From assembly GCF_003367375.1 (NCBI RefSeq), contig NZ_CP031416.1, positions 2,859,501-2,923,500 of the forward strand: a stretch of 64,000 bases of DNA. The letters are read 5' to 3'. The translations under genes and the position numbers were made by a program. Of this stretch, positions 1 to 64,000 are shown piece after piece. The notes beneath the pieces are model-generated. The model made no database searches and was not told the origin of the DNA. It saw only the letters and a list, made by a program, of their open reading frames with translations. The stretch's first letter is position 1, and each line of letters starts with the position of its first letter. Origin of the DNA: Gallaecimonas mangrovi. Its GTDB lineage: Bacteria > Pseudomonadota > Gammaproteobacteria > Enterobacterales > Gallaecimonadaceae.

Positions 1-240
1 AGACTTTCGCGGCATAATGTCGAGGTTATCGAGCAGTTGCCCCGTTTCCTGGCGGCCATGGGTTTCCACTACCCCTATCAGCACGTCAAGCCCTTGCTGT
101 TGCAAGGGCTTGACGGCCTGGAGCATGGCATAAGTTTTACCAACCCCGGGCGCGGCACCTAAAAAGATTTTCAACTTGCCGCGTGGTGACTCTTGTTGCA
201 GTTCTGCCAGCAGCGCATCAGCGCGGACATCATCGCGCAT
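1..240 (-). CDS. kdpD: KdpD sensor kinase, N-terminal fragment (cut by window edge)
   Basis: Only the first 80 codons are present; the gene runs off the left edge. The ATG at 240 lies inside the end of kdpC (11 bp overlap), the usual coupling in kdp operons. The fragment carries the Walker A-like motif of the KdpD cytoplasmic domain (GAAPGVGKTYAML at about residues 28-40) followed by VVETHGRQET, both typical of this family. Known role: the membrane histidine kinase that senses K+ limitation and turgor and phosphorylates KdpE to switch on the kdp operon. KdpE is not in the window. Identity is secure from motif and context. Confidence 0.95.
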   Translation of the reverse strand, partial: MRDDVRADALLAELQQESPRGKLKIFLGAAPGVGKTYAMLQAVKPLQQQGLDVLIGVVETHGRQETGQLLDNLDIMPRKS

Positions 241-748
241 GGCGATCCTTATCAAGGGCCCTATTCAAGGCAAAGACGTTAACGACTTTGGGGCCAAGAA
301 TACCACCGTGTGCGAACGTCATAACGACTGTTTTTAGTTGCCGAGGGTTCATTCCTCTGGCCTTGGCAACCACCGGTATCTGCTCGATAACGGCGGCTAG
401 GGGTAAGTCAGGGTCCACTCCTGAACCACTGCGGCTAAGCAGCGCCGGATGCCGGTACGGCAGGTTCGCTGCAAAGTCGCGGCGCGCCTGACTATCAAGT
501 GGCAAATTAGTCGCAGCGGAGCTGGCACCGTTGTTATGGTTGGCCGATGGCCTGCCGTGAAAATAACCTACGTTGTCAAAGGCTTGGCCAATCAGGCTTG
601 AGCCAAGCAGTTCACCCTGACTGTTGTATATCAAGCTGCCCGCAGCCTGAAATGGGAACAACAGTTTGGCAAGGCCAGTGACCAGCATTGGATAACCCAA
701 ACCAAGCAACACGGATAACAGCAGTAGTGAACGAATAGCAATCATCAT
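230..748 (-). CDS. kdpC: K+-transporting ATPase subunit KdpC
   Basis: 172 residues, slightly shorter than the E. coli subunit (about 190). There is one N-terminal membrane segment (about residues 4-33, RSLLLLSVLLGLGYPMLVTG), then the periplasmic domain with the family motif SLIGQAFD and the FHGRPSA segment. KdpC stabilises the KdpFABC complex and raises its K+/ATP affinity. The ATG at 748 has GGGAG five bases upstream; a second ATG follows directly. It lies 9 bp downstream of kdpB and overlaps kdpD, so the genes are co-transcribed. Confidence 0.96.
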   Translation of the reverse strand: MMIAIRSLLLLSVLLGLGYPMLVTGLAKLLFPFQAAGSLIYNSQGELLGSSLIGQAFDNVGYFHGRPSANHNNGASSAATNLPLDSQARRDFAANLPYRHPALLSRSGSGVDPDLPLAAVIEQIPVVAKARGMNPRQLKTVVMTFAHGGILGPKVVNVFALNRALDKDRHAR

Positions 749-757
749 AAAGACTCC

Positions 758-2761
758 CTACACCAAGCCAAGGCCGTTGATGACAAGGTCAATAAGCTTA
801 ATGGCGACAAAGGGCACGACTAGCCCACCCAGGCCATAAATGAGGAGATTACGCCTAAGCAACGAAGCGGTATTACCGCTAAGGCTAACCCCTTTTAACG
901 CCAGTGGTACCAGGGCGACGATCACCAAAGCGTTAAAAATAATGGCCGACAAGATCGCGCTTTGCGGGCTGCCTAAATGCATCAGGTTTAACACGCCCAG
1001 CTGCGGATAAGCCGCCACAAACAGTGCCGGGAGGATGGCAAAGTATTTGGCCACATCGTTGGCAATAGAGAAGGTAGTCAGGGCGCCTCGGGTAACAAGT
1101 AATTGCTTACCGACCCGCACCACATCCAATAACTTGGTGGGATTGGAATCCAGATCCACCAAGTTTCCGGCCTCCTTGGCAGCCTGGGTACCTTCATTCA
1201 TGGCTAACCCTACATCTGCCTGAGCCAACGCCGGGGCGTCATTGGCACCATCGCCACACATCGCTACCAGGCGTCCCTGCTGCTGTTCTTGGCGAATGTA
1301 GGCTAATTTTTTCTCTGGTGTGGCCTGGGCAACAAAGTCATCAACCCCGGCTTCCGCCGCAATGGCCGCCGCGGTAAGCGGGTTATCACCGGTGATCATC
1401 ACGGTACGGATCCCAAGCTCACGCAGAGCTTTAAAACGGGCACGAATTCCGGGTTTGATGATGTCTTTAAGATAAATGGCGCCAAGCAGCTGTTGATTGC
1501 AACAGACCAGTAGCGGTGTTCCCCCTTGGCGGGCAATGTTGTCCACGGCCTCATCCAACGGCGCTGGAACCTTGGTTAACTTAAGCTGCGCCAATACCGC
1601 ATCCACCGCCCCCTTACGATAGTGATTTTCTGCCCGGTCAAGGCCACTTAGCCGAGTCTCAGCAGTAAAAGGAACCACCTGATCACCGTCAGCAAGCTGC
1701 GCCTGATGTTGGCTTTTGGCAGCAAGGGTAAGAATGGATTTGCCCTCTGGGGTACTGTCACCCAAAGATGCCAACATTGCAGCCTCCATCAGGCCAGCCA
1801 TATTTTGCCCTGGAGCAGGGATAAAGGTATCGGCCATACGATTACCAAAGGTAATGGTGCCGGTTTTATCTAGCAGCAGCGTGCGCACATCACCTGCTGC
1901 TTCCACTGCGCGTCCCGATTTAGCAATCACGTTGAGCTTAACCAGCCGGTCCATACCGGCAATGCCAATTGCCGAGAGCAAGCCGCCAATGGTGGTTGGA
2001 ATTAAGGTAATAAACAGGGCGATAAGATAGAGCCTTGGAACCAGCGCATGGCTGTAACCAAGGAACCAGGGCAAGGTTGCCACCACCAGCAAGAAGATCA
2101 ATGTCAGACCAACCAACAGAGTGTCGAGCGCCTGTTCATTGGGGGTTTTCTGGCGTTTGGCCCCTTCAACTAAGGCGATCATTCTATCGAGGGTACTTTG
2201 GCCAGGTTCGCTAGTAACGCGCACCCAGATTTGATCAGAGACCACTTGGGTATTACCGGTTACACCGCTACGGTCGGTACCTGACTCGCGGATAACCGGT
2301 GCTGACTCGCCGGTAATGGCCGCCTCGTTAACCGAGGCAATGCCTTTAACCACTTCACCGTCCGCAGGAACAGTTTCCCCAGCCGCCACCAGCACTATGT
2401 CGTCTTTATGCAGGCTGTTGGCCCCTACCCACTGGCCTTGCTCATCTTCAAGGCTCGTGACCTTACGGGCTTTAAGGTCGCTCATTCCGGCCTTTAGACT
2501 GTCGGCTCTGGCTTTACCCCGGCCTTCGGCCAGGGTTTCAGCCACATTGGCAAACCACAACGTTAACCAAAGCCAGGCGGTAAGTTGCCAAGCCAGCAGG
2601 AGCGCGACCCCGGAAACCTTAGCACCCAGCAACGACTCTAGGGTGGCCAGCACCGCAGCTAGCCATAAACAAAACAAAATCGGTTTAGCAACCAACGCCC
2701 TTGGGTCAAACCGGCGCAGCGCATCAGCGCCTGCGCGAGCAGCTAAGACAGTATCAAACAT
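758..2761 (-). CDS. kdpB: K+-transporting P-type ATPase catalytic subunit KdpB
   Basis: 667 residues. This is the P-type ATPase subunit that hydrolyses ATP to drive K+ import through KdpA. All signatures are present: the actuator-domain TGES (about residue 150), the phosphorylation motif DKTGTIT (about 300), ITGDNPLTA and [16 protein letters not shown] in the P domain, and the [20 protein letters not shown] stretch after the membrane segments. The ATG overlaps the kdpA stop codon (TGATG), indicating translational coupling. No residue appears missing. Confidence 0.97.
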
Positions 2762-4425
2762 CAGAATGCTCCCAGAGTCAGTTGTTCGGCGATGGGGCCA
2801 AGGGCCAAGGCAGGTAAAAACGCTAAGCCCCCGATGATCAAAATGGTGATCACCAGCAGGCTGACAAAGAGCACGCCGGTGACCGGGAAATCACCGTCCG
2901 TTACTTCGACTTTGCTGGCCGAACCAAGGCTGCCCGCTACCGCTAACACAGGGACTATGATGCCGTACCGGCCAAGCAACATAGCCAAGGCGATGGCGAT
3001 ACATTGCCCGTTATTGGCGGCATTAAAACCGGCAAGGGCCGAGCCATTGTTGCCGGTGCCGGAGGCATAGGCATATAAAAGACGTGTCAGGCCATGGGGG
3101 CCATTGGCGCCCAGCACTGCTTGGGCATCAGGTAAAAGTAACGTCAGGCCCCCAAGCACCAACACCCCTACCGGCATCACCAGCATACTGGCCACTACCC
3201 ATTTCATTTCGAGGATACCCAGGCGTTTACCAAGATAAGTGGGGGTTTTGCCGACCATTAAGCCGCACAAAAACACCGTGAGCAGCACAAACAACAACAA
3301 GCCATAAATGCCTGCGCCGACACCACCAAAGATCACTTCACCGAGCAGCATATTAACCAGCGCCACCAAGATAGCTAACGGTGCGAAACTGTCGTGCATC
3401 GCATTAACAGAGCCATTAGACGCAGCGCTGGTCGCCACTTCCCATATTGCCGAAAGCACCGGACCAAAGCGGCTTTCTTTACCTTCCCAATGACCAACGG
3501 CCGAGGCATGCATCAGCGCCGGGTCGGGTAAACAGGCTTGCCAGACAGCGACCGCCAGCCCCACCACCAGTAAAATCAGCATGGCAGACAGCAGGGCCCG
3601 GCTATGGCCGGCATTTTTAATGTAACGGCCAAAGGCAAATACCATAGCGGCAGGCAACAACAATATGGCTACCATCTCCAGCCAGTTGCTGAGCGCTGTA
3701 GGATTTTCAAAGGGATAGGCAGAATTGACACCAAAAAAACCACCACCATTGGTGCCCAGCTGCTTAATGGCAATTTGCGACGCGGCAGGACCTACCGCCA
3801 GAATTTGCTTGCCGCCATCCAGAGTGTGGGCCACCGGATAAGCACTAAAAGTTTGTGGCACCCCTTGCCAGACCAGCACCAGGGCAAATACCAAAGACAA
3901 CGGCAACAACAGGTAGCCGATAACGCGCAGCAAATCCTGCCAGAAATTCCCCAAGTCTTGGCTTTGCTGGCGACTTAAGCCGCGAAAAAGCGCTGCCGCC
4001 ACGGCGATGCCGGTGGCAGCAGAAGCAAAGTTTTGTACTGTCAGCCCAAACATCTGGCTGAAATAAGACAGCTGTGCTTCTCCCGAGTAAGCCTGCCAAT
4101 TGGTGTTGGTGACAAAACTGACAGCGGTGTTAATGGCCAGCGGCCAGGACAACCCTAGCTTGTGTTCGGGGTTAAAAGGCAGGCAGCCTTGCAGCATCAA
4201 TACTGCGGCTAGCAATACCACACCCAGTAAATTAAAAAGCAGCAAACTGCCAAGATAGCGCCGCCAATCTTGGCCAGCACCGTTGGTTCCGCATACCTTC
4301 AGTAACCACAGCTCGCCTTTAGCATTAGGCTTTTCCAAAAACCAATGCAAATAGCGCCCCAGCCAAGGAGCTGGCAGCAGTACCAGCACGATAAATATCA
4401 GGGGATAAACCCATTGTTGCCACAT
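2761..4425 (-). CDS. kdpA: K+-transporting ATPase channel subunit KdpA
   Basis: 554 residues from the ATG at 4425 (MWQQWVYPL...), matching the usual KdpA length of about 557. The reading frame stays open upstream to 4650, but that part would run through kdpF and lacks family similarity. The protein is polytopic. Four pore loops carrying the K+ filter are visible: [27 protein letters not shown] and GTGNNGSA. It forms the ion path of KdpFABC. It sits 8 bp after kdpF and touches kdpB. Confidence 0.96.
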
Positions 4426-4433
4426 ATAGCCCC

Positions 4434-4511
4434 CTATTGCTCCGGTTTCACCAGGGCAAAACCCAGGTAGCAAAGCAGGCCAACCACCACCAGAAGATAA
4501 AGCCAGTTCAT
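4434..4511 (-). CDS. kdpF: KdpF small membrane subunit
   Basis: A 25-codon gene that is easily missed. The translation begins MNWLYLLVVVGLLCYLGF and ends ALVKPEQ: a single transmembrane helix followed by the FAL(V)KPE tail typical of KdpF. It lies 8 bp upstream of kdpA, where kdpF always lies. Known role: a lipid-like peptide that stabilises the KdpABC complex. It is the first gene of the operon, so the promoter must lie between 4512 and 4764. Confidence 0.92.
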   Translation of the reverse strand: MNWLYLLVVVGLLCYLGFALVKPEQ

Positions 4512-4764
4512 TATGAATAATCCTGAATAAACAAGGATGGGGAGCATAGAAAGGAGCGGCGTCAAAATGCCATAAAGGTGCCGCCGGTGACCGTAAAGAA
4601 ACCGTAAAATATCTCGCCATTACGAATCTAAAGAACCAGCCTAAGACCACATTGCGAACAGTAAAAAAATAAAGAACATCTTTATTTAGTGACCCTTAGC
4701 CATTTCGATAACGGCCAGGAGTTGTTACAACAGGAAGCTGTTTTTAGAAAAACCGGACTGCCTC
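4512..4764. promoter_or_regulatory. Divergent promoter region, kdp operon / patB
   Basis: 253 bp between kdpF (leftward) and the PatB-like gene (rightward). The stretch 4600-4690 is AT-rich and must hold the K+-limitation-responsive kdp promoter and any KdpE site. I see no repeat convincing enough to name as the KdpE box. Confidence 0.5.
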
Positions 4765-5973
4765 ATGCCTGACACCATTGCCTTAACCGACCCCCGCTTT
4801 GACACCCTGATTGACCGCAGCAATAGCCATTCGGTGAAATGGGCAAAAGCGCTGTTATCACCAGCCGCCCAGGCCGCAGACCCTTTGCCTATGTGGGTGG
4901 CTGATATGGATTTTCGGGCGCCGCAACCGGTGATTGATGCCCTGCATGAGGCGGTGGAATATGGGGTTTTTGGTTACCCTGCCGGGGCCAGTGCCAGCTA
5001 TCAGCAGGCCGTAACCGACTGGCAGGCAAAACGTTTTGGCTGGCAGGTCGACAAAAAATGGCTGCTGCCCTCCCCCGGCATTATTACAGCGCTTAAAGCG
5101 TCGGTGCAGGCCTTTAGCGCCCCTGGCGATACGGTGCTTATTCAGCCGCCGGTGTATGGGCATTTTCATGGCGATGTATTGCTAAACGGCCGCCAACTCA
5201 CCTATGCGCCATTAACGCGCACCGAGACGGGTTACCGCTTTGACGCCGAGCGCTTTGAAGCGGCCATAAAAGACAACACCCGGCTTTTTATCCTCAGTAA
5301 CCCCCATAACCCCACCGGTAATGTCTGGTCTGAAGAAGATCTCATGGCGATGGGCGAAATTTGCCTGCGCCACAATGTGCTGGTGGTAAGCGATGAAATT
5401 CACCAAGATCTCATTATTAACCCGGCTAAAAAACACCGCCCCTTTGCCGCGGTTGACCCACGTTTTGCCCAAATCAGCATTACCTGCACCGCACCCAGTA
5501 AAACCTTTAATTTGCCCGGCCTGCAAAACGCTAACCTGTTTATTGCTAACCCGCAGCTACGCGGGGCGCTGGCGCGCCAGTTCGAGCGTAACATGGCGCC
5601 TTTTGTTAACACCCTCGGCATGGTGGCAGCCGAAGCCGCTTATCGCCATGGCGAGCCCTGGTTAGACGCATTACTGGGTTATTTACGCGCTAACCACCAG
5701 CACTTCGCCAATACCATTAATGGGGCCAACATCGGCGTTAAGGTCTTGCCTGCCGACGCCCTGTATTTGGCCTGGATGGATTGTCGCGGCCTGGGTTTAG
5801 ACGCCGATGACCTGCAGCAATTTATGCTTACTCAAGCGAGGGTATGGCTAGACTCTGGCCAAAAATTTGGGGCCGAGGGCCATGGCTATATGCGCGTAAA
5901 CCTTGGCTGCCCACGCACCTTGGTAACAGAAGCGGCAAACCGCATTATTGCGGCGGTACAGTCGCGCTATTGA
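4765..5973 (+). CDS. PatB/MalY-family PLP-dependent C-S lyase (cystathionine beta-lyase-like aminotransferase)
   Basis: 402 residues, fold-type I PLP enzyme. Visible signatures are the N-terminal PMWVADMDF typical of the MalY/PatB branch, SNPHNPTGNVW (about 178-188), the cofactor-binding VVSDEIHQDL (Asp210) and the Schiff-base lysine in APSKTFNLPG (Lys246). The family cleaves cystathionine or other S-conjugated cysteines to a thiol, pyruvate and ammonia; some members also act as regulators. It is monocistronic or loosely linked to the small gene after it. The natural substrate cannot be read from the sequence. Confidence 0.9.
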   Translation: MPDTIALTDPRFDTLIDRSNSHSVKWAKALLSPAAQAADPLPMWVADMDFRAPQPVIDALHEAVEYGVFGYPAGASASYQQAVTDWQAKRFGWQVDKKWLLPSPGIITALKASVQAFSAPGDTVLIQPPVYGHFHGDVLLNGRQLTYAPLTRTETGYRFDAERFEAAIKDNTRLFILSNPHNPTGNVWSEEDLMAMGEICLRHNVLVVSDEIHQDLIINPAKKHRPFAAVDPRFAQISITCTAPSKTFNLPGLQNANLFIANPQLRGALARQFERNMAPFVNTLGMVAAEAAYRHGEPWLDALLGYLRANHQHFANTINGANIGVKVLPADALYLAWMDCRGLGLDADDLQQFMLTQARVWLDSGQKFGAEGHGYMRVNLGCPRTLVTEAANRIIAAVQSRY

Positions 5974-6058
5974 TAGCAGCCTACGGCCGCCAACAGAGGT
6001 TCAATCCCATCAAGAATTTGCTAGGGTAAGCACTCTTGCAAAACCGAAGGAGTGTTCG

Positions 6059-6334
6059 TTGGCGGTTTACGTAGACAATATGAAGGCTCCCTTCCACGGC
6101 ATGCTGATGTGCCACATGCTGGCCGACTCTGAGGCAGAATTGCATGCCATGGCCGATAAAATTGGCATGCAGCGCCGCTGGCACCAACACCCTGGCACCC
6201 ATAAAAGTCATTACGATCTTAATGAAGAAAAACGCGCCCTGGCGGTGCAACTGGGGGCGGTAGAAATCACCTTAAAAGAAGCAGGCCGCATCATCTGGCA
6301 ACGTAAAAAAGCGGCCACCGCCATCTACAGCTAA
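6059..6334 (+). CDS. DUF4031 domain-containing protein
   Basis: 91 residues starting at a TTG (LAVYVDNMKAPF...). AAGGAG ends six bases before this TTG and no ATG fits, which decides the start. The sequence resembles the small DUF4031 family: an N-terminal VYVDNM, then HMLADSEAELHAMADKIGM, RWHQHPGTHKSHYDL and a basic C-terminal end. The family has no established function. It lies 85 bp after patB and may share its transcript. Confidence 0.8.
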   Translation: MAVYVDNMKAPFHGMLMCHMLADSEAELHAMADKIGMQRRWHQHPGTHKSHYDLNEEKRALAVQLGAVEITLKEAGRIIWQRKKAATAIYS

Positions 6335-6463
6335 CGTAAGTGAACCGGCAAGGCTTCTCTTGTACAGACAATCAGCAGTTGGCCGTTGGGGTTGATCCCG
6401 CCGCTGTTTTTATCGGTACACTGACACTGATGTTTTACTGCAATCTCTTAGGGACACGCCATT

Positions 6464-6853
6464 ATGCCGTTGCTGAAATTTGACCTTATCGAAGGCCGTA
6501 GCGAACAAGAAGTCAAAAAACTGCTCGATACTGCCCACCAAGCCATGCTGGATGCTTTTAAGGTGCCAGCGCGTGATCGCTACCAAACCGTAACCCAGCA
6601 CCGCCCCGGCGAGCTGATTATGCAAGACACTGGCCTGGGTTATGAAAGGTCTAACAACGTGGTGCTGCTGACCATGGTGTCAAGGCCGCGCACCCAACAA
6701 CAAAAGACCACTTTTTACCGGCTACTGGCCGAGCGGCTGCATGCTGAATGCAGCATCAGCCCTGACGATTTAATGGTGTCGGTGGTGGAAAACACCGACG
6801 CCGACTGGTCTTTTGGCCGCGGCAAAGCTGAGTTTTTAACCGGCGACCTCTAA
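6464..6853 (+). CDS. Tautomerase-family protein (4-oxalocrotonate tautomerase superfamily)
   Basis: 129 residues. After removal of Met the N-terminus is [12 protein letters not shown], giving the catalytic Pro1 of this superfamily. The single-chain length of about 130 and the [18 protein letters not shown] and [10 protein letters not shown] segments fit the Tautomerase_2 (MSAD/Cg10062-like) branch. These enzymes use Pro1 as general base or nucleophile on enol or 3-halo-acrylate-type substrates; the physiological substrate here is unknown. It ends at a bidirectional terminator shared with the aldo/keto reductase. Confidence 0.82.
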
Positions 6854-6864
6854 GGTTTGAACAT

Positions 6865-6893
6865 AAAAAAAGCCGCCCTTAGGCGGCTTTTTT
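6865..6893. terminator. Bidirectional Rho-independent terminator
   Basis: Stem AGCCGCC / GGCGGCT with loop CTTA, flanked by an A-run on the left and a T-run on the right. It serves the rightward tautomerase gene and, overlapping its end, the leftward aldo/keto reductase gene. Confidence 0.88.
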
Positions 6894-6894
6894 A

Positions 6895-7890
6895 TTATTG
6901 ATGCCCCGTCACGGTATGGGGCACGTAATGCTGCTCGAGTAACGCCCGTTCTTCCTCACTGAGGGTTAGCGCTAGTGCGGCCACGGCGTCATCAAGCTGC
7001 GCCGTTTTCGAGGCGCCAACAATCGGCGCCGACACTTGGGGCTTGGCCAGCACCCAGGCCAGTGCCACTTGCGCCATGGGCACGCCACGGGCCTCGGCAA
7101 CTTGCTGCACGGCGTCTATTACCCTGCCGTCAGCCTGTTCGGTATTGGCATAAAGGCTTTGGCCAAAGCTGTCGGACTCAGAGCGCGCAGTGGTTTCACC
7201 TTTGGGCCGGGTTAAACGGCCACGGGCCATGGGGCTCCAGGGCATTAAACCGATGCCTTGGTCCTGGCAAAGGGGCAGCATTTCCCGTTCTTCTTCCCGG
7301 TACAACAAATTCAGGTAGTTTTGCATCGACACAAAGCAGCTCCAGCCGTTGCGCCGAGCCACTTCCTGGGCTTTGGCAAATTGCCAGGCGTACATCGATG
7401 AAGCGCCGATATAACGGGCTTTACCCGCTTTTACCACGTCGTGCAGCGCTGCCATGGTTTCTTCGATAGGGGTGTTGTAGTCCCAGCGGTGGATTTGATA
7501 AAGGTCGACATAGTCAGTGCCAAGGCGGCTAAGGCTGGCGTCAATTTCGGTCATAATGGCTTTACGGGACAGCCCCATACCATTGGGTTTAGCGCCGGCG
7601 CCAGCCGCTCCAGGCGGAAAGTACACCTTGGTGGCCAACACAATTTCTTCGCGGCGGGTAAATTCTTTTAAAAACTTGCCAACCATCTGTTCAGAACTGC
7701 CCGCTGAATAGCTATTGGCGGTATCAAAAAAGGTAATGCCTTGCTCAACTGCATGGCGAAAAAGCGGCCGGGATTGTTCTTCGTTCAAGGTCCAGGGATG
7801 CGCGCCGGCATTGGGGTCACCAAAGGTCATACAACCCAGGCATAACTTGGAAATATCCAACCCAGTTGACCCTAGCTTGGTGTATTCCAT
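6895..7890 (-). CDS. Aldo/keto reductase
   Basis: 331 residues from the ATG at 7890 (MEYTKLGSTGLDISKLCLG), preceded by GGAGGT at good spacing; the frame is open further upstream but without an RBS. It is an NADPH-dependent (alpha/beta)8 oxidoreductase. The catalytic tetrad is visible: Asp and Tyr in FDTANSYSAG, Lys in LATKVYF, His in YQIHRWD. A C-terminal cofactor-binding segment (PIVGASKTAQLDDAVAAL) is present. It resembles the YajO/Tas-like AKRs that reduce assorted carbonyls; the substrate is not predictable. Confidence 0.9.
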   Translation of the reverse strand: MEYTKLGSTGLDISKLCLGCMTFGDPNAGAHPWTLNEEQSRPLFRHAVEQGITFFDTANSYSAGSSEQMVGKFLKEFTRREEIVLATKVYFPPGAAGAGAKPNGMGLSRKAIMTEIDASLSRLGTDYVDLYQIHRWDYNTPIEETMAALHDVVKAGKARYIGASSMYAWQFAKAQEVARRNGWSCFVSMQNYLNLLYREEEREMLPLCQDQGIGLMPWSPMARGRLTRPKGETTARSESDSFGQSLYANTEQADGRVIDAVQQVAEARGVPMAQVALAWVLAKPQVSAPIVGASKTAQLDDAVAALALTLSEEERALLEQHYVPHTVTGHQ

Positions 7891-8125
7891 CTTGCTTACC
7901 TCCGTTTGGGCGAAATGATAAAAAGGCCTGAGCCGCCACCATGTTCCCGCCGCCAACAAAGGTCAACCCTTAGCCCCACGGCAGACCATTGCCATTTTCG
8001 TTAATAACAGCAATTAACGGGCGCCCTTTTGAGCTCTTAAAACACAATGGCTTTCGCCGTTGGGCGCCATGCCGCTTCACCGGCAGCCAAAACCTGTTTG
8101 CCTTCTCTGCATCAAGGAGTGACTT

Positions 8126-9022
8126 ATGCTTTCCCTCAGAACCTTGGCCCTTGGCAGCCTTTTTTGTCTCAGTGTTACGCTGTTTTCTACTGCCGCCAGC
8201 GCTGGCAGCAACTACGCTGTTGGCCCGCAATACGACACCACCCACGTTTATGTCAAAGCAGGGGATTTTGACCGCTTTGTTAAAAGTTTTGTGGCCACCT
8301 TCGGCGGTAAAACCAGCCCCAAAGGCGCCTTTCAGGTAACGCCCACCCCCAGCAAAACCCTGTCGCAGTTAGTGCTAACACCGGCTGGCACGGTGTCGGT
8401 ATTTGGTTTTAAAACGCCCATTCCCTACCCCTTTGGCGCGGAGCGCACCGGTTATCTGGTCACCAACTTAGACGCCGCGCTGGCCGCGGCCGTAAAAAAT
8501 GGCGCTAGCCGCTTGGTTGGCGCCTTTGCTGACCCCATTGGCTGCGACGCGCTTATTCAGTGGCCTGGCGGCGTTAACATGCAGCTTTACTGGCACACCA
8601 CGGCCCCGCATTACCCGCCGCTGGCCACCACTCCGGAAAACCGCATTTACCTGACAAAAGACAGCGCTGATGCCTTTATTCGCGACTGGGTTGCCTTTTC
8701 ACATGGCCATATTACCGACGATACCCAAACGGCTTCAGGCCTTGAGGTGGGTTTACCGGCCCAGCACATTCGCCGCGTTCATATTGTCTCGGGTTTTGGC
8801 AAATTGACGGTACTGGTCAGCCAGGGACTGCTGCCATGGCCCTATGGCCGGGATCTGACCGGCTATGAAGTCAAAGACCTCGCCAGCACCTTAAAAAAAG
8901 CCCACGCGGCCGGGGTAACAACCTTGGTTGGCCCCTACAACACTGGCAGCAGAGAAGCGGCCATGGTGCGCTTTCCTGGTGGTTATATCGCCGAAATTCA
9001 TCAGCTTAACAGCCATTCATAA
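8126..9022 (+). CDS. Secreted two-domain VOC (glyoxalase-like) protein
   Basis: 298 residues with a clear Sec signal peptide (cleavage after STAASA, about residue 26). Two tandem betaalphabetabetabeta-type modules follow (about 35-155 and 170-295). Each runs from a YV/YLTK start through an ERTGYLVTNLDAAL / RDLTGYEVKDLAST helix to a GGVNMQLYW / GGYIAEIHQ end, typical of VOC superfamily domains. VOC folds bind metals and small molecules, but a periplasmic location is unusual. AAGGAG sits upstream of the ATG. The porin-like gene follows after 51 bp, so the pair may handle a common exogenous compound. No function can be assigned. Confidence 0.7.
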   Translation: MLSLRTLALGSLFCLSVTLFSTAASAGSNYAVGPQYDTTHVYVKAGDFDRFVKSFVATFGGKTSPKGAFQVTPTPSKTLSQLVLTPAGTVSVFGFKTPIPYPFGAERTGYLVTNLDAALAAAVKNGASRLVGAFADPIGCDALIQWPGGVNMQLYWHTTAPHYPPLATTPENRIYLTKDSADAFIRDWVAFSHGHITDDTQTASGLEVGLPAQHIRRVHIVSGFGKLTVLVSQGLLPWPYGRDLTGYEVKDLASTLKKAHAAGVTTLVGPYNTGSREAAMVRFPGGYIAEIHQLNSHS

Positions 9023-9073
9023 GTTCACTCGGCGACTTTACCGTCGCCCTTTTCCCAGACTAGGTATCCACTT

Positions 9074-10456
9074 ATGGTTTTGCGTTTAGGCGCCACGCTC
9101 ATCTCGGTGATGGCACTGAGTTCGCCCACCCTTGCCGAGACATTACCAATAAGGCCTGCCATTCAATCTGACCGCTGGCAGGAAGATTGGTCAGCCTTGG
9201 CCAACCCGGCGCTACGCACCGCCCCGTTAGACAATCTTAAGTACCTACCGCTGACAGCAAATCCGAAAGACTACCTGTCGTTTGGGGCCAACCTCAGAGA
9301 GCGTTACGAGAGCAATCATGCTGCGCAATACGGCGTTGAAAAAGGCAGTGGCGATAACTACCTGATTAACCGCATCGAAGCCCATAGCGACCTGCACCTT
9401 GGCCAGTGGCAAGGCTTCCTGCAGTTGCAACAGCAAACGGCGCCAGGGAAAAAGCATAAAGGGGGCGCCGATATCAATAAGCTTGATGTAGAGCAGGCCT
9501 TTGTGGCACTGGTGCAAGCTGCCGGCGCCGGCACCCTTAAGCTAAGAGCGGGGCGTCAGCAGTTTGCGTTTGACCTACAGCGATTTGTGTCAGTACGTGA
9601 AGGGCCCAATGTGCGCCGCTCTTTCGACGCCCTTTGGGGCGATTACGAAACCACGTCTTGGCGCTGGATAGCCTATTACAGCCAGCCGGTAACCAATAAG
9701 GCCGCCAAGCGCTTTGATGACAGCTCCAATAACAGCCTGCAGTTCTACGGCCTGAGGGTAGAGCGGCATGTTTTCGGCCAAAATGAGCTTTCCGCCTACT
9801 GGTCGCGCTACCACAACCAGCACAGTCAGTATTTAACGGTTGCCGGTAATGAGCAGCGCGATGTGTGGGACCTGCGCTTTGCCGGTAAAACAGCGCGCCT
9901 GACCTGGGACAACGAAGTGATGCTGCAAAGTGGCCATGTTGGCAATGTGCGCATCCGTGCCTGGGCGCTGGGAAGCCGTGTTAGCCTGCTGGTTAGCCAC
10001 AATCGTTGGCAGCCGCGCTTGGGTATGCAACTGGACGCCGCCTCGGGCGACAAGCACCCTAACGACCACCGCTTGGGCACCTTTAATCCGCTGTTTCCTA
10101 ACGGTTCCTACTTAAACCTGGCCGGCTACAGCAGTTATGTGAATATCATTCACATCAAACCCTTTGTTAGCACAACGCTGACGCCAGCGCTGAGCTTACT
10201 GGCGGCCATCGCCGGGCAATGGCGCATGACAACCGCTGATGCCATTTACACCCAGCCGAATAACGCCATTGCCAACTCGGCCGGGCGTGGCCAGCGCTGG
10301 ATTGGCGCTTATGGCCAGCTGCGCGCTAATTGGCAGGTTAACCGCAACCTCAGTAGCGCTTTGGAAATCGTGCATTTTGATGCTGCCAGCACCGTTAAGG
10401 CCTTGGGCGGCCACAACAGCAATTACCTGGGGTTACAACTTAAGTTCAGCTGGTGA
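9074..10456 (+). CDS. AlgE-like outer-membrane beta-barrel (alginate-export family)
   Basis: 460 residues with a signal peptide ending near LSSPTLAE (about residue 22). The rest is a beta-barrel with alternating aromatic strands, the family landmarks LRERYES, RAGRQQFAFDLQRFVSVREGPNVRRSFDA and WIGAYGQLRANW, and a terminal aromatic residue (LQLKFSW). The alginate-export family includes AlgE and many porins from bacteria that do not make alginate, so a general channel role is more likely than alginate secretion; no alginate biosynthesis genes are nearby. The 3' end overlaps the convergent LysR gene by 24 bp. Confidence 0.8.
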   Translation: MVLRLGATLISVMALSSPTLAETLPIRPAIQSDRWQEDWSALANPALRTAPLDNLKYLPLTANPKDYLSFGANLRERYESNHAAQYGVEKGSGDNYLINRIEAHSDLHLGQWQGFLQLQQQTAPGKKHKGGADINKLDVEQAFVALVQAAGAGTLKLRAGRQQFAFDLQRFVSVREGPNVRRSFDALWGDYETTSWRWIAYYSQPVTNKAAKRFDDSSNNSLQFYGLRVERHVFGQNELSAYWSRYHNQHSQYLTVAGNEQRDVWDLRFAGKTARLTWDNEVMLQSGHVGNVRIRAWALGSRVSLLVSHNRWQPRLGMQLDAASGDKHPNDHRLGTFNPLFPNGSYLNLAGYSSYVNIIHIKPFVSTTLTPALSLLAAIAGQWRMTTADAIYTQPNNAIANSAGRGQRWIGAYGQLRANWQVNRNLSSALEIVHFDAASTVKALGGHNSNYLGLQLKFSW

Positions 10457-11371
10457 GGGCGGCGTGGTGCCAACCAGGTTGGGCATCACCGTTTTCATCA
10501 GCGTAAAAAAGCGGCGCATTTTCGCCGGGTAATAGTTGGCGTAGGGATACACCAGGTAAACCGGTAGCGGGTCGGGTTGCCATTGCGGCAGTAATGCCTG
10601 TAAACGCCCGTCGTTTATGGCCTCGGTGGCTATCCAAGCCGACACAGTAGTTACGCCAATGCCCATTAAAGCCGCGTGATAAACCGCATAAAGGCTGTCA
10701 CTAATCAGCCGCGGGGCAATATCCACTTGCACAACCGCCTGGCTTTTTTGGTGACGCAGCAGCACTTCACGCCGGTGATACGGGCTTTGTGCCACCCACG
10801 GCAGGCTGGCAAGTTGCTCTACCTGCTGCGGTATGCCCGTATTTTTAATCAGATCAGGGCTTGCCACCATCAAACGCGGCACTTCAGCCAGTAAAACCGC
10901 CACCAAGGAAGGGTCTTCAACGGCCCCAACATGCACGGCGCAATCAATGTTTTCGGCCAAAAAGTCAGGGGTTTTGTCATTCAGTACCCATTCTACCGAC
11001 AAGCCTGGGTAACGTTTTAACAAGGCCAGAAGGTGGGGCATCATTTGCTGCTGGCCAAAGGCATGGGGCACCCGCACCCGTAACATTCCTACCGGCTCGT
11101 CGTGGTTGCCTGCCAAGTCTTCGGCTAGCGCATCCCAGTTTGCCAACATGGTGCGAGCTTGCTGATAACAGCGCTCGCCCTCGTCGGTGAGCTTCATGCC
11201 ATGGGTCGAGCGAAGCAACAGCTTGGCCCCCAGCAGGCTTTCCAGCTGCACCAAGCGGCGGCTAACGGTTGGCTGCGTGGTTCCCAGTTGCCGGGCGGCT
11301 GCCGACAAACTGCCACTTTCGATAATGCGCACCAGGGTTCGCATCATTTCTATACGGTCTGCATTATTCAT
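10433..11371 (-). CDS. LysR-family transcriptional regulator
   Basis: 312 residues from the ATG at 11371 (MNNADRIEMMRTLVRIIESGSL...). The N-terminal winged helix-turn-helix (about 1-60: [31 protein letters not shown]) is followed by a periplasmic-binding-like effector domain. It is divergent from the MFS transporter with a 110 bp shared control region, the classic LysR arrangement, so it probably regulates that transporter. The effector is unknown. Confidence 0.9.
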   Translation of the reverse strand: MNNADRIEMMRTLVRIIESGSLSAAARQLGTTQPTVSRRLVQLESLLGAKLLLRSTHGMKLTDEGERCYQQARTMLANWDALAEDLAGNHDEPVGMLRVRVPHAFGQQQMMPHLLALLKRYPGLSVEWVLNDKTPDFLAENIDCAVHVGAVEDPSLVAVLLAEVPRLMVASPDLIKNTGIPQQVEQLASLPWVAQSPYHRREVLLRHQKSQAVVQVDIAPRLISDSLYAVYHAALMGIGVTTVSAWIATEAINDGRLQALLPQWQPDPLPVYLVYPYANYYPAKMRRFFTLMKTVMPNLVGTTPPSPAELKL

Positions 11372-11481
11372 GCTGCACCTTGTTATGCATATCACGTATA
11401 ACCGTTTTACCTCTTGGCATACTACAAGGGCAATTGCCTTATCCGCAAAATAGCGCCATCAACGTGATTGGAGAGCAAATC

Positions 11482-12687
11482 ATGAATACGCCAACCACTA
11501 CCGAGGCGTCCACCCATAGCCACTTTACCGGCACCACAGTGCTTACCCTTGCCAGCGGCGCTGGCTTTGCTGTGGCATCCATTTATTACGCGCAGCCAAT
11601 ACTGCCGCTGATGCAAAAAGACCTGGCGTTAAGCGTCGAGCAAGTCGGCTGGGTACCCACCCTGACCCAATTTGGCTATGCCTTGGGCTTGTTCTTTTTA
11701 GTGCCCTTGGGCGACAGGCACGACCGGCGTGACATTATTGGCATCAAAAGCTTGCTGCTGGCCTTGGTATTACTGCTGTGCAGCTTAAGTGGCGGCGTTT
11801 ATAGCGTATTACTGACCAGCCTGATGATTGGTATTGGCGCCACCTTGGCCCAAGACATTGTGCCCAGTGCCGCCATTTTGGCGCCGGCTTCACGCCAGGG
11901 AAAAGCCGTGGGTACAGTAATGACCGGGCTATTGTTGGGGATCTTGCTGTCGCGTACCTTTAGCGGCTTTGTTGCCGAGCATTTTGGCTGGCGCGCCATG
12001 TACCAAATTGCGGCGGTGGTGGTGGTGATATCGGGCATTGCCCTGCGCCGCCAGTTGCCGCGCTTTGAACGCCATTCGTCTTTAAGCTACCCGGCCCTGC
12101 TGCGCTCTATGGGGCATTTATTTGGCCGCTACCCAACGCTGCGTTATGCCGCCTTTGCCCAAGGGATGCTGTCTATTGGCTTTAGTGCTTTTTGGAGCAC
12201 CTTGGCACTGATGCTAAGTCAGCGCTTTGAACTGGGAAGCGACATCGCCGGTGCCTTTGGCCTGGCCGGTGCCGCCGGTGCCATTGCTGCGCCCTTGGCC
12301 GGGGGCCTGAGTGACCGTTTAGGGCCAGCGCGGGTAACTCAGTTTGGCACCGCCTTAGTGAGCTTGGCTTTCGCCACAATGTTTGCCCTACCCTGGCTCG
12401 GCATGGCCGGGCAATTGCTACTGATCGCTATCAGCACCATCGTCTTTGATTTTGGCTTACAGATGTCACTGGTGGCTCACCAAGCCATGGTGTACCGGCT
12501 CGATCCGGCGGCCCGTGGCCGCCTTAATGCAGTGTTTTTTACCAGTGTCTTTATTGGTATGGCGCTGGGTTCACTGCTGGGCAGTTTGGTGTTTGCCAGA
12601 AGCGGCTGGCCGGGAGTGGTGTGGGTAGCAACCCTCAGCGCCGTCGTCAGTTTTAGCTTGCGCTTAAAGGCCGCGCGCCATCACTAA
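11482..12687 (+). CDS. MFS transporter (putative efflux)
   Basis: 401 residues from the ATG at 11482, with GGAGA nine bases upstream; the upstream open frame lacks an RBS. About twelve hydrophobic segments are present, with the MFS motif A-like loop [11 protein letters not shown] after TM2 and a second [12 protein letters not shown] in the C-terminal half. The [14 protein letters not shown] start resembles the YnfM/arabinose-efflux branch. Probably an inner-membrane exporter controlled by the divergent LysR protein; the cargo is unknown. Confidence 0.87.
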
Positions 12688-12690
12688 CAT

Positions 12691-12717
12691 AAAAGGCCAC
12701 ATCCAGTGGCCTTTTTT
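12691..12717 (+). terminator. Rho-independent terminator after MFS gene
   Basis: Stem AAAAGGCCAC / GTGGCCTTTT with loop ATCCA and a T-tract. Confidence 0.85.
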
Positions 12718-12772
12718 ATTGGCCACTGCCTATGTCACAATCGCGCCTTTCATACACAGAGCCCAGCGAACG

Positions 12773-13030
12773 ATGAATTGCCGCCAGCATTGCGGGGCCT
12801 GCTGCATTGCCCCTTCCATTACCAGCCCTATTCCCGGTATGCCCAACGGCAAGCCCGCCAATGTGCGCTGTATTCATTTGGCCGAAGATCTGCGCTGCAA
12901 TATTTTTGGCCATCCCGACCGCCCCGCCTTTTGCCAAGGTTTAAAGCCCTCAACAGAGATGTGCGGCAATAACCGTGAGCAAGCGCTAAAGTGGCTAGCT
13001 GATTTAGAAATTGCTACCCGGCCACTGTAG
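12773..13030 (+). CDS. YkgJ-family cysteine-cluster protein
   Basis: 85 residues from the ATG at 12773 ([16 protein letters not shown]). The CxxxCGxCC N-terminal cluster, the VRCIHL and [15 protein letters not shown] motifs and a further CG make up the YkgJ/UPF0153 cysteine pattern, which may bind a metal or Fe-S centre. Function is not established in the family. It lies between two terminators, so it is probably a single-gene transcript. Confidence 0.85.
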
Positions 13031-13035
13031 CGTGA

Positions 13036-13500
13036 TTACGGTTTGTCGGTTGTTTGCTGGGCGGCCTGGTGTTCTAGCATCTGCGTCATCATCGCTTGCA
13101 TCAGTGCCATTCGCTGCTGCATTTGCTGCAGATGCTGCGCCATAGCTTTAGGGTCTGTAGCCAGTTGCGAGGTACTCATAGCACCTTGACCACTACCCAT
13201 CATCCCCTGACCATGCATCATGCCATTACTTCCCATCATGCCTTGTCCGCGCATCATGCCTGGGCCCATGCCGCCCATCATTTGCATGGTTTCAACCATC
13301 GCTTGCATGTGTTGTTGCATCAAGGCTTGATGCTGAGCTGGCGTTTGCTGTTGCTGCAGTTGCTGCATTATTTGCTGCATTTTCTGAAACTGGCTTTGTA
13401 GCGCCGTGGGTTGTGTGTTCTCGGTGCTAGCCTGTTCGGTTGCCATCGCCGCAGGACCTAGCAGCAGTGCTACAGCCAAGAGTGGGATCGCGCTTTTCAT
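13036..13500 (-). CDS. Met/Gln-rich secreted protein
   Basis: 154 residues: a signal peptide (about 1-20, ending AAMATE), a Gln-rich helical segment (about 30-75) and a Met/Gly core (about 75-110) with repeated GMM and MHGQGMM units, then a second Met/Gln helix. Methionine clusters in periplasmic proteins often bind Cu(I) or Ag(I), but the low-complexity sequence prevents a family call and no copper genes are adjacent. It ends 5 bp from the convergent YkgJ-like gene. Confidence 0.65.
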   Translation of the reverse strand: MKSAIPLLAVALLLGPAAMATEQASTENTQPTALQSQFQKMQQIMQQLQQQQTPAQHQALMQQHMQAMVETMQMMGGMGPGMMRGQGMMGSNGMMHGQGMMGSGQGAMSTSQLATDPKAMAQHLQQMQQRMALMQAMMTQMLEHQAAQQTTDKP

Positions 13501-13600
13501 CAGGGAAACCTCATCGACGTTGATAAGATCACCTTATGCCGATGTGCCAATAAAGCATTGCCTCAGATCAAAGCCGCCGTAGCCAGTACGTTTACCAATA

Positions 13601-13640
13601 GCCAATAAAAAAGCCACCCGAAGGTGGCTTTTTTATTGGC
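13601..13640. terminator. Strong bidirectional terminator
   Basis: Arms of 18 bp, perfectly complementary (GCCAATAAAAAAGCCACC and its complement) around the loop CGAA. It ends ilvE, which is transcribed leftward towards it, and shields the Met-rich gene's promoter. Confidence 0.9.
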
Positions 13641-13650
13641 TTAAATCAGC

Positions 13651-14745
13651 TTAAAGCTTAATCATCCAACCGTGTGGGTCAGCAACTCGGCCGTATTGAA
13701 TATCCAGCAAGGCGCCTTTGAGCTTGGCGGTCATCTCGCCACCTTCACCGTTACCAACGGTAAACTCATGGCGGTTACCTTTGACTTTACCGATAGAGGT
13801 CACCACTGCCGCGGTACCACAGGCAAAGGCTTCAACCAAACGGCCACTTTTCGCATCTTGCTGCCATTGGTCAATGGAGTAACGCTCTTCACGCACCGTA
13901 ATGCCCATATCCAGCGCCAGGCGAATAATGGAGTCGCGGGTAATGCCGGGCAAAATAGTGCCGGTCAGCGGCGGTGTTTGAATAGAACCATCGTCAAAGA
14001 CAAAGAACACATTCATGCCGCCCAGTTCTTCAACCCATTTACGTTCAACCGCATCCAGGAACACCACTTGGTCGCAGCCCTGACGGTCGGCTTCCAACTG
14101 CGCCACCATGGCCGCAGCGTAGTTACCGCCACATTTCGCATCACCAGTACCGCCCGGCGCCGCGCGGGTGAAGTGATCAGAGACCCACAAAGATACCGCC
14201 GCAGCGCCACCTTTAAAGTACGACCCTACCGGCGAGGCAATAACACTATAAAGCGCGTCATCAGCAGGCTTTAGGCCCAGAGTGGCGTCGGTGGCAATCA
14301 TGAAAGGCCGCAGATAAAGGGCCGAAAAATCTTGCTCGGGGATCCAGTCGCGATCGGTTTCAGTTAAGGCAATAACCGACTCCACGAACAGCTCTTCCGG
14401 CAGCGGTGGCAATGCCAGGCGTTTGGCAGAATTGGCAAAACGCTTGGCGTTGGCGTCGGGGCGGAACAGCGCCACACCGCCATCGGCCTGGCGGTAGGCT
14501 TTCAGGCCTTCGAAGATCTCAAGGCCGTAGTGCAGCACAGTGGTACCCGGTGAAAAGGTAAAGTTTTTACGTGCTTCCACCTTGGCATCAACCCAGCCAT
14601 CCGCCTTGGTATGACGCACCGTCACCATATGGTCAGTAAAGACCTTACCGAAGGCCGGGTTAGCGAGCAGTTGCTGACGCTCTGCGGTATCGGTAGGGGT
14701 TTCGGTTAATACCTTTTTCAGGCTCGGATACGACTGGCGGTTCAT
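13651..14745 (-). CDS. ilvE: Branched-chain-amino-acid aminotransferase (class IV, group II type)
   Basis: 364 residues. A PLP enzyme of fold type IV that interconverts Leu/Ile/Val and their 2-oxo acids with 2-oxoglutarate/glutamate. Visible signatures are LHYGLEIFEGLKAYR, RLALPPLP, the cofactor lysine in GTGDAKCGGNYA (Lys204), the phosphate-binding EELGGMNVFFVF and GTAAVVTSIG. The length of about 360 fits the bacterial/mitochondrial group II branch rather than the 309-residue E. coli type. GGAG precedes the ATG. Stands alone. Confidence 0.93.
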   Translation of the reverse strand: MNRQSYPSLKKVLTETPTDTAERQQLLANPAFGKVFTDHMVTVRHTKADGWVDAKVEARKNFTFSPGTTVLHYGLEIFEGLKAYRQADGGVALFRPDANAKRFANSAKRLALPPLPEELFVESVIALTETDRDWIPEQDFSALYLRPFMIATDATLGLKPADDALYSVIASPVGSYFKGGAAAVSLWVSDHFTRAAPGGTGDAKCGGNYAAAMVAQLEADRQGCDQVVFLDAVERKWVEELGGMNVFFVFDDGSIQTPPLTGTILPGITRDSIIRLALDMGITVREERYSIDQWQQDAKSGRLVEAFACGTAAVVTSIGKVKGNRHEFTVGNGEGGEMTAKLKGALLDIQYGRVADPHGWMIKL

Positions 14746-15153
14746 GGGGACTCCATATGGGAAACGGATAATTCGCTTGCTATTGGTATTTTAGCGAGCA
14801 AATGAGACTGCCTAGGTTACAGATAAAGTGCAATAGGCCAGCAGGCCAGAAATACATATAAATGACAGGATAGCAACGTTAGCTGTATTTCGTATTCTGT
14901 AACAATGTTATCGCAGTCTGGTACAAGCTTTAATTTACAGCTTAGAAAGCATACTTAAGATATTGATAATTATATAATAAAACAAAAAACCTTGATGAAA
15001 CATCACCGCCATAGAGAACAAATAACAAGTACCGTCAAGCAGTGACAAGCCAGCAACGTTAGGCTGCGCTGTTGGCCTAAGCACCCGGGTTTACTTGAAT
15101 TTACCGGCTATTAAACCGACTATAAAACAAGATTAATTTTGCATGAGTGGCAA
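14746..15153. other. Intergenic region between ilvE and the diguanylate cyclase
   Basis: About 400 bp without a gene. It carries both outward promoters. A good -10-like TATAAT is present at 14973-14978 in an AT-rich patch (14940-15000), but no -35 at proper spacing. No hairpin, RNA gene or repeat recognised. Confidence 0.5.
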
Positions 15154-16506
15154 ATGCAACATCGCCAAACCCTGACGTCTACTGGTACCCGAATACTGGC
15201 CGTTGCCATTTTTGTCATTTCTTGTTCTGCGGTAGAACTCTTCTTTCACCTAATCGACAGTAACCGCCAAGCTCAGGAAAGAGCGCAAATTATTACCGAG
15301 CTTGGTAACTTGCGTACCAAAATTGAATCGCACAGCAATGCCGCTCTTTATTTGGTGCGGGGTTTGTCGGCCTATATCAAGGCCAACCCACAGGCGAGCC
15401 AAGCGCAAATTACCCCTATTCTCAAAAACATGTATGAAGACGGCAAAAGCATTCGCTCGATTGCCGTGGCTCCTGATTTGATTATCCAAACCGTTTACCC
15501 GCTACAAGGAAACGAAAAGGTGTTGGGTGTGGATTTTCGTAAAGTCCCTAGCCAATGGCCCTATGTTGAAAAGGCCATTAACCTTAAAAGCACCGTGTTA
15601 GACGGGCCGGTAAACCTCATTCAAGGTGGCCGGGGTTTAATAAACCGTACCCCTATCTTTTTAGATAACGGCAAGCTGTGGGGCGTGGTAAGTGTGGTGC
15701 TAGATATCGACAATCTGTTAAAGCAGGCGGGTATTTATGATGAACCCACTAGCCTGAAGCTCTATCTGTATAACCCCAAAAAGCCGGAAAACAGCACCAT
15801 TTACGGTGACAAGCGGGTTCTGAATGACAGTAACCGCGTCAGCCAGCCGTTGTCGTTGAACAACGAAACGTGGATTTTATCCGGGGCCGGCACCTTGGCG
15901 ACCAAAACCCCTTGGTGGACCCTTGCTGGCCACCTACTTGGCTGGCTGTTATCCATAGCGCTGGCGGTGATGTATTACGTCATTATGCGCGAGCATGGGC
16001 TGAACAAGTTGCTGGCCAACAGCGACAGTTTGACCGACCTGCCCAACCGCCGCGCCTTTTACAACCAAGTAAAGGAATGCCTTGGCGAGTATAAAAAAGA
16101 AAACCGCGGTTTCGGCATCTTGTATATGGACCTCAACGGCTTTAAGCACATTAACGATACCTACGGCCATGAAGTCGGTGATGATGTACTGATCACCACC
16201 GCCAAACGCTTAAGGCAAGCCTGCCGCCAAGGCGATCAGTATTTCCGGTTAGGGGGCGATGAGTTTGTGGCTATCTTGCCAGCGGTTTCTTCGAAAGAAG
16301 AAGCAGACCACATTGGTGAGCGTATATTGGCTGCAATGAAACGCGATATCGTCATTAATTCGCAGCTCACATTATCCATTTCTGCGGCGGTGGGCTCTGC
16401 CTTTCCTGAGCCCAAAGATACTATCGACAGCTTGCTGGCTAGGGCTGACAACCGTATGTACAAAGACAAACGTGGTAACAAACCCGCTGTTGATTTCAGT
16501 ATTTAG
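15154..16506 (+). CDS. Membrane diguanylate cyclase with periplasmic CHASE-like sensor
   Basis: 450 residues from the ATG at 15154; a TTG at 15139 in the same frame would add five residues and has no better RBS. Order: TM1 (about 8-30), a periplasmic sensor (about 35-240) with CHASE-type features (GLSAYIKANP, IRSIAVAPD, VSVVLDIDNLL), TM2 (about 255-275), then GGDEF (about 285-450). The active-site loop RLGGDEFVAIL is intact, as are DSLTDLPNRRAF and the DLNGFKHIND metal-binding stretch, so it should make c-di-GMP. No RxxD I-site is obvious. Its stop abuts the convergent cytochrome b gene with no gap. Confidence 0.88.
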   Translation: MQHRQTLTSTGTRILAVAIFVISCSAVELFFHLIDSNRQAQERAQIITELGNLRTKIESHSNAALYLVRGLSAYIKANPQASQAQITPILKNMYEDGKSIRSIAVAPDLIIQTVYPLQGNEKVLGVDFRKVPSQWPYVEKAINLKSTVLDGPVNLIQGGRGLINRTPIFLDNGKLWGVVSVVLDIDNLLKQAGIYDEPTSLKLYLYNPKKPENSTIYGDKRVLNDSNRVSQPLSLNNETWILSGAGTLATKTPWWTLAGHLLGWLLSIALAVMYYVIMREHGLNKLLANSDSLTDLPNRRAFYNQVKECLGEYKKENRGFGILYMDLNGFKHINDTYGHEVGDDVLITTAKRLRQACRQGDQYFRLGGDEFVAILPAVSSKEEADHIGERILAAMKRDIVINSQLTLSISAAVGSAFPEPKDTIDSLLARADNRMYKDKRGNKPAVDFSI

Positions 16507-17145
16507 CTAGAGCGTAGCTCCCCACCAAAACCAAAGCGCCAACCAACACAACACCAGCATCAGCCAAGCCGGCCAGCTGGCTTTTACCTGTGAAGGCCCA
16601 TTAACGCCGCGTTTTCGGCCAGAAAACATCGCCGGCACCAAGCGCTCGCCGCGGGCGCAGTGCACCATCACCGCCAAAACATGAATAATGCCAAGCCACA
16701 CAATGTAATCGAAATTACGGTGATGAAGCAGGGTCAGCCAAGACGAGGTGTCGGCTGACACCCAGGCCGCCAGCGGCCCCTGGAAAAAAATCTCGTCGGA
16801 GGCAAATAAACCGCTACCCAGTTGCAGGCCCACCACCACCATTAAGGCCACCACCATCCAGCCCCCTAATGGATTGTGGCCAAGCTGAGCAGGCGCTTGA
16901 TGGCGTAATAACTGCTGGCCATAGCGCCACACCGCCGCCGGGCTTTTAACAAAGTGGCTAAAACGGGCAGAAGGTGACCCCACAAAGCCCCAAATAACCC
17001 TCACCAGCCAAAAGGCCAGTAATGTCATGGCTACCCATTGATGCCACACCATATGGCCGTACTCTGCCGTCCACCAACAGCCCACCAGCAACAACAGTTG
17101 GCTCCAGTGAAAGCCCCGAACAAAGCTGTCCCAAACCCTGACCAT
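16507..17145 (-). CDS. Cytochrome b561-like membrane protein
   Basis: 212 residues with four or five membrane helices and histidines placed as in the bacterial b561/Ni-hydrogenase b-type cytochrome family: RGFHWSQ in helix 1, EYGHMVWHQW, LLHHRNFDYIVW, and the HVLAVMVH helix. It probably binds two haem b groups and passes electrons between quinone and a periplasmic partner. It follows regA by 17 bp, so it is most likely the third gene of the regB-regA operon and a member of the same redox response. Confidence 0.85.
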   Translation of the reverse strand: MVRVWDSFVRGFHWSQLLLLVGCWWTAEYGHMVWHQWVAMTLLAFWLVRVIWGFVGSPSARFSHFVKSPAAVWRYGQQLLRHQAPAQLGHNPLGGWMVVALMVVVGLQLGSGLFASDEIFFQGPLAAWVSADTSSWLTLLHHRNFDYIVWLGIIHVLAVMVHCARGERLVPAMFSGRKRGVNGPSQVKASWPAWLMLVLCWLALWFWWGATL

Positions 17146-17162
17146 AGCTGCATTCCCTTGGT

Positions 17163-17702
17163 TTATTTGTTGCCGTTATCAATACCATCAAAGGCCACTG
17201 GGTGTTTGGCTAATTTGCGCTGCAAGGTGCGCCGGTGCATACCCAGCGCCCTTGCCGTTGCTGACACATTGCCGTCGTTGTCAGCCAACACCTTTTGAAT
17301 ATGCTCCCACTCCAGGCGCGCGGGGGGCAGTGGCAGGCTGGCAGCGGTCTGTTGCGCTTCGCCGCCAATCGCTGCCAGCAGCGATGCGGTGTCCAGCGGT
17401 TTCGGCAAATAATCATCGGCGCCAGCTTTAATGGCAGCCACCGCCGAGGCAATAGCCGCGTAGCCGGTAACCACTAAAATGCGCGCTTGCGGTAATAACG
17501 AGCGCAGCGGCGCGATAAAAGGCAAGCTGGTGCCTTCTTTGAGTTTCAAGTCCAGTACCACCACAGCAGGCTGCAGCGACGTTGCCGTCTCAACCAGGGT
17601 GTCACTGCTTTCCAAGTAGCTCACATCAAAGCCTTTGCGTTTAAGCACCCGTTGCAAGGTTTGGCCAAGGGCAACATCGTCTTCTAATAGCAACAGTTTC
17701 AT
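17163..17702 (-). CDS. regA: RegA/PrrA/ActR-type response regulator
   Basis: 179 residues. Receiver domain (about 1-115) with the acidic pocket LEDD, phospho-acceptor Asp51 (VVVLDLKL) and Lys in LPKPLD. A short linker is followed by a Fis-type HTH (about 130-168) whose recognition segment LGMHRRTLQRKLAK is the highly conserved RegA signature. The family controls respiration, photosynthesis or fixation genes according to redox state. The ATG overlaps regB by 4 bp (ATGA coupling). Confidence 0.9.
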   Translation of the reverse strand: MKLLLLEDDVALGQTLQRVLKRKGFDVSYLESSDTLVETATSLQPAVVVLDLKLKEGTSLPFIAPLRSLLPQARILVVTGYAAIASAVAAIKAGADDYLPKPLDTASLLAAIGGEAQQTAASLPLPPARLEWEHIQKVLADNDGNVSATARALGMHRRTLQRKLAKHPVAFDGIDNGNK

Positions 17703-18829
17703 GGTTTTTTCAGCCCTACTTGTATCCAGCTGCGTTTGCCATCGCCTTGGATTTTTAAAAAGCCGCCTAATCGCTCAAAGCTGGCATGGGCCAAAAACAG
17801 CCCCAGCCCTGGCCCCGGGTGGCGATGAGAAGGCAAAGGTTGGCCCAGGGCTTTTGCCAACTCAGGGGCAAGGCCGGGACCACCGTCGTCAATGTCCAAT
17901 AGCCAATGGCCAGCCCCTTCTGCTAGCGACAATTGAATGTTGTCCGTTTGATAAGCGGCATTATCCAACAGGTTCAACAGTGCCGGGATCAAGGTGGTGT
18001 CACAGCGCACAGCGCCAACAACGGTGTCCGGCGTATGCAACTGGGTTTGTGGCCGCAGTAACCGAAAGCGCTCGGCCAAATCGGCTAAAAGCGTACTCAA
18101 TTGACGATTACCAACCGGCTCGGGCTCTGCCGCTTCTCGCACTTTTTGTAGCAGCGCCGCGCAACGCGTTAATGCCTGCTGCAGTGCCGCTAACCGGGTA
18201 TCAGTTTGCTCTTCGGCTAACTCATCAGCGGTAAGCCTGGCTACCGACAGAGGGGTGGCCAGTTGGTGAGCGGCTAGCGCCGCCTGCGACGCTACCGCCA
18301 TCACTTGTTCGGAACGCAATTGCCGTTCGCGCAGCTGCAAAATAGCCTTGTCCTGGCGACGAAAAATACGGTTAGTGCGGTAGGCAAAAAGCACCATGAT
18401 CACCATGGTCAGCAGGGTATTGGCCCACATTCCCCAATAATGGCCATGGTCGTGCCAACCATCGTTGTCGGGCAACAACATCAGCGAGCTGTAACCGGCC
18501 AAGGCCATTAGCGAGATCCAAATAGCCGCCCCTTCAGCTTTCGCCAAAAGTACGATCACCACCGGTAAAAGATAAAGAGAAACAAAGGGATTGGTATGAC
18601 CGCCAGAAAGGGCAAACAAGGCGGTGAGGAAAAGCATGTCGGCGAGCAGTAAAGACCAGCGCACACCAAAGCGCAGGCTCAAAGCGCCAAGCGCCCCTTG
18701 CCCGGCCCAAATAACAAGCAACCAAGCCAGGTGAAAAGGCAGCCCTGCCACCCCAAGCCACAGCAGCATTAACGCTTCAGCAGCCCAAAGTAATAGGCGC
18801 ATGGCCTGGATATCTTTGGCAGATAGCAC
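17699..18829 (-). CDS. regB: RegB/PrrB-type redox sensor histidine kinase
   Basis: 376 residues with about six membrane helices in the first 150. The quinone-site motif GGxxNPF characteristic of RegB is present (GGHTNPF, residues 76-82). The H-box is AAHQLATPLSVARL with phospho-His188. A cysteine at 223 (TRCAALL) sits at nearly the position of the redox-active Cys of RegB. The ATPase domain has NLLDNAA, DIDDGGPGL and GPGLGLFLA. It should signal respiratory redox state to the co-encoded RegA; the substrate genes must be found experimentally. Confidence 0.9.
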   Translation of the reverse strand: MLSAKDIQAMRLLLWAAEALMLLWLGVAGLPFHLAWLLVIWAGQGALGALSLRFGVRWSLLLADMLFLTALFALSGGHTNPFVSLYLLPVVIVLLAKAEGAAIWISLMALAGYSSLMLLPDNDGWHDHGHYWGMWANTLLTMVIMVLFAYRTNRIFRRQDKAILQLRERQLRSEQVMAVASQAALAAHQLATPLSVARLTADELAEEQTDTRLAALQQALTRCAALLQKVREAAEPEPVGNRQLSTLLADLAERFRLLRPQTQLHTPDTVVGAVRCDTTLIPALLNLLDNAAYQTDNIQLSLAEGAGHWLLDIDDGGPGLAPELAKALGQPLPSHRHPGPGLGLFLAHASFERLGGFLKIQGDGKRSWIQVGLKKP

Positions 18830-18941
18830 GCTTAAATCCTCTCAACTATGCCTTGGAAAAAAGGCGCAAACAAGGGGTTGTCGACTGGAAATGTCAGCCG
18901 ATTCACGCTTTATTTTCACATGGCTTCAATGCAATGAAAAG

Positions 18942-18955
18942 TTGATCAAGATCAC
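18942..18955 (+). promoter_or_regulatory. FNR/ANR-type box of the hpf promoter
   Basis: TTGATCAAGATCAC matches the FNR consensus TTGATnnnnATCAA at 9 of 10 defined bases. A -10-like TAGTTT lies at 18979-18984, predicting a start near 18991, which puts the box centre at about -42: the class II activator position. This suggests induction of hpf under low oxygen. Confidence 0.65.
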
Positions 18956-19028
18956 ATGACAGCGCGCTCGAGAAAGCGTAGTTTGAAGTTGAAGGCAATA
19001 CACAAGTGATGACTTAGGAGGTCGTAAT

Positions 19029-19376
19029 ATGCGTATCGACATCACCAGCCGTACCCAGCCTGTAACCGACGCTCTGGATGCTCAAATCCAAAAACAATTG
19101 AGCAAACTAGAACGGTTCGATGTCCCCCTAATCAACCCCAAACTGGTCATAGACCGTGACGGTATGACAGTGTTGATGGAAGCCACCATTGGCTTGCCCA
19201 ACGGGGAGCTGGTTGCCAAAGCCCGAGACCTTGATGGTTATGTAGCTCTGGCCTCTCTGGTGCAAAAACTCCAACGTCAATTGAAGACTTATCTGCACAA
19301 ACCCAACGCCCACCGGGCAACACGCTCTAACCGGGCTCAGTTACTTCAATCCACTGCCACCGACAGTATGATCTGA
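19029..19376 (+). CDS. hpf: Ribosome hibernation-promoting factor (HPF/RaiA family)
   Basis: 115 residues. The fold signature is MRIDITSRTQPVTDALDAQIQKQL..LERF, then TVLMEATIGLPNGELVAKARDLDGYVALASLVQKLQRQL. It is the short form (no long C-terminal dimerisation domain), with a basic tail NAHRATRSNRAQ. It binds the 30S A/P site and stabilises inactive ribosomes. AGGAGG precedes the ATG. It lies behind an FNR-like promoter next to regB, so hypoxic or stationary-phase control is likely. Its last 36 bp overlap the convergent EAL gene. Confidence 0.88.
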   Translation: MRIDITSRTQPVTDALDAQIQKQLSKLERFDVPLINPKLVIDRDGMTVLMEATIGLPNGELVAKARDLDGYVALASLVQKLQRQLKTYLHKPNAHRATRSNRAQLLQSTATDSMI

Positions 19377-21077
19377 CTTGCCTTGCTGCTCCTGCATTGC
19401 CTGGGGCAGCAAATCCAACCGAGAGGGGCAACCGATAAGGTTGCCCTGCGCATAATCAAGCCCCAGCCTTCTTACAAAATCCAAAAGCTCTGGCTTATCC
19501 ACAAACTCCGCCACCACCGGCAACGACAAGCCTCTACAGACCGACGCAATACCGCGCACTATGGCCCGGTCACGGCGGCTATTGGTGAGGTCGCGAATAA
19601 GGCAGCCGTCGATTTTCACATAATCAACCGGTAGCGCTTGCAGGTATTTAAAGGATGAAAAGCCGCTGCCAAAGTCATCCAGGGCAAAACGCACCCCAAC
19701 TTCTTGCAATGACGCCATAAACCGGCGCGCTTCGGCCAAGTTCTCTATCGCCACCGACTCGGTTATCTCAATACAAAGCGTTTGTGGCGGCACCTTGGCT
19801 TCACGCAGCCAATGGCGAATGGTGAGTGCAAAACGGCTTTCAGATAGACTCAAGCCACTTAAATTGATGGCCAGTATCAACTGGTTATGAAGCTCTGGCC
19901 GTGCCGCCAGCCAGTCGATAACCGCCTTTATTACCCAGCGGTCCAGGCGCGACGTTAGTTGGAAGTCGTCACTGGCAGCCATGAAGCGTCCCGGGGTCAG
20001 CATTTCCCCCTGCTCCCCCAGCATGCGCACCAGTACTTCGGCCCGCATCGGGCCAAACTGCGGTTTAAGCGGCACCAGGGGTTGGTAGAAAAGTAAAAAC
20101 TGGTTGTTGGCAATGGCTTGGCTAACATCTTTGGCCCAGCGCGAGGCTTGTAGCCGCTCGACCAACACCGGATGGTCGGTGGTAAATTTCACCCACGGCT
20201 TATCAGATGGTAAATGGCAGGCAAAATCGCAGCGGCGCAAGCCTTCCCACAGATCCAGATGCGCCTCTCCTACACAGACGCCGGCTTTTACCGCCATCGG
20301 GAAGCCCTCTTGGTCAATACGGGCAACTTCACCGGCAAGTACGCTAAGTAGGGCCTCAAGGCGTTCCTGCCAGCCGTCGTTTTCAAGTAAACGCAGCCAA
20401 AAGGTGTCGCCATCAGGGCGGCTGGCAAATTCGCCATGGCGCAAAGCGCCGGCGATTATTTCACCCAAGCAGCGCAGCAGGTTGTCACCGGCATCAAGCC
20501 CTAAGTTATCGTTTAATAAGCGAAAACGGCTAAGGTTTAGCTGCACCAGTACAGAACCGCGTAACCCCATAGCGGCAAGGCGCAGAATAAAGCCCTGGCG
20601 GTTCAACAGGCCAGTTAAGCTGTCTTTTTGTAATTGGGCGCGCAGGTTACGCAGCTGCATTTGCTGGCCCCGCTGGCAGCTCAATTGCAACCACAATAGG
20701 TTGTCGCGGCGAAGGCCAAACAGCTGGTAGCCGTCTAAGGGCAGTTCAATAATGTCAGTGCTGCCATCGCGCCAGGCAGTTAAGGCGGCCAGGGGCCAGT
20801 CGAGGGGTAAATCGCTAAGGTGGCGGCCGATAGGGTCAGCAGGTAGGGGAATCCATTGGCCAACAGCCGGGCTGAGCTGCTGAATGTTAAATTGGCCATC
20901 AACAATCAACCAGCCACTGCGAGACTCGGCCGCTAATTGTTCGGTAACATGCTGACGCTCTTGTAAAATATCAAGGCGTTGTTGCAGTTGTTGTTTTTGA
21001 TGTTGGCTTCGCCACCATAGCGCAGCGAAAACCAAAGTGAAGCTACAAAAACCAAAGATTGCCAACCACAGTGGCAT
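19341..21077 (-). CDS. EAL phosphodiesterase with degenerate GGDEF domain
   Basis: 578 residues from the ATG at 21077 (GGGAG seven bases upstream). An N-terminal membrane anchor (about 1-22) precedes a coiled-coil, a PAS-like segment (about 45-135), GGDEF (about 150-305) and EAL (about 315-565). The cyclase loop reads RPDGDTFWL instead of GGDEF, so cyclase activity should be lost. The EAL domain keeps the metal/catalytic residues: RAEVLVRML (E of the EAL motif), NLSGLSLSE, EITES, DDFGSGFSS and DYVKIDG. A c-di-GMP hydrolase, perhaps tuned by GTP or substrate binding to the dead GGDEF. Confidence 0.87.
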   Translation of the reverse strand: MPLWLAIFGFCSFTLVFAALWWRSQHQKQQLQQRLDILQERQHVTEQLAAESRSGWLIVDGQFNIQQLSPAVGQWIPLPADPIGRHLSDLPLDWPLAALTAWRDGSTDIIELPLDGYQLFGLRRDNLLWLQLSCQRGQQMQLRNLRAQLQKDSLTGLLNRQGFILRLAAMGLRGSVLVQLNLSRFRLLNDNLGLDAGDNLLRCLGEIIAGALRHGEFASRPDGDTFWLRLLENDGWQERLEALLSVLAGEVARIDQEGFPMAVKAGVCVGEAHLDLWEGLRRCDFACHLPSDKPWVKFTTDHPVLVERLQASRWAKDVSQAIANNQFLLFYQPLVPLKPQFGPMRAEVLVRMLGEQGEMLTPGRFMAASDDFQLTSRLDRWVIKAVIDWLAARPELHNQLILAINLSGLSLSESRFALTIRHWLREAKVPPQTLCIEITESVAIENLAEARRFMASLQEVGVRFALDDFGSGFSSFKYLQALPVDYVKIDGCLIRDLTNSRRDRAIVRGIASVCRGLSLPVVAEFVDKPELLDFVRRLGLDYAQGNLIGCPSRLDLLPQAMQEQQGKSDHTVGGSGLK

Positions 21078-21201
21078 TACGTTTGCTCCCAAAATGCAGT
21101 CTTATTGCTGCTTATCAATGACTAGCCAAAGATCCGGCCTTCTTTGTATCGTTATTAACGGTATTCTGATGGACTGACCTGAAACAGCAAGGAAAATTAT
21201 T

Positions 21202-23493
21202 GTGAAATGGCGTATCGGTGCATTCATTCTGGCGTTACTTGCTGTTTCACCCCTGCTGATTCTTTATTTCAGTACCCCAAGGCTGGACGGCAGCGTACAA
21301 GTGCCGGGCCTGAACTCGTCGGTGGTCATTAACCGCGACAAAAATGGCGTGCCGCTGATTCTCGCCAAAAACAAGCTCGACCTGGCCCAAGCCCTGGGGT
21401 ATCTGCACGGCCAGGAACGTTTTTTCCAAATGGACTTAATGCGCCGGCTTTCAGCTGGCGAGCTGGCGGCATTGGTGGGTGATAAAGCCCTGCCCCATGA
21501 TCTGGACGTACGCCGTCATCGCTTTCGGGCCTTGGCCGAACAGCAGTTAGCCGCGCTGCCGCCGCAGCAACGCGCGGTGTTGGTAGCCTATAGCAACGGT
21601 GTTAACAAAGGCTTAAGTGATTTGTTAACACCGCCCTTTGAATACTGGCTGCTAAGGCAAAAGCCCAAACCCTGGACACCGGCAGACAGCTTGCTGGTCA
21701 TAGACAGCATGTATCTGGATTTACAAGGTGACAGCGCCGTACGTGAATGGAGCCTTGCCGCCGTAAAAGCGCGCCTGAACCCGGCGCAGCTGCGCTTCTG
21801 GTTTCCCTTCGGTGGCAGCTTTGATGCCGCCCTCGACGACACCTATCCAGAAAAAGCCACAGTGCCTGACGGCAGCTTTCCTAACCTGCAAACGCCAGTA
21901 ACGCCCAAAGATCCGCAACATCCCGGTTCCAACGGCTGGGCCATTGCCGGGCGTTTTACCAACGACGGCGCCGCCATGTTGGCCTCCGACATGCACCTAG
22001 GCTTGCAAGTGCCCAATGTCTGGTATCGCATGGCCGCTCGGGTGGGCAGCACCACCGAAGTGGGCCTAACCCTGCCTGGCGCTCCGGCCCTGGTGGTGGG
22101 GTCTAATGGCCATATTGCTTGGGGTTTTACCAATTCCTACGGCGATTTTTCCGATCTGGTTGTGCTTAATAAGCTGGGTAATAACCAATACCAAACCCAA
22201 GACGGCCCCAAAGCCTTTACCGAACACAAAGAAGTGGTTACCAGCAGCAGCGGCAAGTCGAAAACCCTGACCGTGAAAGACAGTATTTGGGGGCCGGTTA
22301 TGGGCAAATTGCCAGGCGGCCAACCTTATGCCCAGCTTTGGACGGCGCAGCAAGCCAATGCTGTAAACCTTAATTTAATGAAGCTTATCGACTGCCCTGA
22401 CGTCAGTTGCGCTTTGGCATTAGCCCCCACCATGGGCATTCCCACCCAAAACCTGATTTTGGCGGACAACCGTGGCAACGTTGCCTGGACCCTGGCCGGG
22501 TCCATTCCGGAACGCCAGGGCTATACCGGCCTAGACCCGGTTGACCTTTCCAAAGCCAATGTCAGCTGGCACGACAGCCTGCCCGCCAGTGCCTACCCCA
22601 AACGTATCAACCCGCCTGATGGCCGCATTTGGAGCGCTAACCAGCGCATGCTGGGCGGCGCCGACCTAAGCCGCATTGGTGATGGCGGTTACGCCTTGGG
22701 CGAACGCGCTGGCAATATTCGCGACCTTTTAAAAAGCCAAAACCTATGGGATGAAAAAGGCTTTTTTGCCATGCAATACAACAACAAGGTGCCTATTTAC
22801 GATTTTTGGGCCGCGCTGCTTTCCCACCAGTTAACACAAATGCCGCCGTCGCCCGATATTGTTAAAGCCCGCCGCTTGCTGGATAACTGGGACGGCACAG
22901 CTTCCGCAGATTCACAAGCTTTTGTGCTCATCCACGATTTTCGCCAGTCGATGCTGGGGCTGCTGTTCTCGCCCTTTTATCATCTCAACACCCTGCTACC
23001 GGGCTTTTCGGCACAAACCCTCAGTAGCCAATGGGAATATCCGCTGCGCCAACTGGTTAGCCAGCAGCCTGCCAACTTGCTACCCGCGGGCTACGACACC
23101 TGGCAAGGGCTACTGAGCGAACAAGCCGCCCACCAGGTTGCCCACAGCGCCGATGCCGGCTGGCCAACCTGGGGCAGCGTGCACCAAAGCCATATCCGCC
23201 ACCCCTTGTCATCCGCCCTGCCCGACTGGCTTTCTCGTTTTTTGGATGCGCCAATGCGGCCGCAATCGGGCGACAGCTACGCGGTGCACGTTACCGCTGC
23301 CCAGTTTGGTGCCTCAGAGCGGCTGGTGGTGACCCCAGGCCATGAAGACCGCGGCATTTTAGTGATGCCCGGTGGCCAAAGCGGTAACCCCTTTAGCCCT
23401 TATTACCTAGCCGGGCAACAAGACTGGCAACAAGGCCACCCCGAGCCATTAATGCCGCAGGAAATGCGATGGCAGCTGACCTTAACGCCCTAA
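21202..23493 (+). CDS. Penicillin-acylase-family Ntn hydrolase (secreted)
   Basis: 763 residues with a GTG start (GGAAA upstream). A signal sequence or anchor (about 5-24) is followed by the alpha chain with LGYLHGQERFFQMDLMRRLSAGELAALVG. The autoproteolytic junction is G|SNGWAIAG, giving Ser243 as N-terminal nucleophile of the beta chain. HLGLQVPNVWY and a GFTNSYGDFSDL follow. The family hydrolyses amides such as beta-lactams, acyl-homoserine lactones or peptides; the substrate cannot be told from sequence alone. The end overlaps the next gene by 25 bp. Confidence 0.88.
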   Translation: MKWRIGAFILALLAVSPLLILYFSTPRLDGSVQVPGLNSSVVINRDKNGVPLILAKNKLDLAQALGYLHGQERFFQMDLMRRLSAGELAALVGDKALPHDLDVRRHRFRALAEQQLAALPPQQRAVLVAYSNGVNKGLSDLLTPPFEYWLLRQKPKPWTPADSLLVIDSMYLDLQGDSAVREWSLAAVKARLNPAQLRFWFPFGGSFDAALDDTYPEKATVPDGSFPNLQTPVTPKDPQHPGSNGWAIAGRFTNDGAAMLASDMHLGLQVPNVWYRMAARVGSTTEVGLTLPGAPALVVGSNGHIAWGFTNSYGDFSDLVVLNKLGNNQYQTQDGPKAFTEHKEVVTSSSGKSKTLTVKDSIWGPVMGKLPGGQPYAQLWTAQQANAVNLNLMKLIDCPDVSCALALAPTMGIPTQNLILADNRGNVAWTLAGSIPERQGYTGLDPVDLSKANVSWHDSLPASAYPKRINPPDGRIWSANQRMLGGADLSRIGDGGYALGERAGNIRDLLKSQNLWDEKGFFAMQYNNKVPIYDFWAALLSHQLTQMPPSPDIVKARRLLDNWDGTASADSQAFVLIHDFRQSMLGLLFSPFYHLNTLLPGFSAQTLSSQWEYPLRQLVSQQPANLLPAGYDTWQGLLSEQAAHQVAHSADAGWPTWGSVHQSHIRHPLSSALPDWLSRFLDAPMRPQSGDSYAVHVTAAQFGASERLVVTPGHEDRGILVMPGGQSGNPFSPYYLAGQQDWQQGHPEPLMPQEMRWQLTLTP

Positions 23494-25019
23494 CCGGCAC
23501 CTATTATCTTGACCACCTTGAAAGCCTGCTGGCGGCGGTAAAAGGTCGCTACGGCGACCTTTTTGATAGCGACGAACAAGCCTTGCTGGCCGATTTTGCC
23601 GCCCTGCCAGTGGATGCAAGAGCCCTTTATGCGCGTTTTCTTAGCCGCCGCGGCAGTTGCTTTCGCCAAGACAAGCTGCACTACCGCGAGCTTGATGTAG
23701 AACAGGCTATCCACCACCTGGCAAAAAGCGGCTTTATTGCCCCCGCCCCGGCGGACAATAGCGTTATTTTGCCGTTACTGACCAAAGCCGAAATTGGCCA
23801 CTTTTATGGCCTTGATGCCAAACAAAAGCGCCCGGTTTTACTGCAACAAGCGCAGCTAATGGCAGTGCCAGCTCTCCCCTTTTGGGTGTGGCAAACCTTA
23901 AATGAAGGCCTGTTTCGTCGCTGCTTGCTGCTTTATTTTGGTAATGCTTATCAAGACCTTAGTGAATTTATTACCACCACCCTTGAACATGTGCGCTATG
24001 AAAGCTACCCCCTTGATAGCGCCAGCCGTTTTTACCAAGACCGCCCCCACCTGGAACGCCACTTTCAATTGGCAGAACTGGCCAAAACGCTCGATGCCAC
24101 GGATGACGAGGCCTTGGTTGCCCTCGCCGATAGCTGGCCCCAAGGGGACGATAACCGCTGGCAGCGGCTAACCTTGCAGCTGGCCCGCCGCCTGGAACGG
24201 GCTGGGTGTTGGCAACAGGCCCTGGCCTTTTATGAAAAGCTCAGCCTGCCACCCGCCCGGGAACGGCGAGTGCGGGTACTGGAAAAACAACAAGGGGTAG
24301 AAGCTGCCTGGCAAGCCTTAGTGCCCATTATTCAGGCGCCAAAAGATGCCAGTGAACAGGATTTTATTGATATTTTCGGCCAGCGGTTGGCCAAAAAATG
24401 CGGCCAGCTGTTGCCGCAACAAGCGGTGAGTACATTGCCAGAATGGCAAAAGCCCTTGCTGGCGGGCGAGCAAAGCGTTGAACAAAAAGCGCTGTGTTAC
24501 TTTGCAGACGGCATGCACAGTGAAAACCAGCTAATGACCGGTCTTTTTGGTTTGTTGTTCTGGGACATTATCTTTGCCCCCATACCGGGCGCCTTTTTTC
24601 ACCCCTTTCAACGTGGCCCGCGCGACCTATTCAGCCAGCAGTTTTACCCACGCCGCCAGGCACTTATTGACCAGCGCCTAACCGACATCGCTAGCGGCTG
24701 GCAGCAGCGCGCCCACATCACCTTTGCCAACAAATACGGTATTGCCAACGCTTTAGTGCAGTGGCCGTTTTGGACCGAGCAGCGCTTAGCCCTTTGCCGC
24801 CATATTAGCGGCGCGCATTTAGTGGCCTGGTTTCGCCACTATCTTGCCGACCCACGCCATCACCGCAGCGGCTTTCCCGACTTGCTGGTTGTGGAAGAGC
24901 GCGGTTACCGGCTGGTGGAAGTCAAAGGCCCCGGCGATCGCCTACAGCCAGGGCAAAAGCGCTGGCTAAGAACACTGGCAAGCCAAGGCCTGCCAGTCGC
25001 GGTGTTGCACCTTAATTAA
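23469..25019 (+). CDS. FAN1-like VRR-NUC nuclease
   Basis: 516 residues. The C-terminal 90 residues hold the VRR-NUC variant of the PD-(D/E)XK fold: GFPDLLVVEERGYRLVEVKGPGDRLQPGQKRWL, with D, E and K at the catalytic positions. The N-terminal part (YYLDHLESLLAAVKGRY.., RFLSRRGSCFRQDKLHYREL, then a helical repeat region) matches bacterial FAN1 homologues. FAN1 enzymes cut branched DNA during crosslink repair. Translation is coupled to the acylase gene by a 25 bp overlap. The CRISPR array begins 40 bp after the stop; I regard this as neighbourhood, not a cas gene. Confidence 0.85.
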   Translation: MAADLNALTGTYYLDHLESLLAAVKGRYGDLFDSDEQALLADFAALPVDARALYARFLSRRGSCFRQDKLHYRELDVEQAIHHLAKSGFIAPAPADNSVILPLLTKAEIGHFYGLDAKQKRPVLLQQAQLMAVPALPFWVWQTLNEGLFRRCLLLYFGNAYQDLSEFITTTLEHVRYESYPLDSASRFYQDRPHLERHFQLAELAKTLDATDDEALVALADSWPQGDDNRWQRLTLQLARRLERAGCWQQALAFYEKLSLPPARERRVRVLEKQQGVEAAWQALVPIIQAPKDASEQDFIDIFGQRLAKKCGQLLPQQAVSTLPEWQKPLLAGEQSVEQKALCYFADGMHSENQLMTGLFGLLFWDIIFAPIPGAFFHPFQRGPRDLFSQQFYPRRQALIDQRLTDIASGWQQRAHITFANKYGIANALVQWPFWTEQRLALCRHISGAHLVAWFRHYLADPRHHRSGFPDLLVVEERGYRLVEVKGPGDRLQPGQKRWLRTLASQGLPVAVLHLN

Positions 25020-25058
25020 AACGCGTTAACGTCTCTTATCTGCGACCACCCCACCTGA

Positions 25059-26523
25059 TCTTTTAGCTGCCTGGGCGGCAGTGAAGTCTGCATCTTCCTG
25101 AATAAGCGCCAGCTTTCGTTTCTTAGCTGCCTGGGCGGCAGTGAAGGTGGCTTGGGGCGCGGCTAACGCCGGTTGGATTTTCTTAGCTGCCTGGGCGGCA
25201 GTGAAGACGGTGGAGGTTCCAGATGGAAATTTGCATTATTTCTTAGCTGCCTGGGCGGCAGTGAAGGCCCAAAGCCAACCCATAAAATGGGCCTGAAATT
25301 TCTTAGCTGCCTGGGCGGCAGTGAAGGATGAAATTGAAACCATCAACGGTATTGAGTTTTTCTTAGCTGCCTGGGCGGCAGTGAAGGCCCAAAGCCAACC
25401 CATAAAATGGGCCTGAAATTTCTTAGCTGCCTGGGCGGCAGTGAAGAACGATTCCCATATATCAAGAGCATCCTCTATTTTCTTAGCTGCCTGGGCGGCA
25501 GTGAAGGGCGATCCTTTGGCCAAAGCCCGTGCGCTGATTTTCTTAGCTGCCTGGGCGGCAGTGAAGCAGAGCGGCTGACCAAGAGGGCGGTATAGCAATT
25601 TCTTAGCTGCCTGGGCGGCAGTGAAGAACTGTAATCAATAGCCGCGCCGGTAGCGGAATTTCTTAGCTGCCTGGGCGGCAGTGAAGGATGAAACGTATAC
25701 CGTTATTCCCCAGTCTTTTTTCTTAGCTGCCTGGGCGGCAGTGAAGAAGTTTTGATGGAGAACTGCGATTGTATCAATTTTCTTAGCTGCCTGGGCGGCA
25801 GTGAAGTAATTTCGCTAATGCTAATGGAATACTCTGGCTTTCTTAGCTGCCTGGGCGGCAGTGAAGACATCCGGCATTGAACGGGGCCTGGTGTCCGATT
25901 TCTTAGCTGCCTGGGCGGCAGTGAAGGACTTGATCGCGTTCAGGTTAATAGGCCAGCCTTTCTTAGCTGCCTGGGCGGCAGTGAAGAACTTGAAAACGAC
26001 GGCGCCGTGCCCGCTTAATTTCTTAGCTGCCTGGGCGGCAGTGAAGTGAATGAAACCTATGCTTCATCGTCTCAATTTTTTCTTAGCTGCCTGGGCGGCA
26101 GTGAAGGTTCATGCGAAGGGTTTGGGGAAGGGGGATTTCTTAGCTGCCTGGGCGGCAGTGAAGTGTAGAATCACAGGGGCCGCCCGAGCCTCGAATTTCT
26201 TAGCTGCCTGGGCGGCAGTGAAGTTGCAGGGCGGCTCAAGCTATCCGCAACAGATTTTCTTAGCTGCCTGGGCGGCAGTGAAGGTGGGAAAAGCCCAAGT
26301 CTTCAAGCTTTCGGCTTTCTTAGCTGCCTGGGCGGCAGTGAAGTTATCGCCTATCATATCCGTAAGGTTTTCAATTTTCTTAGCTGCCTGGGCGGCAGTG
26401 AAGACCACCTAACTGGCACCTGTGACACTTGTTTTTTTCTTAGCTGCCTGGGCGGCAGTGAAGTCTTGGGTTGGTTTCTGGCCATTTCGTTGTCTTTTCT
26501 TAGCTGCCTGGGCGGCAGTGAAG
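25059..26523 (-). CRISPR. Type I-F CRISPR array, 25 repeats / 24 spacers
   Basis: A 28-bp repeat recurs every 60 bp; on the plus strand it begins TTTCTTAGCTGC and ends GCGGCAGTGAAG. On the minus strand its 3' end is CTAAGAAA, the I-F crRNA 5' handle, so the array is transcribed leftward from the leader at 26524-26652. Repeats start at 25059, then every 60 bp to 26079, then at 26136 and every 60 bp to 26496. The leader-distal repeat (25059-25086) differs at two positions, as expected for a terminal repeat. Spacers are 32 nt, except that at 26107-26135, which is 29 nt. Spacers at 25267-25298 and 25387-25418 are identical. Confidence 0.98.
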
Positions 26524-26551
26524 TAGAGCCTGTCTAACCTAACGTTCTGAT

Positions 26552-26563
26552 TGTTAAAGAGCA
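26552..26563 (-). promoter_or_regulatory. boxA antitermination element in the leader
   Basis: On the minus strand the sequence is TGCTCTTTAACA, identical to the rRNA-operon boxA of E. coli that loads NusB/NusE (S10). It lies 28 bp before the first repeat in the direction of array transcription, where it would protect the long, hairpin-rich, untranslated array RNA from Rho. Confidence 0.75.
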
Positions 26564-26579
26564 ATAGTGCAAAAGGCCA

Positions 26580-26604
26580 GCGCAGCCCTTTTTTAAAGCT
26601 GCGC
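26580..26604 (-). terminator. Leader hairpin, possible weak terminator after csy4
   Basis: Perfect 7-bp arms GCGCAGC / GCTGCGC around an 11-nt A/T-rich loop. In the minus direction it is followed by TGGCCTTTTGC, only a short T-run, so termination would be inefficient. It separates the cas operon from the boxA/array. Confidence 0.4.
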
Positions 26605-26652
26605 TGTAAGGTTTTGTTTTTAAAAGGCCTCTATGGAGCTTTTAAAAAAGGG

Positions 26653-27216
26653 TCAAAACCATGGGATGGTGGCTGATGGGCTTAAGCCGTAGCGGTTAAA
26701 GAGGCCAGGCTGCGGCGCCTGCTGCAATGGCCCAAGTTCTAAAAACAGGCGAAACCGCTGGCCGGTACTGCCGCTTTGCAGTTGCAAGTACGGCAAGTTA
26801 AGCCATTTAGCAGCGCTGTCGGGGATCCGCGCTTTGGCTTCCTGTTCGCTGATACCCAAACATTTGATGCTGCGGCGGCGAAGCCGCTCTGGGCTGCTTT
26901 TGGCTTGTACCCGCTTTAACTGCCGGTATTGTGCATGGTCAGGCACCAACGCAATGGCACCTACCTCGGTATGGTCGCGCATTCCCAACAGCCATGGCTC
27001 GGCCATCAGCATATCAAGGGGCTTGGCATCGCCAAATAAGCGCATCACGCCACCCAGTCCGGCATGTTGCTGCTCCATTAACGGAAAACTCACGGCCACT
27101 TGCAGTTCGCCGCGCTGTGCCAATATGCGATGTAATTTACTGAACAGCGCGGCCATCAGATGCGCGGCCGAAAACTCCGGATCGGGCCGCAACCGAATAT
27201 CAATGTAGTGGTTCAT
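26653..27216 (-). CDS. cas6f: Cas6f/Csy4 crRNA endoribonuclease
   Basis: 187 residues, the same length as Pseudomonas Csy4. N-terminus NHYIDIRLRPDPEF; catalytic His29 (KLHRIL) is present, as are the STGQ serine region and YGLS tyrosine region used in cleavage. The arginine-rich helix ERLRRRSIK that reads the repeat stem is intact. It cuts pre-crRNA on the 3' side of the repeat hairpin and stays bound to the crRNA 3' end. Two bp follow csy3. Last gene of the cas operon. Confidence 0.96.
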   Translation of the reverse strand: MNHYIDIRLRPDPEFSAAHLMAALFSKLHRILAQRGELQVAVSFPLMEQQHAGLGGVMRLFGDAKPLDMLMAEPWLLGMRDHTEVGAIALVPDHAQYRQLKRVQAKSSPERLRRRSIKCLGISEQEAKARIPDSAAKWLNLPYLQLQSGSTGQRFRLFLELGPLQQAPQPGLFNRYGLSPSATIPWF

Positions 27217-27218
27217 GG

Positions 27219-28262
27219 TTAATCCGCCTTACCAAACACGCCACCACGAATAAGCGTTGCCACCACAAAATGCTGCTGCTCCTTTGCTGGCTCTTTGTCG
27301 GCGGTGATCCAGTTATCAAGCAGGGTGTAGAAGTCCATTTTGGCTTTGGGTTGGCGATAGGCTTTGCCTTCGGTGGTGACCGAGCCGTAGGGCTCAACAG
27401 CAATAGGGCCTAGGTCGTCGCCAGCTTCACTCGGATACCAGGTGTCGATGGTGCGAAGGGCATTTCCGATTTTTTGCGAGTGAATGCCGGCGATACCCTC
27501 GACGCTGTAAAGGGTTTTACTTTTACGGTCGCCCTGGGATTTGTCGAGAATAAGCTCTTGGGATGGAAACACTTCTTGCCCGGCGCCAAGGCGCACAAAT
27601 GCGCTAACGGCCAGCAATACATGCTGCTCGCCAGCCAAGCCTTGTTCAATCAGCTTGGCAAGCTCGGCCACGGCGCTGTGGTTGCCAAACTCACGCAGCG
27701 AATGCGCTAAGGCATCAAAAGTCCAGCTTTGCTGAGTCTGGCCATCAACCAGATGGCTAACCACCACTTCTACTTGCTCGGCGCCAAAGCGGTTGCGCCA
27801 CAAGAAGCGGCCATTGGCGAGGTTACTGGCGTAGCGACTGGCCAGTTCAGCAAAGCCATACTGACTCACGTAACCGGCCACCGTTTGTTTGAGCTTGTCG
27901 CGATAAGCGATGTCATTACAAGCAGAGGGCTGCCCGGTACCGGCCAACACTCGCAGGGTAAAGGCCACTTTTAGGGTGTCGGTAGTGGCTTGCAAAGCCG
28001 CCACATCAACGGTTTGCAGGTTCGGTTTTTCTATTTGGGCATCGAGTTTGGCCGGGTCCAACTCTTTGGCTTTAAGGCGGTTGGAAATAGTGCCGCGTAC
28101 TGACTTGGTTCCCACGCTAATACCTGGCCAGCCTTGGCTTTGCTGGCGCTCGTGCCAGTTGCCAGCAAACATCAGCGCGTCAGAGGGGTCAAGCTTGCGT
28201 TCAAAGGCTAATACCGAAGCGGTTTTTACTGGTGCAGTTGCCATATTCAGGTTCCTTTTCAA
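27219..28262 (-). CDS. csy3: Cas7f/Csy3 backbone protein
   Basis: 347 residues. Six copies coat the crRNA spacer in the Csy (Cascade I-F) complex. Family features: an early [25 protein letters not shown], the [18 protein letters not shown]-type segment (here [18 protein letters not shown]) and a late [16 protein letters not shown]. The ATG overlaps the end of csy2 by 4 bp. No defect seen. Confidence 0.95.
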
Positions 28263-29230
28263 ATGTGAGAGGTTTCAACAGTAAATTCGTTAAGACAGCG
28301 ATACAGGCCTTCTTCAGGCAGGGTGACGGGGTACCAAAGCAGTTGCTGGTGCCCCTCCAGCCGGTGCGGACTCAGCCACTGGCCAATGGAATAAAGGCTT
28401 TCTACAAAGCGAAAGGGCACCCGTGGGTCGCGGGCGTTAGCCACTTGGCCGGGTGCATAGGGGTCGGACAAAGCCCCGAAGCCAACAGGAATGGGGACCA
28501 GCCAGCCGGGCGGGCGCCGCGCTTGCCATTGCGCTTTGTCAGTGCCTTGCTGTTGCAACGGCTTTATCTGCAAGCTCGACAAATCAAGCCAGGCATCAAG
28601 GCGCGAAGCCGCTGGGTTGGTTTGTTGCAACTCTTCCAGCCGCGCTTGCAGTAAATCGTCACGGCAAACCAGGGCAAAACCCGGCAGCCATTGGCGAGAC
28701 AGTGTGCGAAAGATTTTATGCCGGGCCTCGGTGCTATCCCCCAGGCTGACAAGTTGCGGTTTTTGATAAAAAGCACGGGTGCCGGGCTTGGCAGCTAGCA
28801 CGCTACCGCCAGCAATACGCATGGTTGCTAGGGTGTCGGCGCAGTATTGGGCCATCTGGGCATATTGCTGTGGGTCTGCTGCCATGCCCTGCCCCGCCAC
28901 CCCAAATACCAGGGTGATCTCCAGGTGGGCGCGCCCTTCTTCGACAATAGCGGCCGTTGAGCCGTTTTTATCCACGGGGTTGCGGGTCAGGCGAAAGGCA
29001 CGGGTATAACCCCCTTGGGTAACTTGGGCTTCAAAGTGATGGCAGATCACTCCCACACTCAAGAACTGCAAGCCGGTATGGCCATGGGTTTTACGCTCTA
29101 GCGCGGTCATCAAGCCAGTAAAGGCGGTGATGGCCGGGAAGCCCCAGGTCATAGGGCTGGAGATACAGTTAGCGTTTTGTACCTTGATGCGGGGCACTAC
29201 CAGCAAGCCGGTTTCTGGCGAGTTAGTCAT
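28259..29230 (-). CDS. csy2: Cas5f/Csy2
   Basis: 323 residues. RAMP-fold protein that caps the crRNA 5' handle with Csy1. Landmarks: [37 protein letters not shown] near the start, [16 protein letters not shown], and a late [11 protein letters not shown] and [14 protein letters not shown]. The ATG overlaps csy1 by 8 bp and the end overlaps csy3 by 4 bp, so translation is coupled. Confidence 0.94.
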
Positions 29231-30566
29231 GGCTCAACTCCTTTTGTAACTGATCCAGCTCTTGTTGCAGGTGCTTGAGCCAATGGCGCCAGTCATCGTC
29301 GAGCTTGACCTCCTTTTGCCATTGCGCGAACTCCGGGTCGCCCACCGGCAGCCCGGCTTTATGGAGCTGGGCGTTAAGCCAATTAGCAAAACGCTCGCGG
29401 ATTTGCTGTGGCCAGTCGGCTTGTTGGCGACGCTCGGCAAAGTCGAGGTCCGATTTGGCGCGGTAGGGGTCTAGCCAGAAGATCTCTTCTTCCACCAAGC
29501 GGCAATCGGGGTGCTGGCTCCAACCTGGGTTTAGCTCCCAGAACTCGGCGCCAAATTGCAGCAACTCATCCACTACGGCTGAGGTAAGGGAAAAACGGGT
29601 TTCGCGAGTGCGCAGGTTTTTCGGTGGCTCGGCTTTTAATAACCCCTGCAAGGCTTTGACGGTTTGGCGCACAGCCGGGCGCCGACCAAATCGCTTGAAA
29701 ACCGAATCGGTTTTCAGAGGCGGCGTAAGCAAGCTGGTATCCCAACTGGGTGGCAGAGACGCTAACAGGTAGTTATTACCACCACGCTCACTGTTGAGCT
29801 GGCTGATATTTTGCGGCTTGGTACCACCGAGTTTTTGCACCGCCAGGTTGGGGTAGTCGCAATAACCGGTTTCGTGAAAGTGGCCATTGCGGCGCGCCTC
29901 ACGCGCCGCTTTGGCTTCTTCGCCAAAGCGGTGCTGGTTGATGCGAGTAAAAACCTCATGGGCCAGCGAGCTGGCATAAAGGGGCGCCAACACCTGGTAG
30001 TGAAGGTCGTTACAGGGGTCTTCGCCGGTTAACCAGTAAATTTGTTTGGCCTGTGGGTGACTGGCAAGAGCGCCATCGCTGCCAAGGAGGCTGGCAAAAG
30101 CTGCCAGCCACTGCTCGGCCTTAGCGGCGTCTTTACTTAGTGCCGCCTTGAAGGCAGCATCATCCGCCAGCGCCAGTTCCAGCAAGGTATTGCCATGCTC
30201 GTCGGTCAGCTTTAAAAACTTGTACACATCTAGCGCGGCGGCGTTACCCACTACATCGGCTTGAAAGCCACCGGCCAAATCATGGCTACCCAGCAATGAA
30301 TGGGCTTTTAAGGTGCCAGGGCTAACGTAAAGATTGCTGCCTTTGGCATCAGGGTGAATGGCTTTGAGGGTGTGAGTAACACTTTGGATTTGCCCTACCC
30401 GGCGGGCAGCACTTTCCAACCAGGCGTCATATTGATACTGCGCCGTGAGCAGAGCGTATTTAGGGTCATCCGCTACTAGCTTTTCCAGCTTGGCAGCCAA
30501 TCGCCCTTGGATAAACTCGGCGATAAGCGCGCGTAGCTTTTGAGATCGGCTTTCTAAGTCAGCCAT
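29223..30566 (-). CDS. csy1: Cas8f/Csy1 large subunit
   Basis: 447 residues from the ATG at 30566 (MADLESRSQKLRALI), chosen because GGGAGG lies seven bases upstream. The protein has family features such as FIQGRLAAKLEKL, the SHPQAKQIYWLTG segment, GGTKPQNISQLNSERGG and a QQIRERFANWLN tail. It recognises the GG PAM on the target and recruits Cas2-3. A 38 bp gap separates it from cas3. Confidence 0.94.
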   Translation of the reverse strand: MADLESRSQKLRALIAEFIQGRLAAKLEKLVADDPKYALLTAQYQYDAWLESAARRVGQIQSVTHTLKAIHPDAKGSNLYVSPGTLKAHSLLGSHDLAGGFQADVVGNAAALDVYKFLKLTDEHGNTLLELALADDAAFKAALSKDAAKAEQWLAAFASLLGSDGALASHPQAKQIYWLTGEDPCNDLHYQVLAPLYASSLAHEVFTRINQHRFGEEAKAAREARRNGHFHETGYCDYPNLAVQKLGGTKPQNISQLNSERGGNNYLLASLPPSWDTSLLTPPLKTDSVFKRFGRRPAVRQTVKALQGLLKAEPPKNLRTRETRFSLTSAVVDELLQFGAEFWELNPGWSQHPDCRLVEEEIFWLDPYRAKSDLDFAERRQQADWPQQIRERFANWLNAQLHKAGLPVGDPEFAQWQKEVKLDDDWRHWLKHLQQELDQLQKELSHD

Positions 30567-30604
30567 AAATAAGCCTCCCAAAGATATTTCTGCTTTTCAT
30601 CCTT

Positions 30605-33600
30605 TTACCTCCGTTTCCTAAATCCCAACACCGGGTGAAAGTGCCAGCCTCGTTCGTTGTCTGGCAGGCGCACCGTGGCAAAGCGTTTGGCACAATCCTC
30701 CAGCGGCATATCCAAGGCAGTTGCCAGGGCGCTAAGGGCCACCAGCAGATCGGTTTCTGCCCAAGGACTGACCCTCTGGCCACTGAAAATGCTGTGGTCG
30801 TCGTAGGTGAGCAGGCTGTTATCGACTGGAATGGGTTGCCATTCCTTGGGCATGAATTCGTAACAAAGCAACTGCTGCTGGTCGTCATCGGCTAAAAACA
30901 CTAAGTCGCGATAACGCCGGTTGTCTTCACGAAAGGGAAAGCGCTGGGGCAGCACCCCGGTTAAACCGATGTGGGGAATGGCCCAGCAACTGTAAGCGCC
31001 CAGCGGCGGCACTACCGGGGTGCTAGCCCCTCGGCGGCCAGGCGTCACCGAAGGCACGCTGAGGTTTGGGTGCATCACATCGCGAATGCGCTGGTGCTCC
31101 AAATCCACCAACTGGCCACTGGGGTTTAATGGCGCGGGTTCCAATAGCCTTGGCCGGGCATCAATAACGCGGTATTGGGAAGGCTGCAAAATAGCGCCGA
31201 GGCGATGCGCGTGCAGGCGATGCCCAAGCGATTCGTATCCGGGCCTGCAAAAAGCTGGCTGGCGAGGCTCAGCCAGGTGTTTAAGGTTGGTGTCGAGAAT
31301 AAGCAGGTTAGCTGCCTTGGCGGCCCCAAAGCGATGGCGGCGGATGCGCCCGGCCAGCTGAATAAGCGAGCGCATGGAAGAGGGCTCGGCAATGGCCCAG
31401 TCGTAATCATGGTCGCGGCCCACTTCGGTAACCGGGCTGCCTAGCACCACAAACAGCTGCTGCGGCTCGGGATGGTTGTCGAGCCGCTGGCGTATATCCG
31501 CTAACGCAAATACCGCATCCGGGTCACGCCGGTTAAGGGCCGAGTCCAGCCGGTGCTCGATGGCCGAGCGCAAGAAAAGCGGAAACTGCGAGTGATACAC
31601 GCACAAATGCAAGCGCCAACCGGCAGGCAGTTCGGCAGCAAAAAGAGCCAAGGCAACCTCAATCAGTGGCTCGATATTGGCCAGGCGAATAAGCCCGAAG
31701 CTGACGCTTTTCTCGCTTTTACGGTCTGGCTGGCCGTGGGCAGCATGCAACTTTTGCATGTGTTCAATAAGTAAAGGTGCCAGCATTTCACCGGCTTTAT
31801 CCCGAGGGACTGGCGCCGGTGGCAAGGCAACTAATGCCCCAAGGCGCCGGGCCTCGTCTTCTGCCAGTTGCCGATAGCGTTTGCTGGCAAAGCTGTGATG
31901 GGCTTTAGCAAAATCATCAAGGGCCGGGCAGTCGTTATGCTGGGTGCGGTGCTCATCAACCCAGGCGCAGCAAACATCAAGCGGCGTACCCAGCTCGCCC
32001 CGGTATTGCTGGTAGGCCTCGCGCCCCTTCAGGTAAGCATTGAACAACCCTTCTACCAAGGCAGGGGGCAAGGTGGCAGAAGATAAAATCACCCGCCGCC
32101 CCAAAAGGCCGGCCCAATACACCAGGCGGGTCAACCCATGGCAATCGGCTAAATCAAAGTCGTCCGGCTCATCGAGGATAAGGTCGCTACTGAGTAGCCG
32201 CAGCATCGGCAAAATGTGGTGGCCACCTCGCAAGCTCTCAGTGGCAGGCATCAGGTGGTCGATGGTGCATACCAAGAGCGGGGCATCCAGTAACTGGCGG
32301 CTACGCCCCTCAAGCATCAGTCGCGTTAATAGGGGGTGGGTTTGGCCATTGCCTTCAAAATACAGATGGTCCTGCGGCTCTGATAACGATGCCGCAGAAG
32401 CAGAGCCATGTTGCTCGGCCTGGTGCTGGTAGTGTTCTTGTAAATCGCGATGTGCTTGGCCGCCAACCAGTACCGCCAGTTCGTGTTCGCCAAGTTGCAA
32501 ACGCTCTCGCAGGGCCTGGCCGGTTTGCAAAGTGAGGGTTCTAAGCCCTAAGGCAACGGTAAAGCGGGCGCCGCGCAAAGGGTCAGCCAGGGCATAGGCG
32601 ATACGGCCATTGGCCAGGGTTTTACCGCAGCCGGTAGAAGCCATGTTCACTACAAAAAGCCCCTGTTGCACCGAGCGTTCCCGAAGAGACAGCGCCAGGT
32701 CTGCCGCTTTGTCTTGCCAGCGAAAACACGGGTTTTGGCTGCGTTTTCGAAGCCCTTTGTGCCGAGCCAGGGCTGGCAAGTGGCGCTCAACGCCTGCCAG
32801 TGCATGGCTGACAATTCCGGCTTGGGCACAGACCCCCAGCAGGTGCTCGTCCAGTGGCTGATTGAGCTCGCCCGTTGCCCTTAGGGTATTGGCATAAAGC
32901 CGGTAGCCAGGCAATGCCGAGAGGCGACGCGGGTCCCGGCAGCGGCTTTTATCGGCACTATGGGTAGTGACCCCCAGCGATGAATAGTAGTGGTCAGCCA
33001 GCATCAAGCAGAGCCGCGAAAGATGCATGACATAGGGGCTATCAAGCCAGCGCTGCGGGCTTTCGTGCTGCTGGGCCAGTTGCAGGCGCTTGGCGATTCG
33101 GGCGGCCTGCTTTTGCCAAAGCGGGGTAACAACCGGTAGCTCGTCATCAAAGTGCCAGTAGCTTTGCAGCTCATTGGCCGCGGCGGTCTCGACAATCTCA
33201 TTCCAGCGGGCGTCGATTTTACTGAGTAGCTGCTGAAGCTGCTGGGCCTGAAGCTGGTCGTTTTTACGGCCATAGGGCAGTTGCTGGTCATGCTGGTTGT
33301 AGGCAGGGTAAGCCGGCAGCCGGTGGTGGCTTAAGATAAGCCAGCCAATGGCGCTGGCCAGGGGCGGCATCTTGGTAAAAGGCCTATCGCAGTGGCTGTC
33401 TAGGCCGTCTTTTTGCAGATTGGCAAGCCAACGGGCATCGTCCTTTGGTGAGGGTTCTACCAGCCTTTGCAACCACAGCTCATCGCTATCGGTGCCAACA
33501 AAAGCCTGAAAAAGACGCAGCGATATCCACTCATGGCGATAGCGATTTCGCTCGCTCAATTGGCCTTTAAGGCGGCGCTGAAACGCCAGGCAAGCTTTAC

Positions 33601-33976
33601 CTAAATCGTGCATCAAGGCAGCCATGGCCGATAACAGGTAAATAGCCTCGCCGCAGTGCCAGTCGTTCTCGTCATCTGCACGCAATACATCGCGGCGGGT
33701 GATGTTGGTAGGTACCGCGCCTTGCTCGTTAAAGCGCCCGGCATCGCCCACTATCCAAACCAGTTCACTGTGGTCGTGGCCACGGATCCAGTGGCAGGCC
33801 ACAGCGGTATTTCGCCTAGCAGTTTTTCGCAGCAGCTTTCTTAACGTATCAAGCCCCGCTTGGGTAATGCTGGTTTGCCAAGTGCGGCTACCTCGGCGCT
33901 CGGCAAACTGGTCGAGGATACGGCGGCTCTCGGCCAAGGCTCTTTTGTCACATTGCGCGATCAGCAGCACGTTCAT
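30605..33976 (-). CDS. cas3: Cas2-Cas3 fusion nuclease/helicase, type I-F
   Basis: 1123 residues. The N-terminal Cas2 domain (about 1-95, MNVLLIAQCDKRALAESRRIL) is fused to Cas3, the hallmark of I-F. The HD nuclease motif is at His123-Asp124 (LMHDLGK), Walker A at about 446-453 (ASTGCGKT), the DExD-type box as DEPD in LILDEPDDFD, then SSATLPP and a motif VI QLAGRIRRH. The fusion takes part in spacer acquisition with Cas1 and degrades targets with the Csy complex. Start overlaps cas1 by 4 bp. All catalytic motifs look intact. Confidence 0.96.
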   Translation of the reverse strand: MNVLLIAQCDKRALAESRRILDQFAERRGSRTWQTSITQAGLDTLRKLLRKTARRNTAVACHWIRGHDHSELVWIVGDAGRFNEQGAVPTNITRRDVLRADDENDWHCGEAIYLLSAMAALMHDLGKACLAFQRRLKGQLSERNRYRHEWISLRLFQAFVGTDSDELWLQRLVEPSPKDDARWLANLQKDGLDSHCDRPFTKMPPLASAIGWLILSHHRLPAYPAYNQHDQQLPYGRKNDQLQAQQLQQLLSKIDARWNEIVETAAANELQSYWHFDDELPVVTPLWQKQAARIAKRLQLAQQHESPQRWLDSPYVMHLSRLCLMLADHYYSSLGVTTHSADKSRCRDPRRLSALPGYRLYANTLRATGELNQPLDEHLLGVCAQAGIVSHALAGVERHLPALARHKGLRKRSQNPCFRWQDKAADLALSLRERSVQQGLFVVNMASTGCGKTLANGRIAYALADPLRGARFTVALGLRTLTLQTGQALRERLQLGEHELAVLVGGQAHRDLQEHYQHQAEQHGSASAASLSEPQDHLYFEGNGQTHPLLTRLMLEGRSRQLLDAPLLVCTIDHLMPATESLRGGHHILPMLRLLSSDLILDEPDDFDLADCHGLTRLVYWAGLLGRRVILSSATLPPALVEGLFNAYLKGREAYQQYRGELGTPLDVCCAWVDEHRTQHNDCPALDDFAKAHHSFASKRYRQLAEDEARRLGALVALPPAPVPRDKAGEMLAPLLIEHMQKLHAAHGQPDRKSEKSVSFGLIRLANIEPLIEVALALFAAELPAGWRLHLCVYHSQFPLFLRSAIEHRLDSALNRRDPDAVFALADIRQRLDNHPEPQQLFVVLGSPVTEVGRDHDYDWAIAEPSSMRSLIQLAGRIRRHRFGAAKAANLLILDTNLKHLAEPRQPAFCRPGYESLGHRLHAHRLGAILQPSQYRVIDARPRLLEPAPLNPSGQLVDLEHQRIRDVMHPNLSVPSVTPGRRGASTPVVPPLGAYSCWAIPHIGLTGVLPQRFPFREDNRRYRDLVFLADDDQQQLLCYEFMPKEWQPIPVDNSLLTYDDHSIFSGQRVSPWAETDLLVALSALATALDMPLEDCAKRFATVRLPDNERGWHFHPVLGFRKRR

Positions 33977-34953
33977 AGGGCCGCTTCCTGCCCCAAGGTG
34001 GTAGCAATTTCCTTGAGGTGGTCAATCATGAAATCCAGCGCTTCGCTCTGGGTCAAGCTCTCGATACAGCGCTGACGAAACTGCTGTTCGTCGTCCCCTT
34101 GCATGGCGCTGATAAAGGCCAGGGGCAAAATAGTGGCGTCTTTAACCAGATCGGCCACATCAAATACCAAGCCGCCACGCCGGGTTTTGCCGTGCAGCAC
34201 TGCCAGCCCATGAGGCAGGCCTAGCACCCAACAGGCCGTTGCTCCCAAGCCGTAAGCCAGGTAGTTGCCGTGGTCAAGAAAGCGGTTGGCAGGGTCGGCA
34301 CCGGTGCCGTTTTTGGCTCGTACAAAATCGCCATAGCCGGTGGCTTGGGCGGCAAGTTTGAAGAGCAGCTTGGTCAGCCGCGCTTCTTCCGTCAGTAAGG
34401 TGGTGTGGTCCTGGGCTTTGAGCACATCGGCTTGCGCCCTAGCCAGGGCCTGTTCCAATGGCGCTTTATCCAGTTGAAAGCCAGCATTGTGCAGCGCCTT
34501 ATCCCTCAACCACTGTGTTTTCAGCCTGTTAATTCGTGCCAACTGCACATTTTTGGCCGCTTGCAAACGCAGTGCGTCGTTAAACCAAAACCGCACCCAG
34601 GCTTGTAGGTATTCGGTAGGCCGGTACTCGCTTTGCGGTGAGAACCACGCCACATCCATGCCCATTTCCGTGCCGCTAAATAGCGGCGTCCCCCCACCGC
34701 CACAGAAACCGACCATCACACCAGCTTTAGCCAGCTCCCGCATCGCCGCTTGAGTAACCGAGGTGCCGGTGCCTAACAACACCGTTGTGGTATTGGCGAT
34801 AGGAATATTCCAATAGAGCTGACGCTGGCCTTCGTCGGTGACGTATTCCACCCGGCCACCATTGACCAGCACGCGGCATTGCTGCAGGTAATAAAGGTTG
34901 GCCCTTTTGGAATGCAAAATGGTCTTCATGTCCGACGGTGTAAAATCTTGCAT
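33973..34953 (-). CDS. cas1: Cas1f integrase
   Basis: 326 residues from the ATG at 34953 (GGGAG eight bases upstream; a TTG one codon earlier is less likely). I-F subtype features: MKTILHSKRANLYYLQQCRVLVNGGRVEYVT, IPIANTTTVLLGTGTSVTQAAMREL, GVMVGFCGGGGTPLF, and the metal-site region with GLPHGLAVLHGKTRRGGLVFDVADLVKDA (His and Asp). It integrates new spacers at the leader end together with the Cas2 part of Cas2-3. First cas gene of the operon. Confidence 0.96.
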   Translation of the reverse strand: MQDFTPSDMKTILHSKRANLYYLQQCRVLVNGGRVEYVTDEGQRQLYWNIPIANTTTVLLGTGTSVTQAAMRELAKAGVMVGFCGGGGTPLFSGTEMGMDVAWFSPQSEYRPTEYLQAWVRFWFNDALRLQAAKNVQLARINRLKTQWLRDKALHNAGFQLDKAPLEQALARAQADVLKAQDHTTLLTEEARLTKLLFKLAAQATGYGDFVRAKNGTGADPANRFLDHGNYLAYGLGATACWVLGLPHGLAVLHGKTRRGGLVFDVADLVKDATILPLAFISAMQGDDEQQFRQRCIESLTQSEALDFMIDHLKEIATTLGQEAAL

Positions 34954-35021
34954 CAAAGCATCTCCCGCTGTGTCACTGCACCTTACCCTCTCCTAATTTC
35001 TTGCCAACACTGTGGTTTTTC

Positions 35022-35044
35022 ACATGTCGCCTTAGGCGACATGT
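35022..35044. promoter_or_regulatory. Perfect 23-bp palindrome upstream of cas1 (candidate operator)
   Basis: Arms ACATGTCGCCT and AGGCGACATGT separated by one T. It lies directly behind the WYL-regulator stop codon and 69 bp before cas1. It is not followed by a T-run on either strand, so a terminator is unlikely. A weak -35/-10 pair (TTGGCA 35002-35007, TAAGGT 34980-34985, minus strand) sits just downstream. Best read as an operator for the adjacent WYL protein or another regulator. Confidence 0.55.
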
Positions 35045-35904
35045 CAGTTGCCAAAGAGCCAGGGTTTAACCTCGTCAATATTGGCGAGAATAAGCTGCTG
35101 GGCGGCGGGATTGCCGTCGAGCATCTTGGTGTGGATGTGCATATCCAGTAACAGGTAGTTGGCAAGGGCGGCGCGGCTTGGGAGCAAAAGCTCACCGTTT
35201 GCCATACCGTAGTCGGCAGCAAGCGCAGCTTGTTGGGCAGCGTTTAGGCGCGGGTCGGGTTTGATGCAAAGGGTGATGTGGGTGTGCCAGGCAATGTCGT
35301 CTGGCAAGGGGGTCAAGGGCTTGCCCAATAGCTCGGGTTCGCCGCGAAAACGGCTTAGCACAAAGTCGCGGTAGCCCTGGCTTTGCTCGCACCATGCCCG
35401 CAGGTGCCAGCGCTGGGCAGTTTTGATAAAACGGGTGGGAACTATCACCCGCCCTTCGCGGCTAGGGTTGGTGACGCCGAGGTAGTCCACCTCCAGCCGC
35501 TGCTGCTGGCGAAGGGCTTTGACCAAAGGGCGAATAAGCCGGGCGCTGACCCGGCGCGGGGCAAGCACAGTATTCCCCGACGCCAAATGGTAGGCCGCTT
35601 TGGGCACCAGGCTCGGGCGCTGCTGGGCGGTCACCCAGTCAAGGTATTCGCCCACATCGCCGCTAAGGAGCGCAGGCCTAAACCTCTCCGTAGGCACATA
35701 GCCTTTGGCCGAAGCGCTATAGGTCAGTTGATGTGGATAATGGGCGCGGTAACTGGCCAATTCCTTGCTGGCCTGCTGGCGACCAATGGCAAGGAAATGG
35801 CTCAAATGGCCGGTGGTGACCCGGCCTTCCCAAAAGGCAAATAGCTCTATGAGCCAAAAGCGTTGTTGCAGATTTTTCGCAAGCGAAGGTAATAAGGCAT
35901 CCAT
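35044..35904 (-). CDS. WYL-domain transcriptional regulator next to cas1
   Basis: 286 residues. N-terminal winged-HTH (about 10-70: LIELFAFWEGRVTTGHLSHFLAIGRQQASKELASYR), a central WYL domain (about 125-205: IRPLVKALRQQQRLEVDYLGV..RVIVPTRFIKTAQRWHLRAWCEQSQGYRDFVLSRF) and a C-terminal WCX-like extension. This layout matches the BrxR/CapW class of defence-associated regulators, which repress neighbouring defence genes and respond to a nucleic-acid or nucleotide signal. It lies 90 bp upstream of cas1 in the same direction, so control of the cas operon is the obvious guess. No strong RBS at its start. Confidence 0.82.
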   Translation of the reverse strand: MDALLPSLAKNLQQRFWLIELFAFWEGRVTTGHLSHFLAIGRQQASKELASYRAHYPHQLTYSASAKGYVPTERFRPALLSGDVGEYLDWVTAQQRPSLVPKAAYHLASGNTVLAPRRVSARLIRPLVKALRQQQRLEVDYLGVTNPSREGRVIVPTRFIKTAQRWHLRAWCEQSQGYRDFVLSRFRGEPELLGKPLTPLPDDIAWHTHITLCIKPDPRLNAAQQAALAADYGMANGELLLPSRAALANYLLLDMHIHTKMLDGNPAAQQLILANIDEVKPWLFGN

Positions 35905-35985
35905 GCAGCATCAGGCTTTTTCCAAAAACATTGAAAATACTATGCCCTTCGCTGTTTTTTATAAACCTTTAACCAGGGTTGTTAT

Positions 35986-36537
35986 TCACCCTTTTAACGC
36001 ATTAACCCAGTCGGCCACGGCGTCGCCGCTGGACAGGCTGGGCTGAATAAGGCCGTCAATCATAAAGGTGGGGGAAACATGAATGCCGTTCTGGCGGGCA
36101 TATTTGCAATGCCATTTGATTTCCCGGTCCAGCTCGGGCAAATCAAACGCCTCGGCCAACGCTACCCCTGAGTATTTTTCAATACGCTGAATAATGTCGT
36201 TCGGGGTTGCGGTGCGATTGGGGCCAATGCAGTGCTTTTCAAACTCAAATTCTTCGCGGTGGTCGGCCACGGCCTGCAGCACCTTTTTGGCTGCGGCTTT
36301 ACCTTCTGGCAAGGTTGAAGCAGCCAGAATGCAGCGCACAATAACCCCCGAAAACAGGTGCCAGGGCTGTGATTGCAGGCGAATTTTTACGGTGATGTTC
36401 TCTTCGCCGGCTTCACTCAGTAGTTCATCAAGCTTATTAAAGGCCTTTACCGAAAAGGGACAGGTAGGTTCTAAAAAGACCTCAAACACCTTCGGCCCTG
36501 TGCCCCAGCTCAGGGGCTTGGCTTGCCAATCACTCAT
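35986..36537 (-). CDS. DsbA-like thioredoxin-fold protein with CPFS motif
   Basis: 183 residues from the ATG at 36537 (GAGG eight bases upstream). There is no signal peptide, so it should be cytoplasmic. Thioredoxin-fold landmarks are VFEVFLEPTCPFSVKAF near residue 27, a helical insertion, and the cis-Pro strand HVSPTFMIDG (about 152-161). The active site is CPFS, lacking the second cysteine of CPxC, so it cannot be a normal dithiol oxidase; a monothiol reductase, glutathione-linked enzyme or 2-hydroxychromene-isomerase-like role are options. Probably monocistronic, just outside the CRISPR locus. Confidence 0.72.
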   Translation of the reverse strand: MSDWQAKPLSWGTGPKVFEVFLEPTCPFSVKAFNKLDELLSEAGEENITVKIRLQSQPWHLFSGVIVRCILAASTLPEGKAAAKKVLQAVADHREEFEFEKHCIGPNRTATPNDIIQRIEKYSGVALAEAFDLPELDREIKWHCKYARQNGIHVSPTFMIDGLIQPSLSSGDAVADWVNALKG

Positions 36538-36640
36538 CACATTATCCTCGGTACAACACGATACAACTGTGCCTTCACACTACTGCCGTAACCATTTGAA
36601 ATTCAATAGCACAGCAACAACTTGTGCTGGGCAATACGCC

Positions 36641-36671
36641 ATTAAAAAAGCCAACCCGCAGGTTGGCTTTT
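36641..36671. terminator. Bidirectional terminator
   Basis: Stem AAGCCAACC / GGTTGGCTT with loop CGCA and A/T-runs on both sides. It ends the leftward dehydrogenase operon. A 34-bp block including it (36638-36671) is repeated exactly at 41045-41078. Confidence 0.88.
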
Positions 36672-36690
36672 TTCATTATTGCGCGGCAGC

Positions 36691-37992
36691 TTATTGCTTC
36701 ATTTTGGCGCCAAGCCAACTATCGGCTTTAAGCGCCTTACGGGCCTTGGCTACCTCATCGCTGGTGACCGCCGGGGCGGCATTGCCCCATCTGTTGCGAA
36801 TATAGGTCAGCACACCGGCTATTTGCTGGTCAGACAGTTTCCAGTCAAAGCGCGGCATACCGGCGCCGGTGGGGTTACTGGCAGTTTTCACGCCATCGGC
36901 CCCGGTCAGCACCATGTGCACCAGGCTGGCAGGGCTATTGGCATTCACCTGGGCGTTTTTCACAAAGCCCGGGATCATGCGGTTTACCCCTTCACCACTG
37001 CTGATATGACAAGCGCTGCATTGGCTGTTGTATACCCGTTTACCCAGCTGCATTTGCGCGTTACTGGCAGTTAGCGCGGCGGGCGCTTGATGGTCACTGG
37101 CAGGCTGCGCTTTTAAGTAAGTGGCAATGGCGTTTAGGTCACTGTCGGTCAGGAACTGGGTAGAGTTATGCACCGCTTCAGCCATGGGGCCAGTGGCAAC
37201 ACTGTTATGGCCAGCGCCGGTTTTCAGGTACTGGGCAATATCAGCGGTGGTCCAGTTACCCAAACCTGTATGCGGGTTGGGGGTAAGGTCCGGTGCATGC
37301 CAGCCCGACAGGTTGCCGCCTTGCAAGGTGGCACTGGAATCGCCACCCAGGGCATTTTTAGCGGTGTGGCAGGCGGCGCAGTGGCCCGGGCCTTCCACTA
37401 AGTAAGCGCCGCGGTTATAAGCCGCGCTCTTACCGGCTTGCGGGGTAAAGGTGGAGGCGTGGAAGAACAGCAGGTTCCAGCCACCCAGCAACCAGCGCTG
37501 GTTGTAGGGGAACGGCAGTTGGTTTTCCACCACCTTGTTTTGCACCGCGGGCACGGTTTTCATATAGGCCCAGATGTCGGCCAGGTCCTGGTCGGTCAAG
37601 CGGGCATAAGCGTTATACGGCATTGCCGGGTACAGGTAACCGTGGCTGCCTTTACCGTGACGCACCGCCCGGTCGAACTGCTCTTGGGTCCAGCTACCGA
37701 TACCGGTGCTTTTATCCGAGGTAATGTTCGACGACAAAATGGTGCCAAAGGGCGTGTCGATGGGGTAACCACCGGCAAAGGGTTTGCCGCCTTTGGGGGC
37801 GGTGTGGCACGCCACACAGTCCGAGGCGGTGGCCAGGTATTTACCCCGCGCCACCTGCGCTTTTAAGGCATCACCGGTCAGGTTCTGCTGCGACTCGGGG
37901 TAGCTTTTGTGAAGGTCGTACTGAATAGCAGCGATGTAAATCACCAGGGCCGCAACGATCAGCACGCCAACGAGGGTCAGTGTCTTTTTCAT
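36691..37992 (-). CDS. Tri-haem cytochrome c subunit of a GMC-type membrane dehydrogenase
   Basis: 433 residues. An N-terminal signal/anchor (about 5-22) and three CxxCH haem sites: CVACHTAPKGGKP, CAACHTAKNALGG and CSACHISSGEG. This is the layout of the cytochrome subunit of gluconate, 2-ketogluconate, sorbitol and fructose dehydrogenases. It receives electrons from the flavoprotein in the periplasm and passes them to ubiquinone. Third gene of the operon, 10 bp after the GMC gene. Confidence 0.9.
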   Translation of the reverse strand: MKKTLTLVGVLIVAALVIYIAAIQYDLHKSYPESQQNLTGDALKAQVARGKYLATASDCVACHTAPKGGKPFAGGYPIDTPFGTILSSNITSDKSTGIGSWTQEQFDRAVRHGKGSHGYLYPAMPYNAYARLTDQDLADIWAYMKTVPAVQNKVVENQLPFPYNQRWLLGGWNLLFFHASTFTPQAGKSAAYNRGAYLVEGPGHCAACHTAKNALGGDSSATLQGGNLSGWHAPDLTPNPHTGLGNWTTADIAQYLKTGAGHNSVATGPMAEAVHNSTQFLTDSDLNAIATYLKAQPASDHQAPAALTASNAQMQLGKRVYNSQCSACHISSGEGVNRMIPGFVKNAQVNANSPASLVHMVLTGADGVKTASNPTGAGMPRFDWKLSDQQIAGVLTYIRNRWGNAAPAVTSDEVAKARKALKADSWLGAKMKQ

Positions 37993-38002
37993 TGTCAGCC
38001 TC

Positions 38003-39775
38003 CTACCGCACCAAAGAGCCGGGGTTTTTGATGTAGTCGTTGATGATGTGGTGCGCTGTCCACAGGGTAAGCGCCGCTAAGGTTTCGGTGGGGTTGTAAC
38101 CGGCGTTATTGGGGTAGGACGAAGCGCCCATTACAAAGACGTTGTGAGCGTCCCAATGTTGCTGGTAACGGTTTACCACCGAGGTATTAGGGTCCAGCCC
38201 CATGGCGGCGCCACCGATGGTGTGGCCGGAATCGTACGGGGTGTAAGGCGAGTTGTGGCTATCGGGATAGGCCTTGGTTTTCCAGGACTTAGCACCGGTT
38301 TTGGCACAAATTTCTTTAACCCGTTCGTGAATGTACCGCGCCATGCGGCGGTCATTCTCGTTGTAGTCAAAGGTCTGGCGGATAAGCGGCAGGCCGTATT
38401 CGTCCTTGTAGGTTGGGTCCAGGCTCAGGTAGGCATCAACATGGGAATACGAGGTGCCCTGCCCCTGAATTTTGGCGTAGTTCTGGTAGCTGTGCTTAAA
38501 GGCATGCTTCCACTCAGAGCCCCATTTTTTGGTGCCCTCGGGTAGGCGGTCGGTCATGCTAAGCGGCGTGGCCTGGTCCGACAGCGACTGAATACCGGCG
38601 CCGCCCAAAAAGCCAAGGCCGGTGTGGTCAAAGTTGTCACCGTTAAAGTTATCAATACGGGTTGCCAAAGCGCCGGTACTGATAAAGGGGTTTAAGGCTT
38701 CGTCTTCAAAATACAACCAGGCGTAGTTCATGGTTTGGAAGTTGTAGCCGCGGCCCACCACCCCCTCTTGACGAGCATGGTCATAAGGTTTGCCCAGCTC
38801 AGAGAGCAGTAACAACCGTACGTTATCCAGCTGGAAGGCGGTCACACAAACAATGTCGGCTGGCTGAAAGCCGGTATCACCGTTGGAGTCAATAAAGGTA
38901 ACCCCAGTGGCGGTTTTGCCGTCTTTGGATTTTTCAATTTTGGTGACGGTGCACTCGGTCAGCAGCGTCATGTTTCTGCGGTCCATTAAGGCGGGCAGCA
39001 CGCAGATATTGGGCGAAGACTTGGAGAAGTTGCCACAGCCGTAGAAGCCACAAAAACCGCAGTAGGTGCAGGGCGCAAGCTCGATCCCCAGTGGGTTTTT
39101 ATAAGGGGCGCCAATGGTGCCAGCCGGAATGGGGAACGGGTGGTAGCCCATCTCGGTGGTGGTTTTATGGAAGATGTCGTTCCAGCGAGAGCGCACCAGT
39201 GGCGGCGTGGGGTATTCGTTGGTACGGCTGCCTTCAAAGGGGTTACCTTTACCGGTTTTTTTACCGTTGATCACCCCGGCCTCACCGGAGATACCAGCGA
39301 TTTTTTCAAAGCGGTCGTAATGCACTTCCAGGTCGTCGTAAGTGACGCCCCAGTCTTGAACGATAAGACCGTCAGCCAGCTTTTCGTTGGGATAACGCTC
39401 TTTTACCCGGGTCGCCATGGTGAAATCGGCCGGGGTAAAGCGCCAGGAGTTAACAGCCCAGTGGGTACCGGCGCCGCCAACATTGTAGCCTTGTACCCAG
39501 TAGCTCCAGTCGCGAATGGGACGCGCGGTTTGCGAGCTATTGTTGCGATAAGTCACCGTTTCCTTGCTGGGTGGACGCAGCATTTCGCGGCGGCGACCAT
39601 AGCGCAGTTCGTCGGCAGACAAGGTGGGGGTGTAGTTAGTATGGGTGTCGTGCCAAGGGCCTTGCTCAATGGCGACCACATTCAAACCAGCGCGAGTTAA
39701 TTCTTCGGCGATCAGTGAACCGGCCCAGCCAAGTCCAACCACCACCACATCGGCCTTTGGCCTTTTGTAGTTCAT
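38003..39775 (-). CDS. GMC-family FAD dehydrogenase (gluconate 2-dehydrogenase alpha-subunit-like)
   Basis: 590 residues. An N-terminal Rossmann FAD motif VVVGLGWAGSLIAEEL (about 10-25), a cysteine-rich segment CTYCGFCGFYGCG (about 245-257) that binds a 3Fe-4S cluster in this family, and the C-terminal GMC region with HTIGGAAMG and SYPNNAGYNPTETLAALTLWTA. It has no signal of its own; export piggy-backs on the Tat-targeted small subunit. It oxidises a sugar, polyol or aldonate at the periplasmic face; the exact substrate is not determinable. It lies 44 bp after the small subunit. Confidence 0.9.
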   Translation of the reverse strand: MNYKRPKADVVVVGLGWAGSLIAEELTRAGLNVVAIEQGPWHDTHTNYTPTLSADELRYGRRREMLRPPSKETVTYRNNSSQTARPIRDWSYWVQGYNVGGAGTHWAVNSWRFTPADFTMATRVKERYPNEKLADGLIVQDWGVTYDDLEVHYDRFEKIAGISGEAGVINGKKTGKGNPFEGSRTNEYPTPPLVRSRWNDIFHKTTTEMGYHPFPIPAGTIGAPYKNPLGIELAPCTYCGFCGFYGCGNFSKSSPNICVLPALMDRRNMTLLTECTVTKIEKSKDGKTATGVTFIDSNGDTGFQPADIVCVTAFQLDNVRLLLLSELGKPYDHARQEGVVGRGYNFQTMNYAWLYFEDEALNPFISTGALATRIDNFNGDNFDHTGLGFLGGAGIQSLSDQATPLSMTDRLPEGTKKWGSEWKHAFKHSYQNYAKIQGQGTSYSHVDAYLSLDPTYKDEYGLPLIRQTFDYNENDRRMARYIHERVKEICAKTGAKSWKTKAYPDSHNSPYTPYDSGHTIGGAAMGLDPNTSVVNRYQQHWDAHNVFVMGASSYPNNAGYNPTETLAALTLWTAHHIINDYIKNPGSLVR

Positions 39776-39819
39776 GTCGATGCTCTCTATTTTTTAGGTT
39801 TCAGCGCGAAGGGATTGGC

Positions 39820-40545
39820 TTAGATAGGGCCAACCAAGCTCACCGGCTCTAATTCAATTTTTTTGCCTTTGATGTGCACCACATCGCGATAGTCGTAACG
39901 GGCACCAGGGAAGCCAATCATCTTCCAACCCACCATGCCGCGGTTACCGCCGTAGATGGGATCAGCGAAGAAGCCTTCCTGCACGTTGGCCAACAGATGC
40001 GAGAACATCTTTTGTGAAGGGACTTTTTGATAGGGATGTTTACCGGCTTCCATCTGCTCAAGGTAAGTGTCCTTGTCTTGGTCAGACAGCTCGGTAAAAG
40101 CTTTGCCGGTGGATTGGCGGCAGTGGCTGTCAATCTCGGCCAAGCCTTGGCGATAAATATCAGCAGGTACCATGATGCTTTGGTCACCGGCTTGTGGAAT
40201 GCCTTTTTCCACCGGACCACCGCGGTACATCCAAGTACCTTTGCCATAGTTGCCAGCTAACTGGTGGTCGATAAAGGTCACGCAGCCTGCTTGGGTAGCA
40301 CCGATGCTCAGGTCATCAGCGGGGATCAAACGGTCAAACAGAGCGCTTACCAGCTTGGCTTCATCTTGGGTGAAGAACACCAATTTGCTGGGGTCGACGG
40401 GTTTAGGAAGGGGAGTGGTTGCGGGTTGCCATTTGGTGCCGCCTTCAAAGACCTTTGCTTCGGCCTTTCGAGGTTTGAGCACGGTGGCTACCGTTGCGGA
40501 GCCAGCTACAACTAGCCCAGCTTTAAGGACATCACGACGCTTCAT
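39820..40545 (-). CDS. Gluconate 2-dehydrogenase subunit 3-family protein (Tat-exported)
   Basis: 241 residues. A twin-arginine leader (MKRRDVLKAGLVVAGSATVATV) precedes the small-subunit domain with FTQDEAKLVSALFDRLIPADD and GATQAGCVTFIDHQL. It chaperones export and assembly of the GMC flavoprotein. AGGAG lies upstream of the ATG at 40545. First gene of the operon, reading out of the long AT-rich region. Confidence 0.9.
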   Translation of the reverse strand: MKRRDVLKAGLVVAGSATVATVLKPRKAEAKVFEGGTKWQPATTPLPKPVDPSKLVFFTQDEAKLVSALFDRLIPADDLSIGATQAGCVTFIDHQLAGNYGKGTWMYRGGPVEKGIPQAGDQSIMVPADIYRQGLAEIDSHCRQSTGKAFTELSDQDKDTYLEQMEAGKHPYQKVPSQKMFSHLLANVQEGFFADPIYGGNRGMVGWKMIGFPGARYDYRDVVHIKGKKIELEPVSLVGPI

Positions 40546-41047
40546 GTCTCATTACTCCTGACTTTTCATTTTTTATTTATTTCTAATGTTTTGAATTCTT
40601 TTCTAACGGTTACTCTTTTCTTTTTTATGCGGACAGATCAGATAGGGAGAACATTAAAAATTAATCTTTGATAAAGATCTCATAAAAGACTTTTTTGCAG
40701 GAATGAATAAAACATAAAATTAACAAAGCAAAGCGATAACCCAACTGGCATAAACCCGTTGATAAAAAAGGAATTAAACAATCAAAAACAATAACTTAAA
40801 AACAAACACACCTTAATAAAGATAACCGATGATTTCATTGACCTTCTTTATTATTTTTCTATTGTTAAAAATAAAAGCAGCAATTTCTTTCATCTATATG
40901 AATTTAAGACTTTCAATAACCACAACAATAAATTTAACTTTTAAAATTTATGTAGCAATCATTTTTCGCCGCTGCCCACGGTTTTTATTACAAACGCCGA
41001 CCCGAAAATAAAATGGATTTTGGAAAGCAGAAAATAAAAAAACAGCC
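40546..41047. other. AT-rich 500-bp intergenic region
   Basis: No credible gene: a 60-codon open frame at 40829-41011 is low-complexity AT translation without an RBS. The base composition is far more AT-rich than the flanking genes, with long A- and T-runs. It must carry the promoter of the leftward dehydrogenase operon. Such tracts attract H-NS-type silencers; no defined operator was recognised. Confidence 0.6.
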
Positions 41048-41078
41048 ATTAAAAAAGCCAACCCGCAGGTTGGCTTTT
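41048..41078. terminator. Terminator after the M24 peptidase gene
   Basis: Same hairpin as at 36641-36671 (AAGCCAACC-CGCA-GGTTGGCTT), part of an exact 34-bp direct repeat. It ends the leftward GH127-M24 operon; its minus-strand T-run is intact. Confidence 0.85.
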
Positions 41079-41083
41079 CCAAA

Positions 41084-42277
41084 TTAACCGAACGGTTTGT
41101 CGATAGAAACCGCGGGCTCGGTGAACCAGCGCGGGCCGCTGTCGGTCATGTAGAAATGGTCTTCAAGGCGCACCCCAAACTCACCGGGCACCACAATCAT
41201 CGGCTCATTGGAAAACACCATGCCCGATGCCAACGGCAGCGGGTTGTCTTTAACCAGATAGGGCCATTCATGAATATCCATGCCCAGACCATGGCCGGTG
41301 CGGTGCGGCAGCCCCGGCAAGGTGTAATCTGGCCCCAGGCCGTCTTCTTCTAGTGCCTTGCGCGCCGCAGCGTCAACGTCGCCACAGGGCTTACCAAGCT
41401 GGGCAGCAGCAAAGGCGGCCAGTTGCGCTTTTTTCTCCGAGGCCCAAACCGCTTTTATTTTATCGCTGACCTCGCCAAAGGCGTAAGTGCGAGTGATATC
41501 AGATAGATAGCCTTTGACCTTACAACCGGTGTCAATCAGCACCAGATCGCCTTTTTTCAGCACTTGCGGATCTTTAACCCCATGGGGGAAGGAGCTGGCA
41601 ACACCAAACAGCACAATACAAAAGTAAGAGCCGCTGGCCCCCACTTTTTGGTGGGCCTGGTTGATAAAGCGCTCCACCTCAAGGGTGGTAATGCCTTCAT
41701 GCAAAATGCTGGCAGCCGCCTTGTGCACTTCCATGGTCATGGTCATGGCTTTTTGAATAAGGGCAATTTCCGCCGCTGACTTGTGCATGCGGCAATGGGC
41801 GCTGACCTCACCACCATTAATGATGTTGAGCGCTGGCGCGGCCTTTTGCATGCCATCAACCATAAAAAAGGCGGTGGCTTCATCAACAGCCAGGGTGCTA
41901 CCGGCAAATTTTGATACCAGCAATTGATAGGGGCTTTCGTGCTCATGCCAACCATAGATAGGGGCATCAATCAGCAGCCGCTCTTTAATCGAGTCGATTT
42001 CAAAATCGGGCACCAGGTAGCAAAGCTCACCCTGCTGGGTCAGCAAGGCCCCCACCAAACGTTCGCTGGGGTACCAATCCAGGCCGGTGAAATAACTTAA
42101 GTTGGTACCTGCGTTTAAATAGAACGCATCAATGCCTTGGGCCTGCATGTAGCGCGTGGCTTTTTCAATACGGGCCTGGTGCTCGTCAAGGCTGATAGCC
42201 TCGGCGTCGGTGGTCATGTCTTGCAAATCGGCAAGCGCCTGCTCGATGCTTTTTGTGCCAATACCGCTTGAGGTCAT
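41084..42277 (-). CDS. M24 metallopeptidase, Xaa-Pro aminopeptidase/dipeptidase type
   Basis: 397 residues from the ATG at 42277 (AAGGA five bases upstream). The N-terminal creatinase-like domain (about 30-155) is followed by the pita-bread fold with all metal ligands: two Asp in LIDTGCKVKGYLSDITRTYAFG, His in HRTGHGLGMDIHE, Glu in VFSNEPMI and Glu in GVRLEDHFY. It releases residues adjacent to proline and has no signal peptide, so it acts in the cytoplasm. It follows the GH127 gene by 45 bp; here I infer a role in cutting imported proline/hydroxyproline-rich peptides. Confidence 0.88.
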   Translation of the reverse strand: MTSSGIGTKSIEQALADLQDMTTDAEAISLDEHQARIEKATRYMQAQGIDAFYLNAGTNLSYFTGLDWYPSERLVGALLTQQGELCYLVPDFEIDSIKERLLIDAPIYGWHEHESPYQLLVSKFAGSTLAVDEATAFFMVDGMQKAAPALNIINGGEVSAHCRMHKSAAEIALIQKAMTMTMEVHKAAASILHEGITTLEVERFINQAHQKVGASGSYFCIVLFGVASSFPHGVKDPQVLKKGDLVLIDTGCKVKGYLSDITRTYAFGEVSDKIKAVWASEKKAQLAAFAAAQLGKPCGDVDAAARKALEEDGLGPDYTLPGLPHRTGHGLGMDIHEWPYLVKDNPLPLASGMVFSNEPMIVVPGEFGVRLEDHFYMTDSGPRWFTEPAVSIDKPFG

Positions 42278-42322
42278 GATTTTCCTTAGTCGTTGCAAAG
42301 GCGGCCCTTGGGCCGCCACTCG

Positions 42323-44731
42323 TTAGATAGTTTGTTGATGTTTAGGCTTAAACAGCAGCACCCCGAATACCGGGCCGGCGGTGTTGCCTTTTTGTGGCTC
42401 AAACCGCACCTTGATGCTGTCTTTGCCTTGGGTCAGATGTTCGGGAATGTCGTATTCCACGTCGAAGAACTGCCCTGGCTTGTTGAAGTTCAGGGTCTGG
42501 GTGGCAATGCGCTGACCGTCTACCAGTATATAGAAGACCCGGTTACGCTCCTCGCCCCAATAGGTGGCCTGCAGCTTAAGTGGGCCGGGCGCCGTTTTAA
42601 AGGTAAAGGAGAAGAAACCGCCGGTGCGGGCATCACGGCCATTGCGGCCCCGGTACACCACCGGATAACTGATCTCAGACTCCAGTTTATGGTCGCGCTC
42701 GGCCTGCATTTCCCCTAGGTGCATGACATCAACCGAACGGGCAGCCAAGTCTTTCAAACGCTCTTGCTCGGCAGCATAAGCCACTTCTTCCTTGGCCCAC
42801 TGGGCATCGTCAAAACGTTTAAAGTACACGGCGCTGCGGCGTTTATGGTTGGCATAAAACGGCGAGAAGGTCATGTCGCCGGGGCGACCAATACCGTCGG
42901 TTTTATACTCAAGTTCACTGCTTTGGGCTTTAAAGGCGCCCAGCAAATCGCTGCCCACCAGCGCCGGGGCGGTGCCGTCAAACTTGTCGTCAACGCTACC
43001 TAAGTCAGCGGCCATCACCAAAGGCCCACGCAGCACCGCAACGACGCTGTCATCACCTTGGGTACCTTCCAAACGCAGCTTCATCGGTAAATCCAGGGTG
43101 ACCTTGTCACCGGCTTTCCAGCGTTTTTCCAAATACACGTAGCCCTTGTCTTGGCTGGCCTCTACCGGCTTGCCGTTAACCTTTAGTTGCCAGTCGTCGC
43201 CAGCCCAGCCAGGAATACGCATCGCCAGTACAAAGGCCTTTTCAGCCTGGTCGATATTGAGGGTTATTTGGCCGTCGTTGGGGTAGCGGGTGTCGAGGGT
43301 GAAAGCGGCCTGGCCGTTTTGCCATTTGGCTTTACTGGGAATATAGAGGTTTACAAATAAGGTGTTGGCGCTTTCCCAAAACACCGAGTCGCCATGCTTG
43401 GCGTTACTTTCCATACCGGTACCGGTACAACACCAGAAGCTATCAAAGGGGGTGGAATGTTCCCGCACTGCCCCTGACATCAGCGGCATCATGTAGGTCA
43501 CCATGCCAGACTCAGGTTCAATTTGCGCCAGAATATGGTTCAGGTGGTTACGCTCATAAAAGTCAAAATAAGCGCCATTGATGTTCCAGCTATAAAGGTG
43601 GCGGGTGAGCTTGAGCATGTTGTAGCTGTTACAGCCTTCACAGGTTTGCTCGGTAATGTGGTTGGCAATGGCGTCGGGTTCGTAGAAGTATTCCCGGTCA
43701 GCATTACCGCCAATCACATAGGAATGATGCTGGGTAACCACATCCCAAAAAAAGCTCGGCGCCGTGCCTTTACGCACTTCGCCGGTTAGCTCGTGAATAC
43801 GGGCCAGGCCAATCAGTTTCGGAATTTGGGTGTTGGCGTGCAGGTTTGCCAGCTGGTCTTTTTTATCGGCTAACGGGTCTAACACCTTGCGGTGATAGAG
43901 CTTCTCGGCCATAGCCAGCCAACGTTTGTCGTTGGTGCGGGCATAAAGCTCGGCAAAGCTTTCATTAATGCCGCCGTGCTCGCAATCAAGCACCTTTTGT
44001 ACCTGGGCATCACTGAGCGGTGCAAAAACCCATTCAATGTATCCCCCCAGTTTCACGCCAACCGTAATAGCCTGGTCCAGGCCACAATGCTTGTGGGCGT
44101 CCAGCAAACCGGCATAGAGCTTGTGCCAGTTATAAAGCGGCACCCAGCAACCGTTTAAGTCAAAGCCCGCGGAGCGAATGTCGCCGGAGCGGATCTCGGG
44201 GAAGATTTCTTTGCCGTCAACAATGGTTTTGTCTTTGCGCTTACGGGTAAAACCCGCCACATAGCCATCACCTTGGGCATTTTGTACTTCGGTAAGCTCA
44301 TCGATGATGTAAATCAGCCGCTGCTTGGCCCGTTCGTCACCGGTTTGCGAATACAAATGCGCCAGTGCCGACATGTAATGGCCAAGGCTATGGCCGGCAA
44401 TGGTGTCTGACTCCCAGCCGCCGTAAACGGCGCCTTTGGGCTTTAAACCGGCAAACTCGCGGAAGTTATGCAAGAAGCGGTCGGGCTCGAGTTCAAACAG
44501 GTAGCGAGTGTTTGCGTCCTGCGCGGTTTTAAAGGCGGAGGGCTGTAGCCGAATATCGCGCAAGGGCAACGGTTGAGCCGTTTTCGGCAGCGGCTTTGCG
44601 TCGGCGACTAAGGCCGTTTTTTGCCCAGAGCAAGCAGTGAGTGAAATAGCGGAAAGTGCCGACAATGCTGCAAGTGCGGAAGCACCTTTTAGTACATCAC
44701 GGCGGCTGGTGTTCACACAGAGTTCGCACAT
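42323..44731 (-). CDS. GH127-family (DUF1680) beta-L-arabinofuranosidase-like lipoprotein
   Basis: 802 residues. A Tat-type leader TSRRDVLKG runs into a lipobox LTAC (Cys34). The (alpha/alpha)6 catalytic domain carries GGWESDTIAGHSLGHYMSA, DLNGCWVPLYNWHKLYAGLLDA, and both parts of the zinc-thiolate active site known from HypBA1: CEGCN and WCCTGTGMESNAK. A C-terminal beta domain extends to about 800. HypBA1-type enzymes remove beta-L-arabinofuranose from hydroxyproline-linked arabino-oligosaccharides of extensin. Its promoter is shared with the divergent DUF885 genes and contains a GntR box. The exact glycan is inferred. Confidence 0.85.
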   Translation of the reverse strand: MCELCVNTSRRDVLKGASALAALSALSAISLTACSGQKTALVADAKPLPKTAQPLPLRDIRLQPSAFKTAQDANTRYLFELEPDRFLHNFREFAGLKPKGAVYGGWESDTIAGHSLGHYMSALAHLYSQTGDERAKQRLIYIIDELTEVQNAQGDGYVAGFTRKRKDKTIVDGKEIFPEIRSGDIRSAGFDLNGCWVPLYNWHKLYAGLLDAHKHCGLDQAITVGVKLGGYIEWVFAPLSDAQVQKVLDCEHGGINESFAELYARTNDKRWLAMAEKLYHRKVLDPLADKKDQLANLHANTQIPKLIGLARIHELTGEVRKGTAPSFFWDVVTQHHSYVIGGNADREYFYEPDAIANHITEQTCEGCNSYNMLKLTRHLYSWNINGAYFDFYERNHLNHILAQIEPESGMVTYMMPLMSGAVREHSTPFDSFWCCTGTGMESNAKHGDSVFWESANTLFVNLYIPSKAKWQNGQAAFTLDTRYPNDGQITLNIDQAEKAFVLAMRIPGWAGDDWQLKVNGKPVEASQDKGYVYLEKRWKAGDKVTLDLPMKLRLEGTQGDDSVVAVLRGPLVMAADLGSVDDKFDGTAPALVGSDLLGAFKAQSSELEYKTDGIGRPGDMTFSPFYANHKRRSAVYFKRFDDAQWAKEEVAYAAEQERLKDLAARSVDVMHLGEMQAERDHKLESEISYPVVYRGRNGRDARTGGFFSFTFKTAPGPLKLQATYWGEERNRVFYILVDGQRIATQTLNFNKPGQFFDVEYDIPEHLTQGKDSIKVRFEPQKGNTAGPVFGVLLFKPKHQQTI

Positions 44732-44785
44732 ATTCGGCTCCAGGGTGATTTTGACCCGTTGTTGGCGGTCTTTTTATCCAATGAA

Positions 44786-44806
44786 TTATACGGTATACGA
44801 TATATA
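44786..44806. promoter_or_regulatory. GntR-box in divergent GH127 / DUF885 promoter
   Basis: TATACGGTATACGATATA: a GTATAC core with near-symmetric flanks (ATACG / GATAT). On the minus strand it reads TATATCGTATACC, matching the sites at 48601, 61573 and 62917. It lies between the two divergent starts (44731 and 44839). Confidence 0.6.
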
Positions 44807-44838
44807 GACTAACAATCTAATTCAAGGAGGTAGACGTG

Positions 44839-46590
44839 ATGAAACTATCAACAGTACCCAGAAGTCTGTTGCTGACCTCATTGCTGGCAGTTTTACCCGC
44901 TACGCAGGCAATGGCCTCGAGCGCTGATGAAGCCTTTAAAAAGCTCTATACCAGCGAGTGGAAATGGCGAGAGTCACAGCAGTTAGTTGATGATGAAAGC
45001 AGTAACAGCTTTTCAAGCTCACTGCCCCATGTAGATGAAGCAACTCAACAGGCGCATCTGAAATATTGGCAAGGTGTTGAAGCCAAGCTGGCCAAAATTG
45101 ACCAAAGCAAACTCACTTACAAGGACGAGGTCAGCTACAAGGTTTATAAAGAACAGCTTGATACCATGATGACCGACATCAAGTTCAAGGTGTATCAGCG
45201 CCCCCTGTCTGGCGATACGTCTTTTTGGGGTGATTTGACCTACGTTCCCCAAAGTGATTTTCACTCCGAACAAGATTATCGTGACTACCTAAAATGGCTG
45301 TCGAGCATGCCCCGTTATTTCGATGAAAACATCGATAACATGCGCGCCGGTCTAAAACGCGGTTTTACCCTGCCTAAAGTGACATTAAAAGGCCGGGACG
45401 TTACCGCACAAACCGTGGTTGATGCCAAACCGAAGGACAACCCGTTTTTCGCACCGTTCACCCATTACCCGGCCCATATGCCGAAAAGCGTGCAAGACGA
45501 GCTCACTAAAGAAGGCCTTGCCGCAATGGCCAAGTACGTTATTCCGGCTCATGAACACGTGCTGACCTTCTTGCGAAAGGAATACATTCCTGGCGCTGTT
45601 ACCTCGATAGCCGCTTACGACCTGCCTAACGGTAAAGCCTTCTACCAGTCGCAAATCAAGGAATACTCCACCCTTGATATGACGCCTACCCAGATCCACA
45701 ACATCGGTCTTGAAGAAGTAGCCAAAATACATAAGCGTATGCTTAAAGTGATGCATCAAGTGCACTTTAAAGGCGACTTGCATCAGTTCTTCCATTTCTT
45801 GCGTACCGATCCGCAGTTCTATGCCAAAACCCCGCAAGAGCTGTTAAACCACGCCGCCTGGATAGCCAAAGAGTTTGACGGTGTTGCCGACAAATGGTTT
45901 GGCCGCCTGCCACGGCGCCGCTTCGCCATAGTGCCGGTACCGCCCGATATCGCGCCTTTCTATACTGGTGGCCGCGGTGGCCCTGGCATCTATCTGGTTA
46001 ACACCTACGATTTGCCGTCTCGCCCGCTCTATTCTCTGCCGGCGCTGACAATGCATGAATCGGCCCCAGGCCACGCCTTCCAAATGCCTTTGGCACAAGA
46101 AAACAAAGATTTGCCGGTGTTCCGCCGCAATTACTTTATTTCAGGCTATGGCGAAGGCTGGGCGGTGTATTGCGAGTCTTTGGGTGAAGAAATGGGTATT
46201 TATCACACGCCATATGAAGTGTTTGGCATGCTCAATTACCAAATGTGGCGCGCCGCACGTTTAGTAGTGGATACCGGTATTCATGCTCAAGGCTGGAGTC
46301 GCAAGCAGGCCCAAGATTACCTACTGCAAAACACCTCGTTGTCCAAGCATGAGATAACCACTGAAGTAGACCGTTATATCGCCTGGCCTGGCCAAGCAGT
46401 GTCTTACTACTTAGGTGAAATGGCCATTAAAAAAGACCGTGCTCGCGCCGAGAAAGCACTAGGTCGCAAATTTGATATCCGTCACTTCCACGACACCGTG
46501 CTGCAAATGGGTTCGGTACCGCTGGACGTCTTGTCTGCGCGTATCGACAAGTTCATTAAAGACGGTGGCCCCTCCCCTTATAAGGACTAA
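44839..46590 (+). CDS. DUF885-family secreted peptidase-like protein (copy 1)
   Basis: 583 residues from the ATG at 44839, with AAGGAGG eight bases upstream; a GTG one codon earlier is possible. Signal peptide to about residue 27 (TQAMASS). The DUF885 domain has the gluzincin-like motif MHESAPGHAFQM and the downstream YGEGWAVYCESLGEEMG with Glu ligands, plus RYIAWPGQAVSYYLGEM. A zinc peptidase acting in the periplasm or outer membrane is the usual inference; no substrate is established here. It is followed after 3 bp by a paralogue. Confidence 0.85.
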   Translation: MKLSTVPRSLLLTSLLAVLPATQAMASSADEAFKKLYTSEWKWRESQQLVDDESSNSFSSSLPHVDEATQQAHLKYWQGVEAKLAKIDQSKLTYKDEVSYKVYKEQLDTMMTDIKFKVYQRPLSGDTSFWGDLTYVPQSDFHSEQDYRDYLKWLSSMPRYFDENIDNMRAGLKRGFTLPKVTLKGRDVTAQTVVDAKPKDNPFFAPFTHYPAHMPKSVQDELTKEGLAAMAKYVIPAHEHVLTFLRKEYIPGAVTSIAAYDLPNGKAFYQSQIKEYSTLDMTPTQIHNIGLEEVAKIHKRMLKVMHQVHFKGDLHQFFHFLRTDPQFYAKTPQELLNHAAWIAKEFDGVADKWFGRLPRRRFAIVPVPPDIAPFYTGGRGGPGIYLVNTYDLPSRPLYSLPALTMHESAPGHAFQMPLAQENKDLPVFRRNYFISGYGEGWAVYCESLGEEMGIYHTPYEVFGMLNYQMWRAARLVVDTGIHAQGWSRKQAQDYLLQNTSLSKHEITTEVDRYIAWPGQAVSYYLGEMAIKKDRARAEKALGRKFDIRHFHDTVLQMGSVPLDVLSARIDKFIKDGGPSPYKD

Positions 46591-46593
46591 AAA

Positions 46594-48330
46594 ATGCTAG
46601 AGAATGTTCGCAGTCACAGGAGGTGTGCCTGCGGCATTCTCCTGACATTATCCGTTCTAGGTTTAAGCCCGGCCGCCATGGCCAATTCCTTGGCCGGGCT
46701 TATCAACCGCTATCAACACCTTGAGCAAGACAACCCACAAAGCTGGCCTGGTTTGGGCAATAACAACCAAGCGCAGAAAAAGGCCGGGTTGCAGGCATTG
46801 CAAAGCGCCGTTAACGCGCTGCCCCGCCAGCACTTATCCTTTTCTGAAAAAATGAGTACCAAGGTGCTGACCTGGCGGCTTAACACCGAGCTGCAGGCGC
46901 TGGCATTTCATAGTGACCGCATCGCCTTTGATAACGGCGATGGCTTTTTTAATACCGCCACCTATACCGCCCAGGTCACCCGTATTCAAAATCCGAGCGA
47001 TGCCCAGCACTGGCTTGACCGGCTGCAACAGCTGCCGGCTTACTACCAGCTACAAATGGCGCGCATGCAAAAAGGTATCGACAGCGGTTTTACCCAGCCA
47101 AAACCAACGGTGACATCGGTTATTAACATCCTCAGCGCCCGTATCAAGGCGCCGCTAACCCAAAGCCCACTGTTGGAACCCATTGACCATTCAACGGCCC
47201 TGAGCGCCGCACAAAAAGCCCAGTGGCGGGATAAAGTGGTGGCGCTGTTAGCCGCCAAGGTGCGCCCCAGTGAAAAGGCACTACTGGCCTTTTTTAAAAA
47301 CCAGTACCTGCCCCATGCCCGGCCCAAACTGGCGGCACGCAGCCTACCCAATGGTGAGCGCTACTATCCGTTTTTGGTGCGTAAAATGACCACCACCGAC
47401 ATGACACCCGCTGAGGTTTTTGCCTTAGGGCAAGGGCAAATCAAGGTCATTCGGGCGAAGATGCAAGCCATTTTGGCAGCGCAGGGCTTTGATGGCAGCG
47501 TCCATGACTATGCCCAAAAGCTGCTCAATGACCCCAATAACTTTGCCGCAGATTTACCGACCTTTATCAAAGATGCCCGCGCCGTGGGTAAGCAGCTTGA
47601 TTACCTACTGCCCCGTTACTTTGGCCGCTTGCCAAGGCTCACCTGGGGCATTGAACAAAAACCGCCGTCATTGGATGCGTCTTCAGGTGGCTACTTCCTT
47701 GGCGACCCGAAAACCGGCAACGCTGGCGCGGTGATGGTGGGCACCCAGTCTTACCACGACCCGCTCTTTAGTCTGCCGGCCTGGGTGATGCACGAAGGCG
47801 TACCCGGCCACCATCTGCAAATTGCTCTGGCCCAGGAAAATAGCGCCCTGCCCTTTTTCCAACGCAGCGACGATGTCACCGCTTTTGTCGAGGGATGGGC
47901 ACTGTATTCCGAAACCCTGGGTAACGAAATGGGTATCTATGACACCCCAGCCAAGCGCTTTGGTCAGCTTTCGATGCAAATGTGGCGCGCTTGTCGCTTG
48001 GTGATGGATACCGGTATTCATTGGTACGGCTGGTCGGCCGCCAAGGCCCGCCAGTGCCTTGCCGACAACACCGCGCTACCGGCAAAGGTGATTGATGGCG
48101 AAGTACAACGCTACATTGCCTGGCCCGGTCAGGCGCTGGCCTACTACGTGGGGCAGATGGCGTTTGAAAAAGCCCGCCAGCGGGCGCAAGCGGCCTTGGG
48201 CGATAAGTTTGATATTCGAGCCTTTCACGACGCGGTGCTGCAAATGGGCTCGGTGCCGTTAACGGTGCTAAGTGCTGTTACCGATCACTTTATTGCCACC
48301 GGCGGCCGCGACCCTTATTCCACGATGTAA
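46594..48330 (+). CDS. DUF885-family secreted peptidase-like protein (copy 2)
   Basis: 578 residues. Signal peptide to about residue 31 (SPAAMANS). Same motifs as the upstream gene: MHEGVPGHHLQIALAQE, FVEGWALYSETLGNEMGIYDTP and RYIAWPGQALAYYVGQMAFEKARQRA. The two proteins are clearly paralogues but have diverged widely in the N-terminal half, which suggests different peptide specificities rather than a recent duplication. Three bp separate the genes; AAGGA overlaps the upstream stop region. Confidence 0.85.
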   Translation: MLENVRSHRRCACGILLTLSVLGLSPAAMANSLAGLINRYQHLEQDNPQSWPGLGNNNQAQKKAGLQALQSAVNALPRQHLSFSEKMSTKVLTWRLNTELQALAFHSDRIAFDNGDGFFNTATYTAQVTRIQNPSDAQHWLDRLQQLPAYYQLQMARMQKGIDSGFTQPKPTVTSVINILSARIKAPLTQSPLLEPIDHSTALSAAQKAQWRDKVVALLAAKVRPSEKALLAFFKNQYLPHARPKLAARSLPNGERYYPFLVRKMTTTDMTPAEVFALGQGQIKVIRAKMQAILAAQGFDGSVHDYAQKLLNDPNNFAADLPTFIKDARAVGKQLDYLLPRYFGRLPRLTWGIEQKPPSLDASSGGYFLGDPKTGNAGAVMVGTQSYHDPLFSLPAWVMHEGVPGHHLQIALAQENSALPFFQRSDDVTAFVEGWALYSETLGNEMGIYDTPAKRFGQLSMQMWRACRLVMDTGIHWYGWSAAKARQCLADNTALPAKVIDGEVQRYIAWPGQALAYYVGQMAFEKARQRAQAALGDKFDIRAFHDAVLQMGSVPLTVLSAVTDHFIATGGRDPYSTM

Positions 48331-48358
48331 ATTTTCACTCCTTTTTTATATTCAAAGC

Positions 48359-48386
48359 AAAGGTCAGCCAGTCGCTGGCCTTTGTT
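48359..48386 (+). terminator. Rho-independent terminator after DUF885 pair
   Basis: Stem AAAGGTCAGC / GCTGGCCTTT (one G-U pair) with loop CAGTC, then TGTTTATT. Confidence 0.75.
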
Positions 48387-48600
48387 TATTGGGGCCAATT
48401 TCAAAATGTGAAATTTATGAGGACGCCTTCGTGGCCATTCTGGCACTGCCCTGGCTGTTTTGTTAGCAGGTCACAAGGGTAACCCCTCGCTAATAAAGGC
48501 TTTCAGGCTTTTCACCACAACAAGACAAGGGTCTTTTGCGGCACATTTAAAAATATCTCAGCCAATCACAAAGTTTGAACCCCATCAGATTATATAACGA

Positions 48601-48630
48601 ATATCGTATACTATATTTGACATACGGTAT
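48601..48630. promoter_or_regulatory. GntR-box of the TonB-receptor promoter
   Basis: ATATCGTATACTATAT (48601-48616), followed eight bases of spacing-core later by CATACGGTAT (48621-48630), which resembles the arm of the site at 44786. The pair may be two half-overlapping operators. Confidence 0.58.
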
Positions 48631-48733
48631 CTCTCCGTGCAGATATTAGACAGGTCAGGTGAAGGTTTTTTGCTTCCTTGCAACAGAAGTGAAACGAGTC
48701 TGACATCAACGACTGCTAAGCAAGAGGGAACCC

Positions 48734-51700
48734 ATGAAAACGAAAAGACCTATACCAAAGGGGGTTCTGACTATTTGTGCATTGCTAGGGACCACAACGC
48801 CATTTATTACGATGGCGCAATCATCCGACGCTGCTGAAAGTCAGGCTCAAAATCAGGATATCGCGGTAAAGTCACAATCTTCTAAGCAACCAGAGAAGGT
48901 CAGCAAAGAAAAAGCTGATAAGAAAAAAGATACCGAAACCATCACTGTTACCGGCACCCGTATTCAACGGGCGGAGTATTCCTCCAACAGCCCGGTATCC
49001 ACCATTGATGCCAAAGAAATGAAAATGCAGGGCACCACTAACGTGGAAGAAGCCCTGAGCCGCATGCCTCAGTTCACTGCCGATAACGACGAATACGTCT
49101 CTAACGGCTCAGACGGCACCGCGCAAATCAACTTGCGCAACCTAGGTTCAAACCGGGTACTGACCCTCATTAACGGTCAACGCATTCTGCCCACCATGGC
49201 CATGGACATGAACTTCATTCCATCGAGCTTGGTAAAACGGGTTGATGTGGTGACCGGCGGCGCTTCTGCGGTATACGGTTCTGACGCCATTTCGGGTGTG
49301 GTTAACTTCATCATGAAGGACAACCTGCAAGGTTTTACCTTCGACACCCAAGCCAGTACTTACCAGCACAACAACGACAATAGCGAAGTACGCAGCATCG
49401 TTAGCGATGCCGGTTACGACAACGCTGACAGCTCGGTATGGGATGGTGAGAAATACAACTTCAGTCTGGCAGGCGGTACCAACTTCTTAGATGGCCGCGG
49501 CAACATCACCTTCTACGGTACTTACCGCAAAACCAACCCGGTAACCCAAGACCAGCGTGACTATTCTGCCTGTGCGCTCTCTGCCAATAGCTCACTGAAC
49601 GGTTATGCCTGTAGCGGTTCCAGTAACAACCCCTATGGTCGTTTCTATGTGCTAGACGGCGATAACGCCGGCGCCGACCTTGCCAACGCCAAAGACGGTT
49701 CTAAAACCTTCAACGACTACGACAGCAGCTACCTGTACAACTATACGCCGCTTAACTACACCCAACGTGAAGATAAGCGCTACACCGCTGGCTACATGGC
49801 CCATTACGACTTTGATAATGGTACCCGCGTTACCAGCAGCGTAATGTACATGCACGACCGTAGCTTCTCGCAGGTGGCGCCATCTGCCCTGTGGTTTGGT
49901 TCTGATTTCTCCATCAACTGTGACAACCCATTGATGAGCGACCAGCAAGCCGAGGCCCTTTGTGGCAGCGCTGCCGGTACCAGCACTGATGTCAGTACTT
50001 ATGTGGGTTATCGCCTGGACGGTGAAAACTCGCGCCCACGCCGCGACGACTTGCAGCACAGCGATTACCGTTTCACCTTGGGTGTGAATGGTGACATCAC
50101 CGACAACATCACCTACAACGCCAGCTACCTGCATTCAGAAGCCCATTATTCTGAGCAGTATCAAAATGACGTTGACCAAACCAAAGCGGCTAACGCGCTG
50201 TTAGCGGTCACCGACAGCGACGGTAATGTGGTGTGTCAATCGGTTGTTGATGGCACCGACCCTGACTGTGTGCCCTTGGATGTGTTCTCGGCGGAAGGTA
50301 GCAGCATGTCTGATGCCGCCCTTGACTACATATTGACCACCAGCGAAACCAACAGCAAACAAACCATGGATGTCTACAGCGCCTACAGCCAAATTGATTT
50401 GGACGGCTATGGCATCAAGGTACCTTGGGCAAACTTGGGCCCAGCGTTGGTTGTAGGTGGTGAGCACCGCCGTGAAATGTACAAATTCAACGCCGATGCC
50501 GTTTCTATCGACAACGGTTATGAAAACTCCTACGGCGTTATCAAGGTTGACGAAGCCTACACCGAATTGGACGTGCCTTTGGTTGAAGACGCCCCTGGCG
50601 TGAAATACTTAGGTGTGAACGGTGGTTATCGCTACTCTTCCTACAAAAACCACGATGACGAAGGTGACGACAGTAAGTACAACGCCAATACCTTCAAGTT
50701 TGAGCTGACTTACGCACCTAACGACGACGTACGTTTTCGCGGTAGCTTCAACAAAGCCATCCGTGCCCCGAACGTCACCGAGCTGTTTGCGTCACAAAGC
50801 CTGGGTAACTACTCCGGTACTGATCCCTGCGCCGGCTCTGATCCTACAGCCACCATGGCCGAGTGTGAAAACACCGGCGTAAGCTCCTCTCAGTACGGCA
50901 GCATTGTTGAGTGTCCTTCTGACCAATGTGTGGCCCAATACGGTGGTAACCCTGATCTGAAACCGGAAACCGCTAAAACCCTGACCTTGGGTGTGGTTCT
51001 GACACCGCAGTTCATTCCGAACTTCAGCCTGTCTATCGACTACTACCACATCAAAGTGGACGACTACATCAGTTCGGTCGACCCCACCTTGATCCTCAGC
51101 CAATGTCTGAACACCGGCGACAGCTACTACTGTAACCTGATTCACCGTAACCCAAGCTCTGGAGCCCTGTTCGGTACCACCGGTTATGTTGTGTCTACCA
51201 CCCTTAACACCGGTTACCTGCGTACCTCCGGTTTTGACGTTAACACCAACTACGACCTCGACCTGAACGGCCTGGGCTCGTTGAACTTCAACCTGGTAGG
51301 TTCACTGCTGACCGACATGACCACCGAGCCACTGCCTGGCTACGGTAGCTACAACTGTAAAGGCCTGTACGGCCCGACCTGTGGTCTGCCTCAGCCAGAA
51401 TGGCGCCACAACGCCCGTGTTAGCTGGTCTACCCCTTGGTACGACCTGGACGTATCACTGATGTGGCGTTATATCGGCAAAGTTGACCTGTCCAGCAACA
51501 CTGACAACCCGCTGCTGGCAAGCGACGACACTTACTATGTGAGCGATCACATCGGCTCATACAGCTACTTCGACCTGTCGGGTTCCATGCCGGTAACCGA
51601 CAACATTCAAGTACGTGCCGGTATCAACAACATGTTTGACCGCGATCCGCCGATCATTGTCAGCGATGTCGCTACCTCTTACACCAACGGCAATACCTAC

Positions 51701-51760
51701 CCCGGTGTTTACGATCCTTTAGGTCGTCAAATCTTCCTGGGCGTAACTGCCAAGTTCTAA
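48734..51760 (+). CDS. TonB-dependent outer-membrane receptor
   Basis: 1008 residues. Signal peptide ending near TMAQSS (about 30), a charged Lys/Glu linker, a TonB-box-like ETITVTGTRI (about 74-83), the plug domain (NVEEALSRMPQF, LRNLGSNRVLTLINGQR, GGASAVYGSDAISGVVNFIMKD) and a large barrel ending in aromatic KF (GVTAKF). The type resembles receptors of the peptide/oligosaccharide class rather than siderophore receptors. Its position between peptidases and glycosidases and the GntR box suggest uptake of released glycopeptides or oligosaccharides. GAGGG precedes the ATG. Confidence 0.88.
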   Translation: MKTKRPIPKGVLTICALLGTTTPFITMAQSSDAAESQAQNQDIAVKSQSSKQPEKVSKEKADKKKDTETITVTGTRIQRAEYSSNSPVSTIDAKEMKMQGTTNVEEALSRMPQFTADNDEYVSNGSDGTAQINLRNLGSNRVLTLINGQRILPTMAMDMNFIPSSLVKRVDVVTGGASAVYGSDAISGVVNFIMKDNLQGFTFDTQASTYQHNNDNSEVRSIVSDAGYDNADSSVWDGEKYNFSLAGGTNFLDGRGNITFYGTYRKTNPVTQDQRDYSACALSANSSLNGYACSGSSNNPYGRFYVLDGDNAGADLANAKDGSKTFNDYDSSYLYNYTPLNYTQREDKRYTAGYMAHYDFDNGTRVTSSVMYMHDRSFSQVAPSALWFGSDFSINCDNPLMSDQQAEALCGSAAGTSTDVSTYVGYRLDGENSRPRRDDLQHSDYRFTLGVNGDITDNITYNASYLHSEAHYSEQYQNDVDQTKAANALLAVTDSDGNVVCQSVVDGTDPDCVPLDVFSAEGSSMSDAALDYILTTSETNSKQTMDVYSAYSQIDLDGYGIKVPWANLGPALVVGGEHRREMYKFNADAVSIDNGYENSYGVIKVDEAYTELDVPLVEDAPGVKYLGVNGGYRYSSYKNHDDEGDDSKYNANTFKFELTYAPNDDVRFRGSFNKAIRAPNVTELFASQSLGNYSGTDPCAGSDPTATMAECENTGVSSSQYGSIVECPSDQCVAQYGGNPDLKPETAKTLTLGVVLTPQFIPNFSLSIDYYHIKVDDYISSVDPTLILSQCLNTGDSYYCNLIHRNPSSGALFGTTGYVVSTTLNTGYLRTSGFDVNTNYDLDLNGLGSLNFNLVGSLLTDMTTEPLPGYGSYNCKGLYGPTCGLPQPEWRHNARVSWSTPWYDLDVSLMWRYIGKVDLSSNTDNPLLASDDTYYVSDHIGSYSYFDLSGSMPVTDNIQVRAGINNMFDRDPPIIVSDVATSYTNGNTYPGVYDPLGRQIFLGVTAKF

Positions 51761-51781
51761 GTCAACAACCGTCATGACTTT

Positions 51782-51807
51782 AGGCCCCTTTAAGGGGCCT
51801 TTTTTTT
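51782..51807 (+). terminator. Terminator of TonB receptor
   Basis: Perfect arms AGGCCCCTT / AAGGGGCCT around one T, followed by seven T. Confidence 0.92.
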
Positions 51808-51964
51808 GTTCAGTGCTCCTGGCCCCAAGCCGTTAGTGGCGCTGCTAAAAGCGAGCAGCCACCACTGCCTCTTTTGCCGGCAAGATAGCCAACGATTTGG
51901 TGCCGGAAAAACGGGCTGCGGTAACCGCTGACCCAAAAGCCTGGCAACCGGCTTTTTGGGCTAA

Positions 51965-51990
51965 TAAAGCCCCGTAAGGGGCTTATTTTA
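51965..51990 (+). terminator. Intergenic hairpin, possible terminator
   Basis: Stem AAGCCCC / GGGGCTT with GTAA loop followed by ATTTTA. No known gene directly precedes it. Confidence 0.55.
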
Positions 51991-52117
51991 AGAAGATTAA
52001 CTATTTATGAATTTTGCATTTCAACGCAAAAAAGCAGCCTAAGGGAGGTTTACTACTGCCAGCCACATTCGCTCCATAGACGCTGCCAAACGGGCAGCCT
52101 GGCAAAATTCAGGCAAG

Positions 52118-52140
52118 AAAAAGCCCCTGGATAAGGGGCA
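52118..52140 (-). terminator. Terminator of the GH2/DUF5695-like operon
   Basis: On the minus strand GCCCCT..AGGGGC followed by TTTTT. It lies about 95 bp beyond the stop of the leftward gene. Confidence 0.75.
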
Positions 52141-52233
52141 TAAATAGTCATGACGGTTGTGTATCATCAACATTAAGCGACCAAGGCTGACCAGAAGATT
52201 AAAATTTATGCACTTTGCGGCATCTTTTCTTGG

Positions 52234-54933
52234 CTATAGCTTTTTCGGCCGCAATAAAAGCGTGTTGCTGCCTTGTTTGAGCGGCACCTGATAACGCCCG
52301 GCCAGGGTGTTAAGGGGGCGACTCGGCTGATACAAAGGACCGTAGGCATGAATGTTAAGCGCCGCATGAGGCGTTTGGGCATCTGGACCATTAAAGGTTA
52401 CCAGCACAGTGCCGTCAGTGCGGTATTGCACGGCTTTAAAGGTGCCAGCATCAAGCGTTAAATACAGCTTCAGCGGCGCAATATAAACCCGGGTTTTAAA
52501 GTCATCCTTAGGCAGCAAGGTTATGCCGTCTGCCGCCGTTGTTACCTCGCCGCCAAAACCTAACCAGCCCAGTTGCGCGTCTTTTACCAAGTAGCTACCA
52601 ATGCCATAGGCCTGGCCAAAGAAGTTAGAGCCGTAGTCGCCGGAATAAGGGTCGAACTTGAGCATATCCGGGAAGCTATGAAAGGCCGCCGATGCAAAGC
52701 CTTTTTGGTCAATATTGGTCAGACTGCCCATCATGCCGCCGTAGCCAACCCGCAACAGATACAAACTGGCGGGGTTACGCCGGTAGCTGTCGAGTAGCGG
52801 CAAGGCATTAATGGTGGAACCGTAGTGGTGTAATTGCCGCTCAATACGGCTGAATTTACCGGCGTAGAGGAAATCCCAAAAACGCCGGGCGCTGCCGTTA
52901 TAGCCCCAGTGCGGCTGCGTTAGGTCGTAGCCCAGAATAACGTCACGAGTTTCATCGGCTTGCTGGGTGTCGCCAAAATAGCGCATCCAGGCATATACCT
53001 CTTCCTGGCCGGTTGAATCCCAAGGCATTTCACTGCCAAAGGGGTATTTCATACTGGCCCAATGGTCGGCGCGTTTTTTCATGACCGCTTGCAGTTTGTC
53101 GGCTTCGCTGTTCATGCCTTCATGGCGAAGGTCTTTTAAAATAGCGACAAAAACGTCCCCTTCCATCTGCCCAAACTGGGTGTAGTAAGGCGCCAGTGTC
53201 ATCATGGCCATGGTGGTGTGGTAGGCCTGATTTAGATACCAGCGCCAGGGGTGCGCTTTAACCAGTCCTTGGTGGAAACGCGCCAGACGATAAAGCACCC
53301 ACTGCGCCGCAGCTACATGGGGGTAGTTAAAGGAACGCTCAGGTGACGCGGCGTCCTTTTTATTCCACGAGGTCCAGCTGGACCAGTCCAGATTTTTGTC
53401 GTACTGGAAGTTAGGCAGCGCCTTGGGGTCGTAATAAAAAAGGCTCTTTTTCACGCCGTACTTATAGGGCCCACTGGCGTATTGCAAGTTGCCGTCCAGC
53501 ACCTGGGTGTAGAACTGTTCAAACTTCGCCACTTCCCCGGCGTTTGGCTGACCAAGCTCTTTCATAATGGCCGCCAGCCAAGGGCCAGCACCGCCTTCGT
53601 CACTAAGGCCTGCTATCCACACCCGTGAGTCTTGCAAAATAATGTGCTTGGCTTGGTTGTCGTAGCCCATAACCGAAGGGCCGCGGCCAAAGGGGTCATT
53701 CTTGCCCTGATACCATTGCTGGTTATAAAGAAAGTGGCCCATTTTACTGACCGCCGTGGCCATAGGGTCGGTCACAAAGTAGTGGATACTTTGCTCGCTA
53801 CCGTCTTGGTAGTGCACCGTGAGCCGCGCCCGCCCCCACTTTTTGCCCGCCACTTTAAAGTGATGCCAATCGCCCTTGTCAGCACCCTGGCTGACAACCA
53901 GCGCCCCTTTCGGGGCCACCGTCATCGAGGTGATAGCACTGGGGGTATCAAGGAACAAGTCCGCAGGCAAGTCCGTTGGCACCACATAGCCAGGAATACC
54001 CACCGCTACCGGCCGCTGCTGGGCTTTTAGGGTTGCTTCAATGCCTTTAATGGACGGCGACAACACAAAGCGTACTGCCGTTTCCATGCTGGCGCCCGGT
54101 GCCAGCCATTTCGCCGTAGGCCGGTTCCACTGCTTAACACCCTGCCACTCGGTATCGCTGAAGCCTTTGCTGAGCACCATCCAGTCATAGAACCCCTCAA
54201 AGGTGGTGGTTCTGTGGGTCGGATCGTTGAAAATCAGCGGCTTGCCATCAGGCTGGGTTTTATCTAACAGCGGCATCCAGTTTTCAAGGGGGGCCTGTTG
54301 CTCGGGCACCACCAGCAGAGTGGGCCCCTTGCCATTAAGGCGTGTGACCTGCACATAGCCAGCATCCATGCCCATGTAAGGCTCGGTAAAGCTGGCTTGT
54401 TCGTGGGCTTGGTCAAGGGTGCGGCCGGTGATGACATTATCAAACACCATGGGGATGCCAAGGCCACCAATTTCAATGCGCTGCGCGGTTGGGTTGGTTA
54501 GGCGAAACCGCAGCACCAAGGCACCCTTTTCGACCAGCCAGTCCCGTTCGACCTTAAGCGGAATACCCTGCAGGTCAGCGCTGATATCGCTGGCTGCCAG
54601 CACCTTGCCCTTGGCGCTAAGGACGTTAACGCCATGGCTGGTAAGCGCCGATGAATAGTCTTGCCAGGCACCTTTACCGGCTATGCGTAGCCTGAGGTCA
54701 ATATCCCCCAGCCGGTAATAACCGGGGCCACTGTGGGCGCGGCTATGGGCGGCAGGCAGAAAATCAAAACCTCCGGCACCTTTGGGCTGCATGGAAATTA
54801 AGGTTTGCGCCTTGTCATCCAGCTCCAAGGTAAAGTGCGGGGTGTCTAAGGTTTGTGCCAGCGCCTGCTGGCTTAACCCCAGTACCAACAGCCCAAGCAA
54901 GTGGCGTTTTAGGGTGAAAGGCTTTGTTGTCAT
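52234..54933 (-). CDS. Large secreted protein, DUF5695-like (putative carbohydrate-active enzyme)
   Basis: 899 residues from the ATG at 54933 (AAGGG six bases upstream). Signal peptide to about residue 26 (LSQQALAQT). A beta-rich N-terminal half (about 30-400) is followed by an alpha-helical toroid-like part (about 420-760) rich in Trp/Tyr, with segments such as YPHVAAAQWVLYRLARFHQG, YAWMRYFGDTQQADETRDVILGYD and DPYSGDYGSNFFGQAYGIGSY, then a final beta domain. This resembles the uncharacterised DUF5695 family from glycan-degrading bacteria, but I cannot verify the match. It follows the GH2 gene by 19 bp, which supports a glycoside hydrolase or lyase role. Confidence 0.6.
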   Translation of the reverse strand: MTTKPFTLKRHLLGLLVLGLSQQALAQTLDTPHFTLELDDKAQTLISMQPKGAGGFDFLPAAHSRAHSGPGYYRLGDIDLRLRIAGKGAWQDYSSALTSHGVNVLSAKGKVLAASDISADLQGIPLKVERDWLVEKGALVLRFRLTNPTAQRIEIGGLGIPMVFDNVITGRTLDQAHEQASFTEPYMGMDAGYVQVTRLNGKGPTLLVVPEQQAPLENWMPLLDKTQPDGKPLIFNDPTHRTTTFEGFYDWMVLSKGFSDTEWQGVKQWNRPTAKWLAPGASMETAVRFVLSPSIKGIEATLKAQQRPVAVGIPGYVVPTDLPADLFLDTPSAITSMTVAPKGALVVSQGADKGDWHHFKVAGKKWGRARLTVHYQDGSEQSIHYFVTDPMATAVSKMGHFLYNQQWYQGKNDPFGRGPSVMGYDNQAKHIILQDSRVWIAGLSDEGGAGPWLAAIMKELGQPNAGEVAKFEQFYTQVLDGNLQYASGPYKYGVKKSLFYYDPKALPNFQYDKNLDWSSWTSWNKKDAASPERSFNYPHVAAAQWVLYRLARFHQGLVKAHPWRWYLNQAYHTTMAMMTLAPYYTQFGQMEGDVFVAILKDLRHEGMNSEADKLQAVMKKRADHWASMKYPFGSEMPWDSTGQEEVYAWMRYFGDTQQADETRDVILGYDLTQPHWGYNGSARRFWDFLYAGKFSRIERQLHHYGSTINALPLLDSYRRNPASLYLLRVGYGGMMGSLTNIDQKGFASAAFHSFPDMLKFDPYSGDYGSNFFGQAYGIGSYLVKDAQLGWLGFGGEVTTAADGITLLPKDDFKTRVYIAPLKLYLTLDAGTFKAVQYRTDGTVLVTFNGPDAQTPHAALNIHAYGPLYQPSRPLNTLAGRYQVPLKQGSNTLLLRPKKL

Positions 54934-54952
54934 GTTGTGCCCTTTGCGCATG

Positions 54953-58150
<3,198 letters not shown>

Positions 58151-58158
58151 AGGCGGAC

Positions 58159-59595
58159 TTAAGCCTTAAGGTAGGTCGTCCGGGTAACGGTATAAAAGGT
58201 TTTGGCTGCCCTGCCCTGTTCTCTGGCGCCATAGCTCGAGGCTCCCACGCCGCCAAAGGGCACGTGGTAGTCGATACCGGCCGTGGGCAGGTTAATCATT
58301 AACATGCCGGCCCGCGCATAGCGCTTAAAGTGCTCAGCATATTTCAAAGAACCGGTGCAAAGCCCCGCCGACAAGCCAAAGCGGCTGTCGTTAACCATGG
58401 CAAGGCCAGCGTCGTAATCGGCGACGCGAAACACTGCGGCTACCGGCCCAAAGATCTCTTCTTGGGCGATAGGGTCAGCGGCGTTGGCATGGTCAAACAA
58501 GGTTGGGGCAAAGAAGCACTCCGGTAGCGCCTCGGCGGTGCCACCAAATACCAGTCTGGCGCCGGGGTGCTGCTCCATGGCCGCCGTTTGGCGGCTAATC
58601 AGCGCTTTTTGGTTCGCTGATGCCAGCGGCCCAATATGGGTATCGGCGGCCAGCGGATCGCCAACCTTATGTTCAGCAACCCGCTCACTCAGCCGGGCCA
58701 CAAAAGCGTCAGCGATGGCCTCTTCAACAATAATGCGAGAGGTGGCAGTGCAGCGCTGGCCAGCGGCTAAAAAGGCGCCGTTAAGGGCGGTTTCCACGGC
58801 GCTATTAAGGTCACTGTCTTTGAGTACCAACAGCGCGTTAACGCCGCCCATTTCGGTTTGCACCGCGACACCGCGCTCGGCAGCGGCCATACGTACTTTT
58901 TTGCCGGTAGCCACAGAGCCGGTAAAACTCAGCGCGTTAACCTCGGGGTGATGGCAAATCGCCGCCCCAGTTTCACCGCCGCCTAAAACCATATTCACGG
59001 CGCCCGGCAGCACGCCGACCTCACCAATAATGTCCATTAACGCCTGGGCGGTGGCCGAGGATAACTCCGACGGCTTCCACACCACGGTATTGCCGTAAGC
59101 CAGGGCCGGGGCAATTTTCCAGGCTGGAATGGCGATGGGGAAATTCCACGGCGTGATTTGGCCAATAACGCCTAGCGGCGCGTATTCAATTTCAACCATG
59201 GCGCCGTTGCGAGTGGACTCTAAACGCTCACCAACAATGCGCAGCGCCTCACCCGCGAAAAAGCCGAAAATGCGCGCCGCCCGGCCGACTTCCCCTTTGG
59301 CGTCGCCCAGGGTTTTACCGGTTTCACGGGCGATAAGCTTGGCCAGCTCATCACTGCGGGCATTGATAAGCGATTGCGCCCTTAATAAGGCGTCTGACCG
59401 CGCTTCAATACCCTGGTCGCGAAAACGCAAAAAGGCAGCTTTGGCGGCGGCGACGGCATGACAAACCAGCGCTTGGTCAGCGGCAGGAATAGCCACTTTG
59501 AGGTCAGCAGCGTTAGCGGGGTTGTACTGGGCGAGTGTCGCCTCACCCAGTACCTTTTCACCACCGATAACATGCGAAAGTTCAATAACTTGCAT
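58159..59595 (-). CDS. Aldehyde dehydrogenase, probable 2-oxoglutarate semialdehyde dehydrogenase
   Basis: 478 residues. NAD(P)+-dependent ALDH with oxyanion Asn in TPWNFP (Asn151), cofactor Lys174 (VWKPSE), general base Glu248 (QTEMGG) and nucleophile Cys282 (AAGQRCTATSR). Such enzymes oxidise 2,5-dioxopentanoate to 2-oxoglutarate in hydroxyproline, arabinose and glucarate pathways. Its position 12 bp after the hydroxyproline epimerase gene and in one operon with the DapA-type deaminase argues for the last step of 4-hydroxyproline breakdown. Substrate is inferred from context. Confidence 0.85.
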   Translation of the reverse strand: MQVIELSHVIGGEKVLGEATLAQYNPANAADLKVAIPAADQALVCHAVAAAKAAFLRFRDQGIEARSDALLRAQSLINARSDELAKLIARETGKTLGDAKGEVGRAARIFGFFAGEALRIVGERLESTRNGAMVEIEYAPLGVIGQITPWNFPIAIPAWKIAPALAYGNTVVWKPSELSSATAQALMDIIGEVGVLPGAVNMVLGGGETGAAICHHPEVNALSFTGSVATGKKVRMAAAERGVAVQTEMGGVNALLVLKDSDLNSAVETALNGAFLAAGQRCTATSRIIVEEAIADAFVARLSERVAEHKVGDPLAADTHIGPLASANQKALISRQTAAMEQHPGARLVFGGTAEALPECFFAPTLFDHANAADPIAQEEIFGPVAAVFRVADYDAGLAMVNDSRFGLSAGLCTGSLKYAEHFKRYARAGMLMINLPTAGIDYHVPFGGVGASSYGAREQGRAAKTFYTVTRTTYLKA

Positions 59596-59607
59596 TACAA
59601 CAATCCC

Positions 59608-60606
59608 TTACACCACCAAGAAGCCTTCGGGGAAAGGCTCAGCATCGTCTATCCAGATTTGGTTAAACCCGGTTGAAAAGGCGGTGCCTTGAATGGATGG
59701 CACTATGGCGCTGTTACCCGCCAGCTCGGTGATGGCTTCAACACGGCCGATAAAACGGCTTTTGATGTAGCTTTCGTGAATGAAGGTATCGCCGGCTTTA
59801 AGCTTGCCCTTGGCGGCTAACTGCGCCATGCGGGCAGAGGTACCGGTGCCACAGGGGCTGCGGTCGATGGCTTTATCGCCATAGAACACCGCATTACGGC
59901 CATGGGCGTCACTAGAGGCCGGTTTGTCGGCCCAAAGCACGTGGCTAACGCCGTTAATGGCAGGGTTTAGCGGATGCACCGGCTTAAACTGCTGCTGCAC
60001 GGCGGCGCGAATTTTTGGGCTCAGGCGCAAAATGTCGCTAGCGCTCATGCTGTCGAGGCCGTCATAACCGGGCTGAGGGTCAACAATGGCGTAGTAGTTA
60101 CCGCCGTAAGAAACATCAACGGTGAGTTCGCCAAAGTCGGGCACATCAACCTTAAGACCTTCAATAGCCAAATAGCTGGGCACATTACGCAGCTTGACCC
60201 AGTCGACCTTGGCGCCGGTCTTTTGGTATTCCACTTCAATGAGCCCGGCCGGCGCTTCCATCACCAAACGGCCTTCGGTTTTCGGCTGAATAAGGCCGTG
60301 TTCCAGGCCAAAGGTGATGATGCCAATAGAGCCATGGCCACACATCGGCAGGCAGCCACTGGTTTCAATAAAAATGACCCCAAAATCCGCTTTCGGATCC
60401 TTGGGCGGATAAATAAAGCCGCCGGACATCATGTCGTGTCCACGCGGCTCAAACATCAACCCTTTACGGATCCAATCGAATTCGGCCATGAAATGCTGGC
60501 GCATTTCACTGAGGTTATTGCCTTGTAAGATGGGATGGCCACCCACCACCAACCGCACCGGGTTGCCAGCAGTGTGACCATCAATACAGAAAAAGGTGTG
60601 CCTCAT
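59608..60606 (-). CDS. 4-hydroxyproline 2-epimerase (proline-racemase family)
   Basis: 332 residues. Diaminopimelate-epimerase-like fold with two catalytic cysteines: Cys89 in PMCGHGSIG and Cys252 in DRSPCGTGTSA. The Cys/Cys pair separates racemases/epimerases from the Cys/Thr trans-3-hydroxyproline dehydratases. The EPRGHDMMSGG segment and the locus context favour 4-hydroxyproline over proline as substrate. It converts trans-4-hydroxy-L-proline to cis-4-hydroxy-D-proline, the first step of the pathway. Cytoplasmic. It follows the DapA-like gene by 23 bp. Confidence 0.88.
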   Translation of the reverse strand: MRHTFFCIDGHTAGNPVRLVVGGHPILQGNNLSEMRQHFMAEFDWIRKGLMFEPRGHDMMSGGFIYPPKDPKADFGVIFIETSGCLPMCGHGSIGIITFGLEHGLIQPKTEGRLVMEAPAGLIEVEYQKTGAKVDWVKLRNVPSYLAIEGLKVDVPDFGELTVDVSYGGNYYAIVDPQPGYDGLDSMSASDILRLSPKIRAAVQQQFKPVHPLNPAINGVSHVLWADKPASSDAHGRNAVFYGDKAIDRSPCGTGTSARMAQLAAKGKLKAGDTFIHESYIKSRFIGRVEAITELAGNSAIVPSIQGTAFSTGFNQIWIDDAEPFPEGFLVV

Positions 60607-60629
60607 TTGGGCCCTCTTTATGGCAACAA

Positions 60630-61526
60630 TTACCCTTTGGTAGGACGGGTAGCAGCAGCTTTTTCAACCATGGCAATAACGTCTTCGCGGCGTTTGCCAG
60701 CCAGTGGCAGGCGCGGCATACGTACACGTTCGCTACCACGACCCATGATTTGCTCTGACAATTTAATGGCTTGTACCAAGTCGTGGCCAGCATCCAGGTG
60801 CAGCAACGGCATGAACCAGCGATAGATCTCAAGGGCACGGGCCATATCACCGGCTTTAAAGGCACGAATCAGTTCAACCGATTCTTGCGGGAAGGCGGAA
60901 GTCAGGCCAGATACCCAGGCACAGGCACCCAGCATCATGCCTTCAAGGGCAACGTCATCAAGACCGGCCAACACGTGGAAACGGTCGCCATAGGCATTGA
61001 GCAAGTCAGTGTAACGACGGGTATCGGAAGCACTTTCTTTAATGGCAACAATGTTGTCTACCTCAACCAACTTGGCCAAGGAATCGATGCTGACATTGAC
61101 CCGGTAAGAGGTGGGGTTGTTGTACAGCATGATAGGCAGGTTGGTTTCGGCAGCAACGGCCTTAAAGTGAGCGATAAGCTCGTCTTCGGTGGGCACATAA
61201 ACCATGGCCGGCAGCAGCATCAGCGCATCAGCGCCGGCTTTTTCTGCGTCTTTAGCAAAGGCAATGGCGCGCTCGGTGGTAAATTCTGAGACACCGGCAA
61301 TAACGGGTTTGTCGCCTTTGGCTTCAACAGCGGCGGCCACAACTTTGCGTTTTTCTTCTGGCTCCAGTGAGTTGTTCTCACCACAGGTACCAATAATAAC
61401 CAAACCGTCGACACCGTCGTTCAACAGATTGGTAAAACCCTGTTGGGTGGCATCAAAATCAATCGCAAGGCTTTCATCAAACTGCGTTGTTGCTGCAGGA
61501 AATACACCGGACCATTGCATACTCAT
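60630..61526 (-). CDS. DapA-family lyase, probable 1-pyrroline-4-hydroxy-2-carboxylate deaminase
   Basis: 298 residues, class I aldolase fold of the DHDPS/NAL superfamily. Schiff-base Lys163 (VAIKESASD), Tyr135 (LYNNPTSYR) and the GTCGENNSLEPEEK substrate loop are visible. A biosynthetic DapA role is unlikely in this operon; the linked epimerase, D-amino-acid dehydrogenase and aldehyde dehydrogenase fit the deaminase that makes 2,5-dioxopentanoate from pyrroline-4-hydroxy-2-carboxylate. GGGA precedes the ATG. First gene of the operon, with a GntR box about 50 bp upstream. Confidence 0.85.
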   Translation of the reverse strand: MSMQWSGVFPAATTQFDESLAIDFDATQQGFTNLLNDGVDGLVIIGTCGENNSLEPEEKRKVVAAAVEAKGDKPVIAGVSEFTTERAIAFAKDAEKAGADALMLLPAMVYVPTEDELIAHFKAVAAETNLPIMLYNNPTSYRVNVSIDSLAKLVEVDNIVAIKESASDTRRYTDLLNAYGDRFHVLAGLDDVALEGMMLGACAWVSGLTSAFPQESVELIRAFKAGDMARALEIYRWFMPLLHLDAGHDLVQAIKLSEQIMGRGSERVRMPRLPLAGKRREDVIAMVEKAAATRPTKG

Positions 61527-61572
61527 TCTTTTCCCTCACTGATATTCGTGATCTTCACATCTAGATATACAT

Positions 61573-61586
61573 TATATCGTATACCA
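61573..61586. promoter_or_regulatory. GntR-box upstream of the DapA-like gene
   Basis: TATATCGTATACC, matching the site shared by the GH127/DUF885 promoter in all thirteen positions of the minus-strand reading. It lies 47-60 bp before the start codon at 61526, in a range that would block RNA polymerase. Confidence 0.62.
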
Positions 61587-61651
61587 AAACCAAACAAGAT
61601 GAAACTTTTCTTAACCATCAAAAACTAGAGCTAGGCCACAGATGGCGTGGC

Positions 61652-62887
61652 TTAGCAGCCAAATCGGGACAGCGAAAAAGCCGTTAACGATTGCGACAAT
61701 TTTTTGTCACCCATCAGTTGCGCCATTAATTTCCCGGTAACAGGTGCCAAGGTCAGCCCCAGGTGTTGGTGGCCAAAGGCGTAGTAAAGGTTATTGGCTT
61801 TATCGCTTTGCCCCATCGCTGGCAGGTAGTCGGGTAAGGTGGGGCGGGCGCCATGCCATTGGCTGATGTTGTCGGTTAGCGGCAGGCCAAGCTCAGCGCT
61901 GTGGCGCAATAACTGCTGCCATTTACGCGGGTCGGGTTTAGCGTCAAGGGATGACAGCTCAACAAAGCTGCAGGCACGAAGCCGGTTCTCGAAACGGGTG
62001 ACAATAAGAGAGCGGTCTTCAAACACCACTGGCGGCAATTCCGCTGGCCAGCGGGCAGGATCCCAGTCGGCTTCGATGTGATAACCCCGTTCGGCCAGCA
62101 GTGGCACCCCGGGGTGAATGTCGGCCAGCACTTTGGCAGAAGCGGCGCCACCGCAGACTAAAATTTGGTCAAAACTTTCAAAACCATCGATAACCGCCCT
62201 GCCCTCACGTAAGCGCAGTTTGCCCACCGCCAATTCTCGCCAGCGGCCTCCGGCGGCAATAAAGGCGGCTTTAAGCTCGGCAGCCAAGGTTTTATGGCGG
62301 ATGATTTGGCCGGTACCAGAAAAGGCGATACCCGCGTGCATGGGTTCACTCAGTTGCTGCTCAATATGGCTTAACTGGCTTGCCTCAAGGTCAGTAAAAG
62401 TGGCCTTACCGATATCGGCGCCTTGCCATGCCGCCCGGCTTTTTTCGCTGCTTTTAGGGCTTTCCCAAAGCACCCAATGGCCTTGTTGCTGATACTGCGG
62501 CTGCGCGCTGTTAAGCTCTGCTGCCAAGGCTTGCCAGTGCGTCGCGGCGTCAATGACCAGCTCAGTTAACGCCGCCTTACCCTTGGCAAAATTTCCCGGG
62601 GTTGAGGCTTTAAGATAGCGCCAGATCCAACCGCCGATCCCCGGTGTGGAGAAATCGAAATCCAGGGCACCGCCAACACGAAATAAACGTTTAGGGGCTG
62701 ACTTAATGGCCGCAAAGGACGCCAGCGGCGTCACTTGCTCGGTGGCGATATGGCCGGCGTTATTCCACGAAGCGGCGTTTAGTTCGGGGTCGTTATCCAG
62801 CACCGTGACATCCATGCCCTGACGCTGAAGAAAATAACCGCAGCAGCGGCCAACAATACCGCCACCAATAATTGCAACACTGGGCAC
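61652..62887 (-). CDS. DadA-like FAD-dependent D-amino-acid dehydrogenase (probable D-hydroxyproline dehydrogenase)
   Basis: 411 residues with a GTG start (GGGGTGA upstream; the only ATG nearby is followed by a stop). N-terminal FAD motif VAIIGGGIVGRCCGYFLQRQGMDVTVLD, then NAASWNNAGHIATEQVTPLAS typical of the DadA branch, and a C-terminal YYAFGHQHLGLTLAPVTGKLMAQL. It should oxidise cis-4-hydroxy-D-proline to 1-pyrroline-4-hydroxy-2-carboxylate and pass electrons to a carrier. It has its own promoter with a GntR box, 126 bp from the deaminase gene, and sits directly before gntR's terminator. Confidence 0.85.
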   Translation of the reverse strand: MPSVAIIGGGIVGRCCGYFLQRQGMDVTVLDNDPELNAASWNNAGHIATEQVTPLASFAAIKSAPKRLFRVGGALDFDFSTPGIGGWIWRYLKASTPGNFAKGKAALTELVIDAATHWQALAAELNSAQPQYQQQGHWVLWESPKSSEKSRAAWQGADIGKATFTDLEASQLSHIEQQLSEPMHAGIAFSGTGQIIRHKTLAAELKAAFIAAGGRWRELAVGKLRLREGRAVIDGFESFDQILVCGGAASAKVLADIHPGVPLLAERGYHIEADWDPARWPAELPPVVFEDRSLIVTRFENRLRACSFVELSSLDAKPDPRKWQQLLRHSAELGLPLTDNISQWHGARPTLPDYLPAMGQSDKANNLYYAFGHQHLGLTLAPVTGKLMAQLMGDKKLSQSLTAFSLSRFGC

Positions 62888-62916
62888 TCGCTCACCCCAT
62901 CACACCTGAAATATAA

Positions 62917-62945
62917 ATTCGTATACTATATATGAAATACGAAAT
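62917..62945. promoter_or_regulatory. GntR-box upstream of the FAD dehydrogenase
   Basis: AATTCGTATACTATATATG, followed by AAATACGAAAT. The GTATAC core and TATAT flank match the site at 48601-48616 at most positions. It lies 30-58 bp before the GTG start at 62887. Confidence 0.6.
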
Positions 62946-62984
62946 AGACAATTACGCCCATCCAGGAACGGGACAAAACCGTCA

Positions 62985-63014
62985 TAAAAAAAGCCAACCG
63001 GCAGGTTGGCTTTT
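62985..63014 (-). terminator. Terminator of gntR
   Basis: Stem AAGCCAACC / GGTTGGCTT with loop GGCA, and a T-run on the minus strand. It resembles the two 34-bp terminators at 36641 and 41048 but is not identical. Confidence 0.85.
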
Positions 63015-63017
63015 GCT

Positions 63018-63668
63018 TTATTCGTTCGGCAATTGCTGACGTAAGTCGTCTAGCGTGCCCTTGGTATGATCTTTAATGAGCTTTTTCACCAATTTGGCAT
63101 CCCTTGCCATCCAAGCATCAAAGATCTGTTGATGCTCGTAAAAGGCGCTCTCTTCACGATTAGGTGGCTCAAGGTGTTTGCGCACATAACGCTCAGACAA
63201 CAAGTGCAGTTTTTCCAGCACGTTTTGCGTCACACTGCGGTTGGCCGGGGCGGTCAGTGCTAAGTGAAAGGCGCGGTTGATGGTTACAGCGTCAGGGGAG
63301 CATTCGTCAGACAGCTCACGCAGTTTCAAAAACACCTTCTCGGCGTAAGCGCGCTGCTCGTCATCAGCCAGCTTACAGGCTTCGGCTGCCGCTTCTGGCT
63401 CTACCGTTAGGCGAAGGTGAAACACATCTTCAGCTTCATCGACCGTTAAAGGACGAACCAAAAAACCCCGGTTAGGGTGCGAGATCAACAGTCCGTCGTG
63501 TTCGAGGCGGGTCAGAGCTTCACGCAGCGGGATCTTACTGACCCCAAGGCCTTTGGAAAGCGCATCTTGTCTGATCGGCTTGGACGGCAGCATGTCATTA
63601 GACAAGATCCGTTCACGCAAGATCTCATATGCCTGTTCAGACAAAGTCTTGACCACTATAGATGACAT
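63018..63668 (-). CDS. GntR-family regulator, FCD (FadR-like) subfamily
   Basis: 216 residues. N-terminal winged HTH (about 5-70: LSEQAYEILRERILSNDMLPSKPIRQDALSKGLGVSKIPLREALTRLEHDGLLIS) and an all-helical FCD effector domain (about 75-210) with RLTVEPEAA, the NRAFHLALTAPANRS metal-site region and ESAFYEHQQIFDAWMARDAKL. FCD regulators usually bind a carboxylate or amino acid. Its location beside the hydroxyproline genes and a GTATAC motif before every nearby operon suggest that it represses this locus until a hydroxyproline-pathway intermediate appears. Confidence 0.88.
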   Translation of the reverse strand: MSSIVVKTLSEQAYEILRERILSNDMLPSKPIRQDALSKGLGVSKIPLREALTRLEHDGLLISHPNRGFLVRPLTVDEAEDVFHLRLTVEPEAAAEACKLADDEQRAYAEKVFLKLRELSDECSPDAVTINRAFHLALTAPANRSVTQNVLEKLHLLSERYVRKHLEPPNREESAFYEHQQIFDAWMARDAKLVKKLIKDHTKGTLDDLRQQLPNE

Positions 63669-63776
63669 AAATTGGCTCCGATGCCTAAAGTGTGTTCCTG
63701 CATAGCGTGGGTGCTGGGCTTGGACAAATAGATAGGCTTATCAAGGTGCGGCATAAATAACTCACTAAGGCAAACA

Positions 63777-63813
63777 TTATACTATATACCTACCTAACTG
63801 CATACTGTATAAC
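63777..63813. promoter_or_regulatory. Weak GntR-box pair upstream of gntR
   Basis: ATTATACTATATACC (from 63777) and GCATACTGTATAACG (from 63800) loosely resemble the GTATAC-type sites. They lie about 110-145 bp upstream of the gntR start, possibly for autoregulation. Confidence 0.4.
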
Positions 63814-63892
63814 GGCCCAGCCAGCACCCTGCCCGCCCAAGCACGGTTTTTTCCTTAGTCAGTCCTTATCGCAAAAAATGGTGGCGCAATAA

Positions 63893-63922
63893 AAAAAGCC
63901 AGGTTAGATAACCTGGCTTTTT
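63893..63922. terminator. Bidirectional terminator
   Basis: Stem AAAAAGCCAGGTTA / TAACCTGGCTTTTT with loop GA. It ends the partial minus-strand gene at the right edge. Confidence 0.9.
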
Positions 63923-63925
63923 GGC

Positions 63926-64000
63926 TTACTCGACTTCAACAGCACTGGCCGGTGTCGTCTCACGAGTCTTTTTTTTACTGAAACAAAAGGTGTTGGTGTA
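63926..64000 (-). CDS. C-terminal tail of an unidentified protein (cut by window edge)
   Basis: The last 24 codons of a minus-strand frame that enters from the right edge and stops at TAA (63926-63928), just before the strong terminator. The residues (ending TTPASAVEVE) have a short lysine-rich patch (SKKKTR) and no recognisable motif. The terminator four bases on supports a real gene end; no function can be given. Confidence 0.5.
   Translation of the reverse strand, partial: YTNTFCFSKKKTRETTPASAVEVE

Follow-up and report, generated by a model that had tools for sequence, protein, structure and literature searches.

The HypR regulons of Proteobacteria (PMC5343134) are the closest described systems to the locus analysed here. 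They contain a GntR regulator, which is autoregulated in most genomes studied, the hypE, hypO, hypD and hypH set and proline peptidases, with a TonB receptor in several Alteromonadales and a COG531-type permease in one species. In Sinorhizobium meliloti HypR is reported to sense hydroxyproline or a product of it, as cited in the main text of that paper. The locus of Gallaecimonas mangrovi, found in a window of 64,000 nucleotides (the whole stretch of DNA that was analysed), is similar in composition. As in those regulons, a palindromic operator precedes the hyp genes and the regulator. The upstream enzymes are secreted collagenases in the HypR regulons, whereas here they are GH146, GH2 and DUF5695 proteins, joined by GH27 in relatives; the stem 'glycos' is absent from the main text of PMC5343134.

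The collagen cluster of Colwellia BB5, at about 21 kb, is of similar size to the locus and likewise has a TonB receptor, proline peptidases and the epimerase pathway for hydroxyproline, but it has an M9 collagenase and peptidyl-prolyl isomerases in place of glycosidases, and its regulator is described as PutR in the available part of PMC7883544. Streptomyces coelicolor HypR is also a GntR-like repressor linking the hydroxyproline pathway to a secreted degradative enzyme, there the collagenase SCO5912, and its binding motif, CTNTGC(A/C)ATGTCAC, differs (excerpts of PMC6608401). In Xanthomonas euvesicatoria, XeHypBA1/BA2/AA strip arabinose from Hyp-rich glycoproteins and adjoin a prolyl oligopeptidase gene, broken in that species; their partners, unlike those found here, are GH121 and GH43, and the words 'racemase' and 'TonB' do not occur in the main text of PMC6085000. 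The Bifidobacterium longum HypBA1, HypBA2 and HypAA enzymes include beta-L-arabinofuranosidases acting on the same class of glycoprotein, but they are described as supplying arabinose as the carbon source, with an ABC transporter, and hydroxyproline catabolism is not mentioned in the available portions of PMC10850190, PMC7263609 and PMC6085000.

The first-pass annotation held that a locus of this kind is not a described system. That claim was too strong, because the HypR regulons and the Colwellia collagen-utilisation cluster are in print. Searches of the open-access literature (PMC5343134 by its main text) found no HypR-type regulon in print that contains glycosidases for plant glycoproteins, and the locus looks like a plant-glycoprotein counterpart of the known collagen-eating gene clusters.

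All 12 genes that had been listed for the locus are confirmed as open reading frames, with exact agreement of coordinates, and were assigned to families by Pfam and NCBIfam profile search. Five on the reverse strand would account for sensing and breaking down hydroxyproline. The 4-hydroxyproline 2-epimerase (hypE role, 59608..60606) scores 422 bits to Pro_racemase and 552 bits to NF010578, above the equivalog cut-off of 376; it carries the active-site pair Cys89/Cys252 and is the sole Pro_racemase-family match in the genome. A candidate HypR, a GntR/FCD protein (63018..63668; PF00392 54 bits, PF07729 78 bits), adjoins the hypE homologue and homologues of hypO, hypD and hypH, whose roles are assigned by family and place. 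These are an FAD-dependent DadA-like protein, the candidate cis-4-hydroxy-D-proline dehydrogenase (61652..62887; PF01266, DAO, 174 bits), a DapA-family protein (DHDPS family, 60630..61526; PF00701 194 bits) and an aldehyde dehydrogenase, the candidate 2,5-dioxopentanoate dehydrogenase (58159..59595; PF00171 464 bits). The best NCBIfam model for the last is alpha-ketoglutaric semialdehyde dehydrogenase, at 439 bits, below the cut-off of 770. Two other DHDPS-family genes lie elsewhere in the genome, one of them at 307 bits, and because of this stronger match we rejected the locus DapA homologue as the lysine enzyme.

The first-pass annotation saw no inner-membrane transporter. This is accurate to the extent that the window holds only the 3' end of a gene of the NhaC family (63926..64000, reverse strand; PF03553 201 bits), but the locus continues beyond the window end: this gene extends to 65350, just outside, has its own upstream operator and is a candidate for the 'missing' permease. 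It adjoins the cluster also in the close relative G001 (82%) and in Alteromonas (69%). L-arabinose isomerase has no match in the genome (the family was found in 5 of 14 control genomes), which leaves the isomerase route for L-arabinose unsupported and counts against our explanation, though an oxidative arabinose operon is likely present. The neighbouring GMC dehydrogenase operon (36691-40545) was rejected as a part of the system, having no match in 54 loci at E 1e-8, nor among the listed neighbourhood rows, which cover loci other than L011-L020.

The gene families bear out the proposal that glycosidases and imino-acid peptidases accompany this pathway. The beta-L-arabinofuranosidase (42323..44731, reverse strand; PF07944 404 bits, with PF20736 and PF20620) had been taken for a HypBA1-type GH127 enzyme. 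Its closest solved chain is however the GH146 enzyme BT0349 (5opj, 463.5 bits, against 61.6 bits for HypBA1), and the Glu/Cys zinc-thiolate residues Glu365, Cys367, Cys434 and Cys435 are kept in all 14 homologues that were aligned. By these two measures it is GH146-like, and it may be specific for Araf-beta1-Hyp. Such cleavage is known for some GH146 members, among them XeHypBA1 by family (PMC10850190, as far as its text was available); GH146 substrates also include arabinan and AGP, which counts against our preferred explanation. The protein has a C-terminal DUF6805 and, read by eye, a Tat/lipoprotein-like N-terminus with the lipobox-like LTAC. The LacZ-type GH2 beta-galactosidase (54953..58096, reverse strand; NF052611 1060 bits, cut-off 999) is also lipoprotein-like by eye, with LSGC.

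Two DUF885 proteins are encoded on the forward strand at 44836..46590 (PF05960 500 bits) and 46594..48330 (442 bits). The first has a signal-peptide-like N-terminus and the motif HESAPGH at 407, the second HEGVPGHH at 400; both are probable secreted zinc peptidases. The M24 Xaa-Pro-type metallopeptidase (411 aa, 41084..42319, reverse strand; PF00557 188 bits, PF01321 66 bits) has no clear signal peptide and is probably cytoplasmic, and homologues are present in DUF5695/HypE loci of other genera. The TonB-dependent receptor (1008 aa, 48734..51760, forward strand; PF00593 137 bits, PF07715 84 bits) has 46-75% identical counterparts in the loci of relatives and 27-28% identical ones in Acetobacter. 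It is the only such receptor, and the SusD family is absent among the scanned locus proteins, so that the SusC/SusD pair of Bacteroidetes-type polysaccharide utilisation loci is not found.

The DUF5695 protein (52234..54933, reverse strand; PF18951 1226 bits) has 899 residues from its likelier start, or 924 from a GTG at 55008, and a signal-peptide-like N-terminus. In the available open-access text DUF5695 is named by one paper, in a listing about fungal regulators. The AlphaFold2 model (pLDDT 86.6, pTM 0.88) is confident and looks like a six-hairpin enzyme, with 12 helices of at least 10 residues (residues 391-777) between two beta-domains. The 14 acidic residues invariant in 35 of 35 homologues are, like the helices, as expected of six-hairpin glycosidases, and the model suggests that DUF5695 is probably a glycosidase. 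Alternatively, it could be a peptidase, lyase or binding protein in a set that degrades Hyp peptides, the glycosidases acting separately. In favour of this, sequence search against solved structures gave no weighty match (best E 0.16), and profile comparison with the GH127-type alignment gave a probability of 0.1%. Pfam at a lax threshold found no family besides DUF5695 itself. GH127-type genes nevertheless stand near DUF5695 even in Acidobacteria loci without nearby Hyp genes (for example L016, L020, L025 and L047), and together with the model this makes a non-glycosidase role unlikely, though it is the strongest of the competing explanations.

A palindromic operator-like site, about ATATCGTATACGATAT, precedes most transcription units of the locus. 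The sites are ATACGGTATACGATAT (44788..44803, 24.3 bits) between the divergent GH146-like and DUF885 genes, ATATCGTATACTATAT (48601..48616, 27.4 bits) before the TonB receptor, ATATCGTATACCAAAA (61574..61589, 20.7 bits) before DapA, AATTCGTATACTATAT (62916..62931, 23.6 bits) before DadA, AAACATTATACTATAT (63772..63787, 20.9 bits) before GntR and, outside the window, ATACCGTATACGATTT (65464-65479, 24.2 bits) before the NhaC-family transporter. A genome-wide pattern search with up to two mismatches found 12 places in 4.07 Mb, five of them within about 21 kb at the locus, and ATATCGTATACTATAT is the genome's only site without a mismatch.

A matrix built from the six sites was run over 933,785 bp in 48 further proteobacterial stretches, G001 among them; hits with identical sequence context were counted once, and separate scans covered Shewanella mangrovi, the acidobacterial loci and L044, a Bacteroidetes locus. 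A threshold of 9 bits gave 116 hits. Of these, 96 fall in the 400 bp upstream of a set gene, where such regions make up 13.4% of the bases, and 20 have no evident target. None of 200 palindrome-preserving permuted matrices reached 96 at this threshold, the only one permuted (mean 8.7, maximum 59); thresholds of 8 to 12 gave 102/127 down to 83/95. By gene, DUF5695 has 24 hits, the GH127-type gene 23, DapA 21 and the TonB receptor 20. In Acetobacter cerevisiae the DUF5695 and DapA genes, on different contigs, each carry a site. In control scans the 24 acidobacterial loci (415,217 bp) gave 14 hits, and 90,002 bp elsewhere in the G. mangrovi genome gave 2. Hits without evident target also occur in L044 (9 in 22.5 kb, best 13.1 bits) and elsewhere in the window (10.0 and 14.3 bits).

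An unlinked DPP-IV gene in the same genome is preceded, at about 170 bp, by an operator-like site scoring 20.5 bits. Its orthologues in G002 and G003, both lacking DUF5695, show no site at the 9-bit threshold. The G001 site close to DPP-IV sits 3' of that gene, before a Tat-signal protein, which we counted as evidence against. The GH2 and DUF5695 genes have no operator of their own here, and a hairpin with a T-run, resembling a terminator, lies upstream of them, after the aldehyde dehydrogenase gene (58111..58151, reverse strand); G001 and Alteromonas confluentis have a differently built hairpin at this position. These two genes therefore need read-through or another promoter. We counted this, too, as evidence against. 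The locus genes are apparently co-regulated through the shared operator, with binding of the regulator predicted.

Much of the set recurs across genera, as a search of related genomes suggested by the first-pass annotation confirmed, and the genes are apparently co-inherited. Among 249 genomes of one family, DUF5695 is present in 10, the epimerase in 33 and both in 10 (Fisher 4.4e-10 with the centre genome and 3.3e-9 without it, uncorrected for kinship); two lists were taken as one sample, the same genomes recurring in both among the matches listed. The two genes lie within 17 kb in seven of the ten genomes, and far apart or on different contigs in three. The sets of relatives also contain GH27, DPP-IV, Ldh_2 and a permease. 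An epimerase match is absent in 3 of 29 proteobacterial DUF5695 locus genomes, a count that excludes five fragmentary loci (L049, L051, L055, L057, L058). These are Shewanella mangrovi, with DUF5695 and a regulator, where the best operator candidate reaches 12.5 bits and is not strong; Rhizomicrobium electricum, with DUF5695, GH127-type, GH27, receptor, regulator, DUF885 and M24 genes and operators; and the draft genome of Sphingomonas endophytica NS334. Acidobacterial DUF5695 loci have a nearby epimerase-family match in only 3 of 24 cases, at 31-32% identity. Judged by bit-score cut-offs, only 2 of 30 genomes have matches to the window's ALDH and NhaC genes next to the set; in this comparison seven genomes combine stretches from different contigs, an epimerase truncated at the end of L027 is uncounted, and for L031, L033, L035 and L038 the coordinates place the epimerase a few kb beyond the stretch examined. 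In a midpoint-rooted tree the DUF5695 proteins of the Gammaproteobacteria, three in number, make up a single clade (100/100) nested within the proteobacterial half, and transfer between classes is possible.

The glycosidases could instead serve pectic arabinan, rhamnogalacturonan or arabinogalactan, with separate Hyp genes that share the regulator because AGP contains some hydroxyproline. BT0349 is described in an RG-I locus, GH2 beta-galactosidases have a wide range of action, and Rhizomicrobium retains the glycosidase half without the epimerase. We consider this improbable, since no pectinase, arabinanase or galactanase family is found among the scanned locus proteins, the operator precedes DapA or DadA in five further genera (Alteromonas, Stakelama, Sphingomonas, Asticcacaulis and Acetobacter), and in relatives it also precedes M24, DUF885 and DPP-IV genes, which recur with the set. 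Collagen, to our knowledge, offers no substrate to a beta-L-arabinofuranosidase. Feeding on animal hydroxyproline from collagen or gelatin, with accessory glycosidases, has precedents in the Alteromonadales HypR regulons with their collagenases, proline peptidases and TonB receptor (PMC5343134) and in the Colwellia cluster (PMC7883544, in part), but it is very improbable here, as no M9 collagenase is found in the locus (or in the genome, by a search that gave no match in the control genomes either) and several relatives are, by name, leaf or plant Sphingomonas.

From its gene content and sites, we read the locus as one for utilising hydroxyproline-rich glycoproteins, run by a HypR-type GntR repressor, with a probability of roughly 0.8. 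The original glycoprotein interpretation is partly supported: the pathway stands together with glycosidases and imino-acid peptidases, apparently co-regulated and co-inherited. It loses the HypBA1 type, the absence of a transporter and the lack of a described system. Secreted or lipid-anchored GH146-like, GH2 and DUF5695 enzymes would strip the arabinose and galactose off the Hyp-linked glycans that extensin-like proteins of plant or algal walls carry, and the TonB receptor would import peptides or glycopeptides. The two DUF885 peptidases, the unlinked DPP-IV and the cytoplasmic M24 enzyme may then cut beside imino acids. Hydroxyproline or small Hyp peptides would enter through the NhaC-family carrier, in whose place an amino-acid permease stands in alphaproteobacteria, and the epimerase, DadA-like dehydrogenase, DapA-family deaminase and aldehyde dehydrogenase would yield 2-oxoglutarate. 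Should hydroxyproline or one of its products be the signal, as has been reported for S. meliloti HypR, the backbone imino acid would induce the sugar-stripping enzymes. That this is a widespread system, in which a plant or algal wall glycoprotein sensed by its backbone imino acid turns the glycosidases on, and that DUF5695 represents a previously undescribed family of glycoside hydrolases acting on Hyp-O-glycans, is a tentative proposal to which we give slightly less than an even chance.

In the literature as far as it was available, bacterial use of Hyp-rich proteins has so far been described from the sugar side, as release of arabinose, or from collagen. The operator motif can be used to map the regulon in many genomes, and DUF5695 and DUF885 gain a functional, testable setting. 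Across several bacterial genera, the regulon appears to couple the removal of glycans with the cutting of peptides and the breakdown of hydroxyproline.

The locus joins two known lines, the hydroxyproline (Hyp) regulons of HypR and the stripping of Hyp-arabinosides. In the parts of these papers available, the nearest systems are the HypR regulons, in which hypE/O/D/H are combined with proline peptidases, collagenases and a TonB receptor (PMC5343134), the Streptomyces HypR regulon with a collagenase (PMC6608401) and a Colwellia cluster for collagen use (PMC7883544). Xanthomonas (PMC6085000) and Bifidobacterium are known to strip Hyp-arabinosides. In Latescibacteria the degradation of Hyp-rich glycoproteins with GH127 has been proposed; no linked hydroxyproline pathway is described in the available portion of that paper (PMC4454575). 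The main text of an eLife neighbourhood study of the racemase superfamily has no words beginning with glycos, plant, arabino, extensin or TonB. The first-pass annotation had regarded the system as undescribed. This has to be narrowed, since HypR regulons and the Colwellia cluster are in print; what stands is that a HypR-type regulon joined to plant-glycoprotein glycosidases was not found in the open-access literature.

The window (G000:C1:2859501-2923500) comes from a genome of 4.07 Mb on a single contig. ORF calls and family profile searches recovered all twelve genes named in that annotation, each in its place and family. The minus-strand order is NhaC-family transporter (mostly past the window end), GntR, DadA, DapA, epimerase, ALDH, GH2 and DUF5695. 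The TonB receptor and two DUF885 genes are read from the plus strand. The GH146-like gene and the M24 gene belong to the minus strand and diverge from DUF885. A strong terminator-like hairpin with a T-run (58111-58151) is found between ALDH and GH2, and hairpins of different sequence and build occur at the same boundary in the same-genus genome G001 and in Alteromonas confluentis. Because this hairpin parts ALDH from GH2, GH2 and DUF5695 may be expressed at a lower level, via read-through, a detail that speaks against a single simple operon. Genes for a cytochrome c, a GMC dehydrogenase and a gluconate-2-dehydrogenase subunit 3 adjoin the locus (36691-40545); this group has no operator match of at least 8 bits.

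Six sites at the locus carry the palindrome ATAT(A/C)GTATAC(G/T)ATAT or a near copy. They are found between the GH146-like and DUF885 genes (44788) and before the TonB receptor (48601), DapA (61574), DadA (62916), GntR (63772) and, outside the window, NhaC (L003:1564). The pattern TATMGTATACKATA with at most two mismatches occurs at 12 places in the genome, five of them within about 21 kb at the locus; reversed, it occurs at nine. Lower-scoring matches in the window outside the locus reach 10.0 and 14.3 bits. The seven remaining places were retrieved and scored with the matrix. The strongest unlinked site (20.5 bits) precedes a DPP-IV gene (L085:2683-4896) by about 170 bp, and DPP-IV genes are kept inside the cluster in other genera. 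The DPP-IV orthologues of G002 and G003, which both lack DUF5695, have no site of at least 9 bits in the retrieved stretches, that of G003 starting about 600 bases before the gene; G004 is also without a match at that level. In G001 a site (22.7 bits) follows the DPP-IV gene, about 40 bp before the gene for a 773-residue Tat-signal protein with no Pfam family besides the signal. Its counterpart in the window's genome is split by a frame change and also stands behind a site (19.1 bits; L086:2541-4876 and L095:2667-4988, split in the window's genome, intact in G001). An M14-like peptidase gene comes next in the genome with the intact form. Of the other unlinked sites, one (16.9 bits) precedes an AraC-type regulator gene by about 310 bp, another (17.3 bits) falls within a short ORF without a Pfam family, and three score 10.4 to 13.2 bits.

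The matrix, built from the six locus sites only, was scanned on 48 proteobacterial stretches (933,785 bp). With the threshold set at 9 bits it gave 116 matches, of which 96 fall in the 400 bp upstream of set genes, territory that makes up 13.4% of bases; these matches are not independent, because two stretches are from G001 and many are from Sphingomonas near kin. None of 200 palindrome-keeping permutations of the half-site columns reached 96; they averaged 8.7, with a maximum of 59. With matches between divergent genes credited to both, the tally is DUF5695 24, GH127-type 23, DapA 21, TonB receptor 20, GntR 11, DadA 10, DUF885 9, M24 6, DPP-IV 5, GH27 4 and one each for GH2, NhaC, epimerase and Ldh_2. 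In Sphingomonas, DUF5695 is directly behind the operator, which is placed between it and a divergent GH127-type gene. As controls, 24 acidobacterial loci (415,217 bp) gave 14 matches, the Bacteroidetes locus L044 (22,520 bp) gave nine, the best at 13.1 bits, and stretches from elsewhere in the window's genome (90,002 bp) gave two. Candidatus Acidiferrum typicum has three operator-like sites that score between 15.3 and 20.0 bits (L022:2299, 9513 and 17464). One of them precedes DUF5695 by about 320 bp, and another precedes a DPP-IV-like match by about 440 bp; matches in the remaining acidobacterial loci are all weaker.

In Alteromonas, Stakelama, Sphingomonas, Asticcacaulis and Acetobacter, sites precede genes of both sides, glycan (GH127-type, GH27 or DUF5695) and Hyp (DapA or DadA). 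Acetobacter cerevisiae has its two sides, each with a site, on different contigs, and in A. malorum they share a contig at a distance of about 12 kb. In A. persici they are also on different contigs, and a site before a fragmentary DapA match was left out of the count.

A search of genome contigs for DUF5695 relatives gave 54 loci. The epimerase is present at 60% identity or more in 27 of the 49 DUF5695-locus genomes searched, namely 26 of 29 proteobacterial genomes and one Bacteroidetes MAG. Three proteobacterial genomes gave no match, those of Shewanella mangrovi, Rhizomicrobium electricum and Sphingomonas endophytica NS334; in S. mangrovi the regulator and DUF5695 are side by side (L005:9072-12607). 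Among 249 genomes from the family to which Sphingomonas phyllosphaerae FA2 belongs, DUF5695 occurs in 10 and the epimerase (E <= 1e-60) in 33, including all 10 with DUF5695; the two are at most 17 kb apart on one contig in seven, and far apart or on different contigs in three. In the window's genus, two of five genomes have DUF5695 and a strong epimerase match, and one other has a weak epimerase-family match.

Among 30 genomes, all chosen for DUF5695 and scored by bit-score cut-offs with different-contig stretches merged for seven, the counts are GntR 27, DUF885 24, GH127-type 23, epimerase 22, DadA, DapA and receptor 18 each, amino-acid permease 17, DPP-IV, M24 and Ldh_2 16 each, GH2 13, GH27 8, and ALDH and NhaC 2 each. 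Membership of the set shifts between these genomes. In Asticcacaulis taihuensis the Hyp genes are accompanied by a GH27 alpha-galactosidase and a dehydrogenase of the Ldh_2 family (L015:4982-7495).

No inner-membrane transporter had been seen at first, which holds within the window and not for the cluster, whose candidate NhaC-family gene stands behind its own operator. NhaC is part of the cluster in G001 and Alteromonas, in the latter preceded by an operator and a DUF885 gene. In the alphaproteobacteria of the set this position is taken by an amino-acid permease. Both carriers may transport hydroxyproline or a small peptide.

DUF5695 is named in one open-access paper, a study on fungal regulators, as far as the available text goes. 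An AlphaFold2 model from 35 sequences (pLDDT 86.6, pTM 0.88) places beta-domains at the N and C termini and, from residue 391 to 777, a helical part that has 12 helices of at least 10 residues; loops 675-688, 697-705 and 752-757 of the helical part are below 50. Because of this 12-helix part between beta-domains, and 14 acidic residues invariant in 35 of 35 alignment rows, we read the protein as a candidate six-hairpin glycosidase.

Glu365, Cys367, Cys434 and Cys435 of the GH146-like protein are invariant in 14 of 14 aligned homologues and presumably fit the family's zinc-thiolate site. According to the literature available, GH127 and GH146 have their zinc-binding and catalytic residues in common. 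GH146 includes XeHypBA1 and Bll4HypBA1, which cleave Araf-beta1-Hyp, and also enzymes for arabinan and AGP (PMC10850190, available part). GH27 alpha-galactosidase matches are present in Asticcacaulis, Rhizomicrobium and some Sphingomonas loci. Extensin bears alpha-galactosyl-serine, which these matches would fit. On these grounds we favour extensin-like proteins over AGP as the predicted substrate, at slightly better than even odds (about 0.55). Algal Hyp-glycoproteins are a possible alternative to these extensin-like proteins.

The window's genome has no match to L-arabinose isomerase (AraA). An operon at about 711,000-723,900 of G000:C1 (L082:5490-18367) encodes an arabinonate-dehydratase-type enzyme (841 bits, under the model cut-off of 882), an SDR sugar dehydrogenase, an ALDH, a galactose-epimerase (galM) type protein, a YtfQ/YtfR-like furanose-type ABC transporter, an AraD1 protein and a GH43. 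The operator matrix has one match on this stretch, at 12.7 bits, and none better. From its gene content the operon likely serves oxidative arabinose use. The oxidative arabinose pathway and the hydroxyproline pathway both arrive at 2,5-dioxopentanoate. If the operon is indeed the oxidative pathway, arabinose and hydroxyproline would meet at this intermediate.
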